Part shown: one piece after another, positions 1 to 64,000 of the stretch | Numbering within the stretch: the stretch's first letter is position 1 | Layout of the letters: each line of letters begins with the position of its first letter | Source: Paragorgia papillata | Lineage: Eukaryota; Cnidaria; Anthozoa; Scleralcyonacea; Coralliidae | Direction of reading: 5' to 3' | DNA length: 64,000 nucleotides | NCBI GenBank assembly: GCA_035771165.1 | Contig: JAWNZC010000265.1 | Location: forward strand, 3,064,001-3,128,000 | Notes under the pieces: generated by a model | Databases searched by the model: none | What the model was told of the DNA's origin: nothing | Seen by the model: only the letters and a program-made list of their open reading frames with translations | Translations under genes and position numbers: made by a program

Positions 1-703
1 TTATTATATATTGTTGCCGTAACACTTTTACTGTCCATCATCCACTCCTCGGCGCTTCTATGTTTTGTTGCATGACCGCGCGAATCCTGGTACTTAATTA
101 TAATTTATATTATTACCGAATGAATATGGAGTGAAATAGCCAATCAGATCGCAGCATTTGTAACAGTCTACCAGTAAGTTTCTATTAAAAGGAATATTAA
201 AATGGGTACACAGTTATGAATAGGATTGTATAGTTTTTGTGTCGACTGACTAAAGTTAGACGATATCACTCGGCATTTTGCAGTCGAAAAATTGTGGGGT
301 TGTTTGTGGCGGCACGTGATCACGTATTTGAGCGTAAGCGGAGACTGGTAGCGAGGAAGGGTACTACGGAAAGTACCAATATTTCTCCGAAGGCTTCCAA
401 TTTTGTCGCGCGAGTTGGAGTACGCTGTACGTACGCTTCACGAGTTTTGTATTTATATTGAACGAAGTCATTGTATTGTAGTTTCAATTATATTCGACAC
501 CGACTTGCTTTTGTTAATCTTTCCTTAACAACTTTTTGCTTACCCACTTGTCAGTCGACACATGTACGCATTGCGTACCTATTTTTTATATACTGCATAA
601 TTTAATTGTTCGCTAAATGTTCAAGTTTGTAAATTGTAGCAAGGGTTCAATAATAATTCACCAGTTTATAAGTGTTGACAGGATTTCTTTGACATCATTT
701 TAG

Positions 704-998
704 GATGTTGAATTGCAACCAGACGAGGGAAAAACCGTACACATTCAGGATTGGTAGTTTGATATTGAATTCTATTGGTCAACTTTTACCTCATCAAGTT
801 CAAGCATTTCACACTCGTGATGCTGTATATCCGGTAACTAGGATACTATTTAATTACATTTTCCCGCGCGTGTCTACTGTAATGGATCACAGATGATGTC
901 ACAGCGTGTAAAGAACAAAACAGTACGCCACAAGATGAAGTCGTGTGGTGTGATATTGTTCTTCACGCGCTGTGGTGACATCTTCTGTGATCTATGAT

Positions 999-1060
<62 letters not shown>

Positions 1061-1704
1061 ATTGTAATCTATTTGTTTTATACAATAAAAGTTTATTGGT
1101 TTATTGAAGAATTTTTTGGGCATGAAGAAAGAAAAACAAGTTTGTTGTCGTGATCTGACGTGGATTTGACGTCATCTGTGTGTATGTCCTTCGATAGATC
1201 ACGGTCAACAACTTATAAAAATGCATACAAAAATCATGTTATTGTATAACTAATTCATACTATGATATTATATTGACGTGGCAATTGGCAAGAACAATAT
1301 TTCAGTAGTAGATTTTATTTTTACTACTCATACACGGAATCTATGTCTTTTCGCCAACGTTGCGGACATGTATATTGCTAATATTTGATTCAAACTACTG
1401 TTCAAACATTGGAAAACAAAAAAATTGTCATTGGCAAAGTACGAGCATTAAAATGCAAACTGGTTACGTACAACTAATAACAACGATGTTCCATTTGACT
1501 TCTTGCTTCAAAATATTTATTATTGAATGATTTTATTTCAGGTTGGTTTTTCTACTACCCGTATATATTGGAGCATGCGTGTCATTGGTCAGCGGTGTCG
1601 ATATCAGTGTATTGTCAAGGATGATGAAGGAGGTCCTCACTTTGTTGTCAAAGTTGAAGAGAAAGGTTTTGATGATGTTTCATTTGAAGCTCGCACACCA
1701 AGAG
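704..1704 (+). CDS. KMT2C/D: FYRN and first FYRC exons of the KMT2 gene
   Basis: Exon 704-833 reads [18 protein letters not shown] and ends AVYP at a phase-0 donor (gtaact). Exon 1542-1704 continues [13 protein letters not shown], which is the typical FYRN-to-FYRC passage of KMT2 proteins, and ends at gtaagt in phase 1. The FYRN/FYRC pair holds the processed or assembled N- and C-parts of KMT2 proteins together. The intron between them carries a short foldback and a CA microsatellite. Confidence 0.93.
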
Positions 1705-4700
1705 GTAAGTTCATTATTGATTGTCACTGTTATAGTCCAGCCATTACGAATCTCGCAGACCGGGCTGACCAGATTTTTGAAAGAGGACGCACTTAAAGAT
1801 TTAGGAAATTGTCAGTGATCTGGCGTCTCATGACGTAGCTAATTGATAGTCCAGAAATCACTGAGACACGTAAGTTTAAGAATATTTAATAATGAATCAT
1901 AATTTATGAATTTAATTTTATGAACGGAATTCTTTCGGATCTCTTTTGGACCTTGTCCCGGACCCGGACCCTTCTGCGTTGGGATCTATTCCGGAACCGG
2001 ATCCTTCTGAATCGGGACGCCTTCTGAATCGGGACTTCTTCTGAATCGGGACCTCTTCTGAATCGGGACCTCTTCTGAATCGGGACTTCTTCTGAATCGG
2101 GACCTCTTCTGGATCGGGACCTCTTCTGAATTGGGACCTCTTCTGAATCGGGACTTCTTCTGAATCGGGACTTCTTCTGGATCGGGAACTCTTCTGAATC
2201 GGGACCTCTTCTGAATCGGGACCTCTTCTGAATCGGGACTTCTTCTGAATCGGGACCTCTTCTGAATCGGGACCTCTTCTGAATCGGGACCTCTTCTGAA
2301 TCGGGACTTCTTCTGAATCGGGACTTCTTCTGAATCGGGACCTCTTCTGAATCGGGGCTTCTTCTGAATCGGGACTTCTTCTGAATCGGGACTTCTTCTG
2401 GATCGGGACTTCTTCTGGATCGGGACTTCTTCTGAATCGGGACTTCTTCTGAATCGGGACCTCTTCTGAATCGGGACTTCTTCTGAATCGGGACTTCTTC
2501 TGGATCGGGACTTCTTCTGAATCGGGACTTCTTCTGAATCGGGACTTCTTCTGGATCGGGACTTCTTCTGGATCTGGACCCATTTCTGGATCTGAATCTG
2601 GACCCCTTTTGAACTTTGACCCTCTCTGGACCTTGACCCCTAACCAACAAATTTATAAAATTGTTTATTTGAATTTAAATTTAAATTTAATTAGTTTTCG
2701 TATACAATAAAATGATATATGGAATTAAGCAACAGAGCAAGCTCCAATCAAAAGTACAAAAGCTTACGTACAATTATATAAATTATAAAATATCAATATA
2801 ATAAAATAAGGTATTGACATTATATAACGTAATAGTAATATTAACAACATAATCATATTTTTGAGATATTTGACATAATATCACAATTAAAACACTCTAT
2901 TATTTATGCTCCTCTGAAGATTAATAGGGCCATTTAAACGGGAGAAAATAAGTCGCGTCCTCTTTAATATAGGCTCGTATAAATGGTCAATTTGTTCGTG
3001 ACCAAAGTAAGTCGCGACTAAAATAAGAACAGGGTTGAAAGCTAGTCCAAAATAAGTCGCGACTTATTAGAAATTGACCGTTTAGACGAGTGTTTTCTCG
3101 ACTTAATAATTAAGTCGCAAATTATTTTCTCCCGTTTAAAATGACCCTAATGCCAAATACATTTTTTTTCATGTTTCTGTCTTTGTGCGTTTCATACAAG
3201 GAGAAAAAATATATTCTTGTAATGTTAGCCTCCAAACTAGCTTACCATTAAAGTGTCACTGAGACGAAAAATCGTCAGTCTTTTTCTGATATCATCATAA
3301 AGTAGATTTAAAATGAGGATGAACGGCGTTTGTGGTTTGTAAATATCTCATCTCGTTCAAGAGATATTCACGTTTTTGAAATATGCAAATTATATGGCTG
3401 ATGACGTCATGTACTCCAAACGAGCGAAATGAAAATCGTAAAATTAGGAATATCTCTAGAAATAAACAATAGAAAGTGCTCAAATTTTGCATGCTTATAG
3501 TATTAAATAAAATACGTTTCACTGTGGAACTTTAGTTGTTTTCGTGGAAACTGCTGGTTCCTGGCCCCATCCAATGATAAAATTAAATTTTCTTATTTAT
3601 CAGCAATCAAGTAGCGTTTACTCCAGCGAATAAATGTGACGATTAGGGCTTATGTAGGCATTGTAATTCAAACGTTTAAATCTATCTATTTTTAAACAAT
3701 GGGGCAAAAATGATAACTCCCTTTTTAAGGTTTAGAGTAACCTGAGAGCATGCGCTTACCATGGCAATCACAAAAGCTCCACAGAGAAGTGTATTGTATT
3801 AGATACTATAAGCATACAAAGTTTAAGCACGTTCTATTGTTTATTTCCAGAGATATTCCTTATTTTACGATTTTCATTTCGCTCGTTTGGAGTACATGAC
3901 GTCATCAGCCATAAATTTGCATATTGCCAAAACGTGAATATCTCTTGAACGAGATGAGATATTGACAAACCACAAACGCCGTTCACCCTCATTTTAAATG
4001 TACTTTATGATAAGATCAAAAAAAGACTGACGATTTTTTCGTCTTAGTGACACTTTAAACAAAATAAAACCAAAAAATGACTAAACAAATGTTTGCGTAT
4101 AAACCGTTTAGTAATAATTATTCTTAGTAACTTATTAACCGTGTTGTTCTTATCTAACTAGACGCTTGGTTAAGAATTCTTGAACCTGTTCAAAACCAAC
4201 GCAAAGACTCGAATCGCGTGAATTTATTTCCAAATTATATTACTGGTGAGGTAAGAAACGATAGAATTAGGTCAGTTCTCATAAAATTAGATCGTACACA
4301 CGGGATAAAAACTAGATCATTCATTTTCTTGTGAACCTCTCTTTTAAATGTCTTAAACTTTCTGGGTTGTTTTTTTTTATTTCAAGGATTTGTTTGGATT
4401 GTCGGAACCACTAATTGTTCGTATAGTGGAATCAGTAAGTACTAAATATGAAGTTGTTTTGAGTTAAATTATTGTTTAACTACTTATTCTATGAGTGAGT
4501 TGACGGACCTACAGTTCTACACGACATATTTCTACACTGCAGATGTAAGGGCTGTGTAATTCATTTTGCTATAATTTACTTAGATGCCTGGCGTTGATCA
4601 AATGCAAGGTTACAACATGAGGTATGGTCGATCACCAATCATGGAATTACCGCTGGCCATTAATCCGACGGGATGTGCCCGGTCTGAGCCATTGCTAAGA

Positions 4701-7593
4701 ACGCATTTTAAAAGGTAACGTAATTAATGTAAAGCAAATATATGAAATAGAAATGTATTTATTTAGAATGACATTCAGAGAAAACAATGCAATCTCAATA
4801 CAGTTTGTCAGAGAATTGAATGCGAGACCAATGTTTGTAAATTATATTCTTTCTTATTAAGTTTCTGATTAAATTGTGAAAATTCCCATTAATAATATCT
4901 TTAACTTTAAAATTGAAAGAATGAAATGTTAAGACGAGAGGAATTTTGTTGCTCGAAACTTGTTCCAAAGGTGGTTCAAGAGTTTCTAGAAGGACACCTG
5001 GGACCTAGGGAACAACTGGTTTTCATCATACTTCAATGGGTGTCTCTTTTAGCAGTTTATCTTTACGAGAAAAACATTCGCTTCTGATTTGAGTGTGTCA
5101 CCTCAGTCCAGAGCCTCTTGTAATATCACTGAATCTAGAGTCTTTCTTCTCTGTTAGACCCTGTTTACATGGAGGTAGGGCGAACCTTCTAGAAAGAAGG
5201 GTAAACCTTCTAGAAAGAAGGGTAAACCTTCTAGAAAGAAGGGTAAACCTTCTGGGGTAAACCTTCTAGGGTAAACCTTAGTTTATTGTCTCTCCGTGTT
5301 TCGTTTACACGAGTGCTAGGATGACCATGGGGGGAGGGTTACCCTATTATCTTGCTAGGGTAAACCTTCTGGCATGGCTATCTTTTTGTTTACATAAGCC
5401 ATGTAAACGCGTCTGCTAAGGTGACCCTGGCAATCGAGTTATATTTCAATGAGAAAAGAACGTGTACCGAACAAAATGGTTGAATGATATTCTCAACGTG
5501 GCTTTCTGTTCTTATACACCTTGTGAACTATTTTAATTAAATATATCAAGGAAATGACGCCAACAATGGCCTGTAAACCGAAACTATAGCTAAGTTGCCC
5601 CGCAGGGGGAAGGTGACCCTGCTAAAAGAGTTAGCCCTGCTACAAGGGTCACCCTACATCATGTAAACAAGGGCTATCTTTTGACCTTCCTACTTCTTGA
5701 CCATCCTAGGCGTTTCTGTCCACGCAGAAAGGTGTGGAAATAGATAACCCCTGGGGTTCTTTAATAGAGCTTTTAAAGTATACTGAATCATGTTATTTGT
5801 TTTTCTCTAGACCTTGTCGGGCACGTCGTTCTACGAAGAATGCGTCGTCAGTGAGTACAGCGGTTGTTCCTCAAGAGGAAGCCAACAGCAGTGTGTATAC
5901 TAAACAATTTGCGCACTCCAAGACACAACAATATCGTAAACTGAAATCTGAATGGAGATCAAATGTTCTTCTTGGAAGATCACGTATTCAGGTACGTTTA
6001 TCAATTGGATTTATTACTCGGGCTACCTATGGTAGGCCGATCTAGGTTTTGGCTTCGTTTTTTCCCCTCGCGATTTTGCATTTTTGCATATTTAACTTCC
6101 GCTACTATTCATACTTCCGGTAAGTTGTTTGTATGCACCACATTCACCCTTCGATTCAGGCTCCGCGTACTTGTGGCAAGTGCACCGATCCTGAAGGGTG
6201 AACATGGTGCATACTTCACACAGGTGAACGTGACTTGCCAGTACGTATGAGGCGTCTTGTTCTTTCAATGTTTGCATGCTGACAAATTGTAATAGAAGCG
6301 AGAATTTGTGGAAACACCACGTTTATTTATTTGTAAGCTTTCGACCTGTTGACTCAGGCCTTCATCATTTTGCTCCGAAGAAGTCCTGTGTCAACAGGTT
6401 GAAAGCTAAATAATCAAAATAATAAATGTTACCACAAATTCTCACTTCTATTTTATCAACTTGGTTGGGGCATAAAGGACATGAACTTTATATTACCATT
6501 AAGCTCGTACCCAAGGATATATGCTAGATACTCGGACAAGATGGCTGCCACCGAGGCTGCTACATACAGTGAGCTCTATAATAGCTTGCGTCACAGACGC
6601 TCGTGTGCGGAAACACGCGGCACACAGGCTATGACGTAGTAGCTACTGTGTATTTATAACTGCAAAGGGGTTTTCAGGTCATCGACTGGGCAACGCTGAA
6701 GCCAGACATGGAGGACGTATTTGACGTAGGTTCCAGTCTCCTGCGTAGGTTTCAGGCTCCTGAAGCACAAGACCGTGCAGGGGCTAGGATTGACATACTT
6801 TAAGAGCTCGATGTCCGCCATGTTTGGCTTCAGTTGATAATGAGCTGAAGAAATCTCATCCAGATGCAATAAATTCCTGTGTTCACGTGCAAGAGTAGTT
6901 TTGAATACTGTTAAAACATTGCTTGCTTTTATTACTTGCTTTCTTTAATTTTGCTGTGTGAATAATACAAGCTACGTAGTTATACGGGCTCTGTTCGTAA
7001 TCTACAAAATATCTATTTTTAACCACTATTTAATATTTTTATTAACTGATTTTGGTGTTTTTAGGGACTTGGTTTATTCGCCAACAGAGATCTGGAAGGA
7101 GTGAGTGCTATATAATCTTTTCTGATTAATTAAGAAAACTTTTTTATTTCGAGTGCAATATTCTTAATTATAACGATCATAGTTTCTCTTAAAAATTTAC
7201 TAGCGTGACACTAATAATTAACATATAGCACTATTCTCTGACCAAACATATCTCGTTTGCAGAATAACATGGTGATTGAGTATATTGGATCAATCATACG
7301 GAACGAAGTTGCTAACAAGAGAGAACGTATTTACGAATCTCAGGTGACTACTATTTTCAACACAAATCCTTTTTGTTTTCTTTGATGCTGAACTTTATTC
7401 TGGATATTATTTTACAATGTTACTGACTTTGGTTTATTTTTTCATTTTTTTAAGAACCATGGTGTTTACATGTTCCGAATCGATCACGATAGTGTAATTG
7501 ATGCCACCATTGCTGGTGGTCCTGCTCGATATATCAACCATTCTTGCCAGGTGAGGGAGGCAAAGGAGAATCCTTTTTGCAGAATGTTGGTGC

Positions 7594-7650
<57 letters not shown>

Positions 7651-8704
7651 CATTTCCCGCTTGTTTCAAGAGAAACTAGTGTGGAGTTAAATTAGTGAAA
7701 TAAAAGTAGTGTGCTTCGTAGACAGTGTTGAAACAACAATCGAAATATAGTAAGGTTTGATATACTACCGAAACAGAGAACGTAGGAGTCTAACGTTTCG
7801 AGCGAAGGCCCTTCGGCAGAGAGAAACGTGGGCCTTCGCTCGAAACGTTAGACTCCTATGTTCTCTGTTTCGGCAGTATATCAAACCTCACTATATTTCG
7901 ATTGGAGTTAAATTAGTTCTCTTGCATCATTACCTAAAAACGTCTTTGTAATACTAGTTCTGCAATTTGTCTTTAGTCTAACACAAGATCTGACTTTTTT
8001 CTGTATTTTCTCACCATTTTTCATTAGCCTAACTGCGTTGCTGAAGTGGTAACTTTTGAAAGGGAACAAAAGATTATAATTATATCAAACAGAAGAATAG
8101 AAAAGGGCGAGGAGGTAGGTCTTATTGTTTAAAGTCTAGGCGTGTGATTATCGTCGTTAATTTCTGCTGGTTTGTGGGTTAAAACCGTGTTACATTATAC
8201 AAGTTTTCATGCAACTTGTCTTACAACGCTCAAAATGTCTTGCATTGCACGTCGCACGAGCAAGGGTGTTACACTAGGCAATATTTCTTCCAACTTTGTG
8301 ACCAATAAGGACTAGAGTGGTATACAAAGCGTATTTTTATTGGTTGATTGTTGCAAATGGTTGCGAGATGCAAGAGAGGTGTTACACTGTGCAATGCTTC
8401 AATAATCCGTTGCAGCGTTGCCGCAATCGTTGCGAATAGTAAAACTTGGTTTTACTTTTTGTAACTCTTGCTAAAACAAAAATGTTGGTAGGCTTGAAAA
8501 TTGTGGAGTATGGTACACAATGCAATTAAGAAGAAAATCTTGAGTCATTCCTACCTCCCGAGATAACTCAGCCTCATGTGAACAGGTTCTTAGACTCATT
8601 TTGTTTTTTAGTTGACCTACGACTATAAGTTTGACTTTGAAGACGACCAACACAAAATTCCATGTCTGTGTGGAGCAGTGAACTGTCGAAAATGGATGAA
8701 TTAA
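704..8704 (+). CDS. KMT2C/D: KMT2C/D (MLL3/4, trr-type) histone H3K4 methyltransferase, C-terminal part
   Basis: Nuclear H3K4 methyltransferase of COMPASS-like complexes. Eleven exons are readable: 704-833, 1542-1704, 4162-4250, 4387-4434, 4584-4714, 5811-5991, 7065-7100, 7263-7343, 7455-7550, 8028-8114, 8612-8704. All have AG/GT borders and agreeing phases, giving 377 residues and a TAA stop at 8702. In order: FYRN, FYRC, a Win motif (GCARSEP), then SET with ARYINHSC and GEELTYDY, and post-[16 protein letters not shown] at the C-terminus. The first visible exon starts in mid-codon, so the gene begins left of the window; no exon was found in 1-703. The wording of FYRN/FYRC and SET is closer to KMT2C/D than to KMT2A/B. 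Introns are full of foldback repeats, but the coding exons show no breaks. Whether an N-terminal PHD half lies upstream is not visible here. Confidence 0.95.
884..1056. repeat. Foldback plus CA microsatellite
   Basis: ATGGATCACAGATGATGTCA (882) is inverted at GTGACATCTTCTGTGATCTA (977-996); (CA)28 follows at 1001-1056. Confidence 0.75.
1965..2590. repeat. 15-bp minisatellite in a KMT2 intron
   Basis: About 40 units of TTCTGAATCGGGACTTC type, with C/T and A/G variants. Because the unit is a multiple of three, several - strand frames stay open over the array ([16 protein letters not shown]). That is a repeat effect, not a gene. Confidence 0.85.
2925..4060. repeat. Two foldback elements in a KMT2 intron
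   Basis: 2925-3150 has ends GGGCCATTTAAACGGGAGAA and the complement CTCCCGTTTAAAATGACCC, with AAGTCGCGAC words inside. 3252-4060 has long inverted arms of about 270 bp (AGTGTCACTGAGACG... and ...CGTCTTAGTGACACT). Confidence 0.7.
5158..5670. repeat. Foldback with internal tandem repeat
   Basis: The ends CCCTGTTTACATGGAGGTAG and TACATCATGTAAACAAGGGC are inverse. Inside, a 21-bp unit (TTCTAGAAAGAAGGGTAAACC) is repeated about four times at 5188-5270, plus GGTGACCCTG words. Confidence 0.65.
5811..8704 (+). CDS. KMT2C/D: SET and post-SET exons of the KMT2 gene
   Basis: Exon 5811-5991 has the pre-SET helix region ([18 protein letters not shown]). Exons 7065-7100, 7263-7343, 7455-7550, 8028-8114 and 8612-8704 give [57 protein letters not shown] and the post-SET cysteines. 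NHSC and the YDY tyrosines, needed for SAM and lysine binding, are intact, so the enzyme should be active. The 7551-8027 intron holds a GTT microsatellite and a foldback element. Confidence 0.95.
6120..6452. repeat. Two adjacent foldbacks
   Basis: 6130-6225: GTATGCACCACATTCACCCT and its complement AGGGTGAACATGGTGCATAC. 6292-6452: AGAAGCGAGAATTTGTGG and CCACAAATTCTCACTTCT, with AGCTTTCGACCTGTTGAC inverted inside. Confidence 0.65.
7594..7650. repeat. GTT microsatellite in the SET-region intron
   Basis: About 19 GTT units just after the NHSC exon (intron 7551-8027). Confidence 0.9.
7690..7915. repeat. Foldback element, family with AAGGCCCTTCG loop
   Basis: Arms: CGAAATATAGTAAGGTTTGA, GAAACAGAGAACGTAGGAGT and AACGTTTCGAGCGAAGG, with inverse copies downstream. 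A close relative is at 25580-25800 and a more distant one at 35880-36065. Confidence 0.75.
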
Positions 8705-9467
8705 TGCATGACTGTGGAAAGGGAAGAGTCTTTTTAACTGTTCTCTATTTATTGTTTATTTATTGTAAATCTTTCTGGGAGAGATCTGAAGAACAATTAT
8801 CATCAAAAAGAATTGTACACGCACAAAACCAGAATGTAGCAAACGAGTTTTAAAAGGTGTCAGTATTGTACAGTTCCCTAAAATGTAGTATTTTTAAACG
8901 GTCTTCTACAATTGTACATTTTACAAATATAAATTATTTATTCTAGAATGGGTAGAAGATACTTTTGAATGTAATAGTTTTGTTTGAGTTCTACAAGTAC
9001 AGTAATAATTCACTAGGAGAAATACTAAGTACGTAAAAGTTGTGGCTTTCACAAACAATCAATTAAAAGCGATATCATTAAGTAACTTTGACAGTTTCTT
9101 ATTTATTTATACCCAACGAATTGTATATGGTAAATTTTCCCCAATCTGAAATGGATCTTGATCATATGAGAATCATTAACGTAGACACTCGCAGCATTTC
9201 ATCATTGTACATTTGGCTCTGCATTTCATGAAATATTTGTTCGGATGTATATTACACGTGTAAAATATTCTGGTTGTTCCATACCTCCAAGTAAGCTGTT
9301 ACCACTGGCTGTTTCAATAAGCCATCACCGTTCCCAGTATTAGACTGTGTGCACATGATAACGTTTCCGAGTAAATACAAAAACGCTCGGAAACGTTACC
9401 GTGTGCACATAGTCTGAAATAGGTTGTTGACAACGTGCAAGCAGGTTGATGACTTTTTGGAGAGGAG

Positions 9468-10322
9468 ACTCGTTTCAGTCTCTCCTCCAAGTTGTCATTT
9501 TGAAGTATGAAATTTTAGAATGTGTCAGTTCATTGGTGAACAGTTGATATCTTTTTTCAAAATGGCGTCTAATTTTTGTTGAAACAAACGAAGGAGCATA
9601 ATATTTAACAAATTCATCACTGAGACGATGTATATATCAAATATCACAAACAAAATTTTGTAAATGTAAGGAAGTATATTTTTTATAATTATTCGTATGT
9701 TGTAGTAAGTTTTAGTTTAGTTTTCGTGGTAGCGATGTTTTCGAAACTGTTCGTCCAGTTAAGTGATTGAACATGAATTTAAGCGCATCTCTAATGCACA
9801 AGTCAAAACGTTAAACACTGGCCTCTCACCATGGATAGCAAAATGACTTGGATAAACGCTGTAGGTGATTATCGAGAATTAATCCGAAGTAACTCGACCA
9901 ATCAGCGCGCGCGATTTTCTATAATCACCTGTGTATTTATACTAACAGCAATTGTTCTTCAAAAGTAGTTTTAGAAAAGAGACTGGTACTTATTCAACAC
10001 TGCACTGACTTTACTCGTTTCAGTCTCCCCCTCGGAGTTGTCATTTTGAAGTATGAGATTTTAGAATTTGTTGATATTTTTTTTTCAAAATGGGGTCTGT
10101 AGTTTTTGAGACAAACAAAAGAGCATAATACTGAAAGCATTTATCACTGAGATTATGTACATATCAAATATCGTAAAAACAAAACTTTATAAAGGTAAGG
10201 AAGTATATTTTCTATAATTCTTCGTATTTTTTGTATGTTTTGGCTAGGTTTTGGTCGTAGTGATGTTTTCGAAAACTTCGTCATGAGTGAAAAACATATT
10301 GAACATGAATTAAGTGCAAAAA
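9468..10322 (+). repeat. Diverged direct duplication of about 310 bp
   Basis: 9468-9785 and 10012-10322 align throughout (CTCGTTTCAGTCTC, AAGTTGTCATTTTGAAGTAT/GAGTTGTCATTTTGAAGTAT, GTAAGGAAGTATATTTT, GATGTTTTCGAAA). They are separated by about 225 bp. Confidence 0.7.
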
Positions 10323-10584
10323 AGCCGTAACACAGGATCCAAAACACCAGAATAAAAGTCTTTTTAGCATATATTTGAATGTATGTACAAGTTCAGTTCC
10401 AAAGTAGGATGTTTACTCTTTTTGAAATTATTTACTGACAAAGACTGTGGCTCGCTAACGTCGTCTGTGAATAAACAGAATCACCACTGTTAAAATGAAA
10501 GCAGTTTTAAGAGTTTTTGTTTCAACGTTATTGATTTTTTATCAACCTCTGAAATTATACTAAAACAATTACATAGTCACCTCG

Positions 10585-10822
10585 GTGAGTGAGTGAGTGA
10601 GTGAGTGAGTGAGTGAGTGAGTGAGTGAGTGAGTGAGTGAGTGAGTGAGTGAGTGAGTGAGTGAGTGAGTGAGTGAGTGAGTGAGTGAGTGAGTGAGTGA
10701 GTGAGTGAGTGAGTGAGTGAGTGAGTGAGTGAGTGAGTGAGTGAGTGAGTGAGTGAGTGAGTGAGTGAGTGAGTGAGTGAGTGAGTGAGTGAGTGAGTGA
10801 GTGAGTGAGTGAGTGAGTGAGT
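10585..10822. repeat. TGAG tetranucleotide microsatellite, 238 bp
   Basis: Uninterrupted GTGA repeat, nearly 60 units; the open frames in it are repeat artefacts. Confidence 0.97.
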
Positions 10823-12409
10823 CCAGGGGCGCAACTAGGGGGTGGGTGGGTTGGGGGGGATGCAACCCCTGCCCCTTTTAACCTCTGCCCTTTTTGTGAG
10901 ACCTCTAATACTAGGTTAGACATTAAATAAACAGATAATTAATCGTCTGTTGTAGTACGCAATACAATAGTGGTTGTTGAGTGTCCAAATTTTTCGCAGA
11001 TAAAGTTCTTTGCCTGTTTTGATAACCTGAATTTAAATTTGTGAAAATAAGCTAAGACCAAATGTCGAACTTTTCATGTGTCCGAGGGCAGAGGCATCTA
11101 AGAAGAATTAGAAGCTATTCAGTAATGTATAGGTATTTAATTATTGAAAGATTAAGCGACTCAAAATCTCAAACGGAGCAACGCAACCCCTTATCTTCCT
11201 TATCTTCCTTTATCTTCCCCCAAAATATGTTAATATGTTCACTTTTGTGAAGTGTCGTCTGTCGAGGCTTCAATTCCCTGAACCAATCATGCTGGTGTGA
11301 TAATTTCTTCGTTTTTACAGTAAAATTTGAACTATACTCTCTGTAGAATTAGATGAAAAAGTTCGCTCAAATTGCTGCGAATAGTGTTTCCAAGGTTCTA
11401 GATTTCAAAATTTTCCCCTGAACCCCCCTACAAATCAAATGAGGTCAATAATTACCACTACTGCCCCCCCCCCCCCCACACACTTTTTGACACCTTGCTA
11501 CGGCACTGCAAATTGTTTAGAATGCTGAACGACTTTGCCCTTTTTTTGCGTTCAACCCCTGCCCTCGAAATCTAGTCTGCCTCCTCCACAGGCCCTATTG
11601 CATCATGGACAGGTCACGCACGCCGAATTTAGGGCCTGCAAGATCCTGTAAAAAATTTGGCAAAACTTGGCACGGAATAAATTTGCATAATCAACTACCA
11701 TTGTTAATAGCCATGGCTATATCCGAAGATTTTGAAGGCCATTGAAGACTTATGACATACGAATCCTAGCTTTAAAATGAAGGAATTGTTGAAGAAAACA
11801 ATTACGGTTGAACTTTGTCAACTTTCGGCCGGAATAATCAACGAAAATGCACTTTAGTCTACCCAGAGGCTCTTTGGTTTATACTTTTTCGGTTTCCACA
11901 ACAACTGAAACTTGAATAACGCTACACTATAGTATACAATTTAACAAAATTAAATCTCATTAACTCTTGGTCAGTTGACAGTCTTCGATAGCTAAATAAA
12001 CCAAAAAACAATACGAAAAACCTGTTACTTTCCTGACCGTCGAATTTGGTTTTGTTCGGCAGATATTTTCCCCTTCAATTCCTTTTTGTCGCTAAAAATA
12101 TTATTGGCAGAAGGTCGGTAATTCTAAAACATATTGTATTGGTTTCTTCATTGTCATGATCTGTAAGAAAGTTTAGACCGAATTTCCTGGTGGGTCAGTG
12201 TTTAAAGAACTTGGACGTACGTTTGTCGAACAGCGGCCGAAAACTTGCAAGCCCTCTCAAAACTATCGCCTCTAGGGCCTAGTCTCGCTGTGCATAATGG
12301 GATCAGTCACCATTTTGTTTGCAGGATCTGGCAGGCCCTCTCAACAGCGTGACCTGTCCATGATGCAATAGGGCCTGTGGAGGAGGCAGAAATCTAGTTG
12401 CGCTCCTGT
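10823..12409. mobile_element. Older inverted-repeat element holding the MULE-like insert
   Basis: Outer ends are CAGGGGCGCAACTAG (10825) and CTAGTTGCGCTCCTG (ends about 12408), in inverted orientation. The inner element at 11577-12389 interrupts it. The left end directly abuts the TGAG microsatellite. Confidence 0.55.
11577..12389. mobile_element. Non-autonomous transposon with 9-bp target duplication (MULE-like)
   Basis: The ends CTGCCTCCTCCACAGGCC and GGCCTGTGGAGGAGGCAG are exact inverted repeats, extending about 45 bases. Flanks 11568-11576 and 12390-12398 are both AAATCTAGT. A 9-bp duplication fits Mutator-like elements. No transposase frame is seen in the 813 bp. Confidence 0.75.
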
Positions 12410-12513
12410 CAGCGAATGACAAGCCTTCTTTTAACTAAATTGACCAATCACAAAATGCGTAGTATGTCACGATCAATGATTAGTAGAGCCAGCGGTTGTT
12501 CTGTTAAGCAACA

Positions 12514-12636
12514 ATGGCGGCAAAATTAATATATGGAGTGGGCAAATGACAGAAGAAATTGAACATTTACGCGAAGCAATAAGTTCTACAGATAACCAAA
12601 ACGGCTACAAAATGGTTAGAATGGAAATTATTAATG
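12514..12636 (+). CDS. Candidate alternative first exon with YY1-like start motif
   Basis: An ACAATGGCGGC motif resembles the YY1/initiator-type motif found at many animal transcription starts. ATG 12514 opens an 11-codon upstream frame whose TGA overlaps the next ATG (12546, AAATGA). From 12546 the reading is MTEEIEHLREAISSTDNQNG..., ending at a good donor (AATG|gtaaga, exon end 12636) in phase 1. Phase 1 is what the acceptors at 21809 (MH1b) and 28761 (KMT2-N exon) require, so it could supply an alternative N-terminus to the downstream gene. No homology is recognised; it may be chance or belong to nothing. Confidence 0.3.
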
Positions 12637-15600
12637 GTAAGATCGTTAAATTGTTTTATCTGTGTTCGTTTAAAACGAAATATCTGCAAACAAAACACAT
12701 TTCAAAATTACGTTTGCTATTGATAAGATTTCGTGATGTAAACTACATTTTAAAATTAATGAGTGAAAATATGTTGTTTCAATATTGTACATGAAAACCC
12801 ATGCTAAATTATGCAAGAAAACTTTACTTTTCGATCAGTTACCGTACGGGACAAGGAAATGTCCGAAATGACAATGTTGAACGTTAATTTGTTGTTGGCA
12901 GTTTAAAATGTATTAAACGAGCCACAAAGAATACGTTATGGTTGAGAATTTATTTAACTTTTGTTGGTAAATTTATACTAAAACAATTAGACAACTCGGC
13001 TTCACCTCGTTGACTATTCGCTCATAGAAAACTCGTTGTCTAATACTCTAATTGTTAAAGGTGACGTACAGTCCGTCAGCTGCGCATGACCGAAATGTGG
13101 TCCCCAAAACATCACATTCATAGATAATTACATGAAGTACTCAGCAAAATGTAAACCGTTGGCGAGGATATTTCCTTGGATTTCTTCTATTTCTCCTGAA
13201 AATGTTTTGTTTTGGGTACAAGTAATGTATGAGTCAATTCCAACTGCGATCATGCCCCCCCCGGGCAAACCCCCGGGAATTTGACTTTTCCGAAAAATTT
13301 TGGTCAAATTCCCCACTATGCGGACCGAAAACACAGTCAAATGCCCCACCGTCTGGGACTGTCAAGGCTCTATTAAAAGATTTTGTTTGAAATATTTCAT
13401 ACATAGACAACAAAAAATTCACTACCATGAAGTTTCAACGTCCTTCTTTGCATCCCAGACTTTAAACAACGGCATTTTCAAATGTTCACGTGGAATATCG
13501 ACAGAAAAGATCATGCAGAATGAAGATATGGCTAGAACGAGGAGATTTTTTAACGTGCAACCGCTGACCAACTTTTTTCAATAGTCAAATGCCCGACCGG
13601 GTGGGATTGCTTTACGTCAAATTCCCGCCTATACGGAGCTCACCTTGAGTCAAATGCCCGGGGTTTGCCCGGGGGGAGGATGATCGCAGTTGGATTTGAC
13701 TCGTACATAATGAATGGGAACCAAGAAAAGCTTACAATCTTGAATAAGGTATTAGTATTATTTTTGTAAATAAAGATGTAAACATTAGTTTCGTACATGC
13801 GCAAAACGGACTGTACAGTACCTTTAAATGGAGCACGCACGGTAGCCAATCAGAAACGCTGTTATATTATACCTATGAAAAGTCAGTTTTTAGTCAGCGT
13901 TGAAGTGACATTTTGCGTAAATATTTTATCATTTTAAAACAAATCTCAAATCTAATCCTAACCATAACCTTAGATCAGTTTAAAATCAAGTTATTTTTTC
14001 AGATTATGATGAAATGTCAGTCTGAAGCCAGCGAAATAACCTTTTCCTAACAAGATAGAACAAACTTTTGCATGCAATCATATATTCTGAGTTGTAGTCA
14101 CCTAATCTAGTTTTTGTACTGTCTAAAACAGTAAAAGCCTGAAAGCGGATCAAACATTTGTCCCAAATGACTGCTATGTTTCTGCTATTAGTTGTAACGA
14201 TTTTGTGTAAAATAATTCTGTTTGTATCTTCAGTATCTTGCAATAATCGCACGATCGCCAAGATTGATATGTTATGTAACTACAGGGAGGGAGACACGGA
14301 GACATCATGTGTTGAAGCAGATATTGCACCGCCCACGGTTCAACGTCAAAGGAACCTGTAGCTTATTGTCGGCGTTTTATGAACCGGAACTTTGCTCTTG
14401 ACTTGTAAAAAGAATATCACTTCAAGTCTGACCTCATGACTGAATAACAGGAATTCTTAACACTAGTTTCTGACATAATCATATCTTATTACGTTAATGA
14501 TGCCGCTTGATCTCTGGGAAGATCATTTAGGTTTGCGGTCATCATGTGATATTGTAACAATATTAAATAGTATATTATAGCTTTTAATAGATACTAGAAT
14601 CTAAGAAACAATATAAATTTAGCTGGGCAGATTTGATTGCATCGCGTGAGCTGGGCTAATAATGCCAAAGTTTATAGTCTGAGGTTTTTAGCCGAAATAC
14701 TAATATTGTTTATTTTTTTATTTTTTTAATAAAATTATTTACCAAGGTCACTGGCCTATTATTATAACGGAGTAATTACATGTGACACGTTATGTCACAC
14801 GGTTGTCTTGCCTTTTTTTATAAAACGGCTATTGAAGTTAAATCAATAAAGCATCAGCTAAACAATTAGTCGAAAGCCAAGGTCTATAAATGTTATACAA
14901 TTTGCATATTAGACAATTAGTAATTCAAAAAAGTGACAGTTTTATTTGCGTTTTAACAAAGACGTAGCCTGAAAGGCCACCAGAGGGCAACATGATCTTT
15001 TGTCATACGCTAAAGCACTTTCTTTTCTATTTATATATTCACAAACAAAACTTCCATCTAGATATATACCTTTCTATGGTTTACACAAGAGTTTTTATTG
15101 GCAAAAACTTTTAAAATTTCTAAATAATACCCGAATATAGAAGTCACCGCCCAATATCTATATGACTATATTGTTATTGGAAACGCTCTTAGAACATCGA
15201 AAGTGGAAAAGTTGCTAATTTACTTCATAATTAAAATCGTACTTCATAATAAGAATCGAAATTGCAACAGTTGTCTTAAAAGTACTTCTATTTTCTCGCA
15301 ATGGTTAGCTTTAACAACGGTTAACAGCAAAACTATATGGTATCGTGGTTGCTTTACTGGATCAATGGCAAATAAATTTGCATTGACGGACACTTCTTTG
15401 AATCTCGTTGCGTGTCAGGTTAATTTTTATTGTTTATTTCCGGCTTCTGATTGGTTTAAAATTTGTAAACAAACTTTCCATTGGGTGGTCGATTCTGTAG
15501 TACACGCGTTGTGGCAGCTAAACTGCGATCGACTGCGCACACAAACTCCACTCTTTATGTTCGGATCTTCTACGGTGAACGTGTTTACGTCTAAAATACG

Positions 15601-15663
15601 TTCATATGTTCTTCAATGTATCGATATCACAACTAACACAAAACCAAACGTATTATAACGATT
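12637..15663. other. Intergenic / 5' region of the MH1 gene
   Basis: No convincing coding exon. There is a nested foldback at 13045-13830. Two ATTGG (inverted CCAAT) motifs lie near 15448 and 15480, about 180-220 bases before the MH1 start codon, so a promoter could lie here. An open frame at 15203-15658 is not recognised and is probably 5' leader sequence. Confidence 0.5.
13045..13830. repeat. Nested foldback with CCCGGG-rich arms
   Basis: Outer arms: GTACAGTCCGTCAGCTGCGCATG and GCGCAAAACGGACTGTACAG type. Inner arms: GAGTCAATTCCAACTGCGAT / CGATCATGCCCCCCCCGGGC at 13230 and GCCCGGGGGGAGGATGATCG at 13666. It lies upstream of the MH1 gene. Confidence 0.65.
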
Positions 15664-16117
15664 ATGGATAGCTTGTCACGAAAGCTTGATAATAACAAAC
15701 GAATTCCCAGTTCGTCTGACCCAAATGTGAACATTGTTATGTATCTCTTGTTATTTGTGAACACGCGAGAAAATGTGGAGAATGAGAAATTTGCTAAAAG
15801 AGCTATAGAGTCGTTGGTAAAGAAACTACGGAAAAAGACTGAAGAATTAGACGCTCTTATAAGAGCTGTATCGTCTCGTGGCAAAGAACCTAGCAAATGT
15901 GTGACAATCCCACGAACGCTAGATGGAAGGCTTCAAGTTTGTGAACGAAAGGGTTTCCCTCATGTTATATACACAAGACTTTGGCGTTGGCCAGATATTC
16001 AGAAAATGGAATTACGGCACAATGATTCTTGTCTTTATGGATTTGACTTGAAATGTGAGACTGTGTGTGTAAATCCGTATCACTACGACAGAATTGGAAC
16101 CATTCATTCAGTAGCAA
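15664..16117 (+). CDS. Exon with start codon and first Smad4-like MH1 domain (MH1a)
   Basis: ATG 15664 has A at -3 and G at +4, and an in-frame TAA lies upstream at 15634, so this start is well placed. The 151 codons contain a complete MH1 domain in a single exon: [16 protein letters not shown], then the DNA-contacting hairpin [20 protein letters not shown] with the Smad4-type Arg, Gln and Lys contacts. The zinc ligands are Cys (SKCVTI), Cys (NDSC), Cys (ETVC) and His (NPYHY). It matches Smad4 MH1 better than R-Smad MH1. It ends at a strong donor (gtaagt) in phase 1. Confidence 0.95.
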
Positions 16118-19100
16118 GTAAGTCCACAGGTTTGCACTTAAAGCAGCTTTTAAAATTTTTATATATATTTATAGATTTCCTAAGTAACAGAGATTGCTTA
16201 CTTTTAGAATCCTACGTAGACGAAACATTTGTTAGTTAATATTTTTGGTGTTTTTTTAATATCGTGACTTGGCCTTATTTTAATCGAATGGCGACACGAA
16301 CAGATCGAATAGTGTTTTGTAAATACTTGAGAATCACATTCACAATAGTCATAATAATAATAATAATACGTGCTGTAATTGCAATGAAGCCATAATCAAA
16401 CGTTTCAAGTCTTTTATTTTCAAATATTTTGAAGCGTAAAGTCGTATTTTGTTGATGAAGAAAAGGAATTTTGTTTTAAACCTATTATTTTTATTATGTT
16501 GTTTCTTGAATTTGCGTCATCATTTATGTCCTCGTGACTTTGTTTACGAGTAAATTCACTTCGCTTTTTCCACCAAGCAATGTTTTTAAAATATAACTTA
16601 TACTCTATTCAAACAACTGCTTTGTTATATTTCATTTGTGCTGTACGAGAAACGTGTTATTTCTCAATGTACAAATACAATATATTTCTTCAAATCATAA
16701 GAGCGCTCCAGACGGAGGTCGAGACTTGAATCAGACGCGTTTCTGTCTGTAAATAACGAAGGGGGTTAAATGTTTCTCTTTCAAACTCATGTGTTCAAAT
16801 TACCAGAATATCAATCTAATCCTTACTCTGATTTCACAAAGCTAAAAGTGTTTATCGAAGGAACAAAATAAATATAAAGAAACTAGAAACAAAAGGCAAA
16901 GAAATCGGTTGACATCTGACGAGAAGTGAGGCCATGAGTTATATAGCAAAGCTATCGTTAAAATATCTTGAGAGAGTTCAGTACACTGACTGCTGAGCAA
17001 CTGACTTTCTGTTCATGAAAACTAAAAACATTGAGCCTTAAATTGCCAATTTTTCTTGGTTATAACGGTAGACTGGTGCGGTTTTCTTTGTGAAATATCT
17101 GATTTCTAAAAGTCAACGTGTTTGCGTGTCTTGAAAGAGCTCCGATCTCAACAACGTACTAAGATGTCACGCAATCTGACTATGAACCCTGCAAGACCTT
17201 TTGATCAAGTCAAAGGTCGAATCTTTAGATTACTAGTGCCGAAATAAACACATTGCTTTGAAGTTTCCTGTTAAAATGATCCTTTTAACCTCTTCTTAAG
17301 TTAACGATCTTTAGCTTGATGTGAACAATAACTGGCGATCTTCAAAGCAGATCAGTTGTGGCTATGGCCCGCGTTCAATGTGTAACTACATGAGCTTTAA
17401 ATTACGCTTAAAACTATATCTTTAACCCGAATTCCTTAAAGTAGGTTATTATAAATAATAGACTTTATAAACATGCTAAGCAGTGTAAACCAATCCCGGA
17501 TAATTTATAAAGAAAGAATTTATTTAACCCCGCGGCTTGGCTGTGTTGTGCCTTTGATGAAGCTCTCTTAATGTTCTGCGGTTTGAAGTTGATTCTGGAA
17601 GTTGATTTTATCGGCAGCAAATATTTGACAAAACATAACTGTGAAATTGTCATTTCGTGGTTGTTTTACGTTCTCTCTTCATCTAGTTGTGAACCAACTT
17701 TTAGTAAAAGGTATACGTTATTGTTATTCACTGTTAAAATGTTTCTAAAATGATAAAATACAGCTGTCGATCTTCTTTCTCTTCGACCACCCGCGATATA
17801 TATCGCTCAGCTTTAGAAGTCAATTTTTAATCTGTGGCTAATCTGGAAACAATTTATCCAAAGTGTATTTAAGTCAGTATTTCCAAGACTTTGTCAACTG
17901 CGATTATATATGAAAATGTTTTCAAGTGCTAGTTACTTTTATCTTAGAAATAATTGATGACAGAGAATATTCAAACTTCAAACTTCGAAACAAGAATGTC
18001 GAGCTAGTATTTCACTTTGACCTTGCACAGGCCATAACATGTTGACCTTGACTGCAGTTGTGAGTCAGCAATCTGACTTAAAAAATCATCTTTTCTACAA
18101 CAAAGAGAAAAAAGTATTTTTGGAATCTTTCTGATTGAGAATTAATTTGGCTACATTGATTATAAGAACTAAGGAATCTTAATTTGCAACTTTTTTTTTC
18201 TGGAATTCTTTAAGATTTAAAAAATAAATTGTTGATGTTGTAACTGGTATAATTATTCAAATACCTGCAGTCACTGACTGACATTTTTGTGACATATTCA
18301 AAAGATTTAGAAATATGTATGCATACTTAGTGTGTAATGTTAAATTAAAGAGCGTAAGATATTTGAGGGAACTACACTGCCTGTGAGAGCTAGTTGATAT
18401 AATAACTATTTTATTATCAAATTAAAAAGACAATCAAATTAATTTGCATTACAAATCAATGTGACTCGGAACAGAACTTTTATATATGGTTGTATTGCAA
18501 TAATTCTATAGAAATAATTCTGTAGATTAAAAACACGGATATGACAGGTCCATTAAGTTTTCTCATGTAATAAATTTAAATGAGTCATTTTGTAAATTTA
18601 AACCATTCAGATCCTGAGTGCAGCAATCCTTGTTTTTTGGAAATAACATCTTTTGTTGTTTATACCGGTATGTGTCAAATGCATGCAGCTGTGCTCTCAG
18701 TCATTAACAATGACTATAGTCTTATCATTTGGTTTGAATGCAGGATGCAATTTCAGATTTGGTCTCACTGACTTCTGAATGTGTTAAGTTAAAGTCAAGT
18801 TGAAACAAATGTCATAGATTTTGACTTAATCTCATTCTTTGCAGTTACAGCTGATTGATACTGAGTGACTATTTAAAGTCCAGTGAGTTAAAATCAGGGT
18901 TTTGTGGGTGCAGGATCTAAGAAGTTTTCTGAAGAGCTTTCTGTTGCCAATAAGGATTAATTCAGTGCTCCTTGTGTCTGATTCTCTGCATGCTCTGGGT
19001 AAATTAATGTTTGGAAGAAGAAGAAGAAGATTTATTTGTACCATACAATATACAAGACAAAAAGACATATTTACATAAAATTGAAATAAGTTTGGTACTA

Positions 19101-22100
19101 GCTGTTTGTAATAACCATATGGCTAATAAAGTACAAACAGCTAATAGATATAAAATACAATTATGAATGACAATAATATAAGTAAGACAAGATGGTATTA
19201 CAGTAACCTAAAAGTTCTAACAATTAACAATTAACCATTAACATTATATTGACCAAGATAATTTATTACATGTATTAATAAATAACCATCAATAAATATT
19301 GACAAAAGAGACTTTTTCAGTTTTGATACTGAAAGATGTTTTAATTTTTCATCAAGAGAATTCCATAATTTCGGTCCTTGAAATTTAATATTAAAGAGAC
19401 CATAATTTGTTCATTACCAAAGGAAGGGAATAAGTGGACTTAGAGGAGTGTTAAGTATTATAGCCATGGATTTGTCAAAAACAGGTGGTAGCTATAGTAT
19501 TGTTGTGAAATTTATGCATGAAAACAGCTAAGCAAAGGCTGTTTAAATCTGGTAGTTTTATTATTTTAGCTTCTTTGAGTAAAGGGCTTGAATGTTCATC
19601 ATATTTAGAGAAAGTTATAATTCTCAAAGCTTTCTTTTGCAAAATTTGAAGAGGAGTCAAAATTGTAGGTGATGTAGATCCCCAAGTAATTAAGTTAAAA
19701 ATGGATAAATAAGAGCATAATAAAGATTAGTTAGTGTCTTTAGATAATGTAGTAGCGAATTTTAGATAAAAGTCCAATGCTTCTTCTTAATTTACGACAA
19801 ATATAACTAACATGGGTTTTCCAATTTAAATTTGAATCTATAAATATGCCAAATGAATATATAGATTCCTTCTGTTTAATCTCCTGATTATCTATTTTTA
19901 ATACAACTGATTGTATCAAATGTTTTTGCCGAGAATGGAATAGAACAAAATTAGATTTATCGATATTTAATGAAAGTTTATTTTTACACAACCATATGAA
20001 GATTTTACCCAATTCCCCATTTAGAAATGTTTCCAAGCTGGTTAATAAATCTGTATGAGCATAAAATAAATTAGAATCATCAGCAAAAAGGTGTAGATCA
20101 AGTGATGTACATCTTTGAAAATCATTTATATAAATTAAGAATAGGAGAGGGCCATTATGACTGATCCTTAGGGAACCCATCTAAGTAGTAATTAAACTGA
20201 ATACTAGATGTTTCACTACCAATGGATACTAGCTGTCATCTTCTACCACTTAAATACGATTCAAACCATTCTTTTGCAATTCCTCGGATACCACAATTTT
20301 CTAACTTATTTAGAAGAATTTTATGATTTACCATGTCAAAAGCTTTACTAAAGTCCAGAAATATACCACAGGAAAATTTGCTTTGAATAGCATTTTGTAT
20401 TTTATCTACTATATGCTAAGAATGGCATGATCCGTAGAGTGGTTTGTTCTAAATCCAAATTGTTTCTCGTATATAGGATTTCATTTTTTTCTATGTAATA
20501 ATTGGTGTATATTAATATGAGTAAATAAGGATTGTCTCTAAGCAGGAATGGGTTTTAAAATTTATTAATTGCTTCAATGACTTTATGATCGCTTGACATG
20601 ACTAGAATATTGTACATCCGGGGCTACCCCAAAAATAAAATAGTAACATGCTAAGGTCAACAGGAATTTAGTTATTCTTAATTAGTGGACTTGTGATATT
20701 CAAAAAACTAATGAACATGCTACAGTGTGTATTCTTCTTTAAAACAAGAATAATTGAGGCTGAGCAGTTAATTTAAGTTGATGTTATATAATACATTTAG
20801 TAATTATTTGTACAATTAACATTTGAGGCAATAATTATGACACCAATTTATTTGTTATCTTGTCAATAACAAAATGAGCTTCAGTCTATAAAATGTTAGG
20901 GAAGGTTGCTCAACTTGTGGAACTAAAGAAAGGACAGCCAATAATTATGGTTAATTCAATTAGATTAATACTGCATTTTTAGAATTTTTCTGGCTATATT
21001 TAGCTGAGCCAGACATATCAGTCTGGGCCTGGATTAAGAGATTTAATGTCATGGCAATAGAAGTGTTCCTAAAATATTACCAGTGGAACCCCACCATATG
21101 ATCACCCCATTAATATGACCACCTCGTTATTACGACCACTTTTTTCCAGCCTGAATGCATGTATTCTTCCCCCGATGGTGGTCGATTTAATGAGGTTCCA
21201 CTGTATTACAATTCAGTTTCTCTGTGTCTTGCCAATTCTTTGAAAAACGTCATGTTTTAAGTTTGATTGGTGTTTTACAAATAATCCTATTTCCGATTAG
21301 TTGTATGATCCAATTATATAACCAGAAACCAGAAACTAATCAAATCCAAAACAGGAAGTTTCTAACAAATTCCATCAAATTAATTGATCAGGATGAGTCA
21401 AGGTCAATTTGCAAATAATTATTTTACAAACACATGCATTGCTTAAGTCACAACCAATTTATTATAAACCTGTAGCCCTTAAAACGTTGCTAATTAATGC
21501 TCTATTACAATAGATCTTTGACATAATATAGTCAGAGAGATATTAATTTTATACTTTGAGTTCACTAGAAATTCAAAAGATTGTCTCTCAGACTCTCATT
21601 ATCTGAAGTGTAGAAAATGATGTATGTAGTGTGCTGTGGTATTTACAAAGGTGTAGCTCATTATTATCCATCATTCATGAGACAGCTAGATATTAAGTTT
21701 AATATTTAGGATTTGATATGATTTTTGAGCTTTTATTAAAAGTTCATTGTTTTATTTAGCAGATTATTGACCTACAACATTGCATGATTGTTTGTTAATA
21801 TTTTATAGATGATGCTTCTGTTTCATCTTTTCCTGGTCACTGTGGAGGATTGGTTCATGGATTAGCATATCCAGATGAACCACCAGTTAGCATGTTATAT
21901 GAACAACTAGGTTATAGTAAAAACACTCTTTCTGCATCTCTACCTTCAACTATTCCAACAGCAGATGACCCTTGTCCACTCATTGTTCAAACTTTGCTTT
22001 GTTATGTTTATTACAAATCTCGTAGTCCTGAAATGGAAACATTTGCAAGGAAAGCAACAGAATCTATTGTAAAAAAGTTAAAGAAGAATCCAAATGAGCT

Positions 22101-25100
22101 GGAGTCTTTGATAATTGCTATTACATCCCAGGGAAAGCAAATGTCTAGATGTGTTACACTGCAAAGGACAATGGATGGGCGATTACAAGTTGGGGAGAAA
22201 AAGGATTTTCCACATGTGATTTACACACGACTCTGGAGGTTTCCTGATGTTCATAAGATGGAGTTAAAACACATGGAATATTGTCGTTATGGATATGACC
22301 TGAAAAGCAACAAAGTCTGTGTCAATCCATATCATTATGAACGAGTACAGCCACCAGGTTGGTCATATTTTTATAATTTAAAAAAAAACTAATTAATAAA
22401 ATTATACAGTTTTATGTATAGTTTCTTAAAATAATATTCATGAAAACGTCCTAAATTAACTAACTGTTATTTAATCAGTATATTTTGATTACTAGACTAG
22501 TTCTTAAACTTATGGCTAAAATAAACAAGAATTATTTGACCCATGGATGTCAACTAGCATAATTAAGTATATTATATATAGGCAGACATCATGCAGCAGG
22601 TTAATTTGCTTGTTATTGTCTAGTAAAGCTACAGGTGAGTTAAATCCTTTGTCTGAATTAAAATATGGAATGTCTACTCAGCACTCATTAATTTCCTGTG
22701 TTTTGTCTTAGTTTGGAGTGTTAGGTATGCCAGAAATGTTACCAGTACATAAATTGATCACTAGAAACAACAAGCGTACATGAGACACATAAAACAGTTG
22801 CAGTTTTTGTCATTTGAATGCTTTTTTCATGCATACTACAGATATCTATATATATTTTGAATTAAAAGAAAAAAACGTTACACCATAGCAATTTAAAAAT
22901 ACCAAAAAAAATTTTGTTTGCGTAATTAGCTGCCTTATTAAGGCAAATGCTGAAAGGTTTTGAAAAGTTTATTTCGTTTAAAGCAAAATTCATTAGATAT
23001 TTAGCGATGAATATTGCAAGCGGCTCTGTTTTCCCGCGAAATTTAAATGTTCCAAGGCTTGTTTTAAATTTCAGCTAAACTGCCGTATTCAAAGACTTTT
23101 GTTGAACACGGGTTTTCGGGCCGATTTTTTTTCAAATTTTCACAATGTATATCGGAGACAATAAGAGCTTCAAAAGTGTGTGCGGTAGCTATACGATTTT
23201 TTTTTCATTTCTGAGTAATCGACTACGATTCATGGTATGCACGCAACTTAACTGAGGTTGCAAAAGAATGCCTTATATCTCAAAAATAAAAAAATAAAAA
23301 CATAGCTACCGCACACACTTTTGTAGAACAGCTAGTTGAAAAAAAGCGTTGTTGCACGCGTATTACCACCCACCTTAGAGGAGCAGTGTCACGGCTATGC
23401 GCATGCGCGTAATTTGCGAATGTTTGATTTTTGATTAGGCCAACAATAAATCAAAAAGGAGCGAGAAACATCGAAAACCCTGAAATCCAGTTCCATCGGC
23501 GCGTTTCTTCGTTTATTTTTTACCTTATTTCTTTACATACCTGTAATATATTATTATTTCAAGTGGTTTACGGTTTTATTTTGTATAATTTTGATCCTGG
23601 TCGGGAAAATCTGGTCTTTCCGATCAGACATCGGCGCGAGGAGTGAAACGCTATGATTAATAATAGTAGAATACTTCTGAGTTCTGTTTCTTGGCAATTT
23701 TGTGAAAATATTACATGTCCTGAAGACCACTGGAAGCTACCCTGGTTCCAGAGGTATTCTCCAGTAATTTTATTGGAAGCACGAACACCAATTATATATT
23801 TTATTTAACGACTATACTCTTTCAGTTATCACTTCGTATATATCCTTTCACCTAACGTTTCTCAACTGGTCAGTCTTGACTGTCTTTGGTTTAATTGGTG
23901 TCTGCTTGCGAGAGTTTGTAGACGAATACTATACACATACTATTCCTGTAGCAATGGTTATGATATTAACAAAGTAACAAATCCGTCAGACGGAGAAACT
24001 CCCAAATCAGACGGTAAATTATTCATGCAATTGAAAACAAACAAATATTAAATTTCATCATATTTTTATTAAAATTTGTTAAAGAACGTCTTGAACATAT
24101 ACATAAAAGTTTAGAAGCATAACTAGTGTAGAAATCAGGTTTAATATAATACGAAGCATAAAGATATTATTACAATTATAATAGATAAACAAGAAAGCAC
24201 GAACCATATAACTCATAAGTACTGAATAAAAGCGCTGAAGGCGGCGTATAAATCGCCAAACAAACCCTTCGTCCAGAACGTCAGTGGCTCATTTCTTTAG
24301 TAAAGCGCCAAGCATCTTTGGCTTTCATACCTGATTTTATAACACACGTCCAGGAAGCTCTTTATATACTTTTACATTTAGTAAATAGACGAACGACCTT
24401 CTTCTCGGCGCTTGTCGCACGGCAACTCGAGATTCTCTCAGCTCTCGGCTTTCTCCCGCTTTCGCTCGTGATTCTCTCAGCTTTCCTCAGCAGTCTTGAA
24501 GGGGCATCTTTTTTGGCTCATCCTTTCTGGAGCAGAAGTTTATAGACATGGAGCGGTAGATATCTGACAAATGTATACAATAGTAAGATTAGAAACTTGT
24601 CATTCACGAGGCATATACTGTAGCCGCGTATCACTATCTCATTTAGTTTATAAGATCAGAAAAACTAAAAAAACTAAAAATCTAAAAATCAGGCGCACTC
24701 ACCTGTTCTTATGACAGAGAAAAGTAGACATCCCAATGAAATACTAGACTATTTGCCTCGATTATTTAACGCTTGTTATAGTTTTGTCTTGCCTTCGAGA
24801 TACTCTTGTTCACTGCTTCGCTTCTCATCGTGGCGCCTAGATCAAATGTCAACATCAGACGGCTAAACAATACAAATCGCGATAGCCAATCAGCATCGTG
24901 ACACTGCCCCTTTAAACATTGTCACGCAGCAATTATTTCGTTGCAAATTGAATCAGCATGTTGCAGCAAGTAGAACTGGAGTCTACTTTTTTCAACAAAT
25001 TTTTTCAACTTGCAACAAAATCATTGTTGCGTGACAATGTTTAAGGTGGGTGGTAATACGTGCAACAACGCTTTTCAACTTGCAACGCAACAAAGTTGCG

Positions 25101-26202
25101 TTGAAACTTGAAGAAAATTGTTGCCCGTATTACCTCACCTTAAACGTATACTAAACAATACTAAATATGACAAACTTTATTATTCTATTTACAAAACATA
25201 CAAGTCTGGTGTCACGTGTGTCTGCAAGCCAAGTAAAATTACTTGATTGACAGCTCCACAAAATTGCAAGCTACTAAAGCATAAATATCAAAATTAATAA
25301 TGCCTATAACAGTTTATCTTTAATTTGTGGACCTTCTCTGTTTAGTTTCTGTAATGACCTATCCAGTTATTCCAGTGCAACCTGAGAACATCGGTTCCTT
25401 CTTGATTTGTAAAGATCTCGATAATGTAGTAGTTTTCAATGCCCTAGTGAAAATAACGCTCGGTCTATTTCTGCTCTTTTCAACCGGCAACAGGTTTTCC
25501 TCTTTCCGGTGATGGGTTATCCCAGAGCTTTCGTTTGTGTGCACGGCAAAGGTTGTCGAGATAGACTACTACCGAGCTATGATTCAATTAGTGAAATAAG
25601 AGTAGCGTGCTGCGTAGGCAGTGTAGAAACAACAATCGAAATATAGTAACTTAGGTTAGATATACTGCCGAAACAGAGAACGTAGGAATCTAACGTTTCG
25701 AGCGAAGGCCCTTCGTCAAAACGTTACATTCCTACGTTCTCTGTTTCGGCAGTATATCTAACCTAAGTTACTATATTTCGATTATGATTCAATTACTTAG
25801 TCCCACTTGTCCCACTCTTACCACAACTTACGTGTAGACCTCCAGACTAGTTCGTATAGTCCTCTTCTCCCCCGATAACTCATTTTGCTGGGTGGACATC
25901 CTACAGAAACCTGATTGTTGCATTTTTCGCAACTGGTCCCGGTTTGCTCTTATAATGTATATATTCTACACTCGAAATTTCCTTCACCAAAATTACCTAG
26001 TACATCCAGTTTAATCAAGTGAAATGCCAAATATTACTACAGAAACTCAGTCCGTCTTCTAACGGTACTACAGTACTACATGTAGCTATCAACCCAATCC
26101 CTCTCTTGCAGGACCTACATTACTCATGCTACCACTATGGCAGTAATGTTGTGCTATTGTACCTGTAAAATGTTATACTTAAAATTGAAAAAAGTGAGGG
26201 GT

Positions 26203-26237
<35 letters not shown>

Positions 26238-29200
26238 GATAACAATAGTTATCCCTTCTTGGCTAAAAAGTGGGGGATAGTATTCCCTAGGATTTACGCC
26301 ACTGCAGGTTTCTCATTTTTGTTGACTTTCAATCAAGGAAAGTGCCCTGAGGCAATGCCTAAACTATACATGCTGGGAATCCGTAACTGGGAAGCCCGCC
26401 AGCCATTATAGCTTGCGTAGCATCCGGTTTTAAAAAGCCAAGACATGATCATAAATAATGGCGGGATAAGCTGGATATTAAACCCCATAATGGGCCACGA
26501 GAAAAAGGGACTAATTTTAATAGGTCTTCCAAATCATTATATCATGTTAACGTGTAATTAGTTACGCGAAGTTACGTATGTATTATGCAAGGAGATATTA
26601 AGTTCAGATATGTGTCGTGTCAAATTGGGAAGCCGATGGCTAACAAACGTGGCTTAAATTTTGAGAGTTCTGGGCGTTCTTTTCATGTTTTCTTTCTTCT
26701 TAAATATTTATAAGCAATTCTAGTCAGTGGCTTAACTACGCAAAATAGACTCAGTTACGGCGCAAATAGAACGAAAACGACGTCGAAAACTGAACTCCAA
26801 GGAAATGGAATAACAATTATTTCTCATTCTCCGGCTTTGTTTTGAGTGAAAGCACACATGGTCCTTGACGTCTGCATTGGTGAGAAAAATCGTGACGTAA
26901 GCGTAAGCAGTAAAGCGTAAGCAGTAAAGCGTAAGCAGTAAAGCGTAAGAGGAACGTTCCTTTTACGCTTATGCTTTAAACGCTTACGTATGTCACCACG
27001 GTTTTAACTATCTTTTTTTTTACCTTATCTTACACTTACACTTATAGTTACGTTCTTACTCTTAAGGCTGGTTTTCATTACCTGCATGCGTTTTGCCCGC
27101 GTTTTGCCCGCGCGGGTGGAGCGTGCATTATTCAGTTCGCTTTGGAAGTTGAAGATTTCCAACTTCACGTAATGGCAAACGACCTTTACGCTTACGTCGA
27201 CTCGTAGTAAAAACCAGGCGTTAATTGTTACGACTTATATATTAACAAGAATATTCAGAAAAGTTTATGCACCTTAAACACAAAAAAACTGCTCAAGCAC
27301 AATGTCGTAAAAATAATTTGACTGCCCGGAAGTCACTGGTACTTTTAGTTTGCCATCCAAACAAGCCTCGAACAAGTTCCAGTGTAGAGAAGAAGAATTA
27401 AGTTCAGCGGACAAAAGGAGAATGCTGCAAAGAGTTGTTGCAATTAAAATTGTACTTGACGGTGCAGTAATTAATTTTCACCATAGTTGTACAAGAATTA
27501 AAAGAAAATATTTGGACTCATATTTTTATATTTTTTTACAATTCGATTTTAGATTGGTTTCGAAATTCTGTGTGTCCAGTGCAAGGAAACTCAACTACCG
27601 GTTTAGGTGAGATAACTGATTACATGGTAGTAGTATATCTGAACATTCGACAGTAAATATTGATATTTTCCTTTCTGTATTCAACTTCTTTCGTGTTCGA
27701 GTGACGTCAAACTTTATACTAAAGAGTTACTTGCATGGAGTTTTATGTTTGATAAGCTTGTTGATAACAACCTTGTAGCAAGTTGTTGAGCTGCAGAGCA
27801 GTAACAAGTTGTTGGAACAGCCAGCCTGTAAGTAAGGCTCGAGTCAAACTAGTTTCCTTCGCAGCTGTCATACGTTGGCATTAGGAGGCTAGGATCAAAC
27901 TTTTCATTAGTCGTCGGACTCAATATAAATTAGGGAACTCGTTTTTGTTGAAATCATTTGCATTGAGTTCGATTCTGTAAAAGTTTGACGTTTGATCTAG
28001 GCCTAAGCGAACCGATGTACAAACTGACAGACGCCGAGCACCTGGGAAAACGAATTAAAGGTCTATGTCACTATACCCTGGTTCCAGAGGCTTATCTCTT
28101 GAAGGGAGGCGAGGCGGTATGGAGCAAGTCTAGGGGAAGCAGAAAGGAAGAGCCTCTGGTCGAATCGGTTGAGAATCTCACTTCCATGCTTGAATCGCTT
28201 CAGAATTAGAACCTCACTCGTGATTGGGTAATTGTTAATCCCAGCTACTCCAGGGCGTAGACATTTACTGTGATTTTCCCAAACCAGTTTGACAATTACC
28301 CAATCACAAACGAGGTTTAAATTCTGAACCAATTCAAGCATGAAAGTGAGATTCTCAACCAATCCGACCAGAGGTTCTTGCTTTCTGACTCGCCTCCCCT
28401 TCCAGGTATATGTCACGTTATAGACCTTATTCAAAAATGGCCGCCGAATTAGAATTATTTTATGTGCATATAAATTAGCCCTTATGACCTCGTTTTAAAG
28501 TAAAAATTCTTTTGAATTTCACACATGAAAACGAGTTCATAAGGGATAATTTATATGTATATAAAATAATTTTAATTCGGCGGCCACTTTTGGAATAAGG
28601 TGTATATTTAGCAATTCTCTTACAAACAAGGTTGTCCTAAAATTGCACAAAATCTTGCAATAAGGGGTTTTATCTGAAAAACATTCGCCGCCTCTGAAGG
28701 TATACGGAAACCTTAATAATGAAAATAATATTAGTAATACAATATATTTTTTATTTATAGGTATTTTAATGAGCCCTCAGTTTCCTTCACTTGGTGATCA
28801 ACGAACATACTCACATGTTCCAATGACGTCATCTCCTCTACAATATAACCATCTTCATACTAGTCGTAATTTTATGCTTGGTGCTGTTGTTGGTGCTGGT
28901 CCACCATACCTGCCATATTTACCTTCTGGGCATTATAATAATTTAAACCACAGAAAGTCTCCATTAAGGTAAATTTTATTTCAAATTACTATATATCTAA
29001 GCCAGTATAGATGTAATATATCATACACGAGGAGGAGTGTTTCATCAGGATATCCAAACACCGAGACGTTTGTTGAAAACCAAGGCGAAGCCGAGGTTTT
29101 TGAACAAACTTCGAGTATGTTAAGAGAAAATCAAGGTGAAAGTTTGCTTAGTAAATCAGTATGTTAAAAGAAAATCAAGGTGAAAATTTGCTTAATTTAT

Positions 29201-30402
29201 GTAATTTCTTCCTCCGATATCCAAACTACAGACACGGTACTGATTTCCTTTGTGTTTCCTTCATGAATTATTAATGAGTTTGAGATTAACAATGAATAAT
29301 TTTTTCCCATTTTCTTTTTTCTTCACTTCTTTTCTTCTTTTTGTCCATCTATTTTTTTTCTTCATTTTTTTTTTAAATGTCTTTGTTTTGTGTATAAAAA
29401 TTTAATCTCAAAAAACGATCGAGTTTACAAAAGATATTGTAAGATTCATTTACGACGAGATTTTCATCCATCAAAGTTACTATCCATGACAGCGGTCTGG
29501 ATACGGAAAAAGACGGACCGTGGTCTAGATACCTATTTTTATGCCTGGACCGTGCGTTGACCATTCAGAAATCAGGATATTACAAAACCATGCATATGAT
29601 AATATTTTGTCCGACAAGTTGGTTTATACGAAAACAATTAAACAACTGGCAACTCGTCCTTGTTGTCTAATTATCTTTCCATCGCCTATATATCAATTGC
29701 ACAGTTGTTAAAGCCATGTTACGCGAGGCAATTTTCTTTGCAACTTGCAAAGCAATGTTAAGAGAGATTGTCTTGTGTAACACCTCATGTTTGCAGCTAG
29801 TCTCGCAAATAAAAATTGCGTTGCAAGTTGTAGAGAAAGTAAAAGCAGCTTCTACTTTTTGCAACGCTGCGCGACAAGTTTCATTGTGTAACGCCTCCAC
29901 TTCAACTTTGCAATATTTTTCAGCAAAAATTGCGTTGCACGTTGAAAAGAAAATCGCGTCGTGATTCATGGTTTTTAGTTCGTTTCTTTTCTTATTATTT
30001 CTAGGAATGATTTAGTTTCTCTTTCTCGAAGTGCTGAGAATGTTTCTTCTAGTGATAGTGATAGTGATCGAGATAATATTCTTGATCACGATGACAGGAA
30101 ATGTGAACGCGTGAGTAATATATAGTACTTGTGTTTGGCCTTCTCCACACGTATCCGTTTGAAAACGCAACTTTTTTTATCCGTTTTCAAAAAAATCCGC
30201 GTCCACACGAGAACAGGAAAGCGGCGGTTTCAGAAAGTTTCACTTTGGAGACCATCTTCGAAAAGTTCCATTTTTGATAACCGCTTTATCGTTTACGTGT
30301 GAACGGAAGGCCAATGGCGTGACAAAAAAGTTGCGTTGTCAAAAAAATCCGGATACGTGTGGACGTAGCCTTAGTCAGACAGTCAACCAATCAATTTATC
30401 AG

Positions 30403-30461
<59 letters not shown>

Positions 30462-32452
30462 CTCAGTTCTAATACGATATCTTGTTTGTTTACACTGCAT
30501 GAACGTGTATTTCTTTCATTATTTGTGCAGACTAGCAGAGAGCATAGCAGGCATAGTCCTTGCCATGGAAAGAAGGAAGTGGCTTTGCTGCACACAACTT
30601 CTGTATCAAAGAAAAGGTTTGTGCGAAATACTAGCTGTAGGAGCTAGACAACTTTTTACCCAGGGTCTTTAACCTCGCGAGTTAGGGGAGTGGCAGAAGT
30701 AAAGATTCTGAGTGCGAGGTTGGGGACTAGAAAGCGATGATATTTATCAATTTAGATCTGGAGCGAGGGGTACTCCACAAAAAATTACCCCGAGGGATGA
30801 AATAACCCGAGGGCGAGCCCGAGGGATATCCCATCCCGAGAGGTAATTTTTTGCCTTTGTCCTTGTCACCGCTGGTGTTGCTGTCCTTGCATGCTCGTGT
30901 TCCAAACTCTTGTTTTTCTTCTCGTTGCCATTCTTCTTTTTCTGGTTGTTTCTTTCTTAAATATTGGGGTTTTTATTTGCTCTGTTCGTTCTTGTTCCTC
31001 ATTTCGTTTGCATAATTGTCATTTTTATTCTCGTTCTGTTCACGGCAGTTGTCTCCAGCGTGTTTCATGTGTGTTATTTGGGCCCACTATATAATTAAAG
31101 AACCCTCATCAAACTTTATAATTAAACCTTGCTTTCATTTTACTGACTTTATTTTAGGATTTTAATATTTCTGCTATCTCTTTGATTTTAGTTCATACTG
31201 TTGTCTGTGCAATAATGATGGCAGAAGTGTTTTCGGGCAGGGAAAAATCATCAAATTTGCACATTATTATGAAGATCAGTCAGCGTCTGAGAGAAACTTG
31301 CGATGGGACGATGTTAAAAGGAACGCGTCATTTTTAAATGATAGAATGGTAGAAAATAACAGATTGGAATACCCTAGGCTTAAACGGTCAGCCAGCCAAG
31401 ACAATTTACACAGTAACAGGTTTGTTATTTATTAAAAAATGTAAGTTCTGTTCAATATAGATAATTATGTTCATATTTGAGCAAAATTTTGAACATTTTA
31501 AAACATATTTTTTAAGACACATTCTCCCACTTTTACAAAAGATTTTGTCTAAAACTACATTATTACATATTTACAAAGACAACTACAATTGCAAAATCAT
31601 TTGCAACTCACTTGTCACTTTTCACCAAAATGTTCAGAAGTTCGTTACGAAGTTCGTTGGGAAGTTCAAAGTTTGTTTTGAACTACGCAATTGATTGCCG
31701 GCTACTAGGAACCACGAAGGCAATCAAATGCGTAGTTTAAAACGAGGTTTGAGCTTCCCAACGAACTTGCAAACTTCGGAACGAACTTCCGAACATTTTG
31801 GTGAAAAGTGAGTAGCAAATGACTGTCAAATAATAATTATTCTAACGGGATAAAGCGCGAACGCAACGCGAAAACTCATTGTCAAAGTTATGATATTAAA
31901 CGACTAGTTAGTTCTTTATTCTGTGACTCTGGGGGCAAATGTGACGTGTGACATAGAAATCCTATTTTGGATTTTCTCTGGGGGGCAGTTGCCCCTGCTC
32001 CCCCCCCCCCGCTATCTACGTGTACGACTTTTAAAAAGAGTTTTTCAGATGTCAGTATCAGGAGCATGTGTCTAGACTTAGTGCTACAAGCCTGTTGCGA
32101 ATACATCCTGTTAACAAGCTGTGGGACTAGTTTACGCGTGTACGACTTTTAAAAAGAGTTTTCCAGATGTCAGTATCATGGAGCATGTGTCTAGACTTAG
32201 TGCTACAAGCCTGTTGCGAATACAACCTGTTAACATGCTGTGAGACTAGTTTACGCGTGTACGACTTTTAAAAAGAGCTTTTCAGATGTCAGTATCATAG
32301 AGCATGTGTCTAGCTTAAAAAGTCTGTTTTGGGAGATTCAACTTATACTTAAAGCTAAATTTTGTGATCTACTTCAGGAACAATGTGGAAACTCACTTCA
32401 AACGACGAAGAAGCAACAGTGGTGGCGCTGTTAGTGAAGAACCAATATCACT

Positions 32453-32519
<67 letters not shown>

Positions 32520-35500
32520 TCTTCGCCTCAGTTTGGTTATGACTACAAAAAAGATCTTTCAGAAGTTAGCGATGACCGCGGAGACTTGTGGGTTCACGAG
32601 AAATGCGCAACATGGACAGCGGCAACTTCAAACAGTAAAGAAAATCCTTCCGTCACTAACCTGGTTATGAAGGCGCTTGCTACGGTAAATAAACTGGATC
32701 TAGTTGGATCAGCACGCTTGTACTGGTCATTGTGCTATTTTGCCTAATTGAAACAATGAGCAGCCATTGCTCTCATTGGCAAAATGGCAAAATGGCCAGT
32801 CCAAGCGTGAGGATTAGCAGTAAGATTATATAAGTTGAAGTAGAAGGGAAAATTGGACTGTTGTTAGATCGGTTGTCACCATTTTGGATTAGTATTGGGG
32901 GCAGGAGAGACAGTTACAAAACACTTCTCGTCAATATAGCTTTTGCATGCATGGGAGGAAAAGAACGGTTTAACACGTGCTTGGACTGGCCATTGTTGCA
33001 TTTTGCCTTGGGATAATGGGAAATCATATATGGCAAAATAACCAGTTCAAACACTTAATATTAAATATTTAGTTAAATTTTGCAGCGTCGAAGAACATCA
33101 ATGAAATGTGCAATGTTGTGCAAGTTCTATCTCAAATATGCAATATATGTTGCAAATATCTAATAACCACTTTAAATCGTAGGCCCTTGGAACCTTTATT
33201 AATGGACCGTACCGAAAAAGATGACGTCTTGTACATTTAACCACAATTCTTTGCGCACATTAAATATTCTTTCTTGCAGAATAATTGGAAGATAGGGTTT
33301 TGAAAGGGTAAACTTTTGTAGGAATGAAGTTCGTGCTTACTTAATCCATTTTAGCATGATAAACAATTTGAGCTGATTTGAGATCGCAAAGCATTGTGGT
33401 TAAATGTGCCGCCGCCATCTTTTTCGGTACCGTCAATTGAGCTCTTATCTTGTTAAGGTGTTCCGTTTATTAAAGAGTGATAAACTAAATTAAACTAAAC
33501 TAAACTAAACTAAACTAAACTAAACTAAACTAAACTAAACTAAACTAAACTAAGCTAAACTAAACTAAACTAAATTAAACTAAATTAAGCTAAACTAAAC
33601 TAAACTAAACTAAATTAAACTAAATTAAACTAAACTAAACTAAACTAAACTAAACTAAACTAAACTAAACTAAACTAAATTAAGCTAAACTAAACTAAGC
33701 TAAACTAAACTAAACTAAATTAAACTAAACTAAACTAAACTAAACTAAACTAAACTAAACTAAATTAAACTAAACTAAACTAAACTAAGCTAAACTAAAC
33801 TAAACTAAACTAAATTAAACTAAACTAAACTAAACTAAACTAAGCTAAACTAAATTAAACTAAATTAAACCAAATTAAACCAAACTAAACTAAACTAAAC
33901 TAAACTAAACTAAACTAAACTAAACTAAACTAAGCTAAACTAAACTAAACTAAATTAAACTAAATTAAACTAAACTAAACTAAACTAAACTAAACTAAAC
34001 TAAGCTAAACTAAACTAAACTAAACTAAACTAAGCTAAACTAAATTAAACCAAATTAAACCAAACTAAACTAAACTAAACTAAATTAAACTAAACTAAAC
34101 TAAACTAAGCTAAACTAAACTAAACTAAACTAAATTAAACTAAACTAAACTAAACTAAACTAAACTAAGCTAAACTAAATTAAACTAAATTAAACCAAAT
34201 TAAACCAAACTAAACTAAACTAAACTAAACTAAACTAAACTAAACTAAGCTAAGCTAAGCTAAACTAAACTAAACTAAATTAAACTAAACTAAACTAAGC
34301 TAAACTAAACTAAACTAAATTAAACTAAATTAAGCTAAACTAAACTAAACTAAACTAAACTAAACTAAACTAAACTAAACTAAACTAAACTAAGCTAAAC
34401 TAAACTAAACTAAATTAAACTAAATTAAGCTAAACTAAACTAAACTAAACTAAACTAAACTAAACTAAACTAAACTAAACGAAACTAAGCTAAACTAAAC
34501 TAAACTAAACTAAACTAAACTAAACTAAACTAAACTAAATTAAGCTAAACTAAACTAAACTAAACTAAACTAAACTAAATTAAACTAAACTAAACTAAAC
34601 TAAACTAAACTAAACTAAACTAAACTAAACTAAATTAAGCTAAACTAAACTAAACTAAGCTAAACTAAACTAAACTAAACTAAACTAAATTAAGCTAAAC
34701 TAAACTAAACTAAACTAAACTAAACTAAACTAAATTAAGCTAAACTAAACTAAACTAAACTAAACTAAACTAAACTAAACTAAATTAAGCTAAACTAAAC
34801 TAAACTAAACTAAACTAAATTAAGCTAAACTAAACTAAACTAAACTAAACTAAACTAAACTAAATTAAGCTAAACTAAACTAAACTAAACTAAACTAAAC
34901 TAAACTAAACTAAATTAAGCTAAACTAAACTAAACTAAACTAAACTAAACTAAACTAAACTAAACTAAACTAAACTAAACTAAACTAAACAAGTATATAT
35001 AGACAAAGTTGTATAAATTTGTCTGCTACATTTTTGAGTGTGTAAAAAAGTGTACATCACATTTTTATACAGTAATTGTTTTTATCTTTATCTCTTTAGT
35101 CTTGTACGTGGTGCAAACGTTATGGAGCCAGTATTTGTTGCGCTATTTCTCACTGTAAGAACGTTTTTCATTTGCCATGCGCAGTTGCAGCAGGTGTTTA
35201 CCAGGTAACGTAGAATGTACAACTTTGTAAGGAAACTTGGGTGGGCTTTATAAATGGCATAAGTGGGGGTTTATAAAAAACGTTTTAGGAAAAGGTGATA
35301 AGAAATAAGTTGAGACTAACATACAACAAAAATATATTTACCCGATTAACTTGTTTATTTTTATTTACAGATAGATGGGCCTATATATACTTGGGGGGGG
35401 GGGGGGGAGGGTTAACCGTGATGTCTGCTAGAATAATCTTGCCAGTTAGAATCAGCGAGTTAGAAACTAGAAAAAAGAAATGACTGTCTAATGAGCAGTC

Positions 35501-38500
35501 TTAAGACACTGAATCGTACTGGTGTGATCAACTAAGATCATTTAAATCTCTATTGGTCGATGGATACCTCCAGTACCCATAGCCTGCGGTCCTTTTGTCC
35601 AGCGACAAGAAGCCATCGGCTCTGACCGGAACCGGAATGTCGGGTCAGAGAAACGTGGATTTCAGAAAGAACGTTCATGATGATTTAAGCCAATCACCGT
35701 ACTGCTTTACTTTGTTCAGGTCACAGCTGATGGCGCCTTGTCGCTGGATATAAGGACCGCAGGCTCTGGGGGACGAAATGCGTGACCATGTTTTTCTCCT
35801 CCGCATGCGCAGAGGTTCTTTTGGAGACTTTTGGAGAGATTTGTCGGAGTGTACTCTCGAAAAAAGATATTCCCGCATTCATTTGTTCTATCAAAGTTAA
35901 AAGGTCGTAAATTACCACGAAATACTGACGTTCCAAGCGGAGCCCTTCATCAGACTAAAATCCACATTTGACTCTGATGTAGGACTCCGCTTGAAACATA
36001 CAGTGTAAGTATTTTGTTACTAAATATCTTGACAGTTTACGACTTTTAACTTTGTTTTATTAAAAACACTGCCTACGCAGCACTCTACTTTTTTCCATTT
36101 GTTTCTACATGCGCTCCGACAAATGTTTCCGAGGATTTCCGAAAGAACATCAGCAGAAAAGAAAGTGCCCATGCAATGTTCATGATTCTGCTAGTTGCTA
36201 ATATATACAGACCTTTCACATCGCGTCTTGGCGGCCATTCTTCCGTAAGCCACGATGTAAAAAAGTCCGTATTACTAGCAGACTATGACCCAGCAAGTTA
36301 CTCCTAATTAACTGAAATTAATTCTTAATTAACAAAAAATATTATTTTAATAGAACATACGTAGCCAGAAAGCGTATTGCTTGGAACACCCTCAAGTTCT
36401 GCAAAACATTGGTAGGTCTTTTTAACAATGAAAACTCGTAATATTTAAACTCATGAACGCGTTCGCTTTTAGCTCTTTTCCGTGGGTGGATTTTTCAGAA
36501 AGTAGACCCTTGATTCTACTTTGTGCAACGATTGCATGTTGCAACTTGTCTCCCAGCGATTTTGACCATTGCACAGCATGTTACACGGTGCAATGGTTCA
36601 TGCAACTTGTCTTGCAACGGCGGTGCGAGACAAATTGCATGAAAAATTGCACCGTGTAACAAGAGCTTTAGATAAACGTATCGTGGAGTAAGAAGGCGAA
36701 TATGTTAGCCACGAAAGAGATTCATTTGCGGCATTGCAGAACTCTTTGTTGAATTACTTGTTAATTTTAATTGTGAACTTAAGAAGATATGTTTACGGGT
36801 TTTTAATTTTTTATAAGAAGCACACATTTTACTAAGATTGGCTAGTCTTGTAGTTATTTGCCAGATTGGAACATTTTACCAAAGGACAAAAAAACTTCCT
36901 ACATTAGGACATTCCAAGAAAGCTGCTTTTTGAAGATTTAAATTATTTTATTGTAGCTTGTATTCATATATATATATTTTTAGATTTTTAAACTGTATTT
37001 TGTTGTTTAATTCTTATTAATTTTTATACTGTACTCTTTTATAAGTATTTTTTTAAACACAGGGCTCTACTGAAAAGCACTCATTATAATGTATATATAG
37101 ACGGTCTATAGACCGTCTGTATATAGAGTTGAATTATTATTATTATTAGTAGTAGTAGTAGTATTAGTATGTGAAGCCGCAGTCCATACTGTGAATGAAA
37201 TCATGTCATCAGAGGAAACAGAAGCAATATTATTGGTAGATGCCATGCACCAACGCTTTCAACACCATCAATCGACAAGCCGCACTACATAACATCAGAA
37301 TGATCCTGCAATATCAATTGTGCTGAATAATACCTATCAAACCCCAGTAAAGCTGTTTATCACAGGAGGAGGAGTAGTTGAATCATTCGAAGGAATTACC
37401 CAAGGGGACCCTCTGGCTATGGCGATGTATGCTGTTGCAGTAACACCACTGATTCAAAGGTTAAGATCTGAAGAGCCGAAAGTAAAACAAGTGTGGTTTG
37501 CCGATGACTCCACTGCCGGCGGGAAAATTGAAGCACTAAGAAGATGGCGGCAGTGTTTGTCAGCCATAGGTCCACCAATGGGATACCATCCAAATGCCAG
37601 CAAAACACATCTCATTGTCAAACCAGAATTCCAAGAAGATGCAAATCATATCTTTGAAGGAACGGGAATAGTGGTGACAACTGAAATGCTTGGTTCTGCT
37701 GTTGGATCAACTAGCTTTGCTAAAGAATTCGCAGCACACAAAGTTGAGGAGTTTGTTGAAGAAATTGAGAATCTTTCCAAAATAGCTGAACTTTACCCCC
37801 AATCTGCATATGCGGCATTTTCTCATTGTATTGTGGGAAAATGGCGATACATGATGCGAACAATGAAGGATATTGACACTCTATTTCAACCGTTAGAAGA
37901 CGCGATCAGTCAAACCTTTATTCCTGCATTAACTGGTAGATGTCAGTGCCCTATGAAGAAAGAACTCTTCTCTCTCTACCCATCTCAAACTTATTAATAA
38001 TTCATGAAGAAAACACAAAGGAAATCAGTACCGTGTCTGTGGTTTGGATATCGGAGGAAGAAATTACATAAATTAAGCAAACTTTCATCTTGATTTTCTC
38101 TTAAAATACTGATTTGTTTGAGATGCTATATCACACACTCGGAGGAGTGTTTCATCAGGATATCCAAATACCTCGAAGTTTGTTCAAAAACCTCGGCTTC
38201 GCCTCGGTTTTCAACAAACGTCTCGGTGTTTGGATATCCTGATGAAACACTCCTCCTCGTGTATGATATATTACCTAAGACCCGGTGGCCTAAACATCAT
38301 CAACCCCGTAACCGATGCAAATGGAGAATATCATGCCTCAGAAAAGATAAGTGAACCACTGAAAGAGATGATGGTCGAGCAAAAAGAATCATTCAATAGA
38401 CCACAACTACAGTCTATTAAATCGAACTTGCGTCGGAAGAAGCAGCAAGAAATTGAGATCGTGGCACTCCAAGTAAGAGAACGTCTACCTCCATCAAAGC

Positions 38501-39463
38501 AAAGAGCAATGGACCTGCTATGTGAAAAAGGATCTTCATCCTGGCTGTCAGTTTTGCCATTACAAGACCAAGGTTTCAATTTGAATAAAGGAGAATTTCG
38601 AGATGCAATCAACTTACGATATGGATGGCAACTGAAGAATGTACCTCATCATTGCAAATGTGGAAATAATTTCTCAGCAGATCACGCTATGATATGCCCC
38701 TATGGAGGACTACCAATATCAAAGCATAACGAAATCAGAGATATAACCACCAAATGGCTGACGGAAGTATGTTCGGATGTGGAAAAAACCCCACAGTTAC
38801 AACCACTCACAGGCGAGACAATACTACCAAGATCGGCCAATAAGCAAGAGGAAGCAAGAGTAGATATAAGAGCAAAGGGTTTCTGGAATAGGCAGCAAAA
38901 TTAATTTTTTGACGTTAGGGTCTTTCACCCAAACGCATCGAGCTACCGAAACACAGAGATCCCAGCACGCACTCACAGAAAATCCCAGCACATACAGAAA
39001 ACAGGACAATGCAAAGAAGAGGGAATACGGAGACAGGATAAGGGAAGTGGAGTATGCGGTCATATTCACACCACTTGTTTTTTCTAGAACTGGTGGACAG
39101 GGGAAAGAGACAACCATCGCATATAAACGACTGGCAGAATTGTTGGCAACGAAGCGAAAATCAGAATACAGCATCACACTTGCATGGATGCGATGCAGCC
39201 TTTCCTTCGCCTTGATCCGGTCGGCGGCGATGGAGATTAGAGGCAGTCGTGATGTAGCTTCTAGTCGGGACTGAGATGCAAACATTGAACTGGGTTATAG
39301 AAAAAGCCGTCTTGGCGGTTTTTAGTTTTGTAAAGGAGTTTTAACAAGAACATAATAACAATTCTTCTTATGACATATCATTCTTTGGAAATATAGAACA
39401 TTTTAGGATTTTATATGTATATATTTAATTTACCTTGAATCTATTGTTGAAATAAATTATTAC

Positions 39464-39494
<31 letters not shown>

Positions 39495-39560
39495 GTTGTT
39501 GTTGTTGTTGTTGTTTCACGGTAAAGATGTAGATACCCGTGTTTAATCCTCACTGACAGG

Positions 39561-39626
<66 letters not shown>

Positions 39627-42600
39627 AAATGCACTTGCATTTTACTCAAGAGTCAAGTAGTAAGATTGTTAATCATATTTTGTCTCGCTTGTTTTTTTAC
39701 AGCTTTTTGTGGCACGTGTAACTGCCCTGGGGAAGTAGGAAATATTCTGTTCTGTATAAACTGTGGTTATCAAGCACATGGTCAGTGCATCAGTCCAGCT
39801 ACTAAAGTTACTCCATCAATGCGCTTGGGTTGGGAATGTAAGCGTTGTAAAAGATGTCAGGTTTGCAGGTAAACAGTCAAATAGCAACGATGTTAAGATG
39901 TTTCTTTGTCTTATATATTAACTTATATATAGGGAAAATAGGCAAAATCCGATTATGAAAAGTAATACGATAAATCCGATTATGAAAAGTAATACGATAA
40001 AATACAACCAACGAACGAACGAACGAACGAACGAACGAACGAACGAACGAACGAACGAACGAACGAACGAACGAACGAACGAACGAACGAACGAACGAAC
40101 GAACGAACGAACGAACGAACGAACGAACGAACGAACGAACGAACGAACGATCGAACGAACGAACGAACGAACGAACGAACGAACGAACGAACGAACGAAC
40201 GAACGAACGAACGATCGATTGATCGATCTCACGGGCTGGCAAAATAATTATATAAAACGCTGGTAACTCGTGACTCGTACAAGTGCAGTGGAGTGGAGTG
40301 GAATGGAGTGGAGTGGAATGGAATGGAGTGGAGTGGAGTGGAATGGAGTGTAGCGGTGTTATGTTGTGTGGTGTACTTAAAGCTGTATAATATCTCGTGG
40401 TGTTTGTTCCGTTTAAATTAAGGTCTTTAGATGAGTGGCTACAAACCATTTAGTTGGTTGTATATTTTATGCATGGGTTGTTTGAAGACTTCCTATTTAA
40501 CAATTAATCGCCCGTAGACGATTGTCAATTATGTTTCAAATTCTATTTTTCTCTTCAGACACTCGATTGATGTGGAAAGATCATTAACATGCTTCAGTTG
40601 TGACAGGGCTTACCATATTTCCTGCATCGAAGAAGGAAATAATCCACGTGATGATCAAATCTCTTCAGCGTGGATGTGTAAGGTAAACAATATAAACTGT
40701 CGAACAAATCTTATTTTTTTCAACAATAGACCATTTGCACGATGACGTACGATAGCAATTGGGTGAAAATCAGGTAACCAATTGAAGGCTGCCATCTTGG
40801 ATCAATTGGGGGGGTAAAATGGCAAACCCGGATGTAAAACTACTCGGTTCCATGCATACCTTTCCTACTATCCGAGAGTTCTTGGATAGTAGGAAAAGTC
40901 TGGGACCGAGTAGTTTTATATCCGAGTTTGCAATTTTGCCTCCCAATTGATCCAAGATGGCAGCCTTCAAATGGTGACACGATTTTGACCCCAAATGCCC
41001 CCTCTAGTTTTATTTATGATCTCTATGACCAGTATCCTATAATAGAAGATACTGGCAAAGCATTCTGGTAATCGTAGCCGCCCAATGCTATTGTACATCG
41101 TCACGTAAATGGTCTATTTAAGTGAAAATTACGTAAGATTACTCTTGCTTTTAGTTTCTCACAAGCGACAATATACTGCAAACTATCGATAATAACCACG
41201 TCAAAATAGGCCATTCTAAAAATATCATTTTTTAATTGTTAATACAATTTTCACGAGCAACCAGCTGGAAATCACAAGCCAACATGCGTGGTTGAACCAC
41301 TGGGTAAAACATGTGTTTGCAGCAGCTTTGAAGCCATGGGCATGTGATCAGTTATTTAAATGTTCTGAAAACATTATGATCTGCAACCAGACTAAAGGAC
41401 AACACGTCCCCTCTCCTTACGCACCTCTGCAGACACCAGGCTTACAGCACGTTTGTCACAGTCTTGCGTGCGAACAACATGTTGAATGGAAATTTATTTA
41501 AACTGGAATAAGCCATACAAATGCGTTTGATATCGGAATATGCTTTTTATAAAAATATTCCAACTTTCGACGTTTTTATTAGAACCTTTGACATTATTTC
41601 TACTATACTTGACAGTTAAGTTGTTGCATTGTTTATTGTGTTAATTTTTTAATATGTAATTTCTAAATTTCGTAGAAATGTCAAAGATGCCAAAGTTGTG
41701 GAAAACATATCCCCAGAGGAAATATTCCATTGAAATTAAACGAAGCAAGTATGTTATGTGGTGAATGTCAAACGTTAAGCAGTAGAGGGTATTGTCCTTT
41801 GTGCAATAAAGGATTTTGTCCACCATCAGCTGCCACTCTTGCTGTTCAGTGTGACACGTGTAAAAAGTAAGTTGAAGTTAGTCATGAGAATTAATAATGA
41901 CTTGTTGATTATCAGTTTGTTTAGCCACCGAGGTGAGAACCAAATATCCCCACAGATATACCCTGCGAGTAGAGCTTTCTTGAAAAGTAGGCTCTGCTGT
42001 ATTCGTGACTGGTTTCCATTGCGCATGCATGTCAGTTGCTTGGTTACAATCTCGAACCCAGTCCCAATCAGAGCAGAAAACAAAACGAGAACCGGTTAAA
42101 CGGGTCTTAAACGGGTTACTTCGTCCTTTGGACGAAGCCAAACAGAAATACAGCAGAGCCTACTTTCTTCCTCTCTCTCAGCGAAGAAATAAGGAAAAGA
42201 AGGCTCTGCTCGCAGGGTACCACAGATATAAATGATGTCAAGAAAACAGATGGATATACTGTAGCTCTCGTGTCTGAGCTAGCATATTCATCTCTTCTCT
42301 TAACAACATGTATTGCGACGTTAACATATATCATCATACTTGCGCATAGCAGTAATAATATAATGTCATACATCAAACTCAACCCACCGAAATAAATCAT
42401 CTGAGGCCCAGCAAAGGCGCACGGGCTTTGCCGCCCACAGTTGTCGGAGAAAATAAATCAGCGACCTCAGACTCAGGCAACTGCTTATTTCATTCTAGCC
42501 CTCTATTATTAATAGGTTATAGTTATAAACCAATCATATATATAGCCATAGAAACACATATATAGATTTATAGTATGCCATATTGTGCAAGTAGTGTTGT

Positions 42601-45443
42601 ATGAACTATTGTGCATGCTGATTAGATTGTATTTCATATGATATTAAAAGTCGGGCACTTTTTGTTTTAGTTGGGCAAATTTTTTGCCACCCCCCTACAA
42701 ATTTGTGCCCGTACGCCTATGAGTCTCAGAAGGTTTGGGGTTCGAGTCCCACTTAGGAACTCAAAAAAACATTTCAGTAAAATGGCTCGAAGAACATTTA
42801 CACTGAGTTGAGATGATGTTAGCACCACTCGTTAATTTATTCTCATTGTTGTTGTTTTTCTTGTTAGATGGTTGCACGTGTGTTGTGCTGAAGTAGATCA
42901 AGATACGTACAACAGAGTTCAAGATGATGATGAACTGATTTTTGTTTGTGAATCATGTAATCAGGAAGAAATTTCTTCTAACACAAGTCAGGTAAGATTA
43001 TCAGGCTAGTGTTCCCAAGGTTGCGGGTTTATCCCTGTATATCGGGCTGTATTTTTTCCTGAGTATACTTACAGCTTGACTAGCTGTGGCGAACTGGCAC
43101 GTCCTCCACGTGGGCGTTGCTATTTTGTTTTATAAAATAGGTTGCGTCTTACGCACGCTGTGATTGGTCAATTACTGTGTTTATATCAGGCTATGTAAAC
43201 ACGGTTGTGATGTCACGGCATATTTTTTAGCCTTATTTCATAAAAGAAATAGAAAATGGATGCCCTGTGTTTATATAACCTCATGATGCAAAACACTCGA
43301 GTGAGTTGGGAGAATTCGAAAGTACTTATGTAAACCCTCGCCTACGGCTCGGGTTCACATAAACTTTCGAATTCTTCCAACTCACTCTCGTGTTTGCATC
43401 AGGTTATATAAACACGGGCGGCCATTTTCTATTTCTTAATTAATAATTTTATTTACTAAACTTTAAATATCTAAATATATAAATTTATTATATGCATGAC
43501 AAAATTACTGCATTCTGATTGGTTGAGAGGAGTACAATTATTTTATTAATGTACTGCAGTACAATTAATGATTATGTCATGTATATAATAAACAACGGCT
43601 CGTGCAATTTTGGCACAATTTTCAAATATCACTCGTAGTGTAAATCCTTAATTGTACTCGCTATCATGATTACCTATACTAATTAACATAAATATAGCTA
43701 ATAAATTTACTGTTAGCAAATTCACTTTTTCAACGTTTTAAGCAATAATGATATAATGATAATGATTTAATATTTCTATTGCGCAAATTAACATGTGGAT
43801 ATGATCAAATGCGCATTACAATGTTATGGGTGGCTTATCAGGCAATTTATAAATTTTCACCGTGGCCGTGTTGAGGCATATCAAAGGCGCTTTATGCTGC
43901 CGCCAACAACACAGTTCAGACCACGGATCTCAACTAAGACCTAGGTGTTGATTTTACGGAGGGAGGAAAACCGGAGAACCCGGCGAAAAACCCTCGAAGC
44001 ACAGGAGAGATCAACTAAACTCTACTCACATGGTCCAAGCTCGAGAACGAGGTTATTCCCAGACGGTCACCCATCCAAGTACTAACCCCGTCCGACCGGG
44101 CTTAACTATTGGTGAGAGGCAGCGCGCTAACAGCACACGCCACCTGTGCTCCCAATAAAGGATATTTCAGCTTCCACCTGCAGCTACTGTTATTTGATAA
44201 GATTCTAATGACTATTGGACACTTTTAATAGTAAATTCTGGTGTAAAGTAAATTCTCACTTTTAATAGTAAATTCTGGTGAGGATCTTGGTAGAGTTTAA
44301 CTCACCCAGACCCAAACGACTGGTTTCAGATTGACGATTCTGGTCTAAAAGAACACGTACGTATCAAGAGCACTTCTGGCTGGTCAATCAAGACCTTCAC
44401 ATGCCTTGTACTACACGCGTAAAAACGCACAACTTGTTCACGGTTGTCAACAGGCGTGAACAACGTTGTGCTGCTCGCCGTGAACAATGTTGTGCTGCTC
44501 GCCGTGAACAAGTTGTCAACAAGTTGTTCACTTATGGTTCGAACAACTTGTTCACGGATAAATCAACAGTCATGAACAAGTTGTTCCAACAGCACATTTT
44601 TATAGCCAACAACGTTGTTCGCACATGATACAACATGTTGTAACAGCATGACGAAATAACAACGATGAACAACAATGTTACAACAATGGTGAACATGGTT
44701 GATGTATCAACACGTTCTTCGGTTGTTACAACATGTGTGAACAACGGTTGTTGTTTCATCAAGCTGTAACAACTTGTTGAAACAATGATGAACAATGTTG
44801 TTCATTTATCAATGTTGTTCACATATGTCAACAAGTTGTTACAGCATTGTTCAGGCAACAATGCTGTAACAACTTGCGAGATTTTTACGCGTGGTCCCGA
44901 TTAATGAAAATGTTCTTCTAATGAATGAGTGATCCTAGAGGAATGTGATTTGCAGTTTTTTGTGAGGATCCATTATTTTTGTTTGTAGGCTCACGAAGAT
45001 GAAGAGAAAACAGAACAAGACTCAGACACAGAAGAAAAATCAGGAGATTCTGATGAGAATTGTGAGACAGATGTTTCAAGACAAGAGTTGCGTGATTGCA
45101 ATGTTGTTGTTCAAGAACAGGTAACAAATTGTACAACTAGTTGGTCAACTAGTGAACCTTTACAATGGTCAAGACTTCGTTTAGCTTATTCTTTTGAATA
45201 TTATTACACTAAACAACTTGGTGCAATGTTAAAAATGCATTCACGAGCCTCCGAGCCTTCTTCACGAAGTAATTCACCAGTTGCTTCGACAAGTACTGCT
45301 TCGACAACTTCTGCTGAAACAACTTCTGCTTCGACAACTTCTGCTTCAACAACTTCTGCTTCAACAACTTCTGCTTCGAAACAACTTCTGCTTCGACAAC
45401 TTCTGCTGAAACAACTTCTGCTGAAACAACTTCTGCTTCTCAG
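15664..45443 (+). CDS. Predicted fusion: two Smad4-type MH1 domains + KMT2C/D N-terminal ePHD/PHD fingers (Lpt-like)
   Basis: Fourteen exons: 15664-16117, 21809-22357, 28761-28968, 30005-30110, 30531-30616, 31192-31419, 32378-32684, 35100-35204, 36354-36411, 39703-39868, 40559-40682, 41676-41866, 42868-42991, 44989-45443. All splice phases match in sequence, giving about 1053 residues before the last exon. MH1a is at about residues 13-140, MH1b 204-331, ePHD 470-695, then PHD fingers at about 703-756, 757-810 and 838-898, and an acidic then Ser/Thr-rich tail. Families: MH1 binds DNA in Smads; the N-terminal PHD cluster of KMT2C/D (Drosophila Lpt) reads chromatin. No MH2 domain occurs between the MH1 exons and the PHD exons. 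The MH1-to-PHD join (22357 to 28761) is inferred from phase, strand and lack of other exons. The alternative is two genes, a second one starting at ATG 28769. Confidence 0.65.
19016..20650 (-). mobile_element. Degenerate non-LTR retrotransposon (LINE) fragment
   Basis: On the - strand, 20420-20240 reads [20 protein letters not shown]...[17 protein letters not shown], and 20180-19740 reads [14 protein letters not shown] and [12 protein letters not shown] (RT palm, catalytic ADD), then [15 protein letters not shown] and [14 protein letters not shown]. 19660-19475 reads [14 protein letters not shown], the usual LINE C-terminal end. Stops and frame changes break it, so it is dead. The 3' end is a TTC-repeat tail (19016-19034 on +), as in CR1/Jockey-type elements. 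Confidence 0.85.
21079..21206. repeat. Short inverted-repeat element, pogo/mariner-like ends
   Basis: CAGTGGAACCCCACC at the left and GAGGTTCCACTG at the right; TA-containing flanks. 128 bp, no frame. Confidence 0.5.
21809..22357 (+). CDS. Second Smad4-like MH1 domain exon (MH1b), phase 1-1 cassette
   Basis: Acceptor TTTTATAG|AT, donor G|GTTGGT; 549 bases, 183 codons, phase 1 at both ends, so inclusion or skipping keeps the frame. About 50 residues of linker ([20 protein letters not shown]) precede a complete MH1: [16 protein letters not shown], hairpin [20 protein letters not shown], zinc ligands RCVTL, EYC, KVC and NPYHYERV. By eye the two MH1 copies are about 55-60% identical, both with intact DNA contacts and zinc site. 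The Smad4-type PPG junction lies at the donor; human SMAD4 also has a phase-1 intron within two codons of this point. Confidence 0.94.
22358..22400 (+). promoter_or_regulatory. Possible intronic polyadenylation site after MH1b
   Basis: If the exon-2 donor is not used, the frame runs 11 more codons to TAA at 22390-22392, and a canonical AATAAA follows at 22395-22400. This could yield a 345-residue protein made only of the two MH1 domains. The donor here (gttggt) is weaker than the other donors of the gene. The signal is seen in sequence; its use is inference. Confidence 0.35.
23105..25140. repeat. Foldbacks in the MH1-PHD interval
   Basis: 23105-23330: AAAAGTGTGTGCGGTAGCTA and TAGCTACCGCACACACTTTT. 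24905-25140: AACATTGTCACGCAGC and GCGTGACAATGTT with GTTGCAACTTG words; that second family recurs near 29700-29965 and 36525-36665. Confidence 0.6.
25580..25800. repeat. Foldback element, second copy of the 7690-7915 family
   Basis: Same arms (ATACTGCCGAAACAGAGAAC, AACGTTTCGAGCGAAGG) and same flank word (GCGTAGGCAGTGTAGAAACA). Confidence 0.75.
25915..26055 (+). mobile_element. SINE tail fragment (same family as 56640-56820)
   Basis: Shares GTTGCATTTTTCGCAACTGG, CCCGGTTTG and ATGTATATATTCTACACTCG with the 56640 copy; the tRNA-like head is not evident. Confidence 0.55.
26198..26236. repeat. Poly-G run
   Basis: About 35 consecutive G after GGGGT; exact length is uncertain in any assembly. Confidence 0.9.
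28060..28610. repeat. Two adjacent foldbacks just before the linker exon
   Basis: 28060-28425: AAGGTCTATGTCACTATACC and GGTATATGTCACGTTATAGACC. 28427-28610: ACCTTATTCAAAAATGGCCG and CGGCCACTTTTGGAATAAGG, with ATTATTTTATGTGCATATAA inverted inside. If 28769 is a separate start, these would lie in its promoter. Confidence 0.7.
28761..30616 (+). CDS. Linker exons between MH1b and the ePHD
   Basis: Three exons: 28761-28968 (phase 1 in, phase 2 out), 30005-30110 (out phase 0) and 30531-30616 (out phase 2). After MH1b the joined reading is [16 protein letters not shown]. The first exon is Pro/Tyr-rich ([13 protein letters not shown]), the second Ser/Asp-rich ([17 protein letters not shown]), the third basic. 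ATG 28769 is a possible start if this is an independent gene, but its context is weak (T at -3). About 130 residues separate this ATG from the ePHD, a length also seen in stand-alone KMT2D. Confidence 0.8.
29010..29275 (+). mobile_element. Second copy of the TTA-flanked MITE
   Basis: Same sequence as 37994-38270, starting TATATCATACACGAGGAGG and ending TTCATGAATTATTAA, flanked by TAA. The copy carries a local duplication (GTTAAAAGAAAATCAAGGTG, twice near 29120-29185). Its tail (GTACTGATTTCCTTTGTG) also occurs at about 60390-60435. Confidence 0.65.
29690..31830. repeat. Foldbacks and TCAA microsatellite among the linker exons
   Basis: 29690-29965 (GCAATTTTCTTTGCAACTTG type), 30125-30373 (CTCCACACGTATCCGTTT and GGATACGTGTGGACG), TCAA repeat 30402-30459, and 31600-31830 (TTTTCACCAAAATGTTC and GAACATTTTGGTGAAAA). 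Confidence 0.65.
31192..36411 (+). CDS. Extended PHD (ePHD) exons of the KMT2C/D N-terminal half
   Basis: Exons 31192-31419, 32378-32684, 35100-35204 and 36354-36411. The pre-PHD knuckle starts [20 protein letters not shown] and continues, after a long insert, at [10 protein letters not shown]. The following PHD is [13 protein letters not shown]..., [18 protein letters not shown] and YCLEHPQVL. This is the order and spacing of KMT2C/D ePHD1. The insert between the two knuckle halves is about 150 residues and includes 21 consecutive Asp from a pure GAT run (32454-32516), which should be length-variable. A 1.5-kb TAAAC satellite lies in the intron between the knuckle and the PHD. Confidence 0.93.
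32018..32310 (+). repeat. 118-bp tandem repeat, about 2.5 copies
   Basis: Units start CGTGTACGACTTTTAAAAAG at about 32020, 32137 and 32257, with GATGTCAGTATCA and AGCATGTGTCTAG inside. ACGCGTGTA links it to the transposon family at 44403-44893. Confidence 0.8.
32454..32516 (+). repeat. GAT run coding for 21 Asp within the ePHD insert
   Basis: Pure trinucleotide run inside exon 32378-32684; in frame, coding. Confidence 0.95.
32710..33440. repeat. Foldback elements
   Basis: 32710-32815 and 32960-33055 share arms (ACGCTTGTACTGGTCATTGT / CAAAATGGCCAGTCCAAGCG), a family also seen at 47370-47505. 33195-33440 has ACCGTACCGAAAAAGATG and CATCTTTTTCGGTACCGT. Confidence 0.65.
33481..34990. repeat. TAAAC pentanucleotide satellite, 1.5 kb, intronic
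   Basis: About 300 units of TAAAC with recurrent TAAAT, TAAGC and CAAAT/CAAAC variants. Variant blocks recur, e.g. CAAATTAAACCAAACTAAAC at about 33871, 34051 and 34196, and TAAATTAAGC many times from 34430 to 34920. This indicates higher-order structure. Confidence 0.97.
35590..36665. repeat. Foldbacks between two ePHD exons
   Basis: 35590-35775 (GCCTGCGGTCCTTTTGTCCA and GATATAAGGACCGCAGGC), 35880-36065 (AAAAGGTCGTAAATTACCAC and complement) and 36525-36665 (GCAACTTGTCTCCCAGCG, TTACACGGTGCAATG and complement). A poly-G run sits at 35393-35407. Confidence 0.6.
37170..39330 (+). mobile_element. Degenerate reverse-transcriptase element with restriction-like endonuclease-type C-terminus
   Basis: 37320-37990 is [32 protein letters not shown]. 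It resumes at 38274 ([18 protein letters not shown]) after a MITE insertion. Downstream is [16 protein letters not shown] and a zinc-knuckle ([15 protein letters not shown]), then [11 protein letters not shown] and FFDVRVFHP, then [17 protein letters not shown]. The CxC-x7-H-x3-C followed by Asp-rich motifs resembles the restriction-like endonuclease end of R2/NeSL-type non-LTR elements; this assignment is inference. A stop at 38902 and a frameshift near 38960 mark it as inactive. It lies in the intron 36412-39702. Confidence 0.75.
37994..38270 (-). mobile_element. MITE inserted in the RT gene, TTA target duplication
   Basis: TTA at 37991-37993 and 38271-38273 flank the insert; removing it rejoins the RT frame across ACT-TA|C-CTA (Gln-Thr-Tyr-Leu-Arg). 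The insert has an inner foldback (TCATCAGGATATCCAAA and its complement around CCTCGGCTTCGCCTCGG). A related copy is at about 29010-29275 in the other orientation, flanked by TAA. A 3-bp TWA duplication suggests the PIF/Harbinger group. Confidence 0.7.
39463..39626. repeat. TTA/GTT microsatellites
   Basis: Two ATT runs (39463-39494 and 39561-39626) around a GTT run. Confidence 0.9.
39703..42991 (+). CDS. Three PHD fingers of the KMT2C/D N-terminal half
   Basis: Exons 39703-39868, 40559-40682, 41676-41866 and 42868-42991. Finger 1: FCGTCNC...[14 protein letters not shown]...[12 protein letters not shown]. Finger 2: [14 protein letters not shown]...[13 protein letters not shown]. Finger 3: [12 protein letters not shown]...[14 protein letters not shown]...FVCESC. 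The WxCxxCxxCxxC linkers between fingers are a KMT2C/D hallmark. Finger 3 has FC where the family usually has a Tyr-His pair before the second half, a possible loss of one zinc ligand. All junctions are in phase. Confidence 0.93.
40009..40352. repeat. GAAC microsatellite and GGAGT/GGAAT repeat
   Basis: About 51 GAAC units at 40009-40215 with one GATC interruption; then GGAGT/GGAAT pentamers at 40288-40352. Confidence 0.93.
40725..42235. repeat. Foldbacks among PHD-finger exons
   Basis: 40725-41110: AATAGACCATTTGCACGATG and CGTCACGTAAATGGTCTATT, with an inner foldback around CTGCCATCTTGGATCAATTG. 41935-42235: CCACAGATATACCCTGCGAG and CTCGCAGGGTACCACAGATA. Exon 41676-41866 lies between them. 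Confidence 0.7.
42710..42780 (+). mobile_element. tRNA-like B-box fragment, probable SINE
   Basis: GGGGTTCGAGTCCCAC at about 42736 is a good B box, but no full tRNA can be folded from the surrounding bases. Confidence 0.35.
43245..43440. repeat. Foldback element
   Basis: CCGTGTTTATATAACCTGAT type arms around CCTCGCCTACGGCTCGGG; the outer words GGCATATTT and GGCGGCCATTTTCT also pair loosely. Confidence 0.65.
43745..44152 (-). mobile_element. 5S rRNA-derived SINE, complete copy
   Basis: Read on the - strand from 44152: head GGGAGCACAGGTGGCG, then GTTAGTACTTGGATGGGTGA and CCGTCTGGGAATAACC as in 5S rRNA, body with GTTCTCCGGTTTTCCTCCC, and an AT-rich end with ATCATT repeats. SINEs with 5S heads (SINE3 type) are known in animals. 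It lies in the intron 42992-44988 of the PHD gene. Confidence 0.75.
44403..44893. mobile_element. Inverted-repeat element with ACGCGTAAAAA ends
   Basis: CTACACGCGTAAAAACGC at the left and GCGAGATTTTTACGCGTGG at the right. The inside is an irregular array of GTTGTTACAACATG/AACAACTTGTTC words. A second copy is at 50808-51140. Confidence 0.65.
44989..45443 (+). CDS. Acidic and Ser/Thr-repeat exon, last secure exon of the fusion gene
   Basis: Starts [20 protein letters not shown], then [19 protein letters not shown], then a repeat of five-codon units ([13 protein letters not shown] acaacttctgcttc). At about 45379 one unit has an extra base, so the second half of the array is read in another frame ([10 protein letters not shown]...). 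The exon ends at a perfect donor (CAG|gtgagt), phase 2 as read, or phase 0 if the extra base is an error. Without splicing, TGA follows at once (45445). Confidence 0.85.
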
Positions 45444-46189
45444 GTGAGTGATGCATCGTGATTGGTTGGTCTTGCCGAGGGACAAATCACTTCCAAAAAT
45501 CTCGTACACCTTTAAAATCTTCAAAAGTCTTAATAAATCCGCAAAAATTTCAGGAAATCCCCAAAAATCTCAAAAAAATCCCACAAAAATTTTCAACAAA
45601 TCTCAAAATCCCCCAAATCCAAAAAAATCCCACGGGATTTTGAAAACACCAAAAATCTCATACGCTTTTTCGGGAGTGATTCGCCCTCTTGTGTCTTGCT
45701 TCATTAAATATGCAGTAAACCAGTAGATAGAAAAAATCTGTAGAACTTACAGCTTAATAGTGCTTTCTGAAACTTAGCTAAACATAAATGATCAATAGTG
45801 TCAAAAAGTAGCCAGAGTGCTGTGTAAGCAGTGTTTTGGATAGAGCAATGTGAAAAAGTGGTAAACTGCTGAAACTTTTACGAAGTAAAGAAAAATATCT
45901 TGGCATTTTACCACTTTTTCATTTGACTGAATAATCAATAGCTGGTTAACAATCTCTTTCAAGATATTGTCTGTGGTTATATGGTTATATAATATCACCG
46001 ATGAAAGTATACATGAGAAGTACGATTGTTTCACAGCCTTCGTGTTCAAATGTACTCATGAGACCCTGCATGGGAGGGAGAATTCACATGGGTACTGGCA
46101 GAATAATGTACTTTTCTTCAAAGCAATGTTTATCTTTGTCGGATGATAACCGTATACTATACAGAGTACTAAAGACAAATTATATAAAG

Positions 46190-46405
46190 GCAAACTGCAT
46201 AAAGCCAAAAACCAAGACCAGCCGACAACTTGAAAAAGTATAGAACAAAACACAATCCGAAATATAATGCCACCCTGAAGATGACTTTGCAATAGAGTTG
46301 AAATATTACAATTGTACATGCATTCGTTTCACTTGTTTTAACTCATATCTTGAGTTTTCAGGATGGCATTATTTTGTTGAGTATGTTTTGTTCTATACTT
46401 TTTGT
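46190..46405. repeat. Foldback element
   Basis: AAAAAGTATAGAACAAAACA and TGTTTTGTTCTATACTTTTT, AATGCCACCCTGAAGATGAC and TTTTCAGGATGGCATT. Confidence 0.65.
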
Positions 46406-47619
46406 AAGCCAAAACTAACTTGACGTTGGCGACTCACATATATTGCTATACCTTCCATTCCATCTCAAGTTTCCTTTCGACGATGTCAGGAAATAATATA
46501 TTTTAAGATGGTACTTAATTTATGCCAGAACTAAAATTTAAAGAGACAAAGTTGGAAAGCGGAATTTTGGAATCATATGTTAACAAATGCGGCACTGATA
46601 AATTTTTTATATATATTTCAATATTTTCTGGGAATTTATCAATCTAGTTGAACGTAAAGGCCAGATTTTTGCTGTTAACTTCGTTCAGTAGCATACAGTT
46701 TTCTTAGTAGTTCTATATCATTCATTCACTTACAAAATTAAAAAATTATTCAGTGTTTCAATGTTTTAAGATAAGATGCAAAATTGTTGGCTTTCAATAC
46801 TCTCTTTATTTCGCTCTTTCTTTTCATTTCCGACATTTCAACGGTGCTAAGATTTGAGGTTTTTATTGACCTATTTTATACAACATCGTATAAAACGGGA
46901 AAATAATCCTTTATTATCTGCGAAAAATGATCTTAAACAGGTCTGTCTCGCACGTTTTAATTTTCTTAAGCACATATTTGATCATTCGTGTTACTTTCAC
47001 GACACTCGGACATAAAGACCCAACATAATGACCCCCGCCCCGACATAATGAGAGTTTAGTGAGGGTATTAACCCCCACCCTTGCATAAAGATAGTTTGCT
47101 GACGGTGTTAAGCCAAACACACCATAAAAGTATACTTTCTTATACAAGTGTACATACAGTAGAGTTTAACGTTGATTTAGAAATAATTATTGTAAATATT
47201 GGTTAATTAGATTAATTCTAGTATTTTATTTGTTTTATTTGAATGGGAAGTCAGTTTTTACTTATTGTTTTATTTACAAGAAATGCAAAATATACAGCTG
47301 TCCTGAACCTTGTAATATAACTGAACTGCTTGGTTCTATCAGTACCACTGCTCAACGATGACTTGACCCAAATCTGATCTACTCTTTACAAGCTTGCACT
47401 GGTCATTGTACCATTTCGCCTTGAACAATGGGAAACCAGCTGAGTTCTACAATACTCAGCTATTTTTCTGTGGCAAAATGGCACAACGTCAGTCCAAGCT
47501 TGACTGTTTACAATTCACCTCATCAATGATTTGCAGGGCCTGAGTTGTTGGTAGCCATTTATAATGTATGAAACACAAAGCAGAAAGTTTGACTTTGTGT
47601 GTAAACGACATGTTTTTAA

Positions 47620-47935
47620 TATAGACAAGTTTTGTGGAAACACTTTTGTGGAAACACCATGTTGTGGAAACACCATGTTGTGGAAACACCATGTTGTGGA
47701 AACACCATGTTGTGGAAACACCATGTTGTGGAAACACCATGTTGTGGAAACACCATGTTGTGGAAACACCATGTTGTGGAAACACCATGTTGTGGAAACA
47801 CCATGTTGTGGAAACACCATGTTGTGGGAACACCATGTTGTGGAAACACCATGGTGTGGAAACACTTTTGTGCAAACACCATGTTGTGGAAATACTTTTG
47901 TGCAAACACCATGGTGTTCCACAAAACTTATCTAT
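47620..47935. repeat. 16-bp minisatellite inside a foldback
   Basis: About 14 near-perfect units of GTTGTGGAAACACCAT, flanked by ATAGACAAGTTTTGTGGAA and the inverse TTCCACAAAACTTATCTAT. Open frames on both strands follow from the repeat and are not genes. Confidence 0.85.
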
Positions 47936-48711
47936 ATTACATTATCGCCATGAAAACTTTCAAAGAATTAATAGACATGTTTTTACTTTTACAAATTATT
48001 ATGCATGGTTCAACATTTCATGTCTTAATCTTTTTTTTAATTGCGTTCACTTTTTCCTGTCCAAATTGGCTAACGCCTGACAATTTTACTCAAACTCTCG
48101 CAAAGGAAAATCTAAAATTCGTATTCTAAATTTAATTTGACTGAACATATTTAATTTTTTATTAATTGAAATGACATAATTTAATTGTTACACATCCTTA
48201 ACAACAAACAAAAAGATTGGAATTTTGTTTTCAAAAGCGATAACTTCTACAGTATTATTGCATGATTACAGTATTAGTGTGAAACTGCTTCAAAGACGTG
48301 TGTATTTTGAAGTATTTCTATGAAAGATGAAACTGTTTTGCGAGTGTTTAAACAAATATCAACATTTTTTTTTGCAAAACGTAGCAGTGAAATTCCGCAA
48401 GAATCTATATATTATTTAAGATACGTTTTTTCCACAAATCAGTATTTGATGTCAAGCCTGCGTTTTGCAAGTGGGAAACTTATTTTGTGCAAGTGTGTCT
48501 GAACACTTGGCTATACTAGTTTTATTTTTTTCAAATTTCAAGAATTATCTTTTCAAAAATAATTTATGTGAATGCATACGCTCAAGCTGTTTTTCCAAGA
48601 ATTTTTTAGTGCATCGTGTATACTGTCAGAGTAGTTGCTACCTGTTTCCAAATCTTGATATTTTCATCAAAATCTGTCATTATTCTCAATATATGTCGAG
48701 TTGTTGACTCA

Positions 48712-48905
48712 TAGATAATGGAAGGAGAACTGGATAGGAAACTTAAAACGATGTTACGAAACCGGAAACGATGTTTGCACAACTTGCTATGGTAATTATA
48801 CACTTATAAGGGGCTAATGCACCTGACGGGTGGTCCCACATTACCATAGCAATTCCGGTTTCGTAACATATTTTAAGTTTCCTATCCAGTTCCCCTTCCA
48901 TTATA
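48712..48905. repeat. Foldback element
   Basis: ATAATGGAAGGAGAACTGGA and TCCAGTTCCCCTTCCATTAT, with CGATGTTACGAAACCGG and CCGGTTTCGTAACAT inside. Confidence 0.7.
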
Positions 48906-49864
48906 TATAGTTGACTTCAAAACAGAAAGTTACAATATGTTTTTGTACATGAGCAGTATAAACAAAAGCCTCAAAATCTGAGACATTCACCAGGGCCTCC
49001 GATTTCTAGTCAGTTTACCGAGAAGGTCCTGGGAACGAGGATATGATGAGCATAATTGGGAATAAGAGCTTGTGAGCATGCGTATTCACTAATATTTAGT
49101 TGTTTAGTTTTATTATAAGTTAATATAGTGAGTTGAGAGAAAAGACCAATTTGGCTTTGCTTTATGCCTTTCATTTTGTGTGAAAACTAACCTACACTTC
49201 ATGAGAAATAATTGCATGGCCAATATTGGAATCACACAACCGTATTATGTGTTATAAAAACATTTGTGTCACAATCACTTGGAACAATGTTAGCTCGTTT
49301 CTTGGCCAGTTTTTTAGATGTTAGCCAGCTGTGGTTTTGTCTTCTCAATTGATTATAATTACTTCAAATTAATATTTAGTTTCAGTTTAATCTCGCATTC
49401 CGAAATATCGTCCTGGCATTCTTGCTAAATGGTCGTTCTTCGTTCCATTTTGGTTCTGAAATGCCTAAGCGATGTTTCCTCTAGTTTAGAGAACCTTTTA
49501 AAAATATTTAAGAATGAAACCAAAAATTTTCCAGAAGTTTATCACTTCGAAATTTAATACAGATTATCACGCTGGTTTGGAAAATAATTTGCCTTAGATA
49601 ACACCCCTGCCAACCATTGTGCGCATGCGTGGACTCAATGATTATAAATAAAAAAGGGCGGGAAATTATTACGTTTTGTTTGAAGATTACGTTTAAATAC
49701 AAGTAATTTTTAAACCCCCTTTCTGAAAGAGATAAATCTTGCTAAGGGCCCGTTTATACGTGCGAGTTTTGATGCGATAAATATCTCCAACTTCTGATTT
49801 AGATGCATGTTAAGTAGAAAAAACAGTCCGCGGATTGTACCGGGGTATGTTTATGATATTTATG

Positions 49865-50140
49865 GGGTGTTGATGGCACAGTAGTTAGTGCACGTGCCTT
49901 TCACCTCTGCGAGCCGGGTTCGATTCCTGCACGGTGCAGTGATCTGATTAAAAAAATTCACCTTGGCCGCATGTGAGAAGAGTGCTTCCAGTTTGACTCT
50001 ACCAAACACCACAGGTTTCCTCCTGGTACTCCGGTTTCCTCCCGTAGTAATACTGGACCAATGAGGGTGGGTCCTTACTGGACCTCTGAGGCTAACAGTT
50101 TAGATATAACTGATAGAGTTATCCAGTAGAAATAAGTTTA
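49865..50140 (+). mobile_element. tRNA-derived SINE
   Basis: A box TGGCACAGTAGTTAGTGCAC and B box GGTTCGATTCC at 49917-49927 mark a tRNA-type Pol III head. The body has TACTCCGGTTTCCTCCCG, shared with the 5S-headed SINEs here. It is embedded in a foldback element (49745-50268, ends GGCCCGTTTATACGTGCGAG and complement). Confidence 0.75.
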
Positions 50141-50727
50141 GTTTAGTTTACCGTGGTCTCATCTTTCTCACTTTTCTGCTCGTTCGTAATTGCTTAACAT
50201 GCATCTAAACCAGAAATTGGCGATATTTATCGCTTCAAGAATTGCACGTGTAAACGGGCTTTAAGGTTTTTCTCTGTAATTGATGTTGCCACGTACAGTT
50301 TTCCGACATTTCTTGTAGTGCCGTACCTCTGTAAGTTCACGCATGCGTAAACGTTTACCAGGGGTGTTGTCCTACATGGGGCTTGCTGGTTTTTTTTCTG
50401 AAACTTCAAAATGCAAAACTTCTGCAGAATTTCTTTTTCACGGCAGCTGTGATGTGTCTAGTTATATATATATATAAATGTATGCTGTACCGAATTTTTA
50501 TTATCTGTACGTATAATCATGATTGGGCAACATATACACACGCCCTTTGTAATGTAGTCCAGCGGTTCACTTGCAAGGTGAATGGATATCGATCATTGCC
50601 TGAATACTGTTATTGCGTTCAATGCAATCAGTGTTGACGGCTATATCGGTCATTTACCACCGCTGTATACATCAATCGCAGTCACTAGTGTTCGTAATTG
50701 GTCCTCAAACATTTTAATAATCATTTA

Positions 50728-51215
50728 TACGATGACGTACGATAGCATTGGGTCACTACAACTACCAGAATGCTTTGCCAGTATTCTCCAATCTCAACAG
50801 TATCCTACACGCGTAAAAATGCCCGCGTTGTTCCACACCTGCAAGCAAGTTGTTGCAAGGCTGTTCCAACAAGCTGTCACCAGGATGCATTTACACTGCT
50901 TGTTCCCAGTTTGTTGACAAGTCTAACAGATTGTTGGCAACCAGTAATAAGGTCGATGACTCCAATGGACTTGTGACAAGTTGTTCCAACAACTCGTCAC
51001 GGCTCTGTACTTAACAAGTTGCTACAAGCTTTACAACAAGAAGCTTGTATTGGCTTGATAAAATTACAACTTGTTAACAGGCAAGCTGCAATGTTTCGAA
51101 CACATCCTATTAACAAGCTGCGAGACTTTTACGCGTGTAGTGCTAAAAATAGAATTTACTGGCAAAGCATTCTGGTAGTTGTAGTCATCTACGTCATCGT
51201 GCAAATGGCTTACTT
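50728..51215. mobile_element. Foldback carrying a second ACGCGTAAAAA element
   Basis: Outer arms CGATGACGTACGATAGC / ACTACCAGAATGCTTTGCCA and TGGCAAAGCATTCTGGTAGT; inner element 50808-51140 with CACGCGTAAAAATG and GACTTTTACGCGTGT. The outer arms are the family of 40725-41110. Confidence 0.65.
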
Positions 51216-51589
51216 ATAACGAACACAAAGTAACACATTCGGCTTACAGTAAAGACAAATTTTTTTATCATAAACATGGTTCGTATGGAGTACATTTTTA
51301 ACTGATTTCTCCAGTATAAAAAAAGGAAAATGCATTCCCGAATAAAATTTAAATGTAATGTAATGTAATGTAATGTAATGTAAAACACAATTTTAATAAT
51401 AAATTATCGGGTTAACTGAGTGATTTTCAGAATAGATTGAGTCTGAACATGACTTAATTAACGTAAAAATCTACTATTAAAATTGTTCCATTGACGTTTG
51501 ATTATTTTCATTACAGTTTATTTGGGATTACATTCGTTTTGTCGTTAATTGAGAAAAATGTTTAAAATTTCAAACCTAAATCTAAACAG

Positions 51590-51773
51590 GAAGCTCAGAG
51601 AGTTGTGTCTAAAAACGACTTCAGTGAAACATCCAGAGACTGAAGTTTTAAGATTTCAAGTTTTGGAAATTTTGATTTTTAGACGAAAGTTTGAATTACC
51701 AGTTTGGTGTCTTCATGCAACCTATGAAATTATATTAACGTGCATTGAGGTCCAATACGTTCTAGTGACATGA
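51590..51773 (+). CDS. Candidate terminal exon of the fusion gene
   Basis: Acceptor CTAAACAG|G. Joined in phase 2 to the donor at 45443 it stays open for 60 codons (KLRELCLKTTSVKHPETEVL...) to TGA at 51773, giving a 1114-residue protein. If the upstream donor is really phase 0, the same exon reads EAQRVVSKNDFSETSRD and stops. No homology is recognised; an acceptor near 51514 is a rival. Confidence 0.3.
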
Positions 51774-52881
51774 TTATTTTTAGAATAATTATATTTTTCC
51801 TACAAAATTTGATCCAATAATTTCCGTTCTATATTTATTATCTGTATTTTTGAAAAGGCAGTTGATACCACGCTGGCGATGGTGCGTGGTTGAATCATTC
51901 GACCTACGGCTCGGTTTCCAGTCGGTATGACTTCGGAGAAACCGAGTGTACACTGGACCCAGCGTTGCCATGGTATCACCATCCTTCTTCATTAAAATAG
52001 TTAGACTCTGTGATTTTGTAGCCTAGACTTTTCAACTTGTAATTATAGTATCAAATAATTTGTCTATTTAAACTGTGTTAGTGTAATTTAGTAGTCTCTG
52101 TGTATTTAATCAATCATAAAATCTACAGAAATACAATAATTTAGAAATCATTTTCAGAGAATTTTCACAATCTTTTTGTTTCCGCAGTTAATAATAGCCC
52201 AACTTATTAGCTCGGTTTTCGCTCCAGCAAGGCAGGAGATTAGGGGGGTTGTCTGTATTCGCAGGCCAGGTTTTCGCTGGAATTCATAATTCATAAATTT
52301 AATTACCGTGGTCAATACACTTAGCTATGGTAATAGCACAATTCTCGCAGAAACAGACGAGCAGCGAGAATGCGTCAGCTAATTTACAGGTACGCTAATC
52401 AAGTAACTCCGACTGCCATTGGTTCATTTATGGTCACGTGATATAATATTGGATAAATCCCGCTCTGGCAATGTCATGGGAAACATTAAAACTATAGAAA
52501 ACAAAACTGTTTCCCTCGGGATCAGATTAGAAGTGTACATTGTCTCAACGAACAATGCAACGTCCGGTTAACTGGGATCACGCGGTTGATTAGGATCTCA
52601 CTGTGGATTTGAAACTCGCATAAACTAAATGTACAAAGAAGAATTGGTTTATGTTAGGTGTAGACAAATCTAAACGTTAATTCAAATCTCCTTTTGCGGC
52701 CGAGGAAAGAATTTCGTGACACGAGTCAGCCCGGCCCAGTCCTTTAGGGTATAACTGATTTCGAGCGTGTTTTCCTCGTGAATTATTAATGATTTGAGAT
52801 ATTTTAATAAGCAGAAATAGACCTCTTTTTGACCTCTTTTATAATGACAATATTGTTTCACCAACAACATTAATGGCTCGG

Positions 52882-53010
52882 TGGTTAGAGCGTGTGTGTA
52901 GTATTCGGAAGGTTGTGGGTGCGCGTCCTGTTTGAAGCTCAGTGTTTAGAGCGTGTGTGTAGTATTCGGAAGGTTGTGGGTGCGCGTCCTGTTTGAAGCT
53001 CAGTGTTTTA
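52882..53010 (+). mobile_element. tRNA-like SINE remnant, 61-bp tandem duplication
   Basis: Starts near GGCTCGGTGGTTAGAGCG (A-box like, 52876). The unit TAGAGCGTGTGTGTAGTATT...GCGCGTCCTG occurs twice in tandem. The B box is degenerate (GTGGGTGCGCGTCC), so it is not a functional tRNA gene. Confidence 0.5.
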
Positions 53011-53590
53011 TAAACTTACTTACGACAGCTTGTACAGAAACAAACAAACTGAAACTTTAACATTGTCGTTTTACCCACACTGACCTAGACATCAATTTCT
53101 TCCTGATTCCTCCAATGCGATGAATTATGAATTATCTTTAACTTTTTTCAACGCATTTTCAAAATAAGCGACAATCCCGACATTTTTACAATGCGTTTAT
53201 TATACAAGTAAGCTCGTTTAAAACACGCAAAATTTAATTTTCCCGACACCCCAAAAACCTAAATTTAAGTACAATTAATTACAATACGTTAGATAACGCA
53301 AATATTAGATAATGCAAATATTAGATAACGACTTTAATTCTTGTAAAAATAACATTGATCTATCACTAATTGACCCGCACATCTTGTTTTTCAGCCAACA
53401 ATGAATTAAAAATATTTAGCAATAATGTTGCAGTTCTAATTACAGTTCTAATTAATAGCAATTCTAATTACAACCGCTTTTAAAATCGTTGCCGACACCA
53501 ATGTACATTATAGAGTATTAGGAAAAATGCCGTAGCATTCCTCAAATTGATAAATATTAAAATCACAAACTGTGCAATTTAAAAAATACG

Positions 53591-56500
53591 TTATCTGAAT
53601 CTTGAATGGGTAGAAAAACGACGAACTTTGTAAGCATTGCCTCGTAGATAACCATGACCATGACCATCGTAATAGCTTGCAGAAGACCAATCTTTCATTT
53701 GGTTCACAGATTGCTTCACTTCAGAATATGTTTGCGATGTTCTTTTGTTATACAAAGGAAGAACTTCACTTGCTTCGCCTGAAAGTGCCTGAAATATGAT
53801 AAACAAAACAAAAAAAATCAAGCCTACCTTGCCAAAACCTCCTCAAGCAACCTTCAATTACCTGCTTTAAGTCGAGTAACATCGTAATCTGACAGCGGTT
53901 GCAATGGAAATTGATTTTAGTCATTAAACCCTAGTTAACAGTGATCTACTCGCAAGGCTAGGATTTTAGAATTCGATTCCTGAATTCAGGTTAGACTTAC
54001 AATAATAACATATCCGCAAAAACGTGGAGAGAATTATATTAAGTTAATATTTAATTTTCCAACACTGATGTACTTTGTGAGTTCTGATTGGATAATTTGC
54101 ACCACGTGATACCCCGTTATAACACATGGAAATTAATGCACGGTTGCCAAATTTTTGAAATTGTGAAGCTACACCGAGGGATACAAAAGATTAAACAGCT
54201 TGGAATATTACAATTTCTTGAGGTAAACTAGTATTTTAGATGTTTCTATAGGAAACTCGTTCTTAAGGGAGGAAATTTAGGCAAAGATACCTTGTAAATG
54301 TTCAGATTGTCACTCGTTTCGCAAGCGTAAATTTCATATCCTGCAGTGTACTGTATACTCAAATTGAATATTAAAATGTTTAAAGCTCTCTTTGTTTGTG
54401 TTTTATCGGGATTTACACCCACTTGTCCACTAACAACGAACTCGAAATTAAATACTGCACTTGGCTTCGCCTCGAGCCGTATTTAATTTCGAGTTCGTTG
54501 TTAGTGAACTCGTGGATGTAAATCCCGGTAACACACTCACGCAAGAGCTTTAAAGTTTAATCCTTAAATAGAGTATATCATTAACACTAACACTTGGAGA
54601 ATATATAATCAAAACTAACAAAAAAGAGTGGAAAAGAAGATAATTACCTTAATATATATCAATGCATCCGTTCCGTATCCTTCCATTGAAAACAACTGCA
54701 AGTCACCTCCAAAATATTTGGCATATAATCTTGATAAAGGCAACCCGTAGCCATAACCTGCCTAAAGTAATTAAAATGGAGTGGATATTAATGATAAATT
54801 AATGAATATTCAATTGAGAATATAGTAGTTCGTTTTCAATCCAAGAAAAAAAACCACCTTTGCATTATCTTGACCGTAAAATGTACCAAAAAAGGATCAA
54901 ATATAGGAAATTGAGAAGAAAACGAAATAGAATAGAAAACGAAAATTCATTTCATACTATTTTACCGCCGTGTGTTGGGAAGTTCCGAAGTTCATTCAGG
55001 TTTGGAGCTTCCCAACGAACTTCGCAACACACGGCGGTAAAGTAGTATGAAATCAACAGTACATGTATATCGAGTTATTTCGTTTCTGCCTATGGTAGTT
55101 TAGAGCAGCCTTGAGTTGGCGACGTAGAAATAATAGACCAGACCATAGAAATAATAACATGGTATATTATTTCTATGGTATGTATGTAAATCTTTATTTC
55201 AAGGAAACACGCTAGGGCGTGTCTGTACAATATAGATATATATATATAGGTTAGTGACCTAAGATTGCCTGGATACATAATAAGTATGAAATAAAAAAAC
55301 TCAATAAAAATAATGGCAAGATGGTATCAAATCGTGTATTTATACGTCTTAATTTGATTAATAAATGTTTAGCTAATTTTAATTCAAATTCTGCTTTCAT
55401 TACGAAAAATAATGAATATTCTTACCAACGGAGCAACGTTTCCAGTTGCAACAGGTTGTGGAGCTGTCGTATAATGATACAAGAAAAGTTTCTCAAGTTC
55501 ACTTTTAGGAATTCCACCACCGTGATCGGAAATCTTGAATGAAATGATGGAAATACATTCAAATAATTATGATTCAGAGCAGGGAAAACATTGCATATGA
55601 AAGCGTAAAAACGTGTATTGCATGGTTTCACTGCATATCTAAATATTCTTGTTTTGACACAAAATAATGATAAAAGAATATATATGTTAAACTATCATTA
55701 ATAATTCATGACGAAAATTCAAAAGAAATGAATGTTTAAACAGTTGTTGTAAATCGGATACAGCATTGATTAATAAAACATCAATGCTGTATCAGATATA
55801 CAGCAAACTAATTAGGGCCCATTGGCTCAAATTGAGCTTTTTTCTTGTTTAAATAATTTGTTTTTGCCTTTTCTACGCCTACTAAACAAAGTATTCATGA
55901 TATACAAACTCATCGTAGCTTAAGTAAGTAAATCCCATACATGCAGTTCGGCCACTCATATTGTATCTGTTACATAAATGATAAAGACGATATCTCTTTT
56001 TAACTTTGCCGCAAGTGAGTAATTTGCAAACAAACAAAATAAATATACAATAAACTCAAACATTATGGCAGGGAAACTGCAACAACGTAGGCCATTTACT
56101 GAGAGGCCAGTTGTAACGAAATAGACCTTAAAATAGACACCCCCCAAAAAACCCCACAAAAAAACAAACAAAAACAACAACAAAACAAACAAACATTTGA
56201 GTATATACATAAGTTTTCTATATTTTACTTTTATCGTAAGATCTTCTTTTCCTCTTGTAATTAAGACATTTACTTCAGGTAGATTATCATCGCCATTATT
56301 TTCAACAACAGCTCTCGCAGAGTTCTATAAGACATCACAAAACAAATCAAGAATACTGTTTATTTAGCGCACATTATTTACCCCCACTATTTTTATGTGC
56401 TGTAATTATTCGAATGACCCCCGGTTTCGTTTTCGCACCTCACGGGAGAGACGGTGTTTAGTTTTTGACAAAAAAAACCCACATCTGAGTCGATACAACA

Positions 56501-59500
56501 ATTTAGCTGATGTGATTGATTTGTTTAGATATATGTTTACAATACTGTAAATCATAATAATCAGACATTGCGGCCAAATGCGGTGCATCGCATAAACTGG
56601 ACTGAGTAACATTTCTAATATTAGAGTAGAATTTCTATAATTCAGAGCATTGCACTAGAATCGCAAGGTCGTGGGTTCAATTCCTGCTGGAAGGCCTGTG
56701 TAGTTGCATTTTTCGCAACTGGTCCCGGTTTGGTCTTAAAATGTATATATTCTACACTCGAATTTTCCTTCACCAAAAATCCCTAGAACATGCTATGTAA
56801 TCGAGTGAAATGCCCAATATTACTTGTAACATTTCTATAGTTTATTCTCTAGTACCTTGAGCAGTTCGAAAACCATGTGATAAAGATGAGATGGAACGTA
56901 AGTCGTTCTAATTGGCGTGTGTTGGTTGTCCTCTTTTGCTACAGTAAAACCAAAAAAACAAAAAATCACCTAAACGTTTTTCATAGCATATATAAAAAGA
57001 ATAAATAACAAAAACTAAAGTTAACGTTTCAGCAGGGCCCAGTTGTTCAACAGACAATTAGCGCTAATCCTGGGTTAAAATTTAATCGGCTGTTTATATT
57101 TATTTTTATCGGCTGTTTATTTTGGTATGTTCGGTTTGATAACTTAAGTTCAAACTTCCTAGGGCAAGTTTGTACGATGTCTGAACTGAAAACTCCGAAC
57201 ATCTTTGCCTGCATCTTCATTATTTCCTTCACAAAATTTCCGCTTATCCTGGCCCCTGGATTACAAAAATTATAGTCTGCTGTATTGTACTTAAAGGTTT
57301 CAGTGAATTTGAAAATACAGTATAATGAAATCTGAAACAGAATAACTAAAACCTTTGAAAAACTTTATCCTTGGTTATCTAGGTTTTAAATTACTTTTTT
57401 GTACCTACCATTAAATTCTTCAATTGTTACGTCTGGCGAACTAAGATAAACTTGTTCACATAAAAACCGTGCATTGGATGCAGCATCTAAAATACAGAAA
57501 CGCAATGTCCTATTATACTTATCTACTAAACGGGTGAAACCTGAAGTAGCAACACAAAATGTTTGACGTTAGCATGAGTGGGGGCCCAACTTCCAAGCGA
57601 GAAAACAGCCGCCACTGACGGGAACATTTATTCTCTAATATGTCTACGAAGCTATTGGAAATATTCGAATCTAAAAAAACATATTAACTTTATCTCTAAT
57701 GTTTTGGTGCGTCGTTGCAATCGTGGCAATATTTTATTTGAGGATCACTTTTACAGCAAAAATGTACACATACATGTATATTTATTTAAAACTTCAGTTA
57801 CTATGAACACTTGATTACTAAAAACTGCATATACTGGAGTATTATTAAAATACTCATTAATAATTCATAAATAAAAGACAAAAGAAATGGGTCCTAATTA
57901 GTATGCTGTAAATCGGATACAACATCGTCCTAATTTGCATAAACGTTTCCTTCAATTTCAGTACTCAACTGAAATGGCTTGAATCTCCAAAATAGTTGCG
58001 GTAAACACGATTATTTAGATGCAGTTATTCCATACAAATATTCCATGCAGTTCGGCCGCTCATAGTGTATCTATTACTTATAAAGCTTACCAAGAACAAC
58101 AGAAGCAATGCTACAGTCTTCGTCAAAACAACCAATCCAATTAGTGGTTGATGTGGTTGCATCATGGTCAAAAATTAACACTGAAAGTAAAAAAATAATT
58201 TTGGCGGGCTGCATGCTTAACAAATGTGGTAAATGAAAACAATTTGACAATTTCTGAAGATATTAGCGTCAGGAATTATTTCTATCTTTAAATATAGTTC
58301 AATTTTGTTCAGTATTGACCACGTTTTAATGCACGTGGCCCACCAAATGATGCGCGCGCAACATTGTGCAACTGGCCTATAGCAAGTTTAGTATTTTAGG
58401 GAACTTACAATGCTGGGTGATCAGAGTTCTGATTCCAATCCGATTCATATAAAATCGATCTAAATAATAAAATACATTCTCAAACTCATCAATAACTTAT
58501 TAACCAAAAACATAAGAAATTAATGTTATATAATATTAGCCCAGGGCAATTAACTTGACTTATGCGTAGTTACCTCGGCTTCGGTTATTAACCTATACAT
58601 ACAATGTACGTCTGTACCTTACCTAAAAAGTACTGTATTGATGGATGTAAAGCATCTTTTCCATGACTTTCTTTAAGTTCTATGATTCCCTTATAATATA
58701 TAATGTTTAACAAACATTTAATTAACATCCTTCAAAACATGACATCACTTACAGAAGAAAAAAGTTCTTGAATGAAATCAATCAAGTTATTTTTCAGTAC
58801 CTGTGCCATTGTTTCGACAACTGTGTCATGACGAGAACGTATTTTCTTTAAAGCACTAGCAAATCTTTACAATAACAAAAGAAATTTTGAAACAATGCAT
58901 GTCATTATGTTGCGATATGTATAATCAAGATACACTATAAATAAATAGTAAGCTTATCACTTTACTTGAAAATCTAAGCATCAGATCTGACTTGAATAAA
59001 CAATGCTTAAAGATAAATAGGTTCTAATGAAATCTTGCAGTTACGCTACAGTATGTTGTATTCCGCTACGCTATAAGATGTTCTGCTACGTTGTATGTTA
59101 TAACTAAGATGTTGCGCGCTACGTTATAAGAGGTTATTCTACCTTGTAAGACGTGCGCTATGTTATAAGACGTTGCGCTGCGTTGCAAGACGTTACGCTA
59201 TGTTATAAGACATTGCGCTACGTTATTTAACAGTTATACCATGAGCTCGAATTGTATATGAGCTCATAGCCAACGAGGCGCTTCGCAGAGTTGGCTATTA
59301 GTTCGTATATACAACGAGAGCGAATGGTATAACTGTTTTATTATATAGCCAAGCACTGTACAAGAGACAAAATTACAGCGAAATGTTTGAAACAACAAAC
59401 TTCCGGCATACGCAACTAATACTTCCGCCATGCGTAATGATGCATTCACATAGAGTTTCTTGCTGAGCTGTTCGGTAAACAGCTTTGAAATGTTGTATAA

Positions 59501-62500
59501 ATGTTGCTCGAGAGGCAAAAAATGTGTTAAGCAGATCAAGGTGGGTCAGTTGTTTATATTAGCGTTGCTGTCGTGAAAAAGGTTTTGATTTCATGCAAAA
59601 ATGAAACTGAAACACCTTCGGCAGTGAAACTAAATTACTTAGTTGGTTGTTTTTGAAAAAGAACATGCTTTTCACTACTCCAAATGCTTATCTAAATAAA
59701 AAAAAGTCTCTTTACTGGTAATCTCCTACGAAATGTGTGTTGTAAGCTTGATTTTAACCGTGAGTTTCTTTGTTTGGCAACAAATTAATATCAACCCGTT
59801 AATTTAGTCGGGTTTTTGAAGTAAAAAGACGTAATTTTTAGGTGAATTTTACCATTTAACATGCTAAATTGTGTATCTGTTAATGTATTTTTACACAATG
59901 TTTTTTTTTATACATTGGTTTGAGGGTGTTGATGTTTTTCTGTATAAGAATCCGTCAATTTCAACTCTTTTCGGCAGTTTAAAAAAAACATGCAGCCATC
60001 TTGTTTTTCCTCTACTAGTAGGATATGAGCTGATAGCCTGGTAGTAGGGAACCAATCAGATTACGCAAAAGCTCATATCCGATAGCATGCTATATAATAA
60101 AAGACGTTATTCTACGTTGTAAGATGTTATGTAATATTTAAAACACGAGCAAGAGTGTTTTATCAGATTTAAAACCACGAGGGCGCAGCCCGAGTGTTTT
60201 AGATCTGATAAAACACGTGATGCGAGTGTTTTGAATGGCTTCAAAAACGATTCGTTATTGGATGTTATGCATGTTCATTAGTATTCTTTATATAAAATTG
60301 TATGTTCATTAGTATTCTTTATATAAAATTGTATGTTCATTAGTATTCTTTCTGACATCAAGAAGTTTTATCAGGTATAAAACCACGGACATGGTACTGA
60401 TTTCCTTTGTGTTTTCCTCGTGAATTATTAATGAGTTTTTGAAGCTATGTTATAAGACAATACATTACGCTATGTCGTGCTATGCTATAAGACAATTTGC
60501 TACTGATGTTGTACAACGCTACATTACAGTGTATATAAGACGTTACGCTACGTTACTGTATACTTAAAAGACGTTATATAACTTTTTTTTATTAGATTCG
60601 CCATTTAATATAGTACTATATAGTACTATATATTACATGCTCCGTTATAATATTGTACAGTAAAACGTTCGTTACGGTATAAGACATTACGCTTCGCTCG
60701 AGGTAAGGGATTTTTACTCCAAACTGGTACAGTAGTAAAGTGCCACGTGATATCTTGCTGTTACCACAAATAAGAAACGTAAAGAAATGCGACATCAATG
60801 TCCAATGACTTGAAATGCGTGACGAGGCGTGCAGGACGACGAAACGTGCGCGCTTTGTAGCGCCAGCCTCAAACTGCCAGGCATGCAATTAGTTTATCAA
60901 TATCATTTTATCATAAAATCGAAAAAACAAACAATTGAAAACATACTTTTCTGACATTTCATTTTCATTTTTCCCTCGAATCTTTGCAAATTCAATTAAT
61001 TCCTTAAAACTCTGATGATACCTAGAACAGTAAAAAACTGACATTTAAAAAGAAGAGACAAATTATACTGCTTCTCCATACATGTACTGACCTACTGGGC
61101 TACTGTACAGTATTTTCTATCAAGATAGTCTTGACTAGTTAATATCAAACAAAAGAAAATTGTGATTTTCAAGTAAAGAACACAAAAAACTACAGTATAA
61201 TTTTACTGGGAAGTTTCTGTTATATAATTTTACTAATTACACTTAGGAATTCTGTAATAATTTTTATTGCCATAAAATATTGTAAATACATACATGTAGC
61301 CCCAACAAAAATTACATTCACTTAATATATAATATCAGTTACCACTTACCCTGTTTACAACCTTTTAGATTTTAGATTTATTAACTTTATTGCCTATAGC
61401 AACTGGTGGTCAAACAGAGCGAAATGCCCCAATTGAACATGACTACCATGATGTAAGTGTTGGTTTTGCGGAGGGAGGAAAACCGGAGAACCCGGTGAAA
61501 AACCCTCGAAGCACAGGAGAGATCAACTACAACTCTACTCACATTAGTTTCCAGCTCAACAACGGGGTCATTCCCAAGCGGTCACCCATCCAAGTACTAA
61601 CCCCGTCTAACCCAGTGAACTCGATGTAAGTTAAAATGTGATACCTGGAACACTAACGAAGGACCAAAAAGTGAGGCAAAAAGTTCCAGGCCCCTGCGCG
61701 GTTTGCAGGTACGATTCAGTCTCCCACAAAATGTTTTTTACACGGCCGCCCGTCTTGAGCGAACTGCGAAGGCTCGAAAAAAGGTTTGAAAAAATTATTT
61801 ATCAGACTAAACGTGCATTTAATGGTTTCCCATTGTTGTGCAGCGCTGTTGTTGTTTTATTTACTGTATAGCAGTCCAAAACTATACAGTAAATTAAGCT
61901 AGGGATGAAAATAGGCTGAGAAAACAGACGTCCTTTTGCTGGCTAGGATGAAAAGTGAAAACAGCCAGCCGAAAAGGTGAGAACAAGAGTGAGAAAGCTA
62001 TTCTTGTACGAGTTTGAAGACGTATTGATACTTGATATTTCATAATATACATCTAATGTCATTTTCTTATTTCTGCTCCTTTAATTTCTTGTTCAGTTTT
62101 GTTAAACGGCCTTTTGTAACTAATGATATTTTAAGAAATATAAACTGACAACTTGATTGTTTATTTTTCACGTTTACTCATGGCTAGTTGTTGTTTTCGG
62201 TACGAATGCGGAATGCTTTTTAAACAAAACGAACTGATGAAACTGGTACTAACCTAAACGGCATATTCTATACTAAGTTTGTGTTGATTTTTTGTATCCT
62301 CTTCGGAGTGACGAAACTCTAATATATATGGTTTATAATATAACGAAAATTTGATTTAATTTCTTCACTGACAAACTTCGTGCACGTTTTGTAAAGACAA
62401 TGACTTTTCCTATAGCAACAAATAGACAATCACTGCATAATTAGTTCGGCAGCATAGCACAGGGTCTGAAATTTAATTTTTTTTTCAGTATCCCATGGGA

Positions 62501-64000
62501 TACCAGGGTTCAAAGTTTTAGTATCCCCCCTAAGAATCCAGTATCCCACTTCTGGATACTAGTTACCATAATTTTTAGTATCCCACCTATTTGTCGGGGT
62601 GACTGTACATCACAAGAAATATATTAAGAAAACATAAATTAATCAAAACAGTTTTATTTTGCACTAAAACCCATCAAAGTCACTTTCAGAGTCAGACTCT
62701 GAATTAAATAAACTCAAATTTTTATATAAGTTTGAGTGTAGTTAATGGGAACCACAAAGGAGTTAAAGTCATGTAATGTATTGTTGAAGAATGAGGGAGA
62801 ATTAGAAGGGAATTTGATTAAAAAGCGCAATTAGCCTCCAGCTATGTTGCGTATGGAAAGGCCATACGGACCACGCTGTTGGACATGCAGTGTATATATA
62901 TATTGCTTAAAGAACCATGTAAAAAACGACAGAAGAAGAATAAAAGATATGTAATGTATAGTACAGTGCAATCAGGATCTGGGACACAACCCTGGACGCG
63001 TTTCGACCTTCTGGTGGTCTCATCAGCACTGGGATTTGGGGTTGGGAGTCAATGTAAATATTAAGTTAATTGTTGGAAGAGAAATAATAGCAAGCTGACA
63101 ACCATCCCCGCAAAGGTCCTGGGGACGAGATTGACAAATATCAACGACGCTATCACTCGATTTCCAAGATGGCGACTTATATAGATCAGTGGTGCTAACA
63201 AAGCTATCGGGAGACCAACGGAGGCCTTTTCCGCTATCCCGATATTTGAAATTTCGTGGTATCCAGTCGGGATACAAGTAAAACAGAAGTTAGTATCCAA
63301 AACGAAATTTTAGTATCCCGTGGATATCGGGATACCGCAAATTTCAGACCCTGTAGCACAACCAATCAAAATTTAAAATTCACGTTTAGCAAAGCGTGAT
63401 AAAATGATTCAATAAATAATTTTTCAAACCTTTTCGAGTCTTCGCAGTTCGCTCAAGACCAGGCTTAACGTTTGGTGAGAGGCAGCGTGCTAACAGCACA
63501 GCCACCTGTGCTAGTCCCCAGGGGGTTTTGTGAGAAGATGTGCACGCCTTACGAAAAAAGTCTATAGGCGCCTATAGACAACCTATAGAGAACGTTTCAA
63601 TTGCCTATAGAACCTCTTGGTACCTATAGAGATCTATAGGTTGGTCGCCTATAGGAAATGTTCCAATTGCCAATAGAAACCTATAGAGCATAGGATCCTA
63701 TAGGTTGGTCTATTAAGACTATACAGTACTCTATAGGTCACCTATCATGGACTTTTTTTGTTACGGATATGGAGATCACAGGACAAAATATTCCAATATA
63801 CTGTAAACATTAATTTAACATGCTCCCACCAAAATCCAGCCTTTAAAGATCAGGGTGTTCTCTCATGAATGTCCTGGAAACAAGATTGCCCTGTTAAAGT
63901 TTTAAAAGTTAAACATACTAACCAGCCCTGGACGAGTTCAACAGATGGCATCTTAAGTAAGTTAACTGGCAAATGATTGATTTCTCGAATGATGTGAGCT
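53591..64000 (-). CDS. PDK: Pyruvate dehydrogenase kinase (mitochondrial), N-terminus outside window
   Basis: Phosphorylates and inactivates the E1 subunit of the mitochondrial pyruvate dehydrogenase complex. Twelve - strand exons (in coding order): 64000-63923, 61021-60947, 58864-58801, 58689-58623, 58459-58409, 58180-58091, 57486-57409, 56938-56856, 56324-56229, 55533-55426, 54761-54648, 53788-53591. All phases agree; 366 residues are visible. Landmarks: [47 protein letters not shown] (N box), ISDHGGGIP (G1), [17 protein letters not shown] (G2), [13 protein letters not shown] and the C-terminal DW motif (MKDWSS). This fits PDK rather than BCKDK. The presequence and perhaps 20-45 residues lie beyond the right edge. 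The C-terminus ends in a His/Gly/Arg-rich tail. A possible poly(A) signal (TTTATT on +) is at 53196. Confidence 0.95.
54395..55055. repeat. Two foldbacks in PDK introns
   Basis: 54395-54545: ATCGGGATTTACACCCAC and TGGATGTAAATCCCGGT around CTTGGCTTCGCCTCGAG; 54955-55055: ATACTATTTTACCGCCGTGT and ACACGGCGGTAAAGTAGTAT. Confidence 0.7.
56640..56820 (+). mobile_element. tRNA-derived SINE in a PDK intron
   Basis: B box GGGTTCAATTCC at about 56673, tail GTTGCATTTTTCGCAACTGG and CTACACTCGAATTTTCCTTC. The same tail occurs at 25915-26035, so this is a dispersed family. Confidence 0.6.
59035..60700. repeat. Degenerate 20-bp minisatellite split by foldback insertions
   Basis: TTATAAGACGTTGCGCTACG-type units at 59035-59225, 60100-60135 and 60445-60700. 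Foldback DNA (59226-60104; 60140-60240 with AGTGTTTTATCAGATTTAAA and complement) and a roughly 31-bp triplication (TGTTCATTAGTATTCTTTAT, 60268-60350) separate the blocks. All in the PDK intron 58865-60946. Confidence 0.65.
61753..63460. mobile_element. DNA transposon with about 48-bp terminal inverted repeats
   Basis: Left TCTTGAGCGAACTGCGAAGG (61753) is the inverse complement of right CTTCGCAGTTCGCTCAAGA (ending about 63459), with near-identity for some 48 bases. It sits inside the interrupted 5S SINE and is itself interrupted by another element at 62460-63353. No transposase is seen. Confidence 0.65.
62460..63353. mobile_element. hAT-like non-autonomous element nested in 61753-63460
   Basis: The ends CAGGGTCTGAAATTT and AAATTTCAGACCCTG are inverted repeats, flanked by TAGCA at 62455-62459 and 63354-63358. 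CAGGG ends resemble hAT; the 5-bp duplication is shorter than the usual 8. Repeated words (AGTATCCCA-type) are near both ends. 894 bp, no transposase. Confidence 0.65.
63555..63745. repeat. CTATAGG-rich degenerate repeat
   Basis: CCTATAGA/CTATAGGT words recur over ten times within 190 bp, with AACGTTTCAATTGCCTATAG / GAAATGTTCCAATTGCC as a longer unit of about 80-90 bp. It lies in the PDK intron after the SINE. Confidence 0.7.

What the first reader, a model, noticed from the sequence alone, without database searches (positions are those of the whole stretch)
15664..45443. Two Smad4-type MH1 domains apparently fused to the PHD-finger half of a KMT2C/D protein
The MH1a, MH1b, linker, ePHD and three PHD exons lie on one strand with no other gene between them. 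All 13 splice junctions match in phase (1,1,2,0,2,2,0,0,1,2,0,2,0). No MH2 domain follows the MH1 exons, so these are not a normal Smad4 gene. MH1 gives Smad-type DNA binding, and the PHD cluster is the chromatin-reading part of MLL3/4. I know of no described protein with this architecture; it would place sequence-specific targeting inside the MLL3/4 complex.
Basis: partly seen in the sequence, partly recalled or inferred. Interest (0 to 1): 0.93.

Follow-up and report, generated by a model that had tools for sequence, protein, structure and literature searches.

The report
Smad4–MLL3/4 chimeric gene of cnidarians
This gene joins two Smad4-type DNA-binding domains to the first PHD-finger group of an MLL3/4 histone methyltransferase, and the same chimera exists in a coral, sea anemones and Hydra, where databases list it without a known function.

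Summary
Observation confirmed. Pfam finds two MH1, three PHD and one ePHD stretch. The fusion is real: one search found 13 database proteins with MH1 plus PHD and/or ePHD; the four named are Nematostella, Porites, Actinostola and Hydra. Five others lie on contigs of at most 2.9-4.4 kb, so probably transcripts. Twelve of 13 share a C-terminal motif that also lies in the window's last exon. The MH1s group with Smad4; the PHDs derive from KMT2C/D, whose apparently complete gene ends 7 kb upstream and shares splice phases. An ordinary Smad4 exists elsewhere. Action inside the MLL3/4 complex is not supported: no SET, and the ASXL-docking acids of PHD2/3 are mostly lost. Most likely it occupies Smad sites independently of the signal, tethered to chromatin (inferred). 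Nematostella's 'truncated smad4-like' is probably this gene (untested).

The parts
15664..16117 (+). Exon 1: start codon and MH1a (Smad4-type MH1), ends phase 1
21809..22357 (+). Exon 2: MH1b (Smad4-type MH1); ends phase 1 at PPG|, the place of the likely exon-1 donor (SPG|) of the own Smad4
28761..28968 (+). Exon 3: linker, phase 1 in, phase 2 out
30005..30110 (+). Exon 4: linker (serine/acidic)
30531..30616 (+). Exon 5: linker (basic); best-scoring of 47 candidates
31192..31419 (+). Exon 6: first Cys pair of the extended PHD ([14 protein letters not shown])
32378..32684 (+). Exon 7: poly-Asp and ePHD middle (LWVHEKC)
35100..35204 (+). Exon 8: ePHD ([17 protein letters not shown])
36354..36411 (+). 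Exon 9 (58 nt): ePHD end (AYCLEH); top of 139 candidates, tied with one other
   Evidence: aligns with LYCLNH of homologues
39703..39868 (+). Exon 10: PHD2
40559..40682 (+). Exon 11: PHD3
41676..41866 (+). Exon 12: PHD4, first part
42868..42991 (+). Exon 13: PHD4, end
44989..45447 (+). Exon 14 with stop TGA 45445-45447: acidic stretch, conserved C-terminal motif ([17 protein letters not shown], within 45139-45234), repeat tail found in no homologue aligned
1536..8704 (+). Neighbour, not part of the fused gene: C-terminal half (FYRN, FYRC, SET, stop) of a KMT2C/D gene whose N-terminal PHDs begin about 36 kb upstream of the window

Best explanation
The locus encodes one protein of 1054 residues (MH1-MH1-linker-ePHD-PHD-PHD-PHD-C-terminal motif). 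It most simply arose before anthozoans and hydrozoans separated: a Smad4 first exon was copied and doubled and came to lie in front of a partial duplicate of the 5' part of KMT2C/D, whose apparently complete relative still lies just upstream here. Shown: the open 14-exon model, the same architecture in 13 database proteins (two of them incomplete at an MH1, one cut before the end), the grouping of both MH1s with Smad4, the KMT2C/D likeness of the PHDs, and shared splice phases. Inferred mechanism: the two MH1 domains, with hairpin and zinc ligands kept, hold Smad4-type DNA sites in tandem; the PHD block tethers the protein to nucleosomes or a chromatin factor. With no MH2 it cannot join receptor-activated Smads by the known route, and with no SET it cannot methylate, so it probably occupies Smad sites without needing the signal and competes with or tunes Smad4 there.
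For: Thirteen homologues (P0003-P0015): Pfam lists MH1, ePHD and PHD for 11, MH1 and ePHD for P0013 (cut short), MH1 and PHD for P0014. C-terminal motif in 12 of 13. P0003-P0006 and P0012 lie on contigs of at most 2.9-4.4 kb with reading frames of 941-979 residues, whereas the window's gene has 26.6 kb of introns, so they are probably transcripts. MH1a+MH1b form one group (98/99), R-Smads another (100/100), MH1b 99/97, in a tree with 9 of the 13 homologues. Arg, Gln, Lys of the hairpin and the four zinc ligands are present in 13 of 14 MH1a rows and 13 of 14 MH1b rows; the other two (P0011, P0015) lack that stretch of sequence. KMT2C/D descent; six of six splice boundaries delimited in the ePHD-PHD4 stretch of the neighbouring KMT2C/D gene have a counterpart of equal phase in the fused gene, two of them shifted by 2 and 4 codons. 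Own Smad4 with MH2 on another contig.
Against: No RNA from this species was available. DNA binding, histone binding and competition with Smad4 are inferred from sequence only. MH1b has Asp where Smads have Gly after the hairpin Lys (KKDFPH or RKDFPH for RKGFPH), so its DNA contact may differ. The fused gene has two introns (after exons 6 and 12) that the neighbouring KMT2C/D gene lacks. Exons 5 and 9 were chosen among 47 and 139 candidates. MH1a as one group is weakly supported (78/66). AlphaFold confidence was below 50 for most of residues 1-327, the MH1 part; the fold search ranks Smad4 MH1 first but with rmsd near 12 A.
Confidence: 0.75

Rival explanations
1. Two neighbouring genes: a Smad4-like MH1-only gene (15.6-22.4 kb) and a PHD gene (from about 28.7 kb), joined only on paper.
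For: Intron of 6.4 kb between exons 2 and 3; exon 3 has an in-frame ATG near its start.
Against: Homologues from both an anthozoan (Nematostella, Porites) and a hydrozoan (Hydra) carry both halves in one protein, and five more do so on contigs of at most 2.9-4.4 kb. Exons 2 and 3 match in phase.
Confidence: 0.03
2. The protein is an MLL3/4-complex subunit in the manner of Drosophila Lpt/Cmi: it brings N-terminal PHD functions, now aimed by MH1, to the KMT2C/D complex.
For: PHD quartet of KMT2C/D type; in Drosophila the PHD clusters sit on a separate protein that interacts with Trr (passage in PMC9813062).
Against: The neighbouring KMT2C/D gene keeps its own PHD clusters, unlike Trr. Of the ASXL-docking acids, the D285 place is acidic in 2 of 12 family members aligned and the E292 place in 0 of 12, against 3 of 3 KMT2C/D sequences; six members (Porites and five unnamed) have Lys at D285, the change that brought MLL4 binding to about 1.7 mM (PMC11161652 passage). 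Loss of ASXL docking does not exclude other contacts with the complex.
Confidence: 0.2
3. Transcriptional co-activator at Smad sites: the PHD block or the conserved C-terminal motif recruits an unknown activator, so the protein helps rather than hinders Smad4 targets.
For: C-terminal motif kept in 12 of 13 homologues, without a credible PDB match; clustered PHDs of KMT2A-D localise to active promoters and enhancers (abstract of PMC9813062).
Against: No partner is known; Pfam shows nothing beyond MH1 and PHD-type fingers. In the same paper an artificial join of the two KMT2C PHD clusters showed no specific binding (passage).
Confidence: 0.25

Closest known systems
Smad4 (co-Smad)
   Same: Both MH1 domains group with Smad4 and keep hairpin and zinc ligands; exon 2 ends in the phase and place of the likely donor of own Smad4 exon 1.
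   Different: Two MH1 domains, no MH2 found, and a PHD block instead; a Smad4 with MH2 exists besides.
KMT2C/KMT2D (MLL3/4), N-terminal ePHD-PHD2-PHD3-PHD4
   Same: Order and type of fingers, best PDB hits, splice phases.
   Different: No second PHD cluster, FYRN/FYRC or SET found in the gene; ASXL-docking acids mostly lost.
Drosophila Lpt/Cmi (PHD part of KMT2C/D as a separate protein)
   Same: KMT2C/D-type PHDs apart from the SET protein (PMC9813062 passage).
   Different: Lpt has two PHD clusters (same passage) and, as recalled, no MH1; Trr lacks clustered PHDs, whereas the KMT2C/D gene here has them.
Nematostella 'truncated' smad4-like (NV2.15308; NvSmad4-like JQ959583)
   Same: A second Smad4-type gene in a cnidarian, called truncated (PMC11846459 passage; PMC3531958 passages). 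Probably the same gene as LOC5509135 (P0008).
   Different: In the passages read no PHD part is mentioned; identity of the two names with each other and with P0008 was not tested, as no sequence for them was available.

Membership tests
Smad family (co-Smad) | MH1 domain with DNA-contact hairpin and zinc ligands | tested here: met
Smad family (co-Smad) | MH2 domain | tested here: not met
   No MH2 in window, 20 kb upstream, 60 kb downstream; none in the Pfam lists of P0003-P0015
KMT2C/D | N-terminal ePHD plus three PHD fingers | tested here: met
KMT2C/D | SET, FYRN/FYRC, second PHD cluster and C-terminal ePHD in the same protein | tested here: not met
   None downstream of the PHD exons up to contig position 3,188,000; the frame stops in exon 14 and homologues end near the WSRLR motif
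KMT2C/D | ASXL-docking acids of PHD2/3 | tested here: not met
   residues from PMC11161652; the own KMT2C/D also departs at E272 (Gln)
MH1-MH1-PHD family of P0003-P0015 | Two MH1, ePHD, PHDs and the WSRLR..YSFEY motif in one protein | tested here: met
MLL3/4 complex subunit | Physical association with the complex | not testable with these tools
   needs pull-down

The most novel reading that the evidence does not exclude
Stem cnidarians made a chromatin-reading, signal-independent 'pseudo-Smad4' by exon shuffling: an MH1 tandem that holds BMP/TGF-beta target sites without phospho-Smads and, if NvSmad4-like (Wnt/Tcf-dependent in print) is this gene, lets Wnt set the chromatin state of Smad sites. 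It would be a conserved regulatory layer of axis formation, so far seen only in Cnidaria.
Probability: 0.35. Interest if true: 0.88.

Novelty: new variant of a known kind. Interest (0 to 1): 0.76.

Why it matters
MH1 domains are otherwise known from Smads and, in diverged form, NFI (recalled). A chimera of the co-Smad DNA reader with the chromatin-reading head of MLL3/4, kept from Hydra to corals, is an old exon-shuffled regulator in a phylum used to study how BMP signalling made the second body axis. Papers on Nematostella count 'smad4-like' among BMP effectors; if it is this gene, its expression and the Tcf-dependence need another reading. It also gives a natural test of what the KMT2C/D PHD quartet does when separated from SET.

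Tried and rejected
Rejected: Smad4 pseudogene (open frames, conserved ligands, conserved family). Rejected: canonical Smad4 with a distant MH2 (none within the stretch searched; a copy with MH2 is on another contig). Rejected: the PHD part as the N-terminal half of the neighbouring KMT2C/D gene, which has its own PHDs upstream. Considered and weakened: recruitment of PR-DUB through ASXL.

Led nowhere: the C-terminal motif in the PDB (one hit to a ribosomal protein, E 0.033). Searches with the PHD half alone returned 8 family members each, all with MH1, and missed the Hydra-type ones, so their reach is limited. Absence of the family outside Cnidaria therefore rests mainly, where only the 7981 candidates sharing most words were scored and 120 of 1257 hits are listed; it is not shown. 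Four of the 13 are named, all cnidarian; of the nine unnamed, eight fall among them in the tree and one (P0011) was left out of it. Taxon of the window: not named; one search puts it outside the coral/anemone group, on a long branch with a warning; an octocoral would fit, but this is a guess. A recalled HMG-box query found nothing in the KMT2C/D neighbour, so I call that gene apparently complete, not proven intact.

Not done: MH2, PHD or KMT2 searches of the whole own genome, so other PHD-quartet copies or further MH2 elsewhere are not excluded; neighbourhood of the gene in other cnidarians; reading of Matus et al. 2006 (not held).

Full report
What is there. The window lies in a 618-Mb genome (C265:3064001-3128000). 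Six MH1 matches exist there: on contigs 321, 464 and 181, a partial one on 469, and the two of this window (counts are lower bounds by the tool's note). By likeness they are Smad1/5, Smad4, Smad2/3, a Smad6/7-like one and the two MH1 domains of the finding. The Smad4 copy on contig 464 has its MH2 about 17-21 kb further on.

Gene model. Exons total 3165 bases, introns 26,619. Exons 5 and 9 were picked among 47 and 139 candidates as the top-scoring (exon 9 tied with one other), exon 9 supported by its likeness to the homologues. Pfam on the model without its repeat tail (984 residues): MH1 in two stretches (3.9e-69), PHD in three (1.1e-9), zf-HC5HC2H and zf-HC5HC2H_2.

Is the fusion real? A protein search with a 946-residue model found 13 proteins with MH1 and PHD-type domains ahead of all Smad4s (P0003-P0015; 120 of 1257 hits listed). 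Pfam lists MH1, ePHD and PHD for 11 of 13; P0013 (cut short) lacks PHD and P0014 lacks ePHD. Four are named: Porites lutea, Nematostella vectensis LOC5509135 isoform X2, Hydra vulgaris LOC100199160 isoform X1, Actinostola sp.; nine are unnamed. Identity to the window is 38-40% over 93-94% of the query for P0005-P0008. P0003-P0006 and P0012 lie on contigs of at most 2.9-4.4 kb, too short for a gene with introns such as this one, so I take them as transcripts (inference from contig length). In the alignment the family shares start region, both MH1s, ePHD, PHDs and a C-terminal motif WSRLR..YSFEY. The motif is in 12 of 13 (P0013 is cut before it); MH1a is cut in P0011 and MH1b is missing in P0015. 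P0014 lacks part of the ePHD and P0015 the region of its first Cys pair, which may be gene-model gaps. In the hydrozoan-like members PHD3-PHD4 are less well kept. In the DNA held around this locus the C-terminal motif is found with confidence only in exon 14.

Where the parts come from. In a maximum-likelihood tree of 32 MH1 domains (window plus 9 of the 13 homologues; P0004, P0005, P0006 and P0011 not used), MH1a and MH1b form one group (98/99) beside Smad4, apart from R-Smads (100/100); MH1b is one group (99/97), MH1a weakly (78/66); a sponge Smad4 falls weakly with the R-Smads (74/83). The simplest reading is one capture and a doubling before Anthozoa and Hydrozoa parted. The PHD block is KMT2C/D-like: a profile gives KMT2D 2.8e-31, then MLL3 and KMT2D PHD2/3, before KAT6 and DPF. 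The fold search lists Smad4 MH1, PHF7 and MLL3/KMT2D PHD2/3 among its best, with rmsd above 10 A, so it shows local likeness at most. A KMT2C/D gene lies just upstream: ePHD and PHDs at about -36 to -28 kb, second PHD cluster at -25.5 to -21 kb, C-terminal ePHD at -5 to 0 kb, FYRN/FYRC at 1.5-4.7 kb and SET at 5.9-8.7 kb of the window, stop 8702-8704. Its whole frame was not assembled; a recalled HMG-box query found nothing. Six of six splice boundaries delimited in its ePHD-PHD4 stretch have a counterpart of equal phase in the fused gene, two shifted by 2 and 4 codons; the fused gene has two further introns. Exon 2 ends at the codon and phase of the likely donor of own Smad4 exon 1. So the chimera looks made from DNA copies, not retrocopies.

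What it may do. By alignment column, hairpin Arg, Gln and Lys and the four zinc ligands are present in 13 of 14 MH1a rows and 13 of 14 MH1b rows, the two others lacking that stretch; a cruder pattern test gave 19 of 19 but missed two true Smads. MH1b has Asp after the Lys. No MH2 means no phospho-Smad partners by the known route (established knowledge of Smads). One defined function of KMT2C/D PHD2/3 is docking of ASXL proteins (PMC11161652: abstract and passages). I mapped its interface residues. KMT2D, KMT2C and the neighbouring own KMT2C/D have acids at 285 and 292 (3 of 3), though the own one departs at 272 (Gln). Of 12 family members aligned (P0012 and P0013 dropped out of the extraction), the 285 place is acidic in 2 and Lys in 6, the 292 place acidic in 0, K274 kept in 9; place 257 is beside a gap and unsure. 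D285K in MLL4 brought binding to about 1.7 mM in that paper. So the family probably does not recruit PR-DUB as KMT2C/D does. In the Nematostella model most of residues 551-850 (ePHD and PHDs) have block means of about 68-90, MH1s and linkers mostly under 50.

Literature. BMC Biol 2025 (PMC11846459; passages) names smad1/5, smad4 and a 'truncated' smad4-like as BMP effectors in Nematostella, citing Matus et al. 2006, which is not held. PLoS Genet 2012 (PMC3531958; passages) lists NvSmad4-like (JQ959583) as induced by a GSK3 inhibitor, expressed in the central domain of the animal hemisphere and lowered by dominant-negative Tcf. PLoS Biol 2026 (PMC13193452; passage) plots smad4-like among BMP effectors; an Acropora paper (PMC12360431; passage) lists a Smad4-like. 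None of the passages mentions PHD fingers. Searches for MH1 with PHD or two MH1 domains in cnidarians gave nothing relevant in the listings. That smad4-like is LOC5509135 is likely but untested.

Verdict. Observation confirmed and extended; fusion real and old; placement inside the MLL3/4 complex not supported. Confidence: architecture and descent about 0.97, competitor/tuner mechanism about 0.45.

Noticed in passing
1536-8704 and upstream to about -36 kb (L026, L027, L007, L008): Apparently complete KMT2C/D gene on the same strand, ending 7 kb before the fused gene; not mentioned in the finding.
   Followed up: yes
37293-38901: Reverse-transcriptase-like open frames in the intron between exons 9 and 10 (judged by eye), a retroelement relic.
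   Followed up: no
39922-40266 and 47555-48126: Tandem repeats that read as (NERT)n and (CGNTMLWKHHVVETP)n, one inside an intron, one downstream of the gene.
   Followed up: no
about 32440-32530 (exon 7) and 45260-45444 (exon 14): Poly-Asp run and a Ser/Thr-Ala then Leu-rich repeat tail in coding exons, not seen in the 13 homologues aligned; probably fast-changing in length.
   Followed up: partly
P0016 (Glossina brevipalpis, 1143 aa): Smad4 model with MH1 and linker present twice; may be an assembly or gene-model duplication.
   Followed up: no
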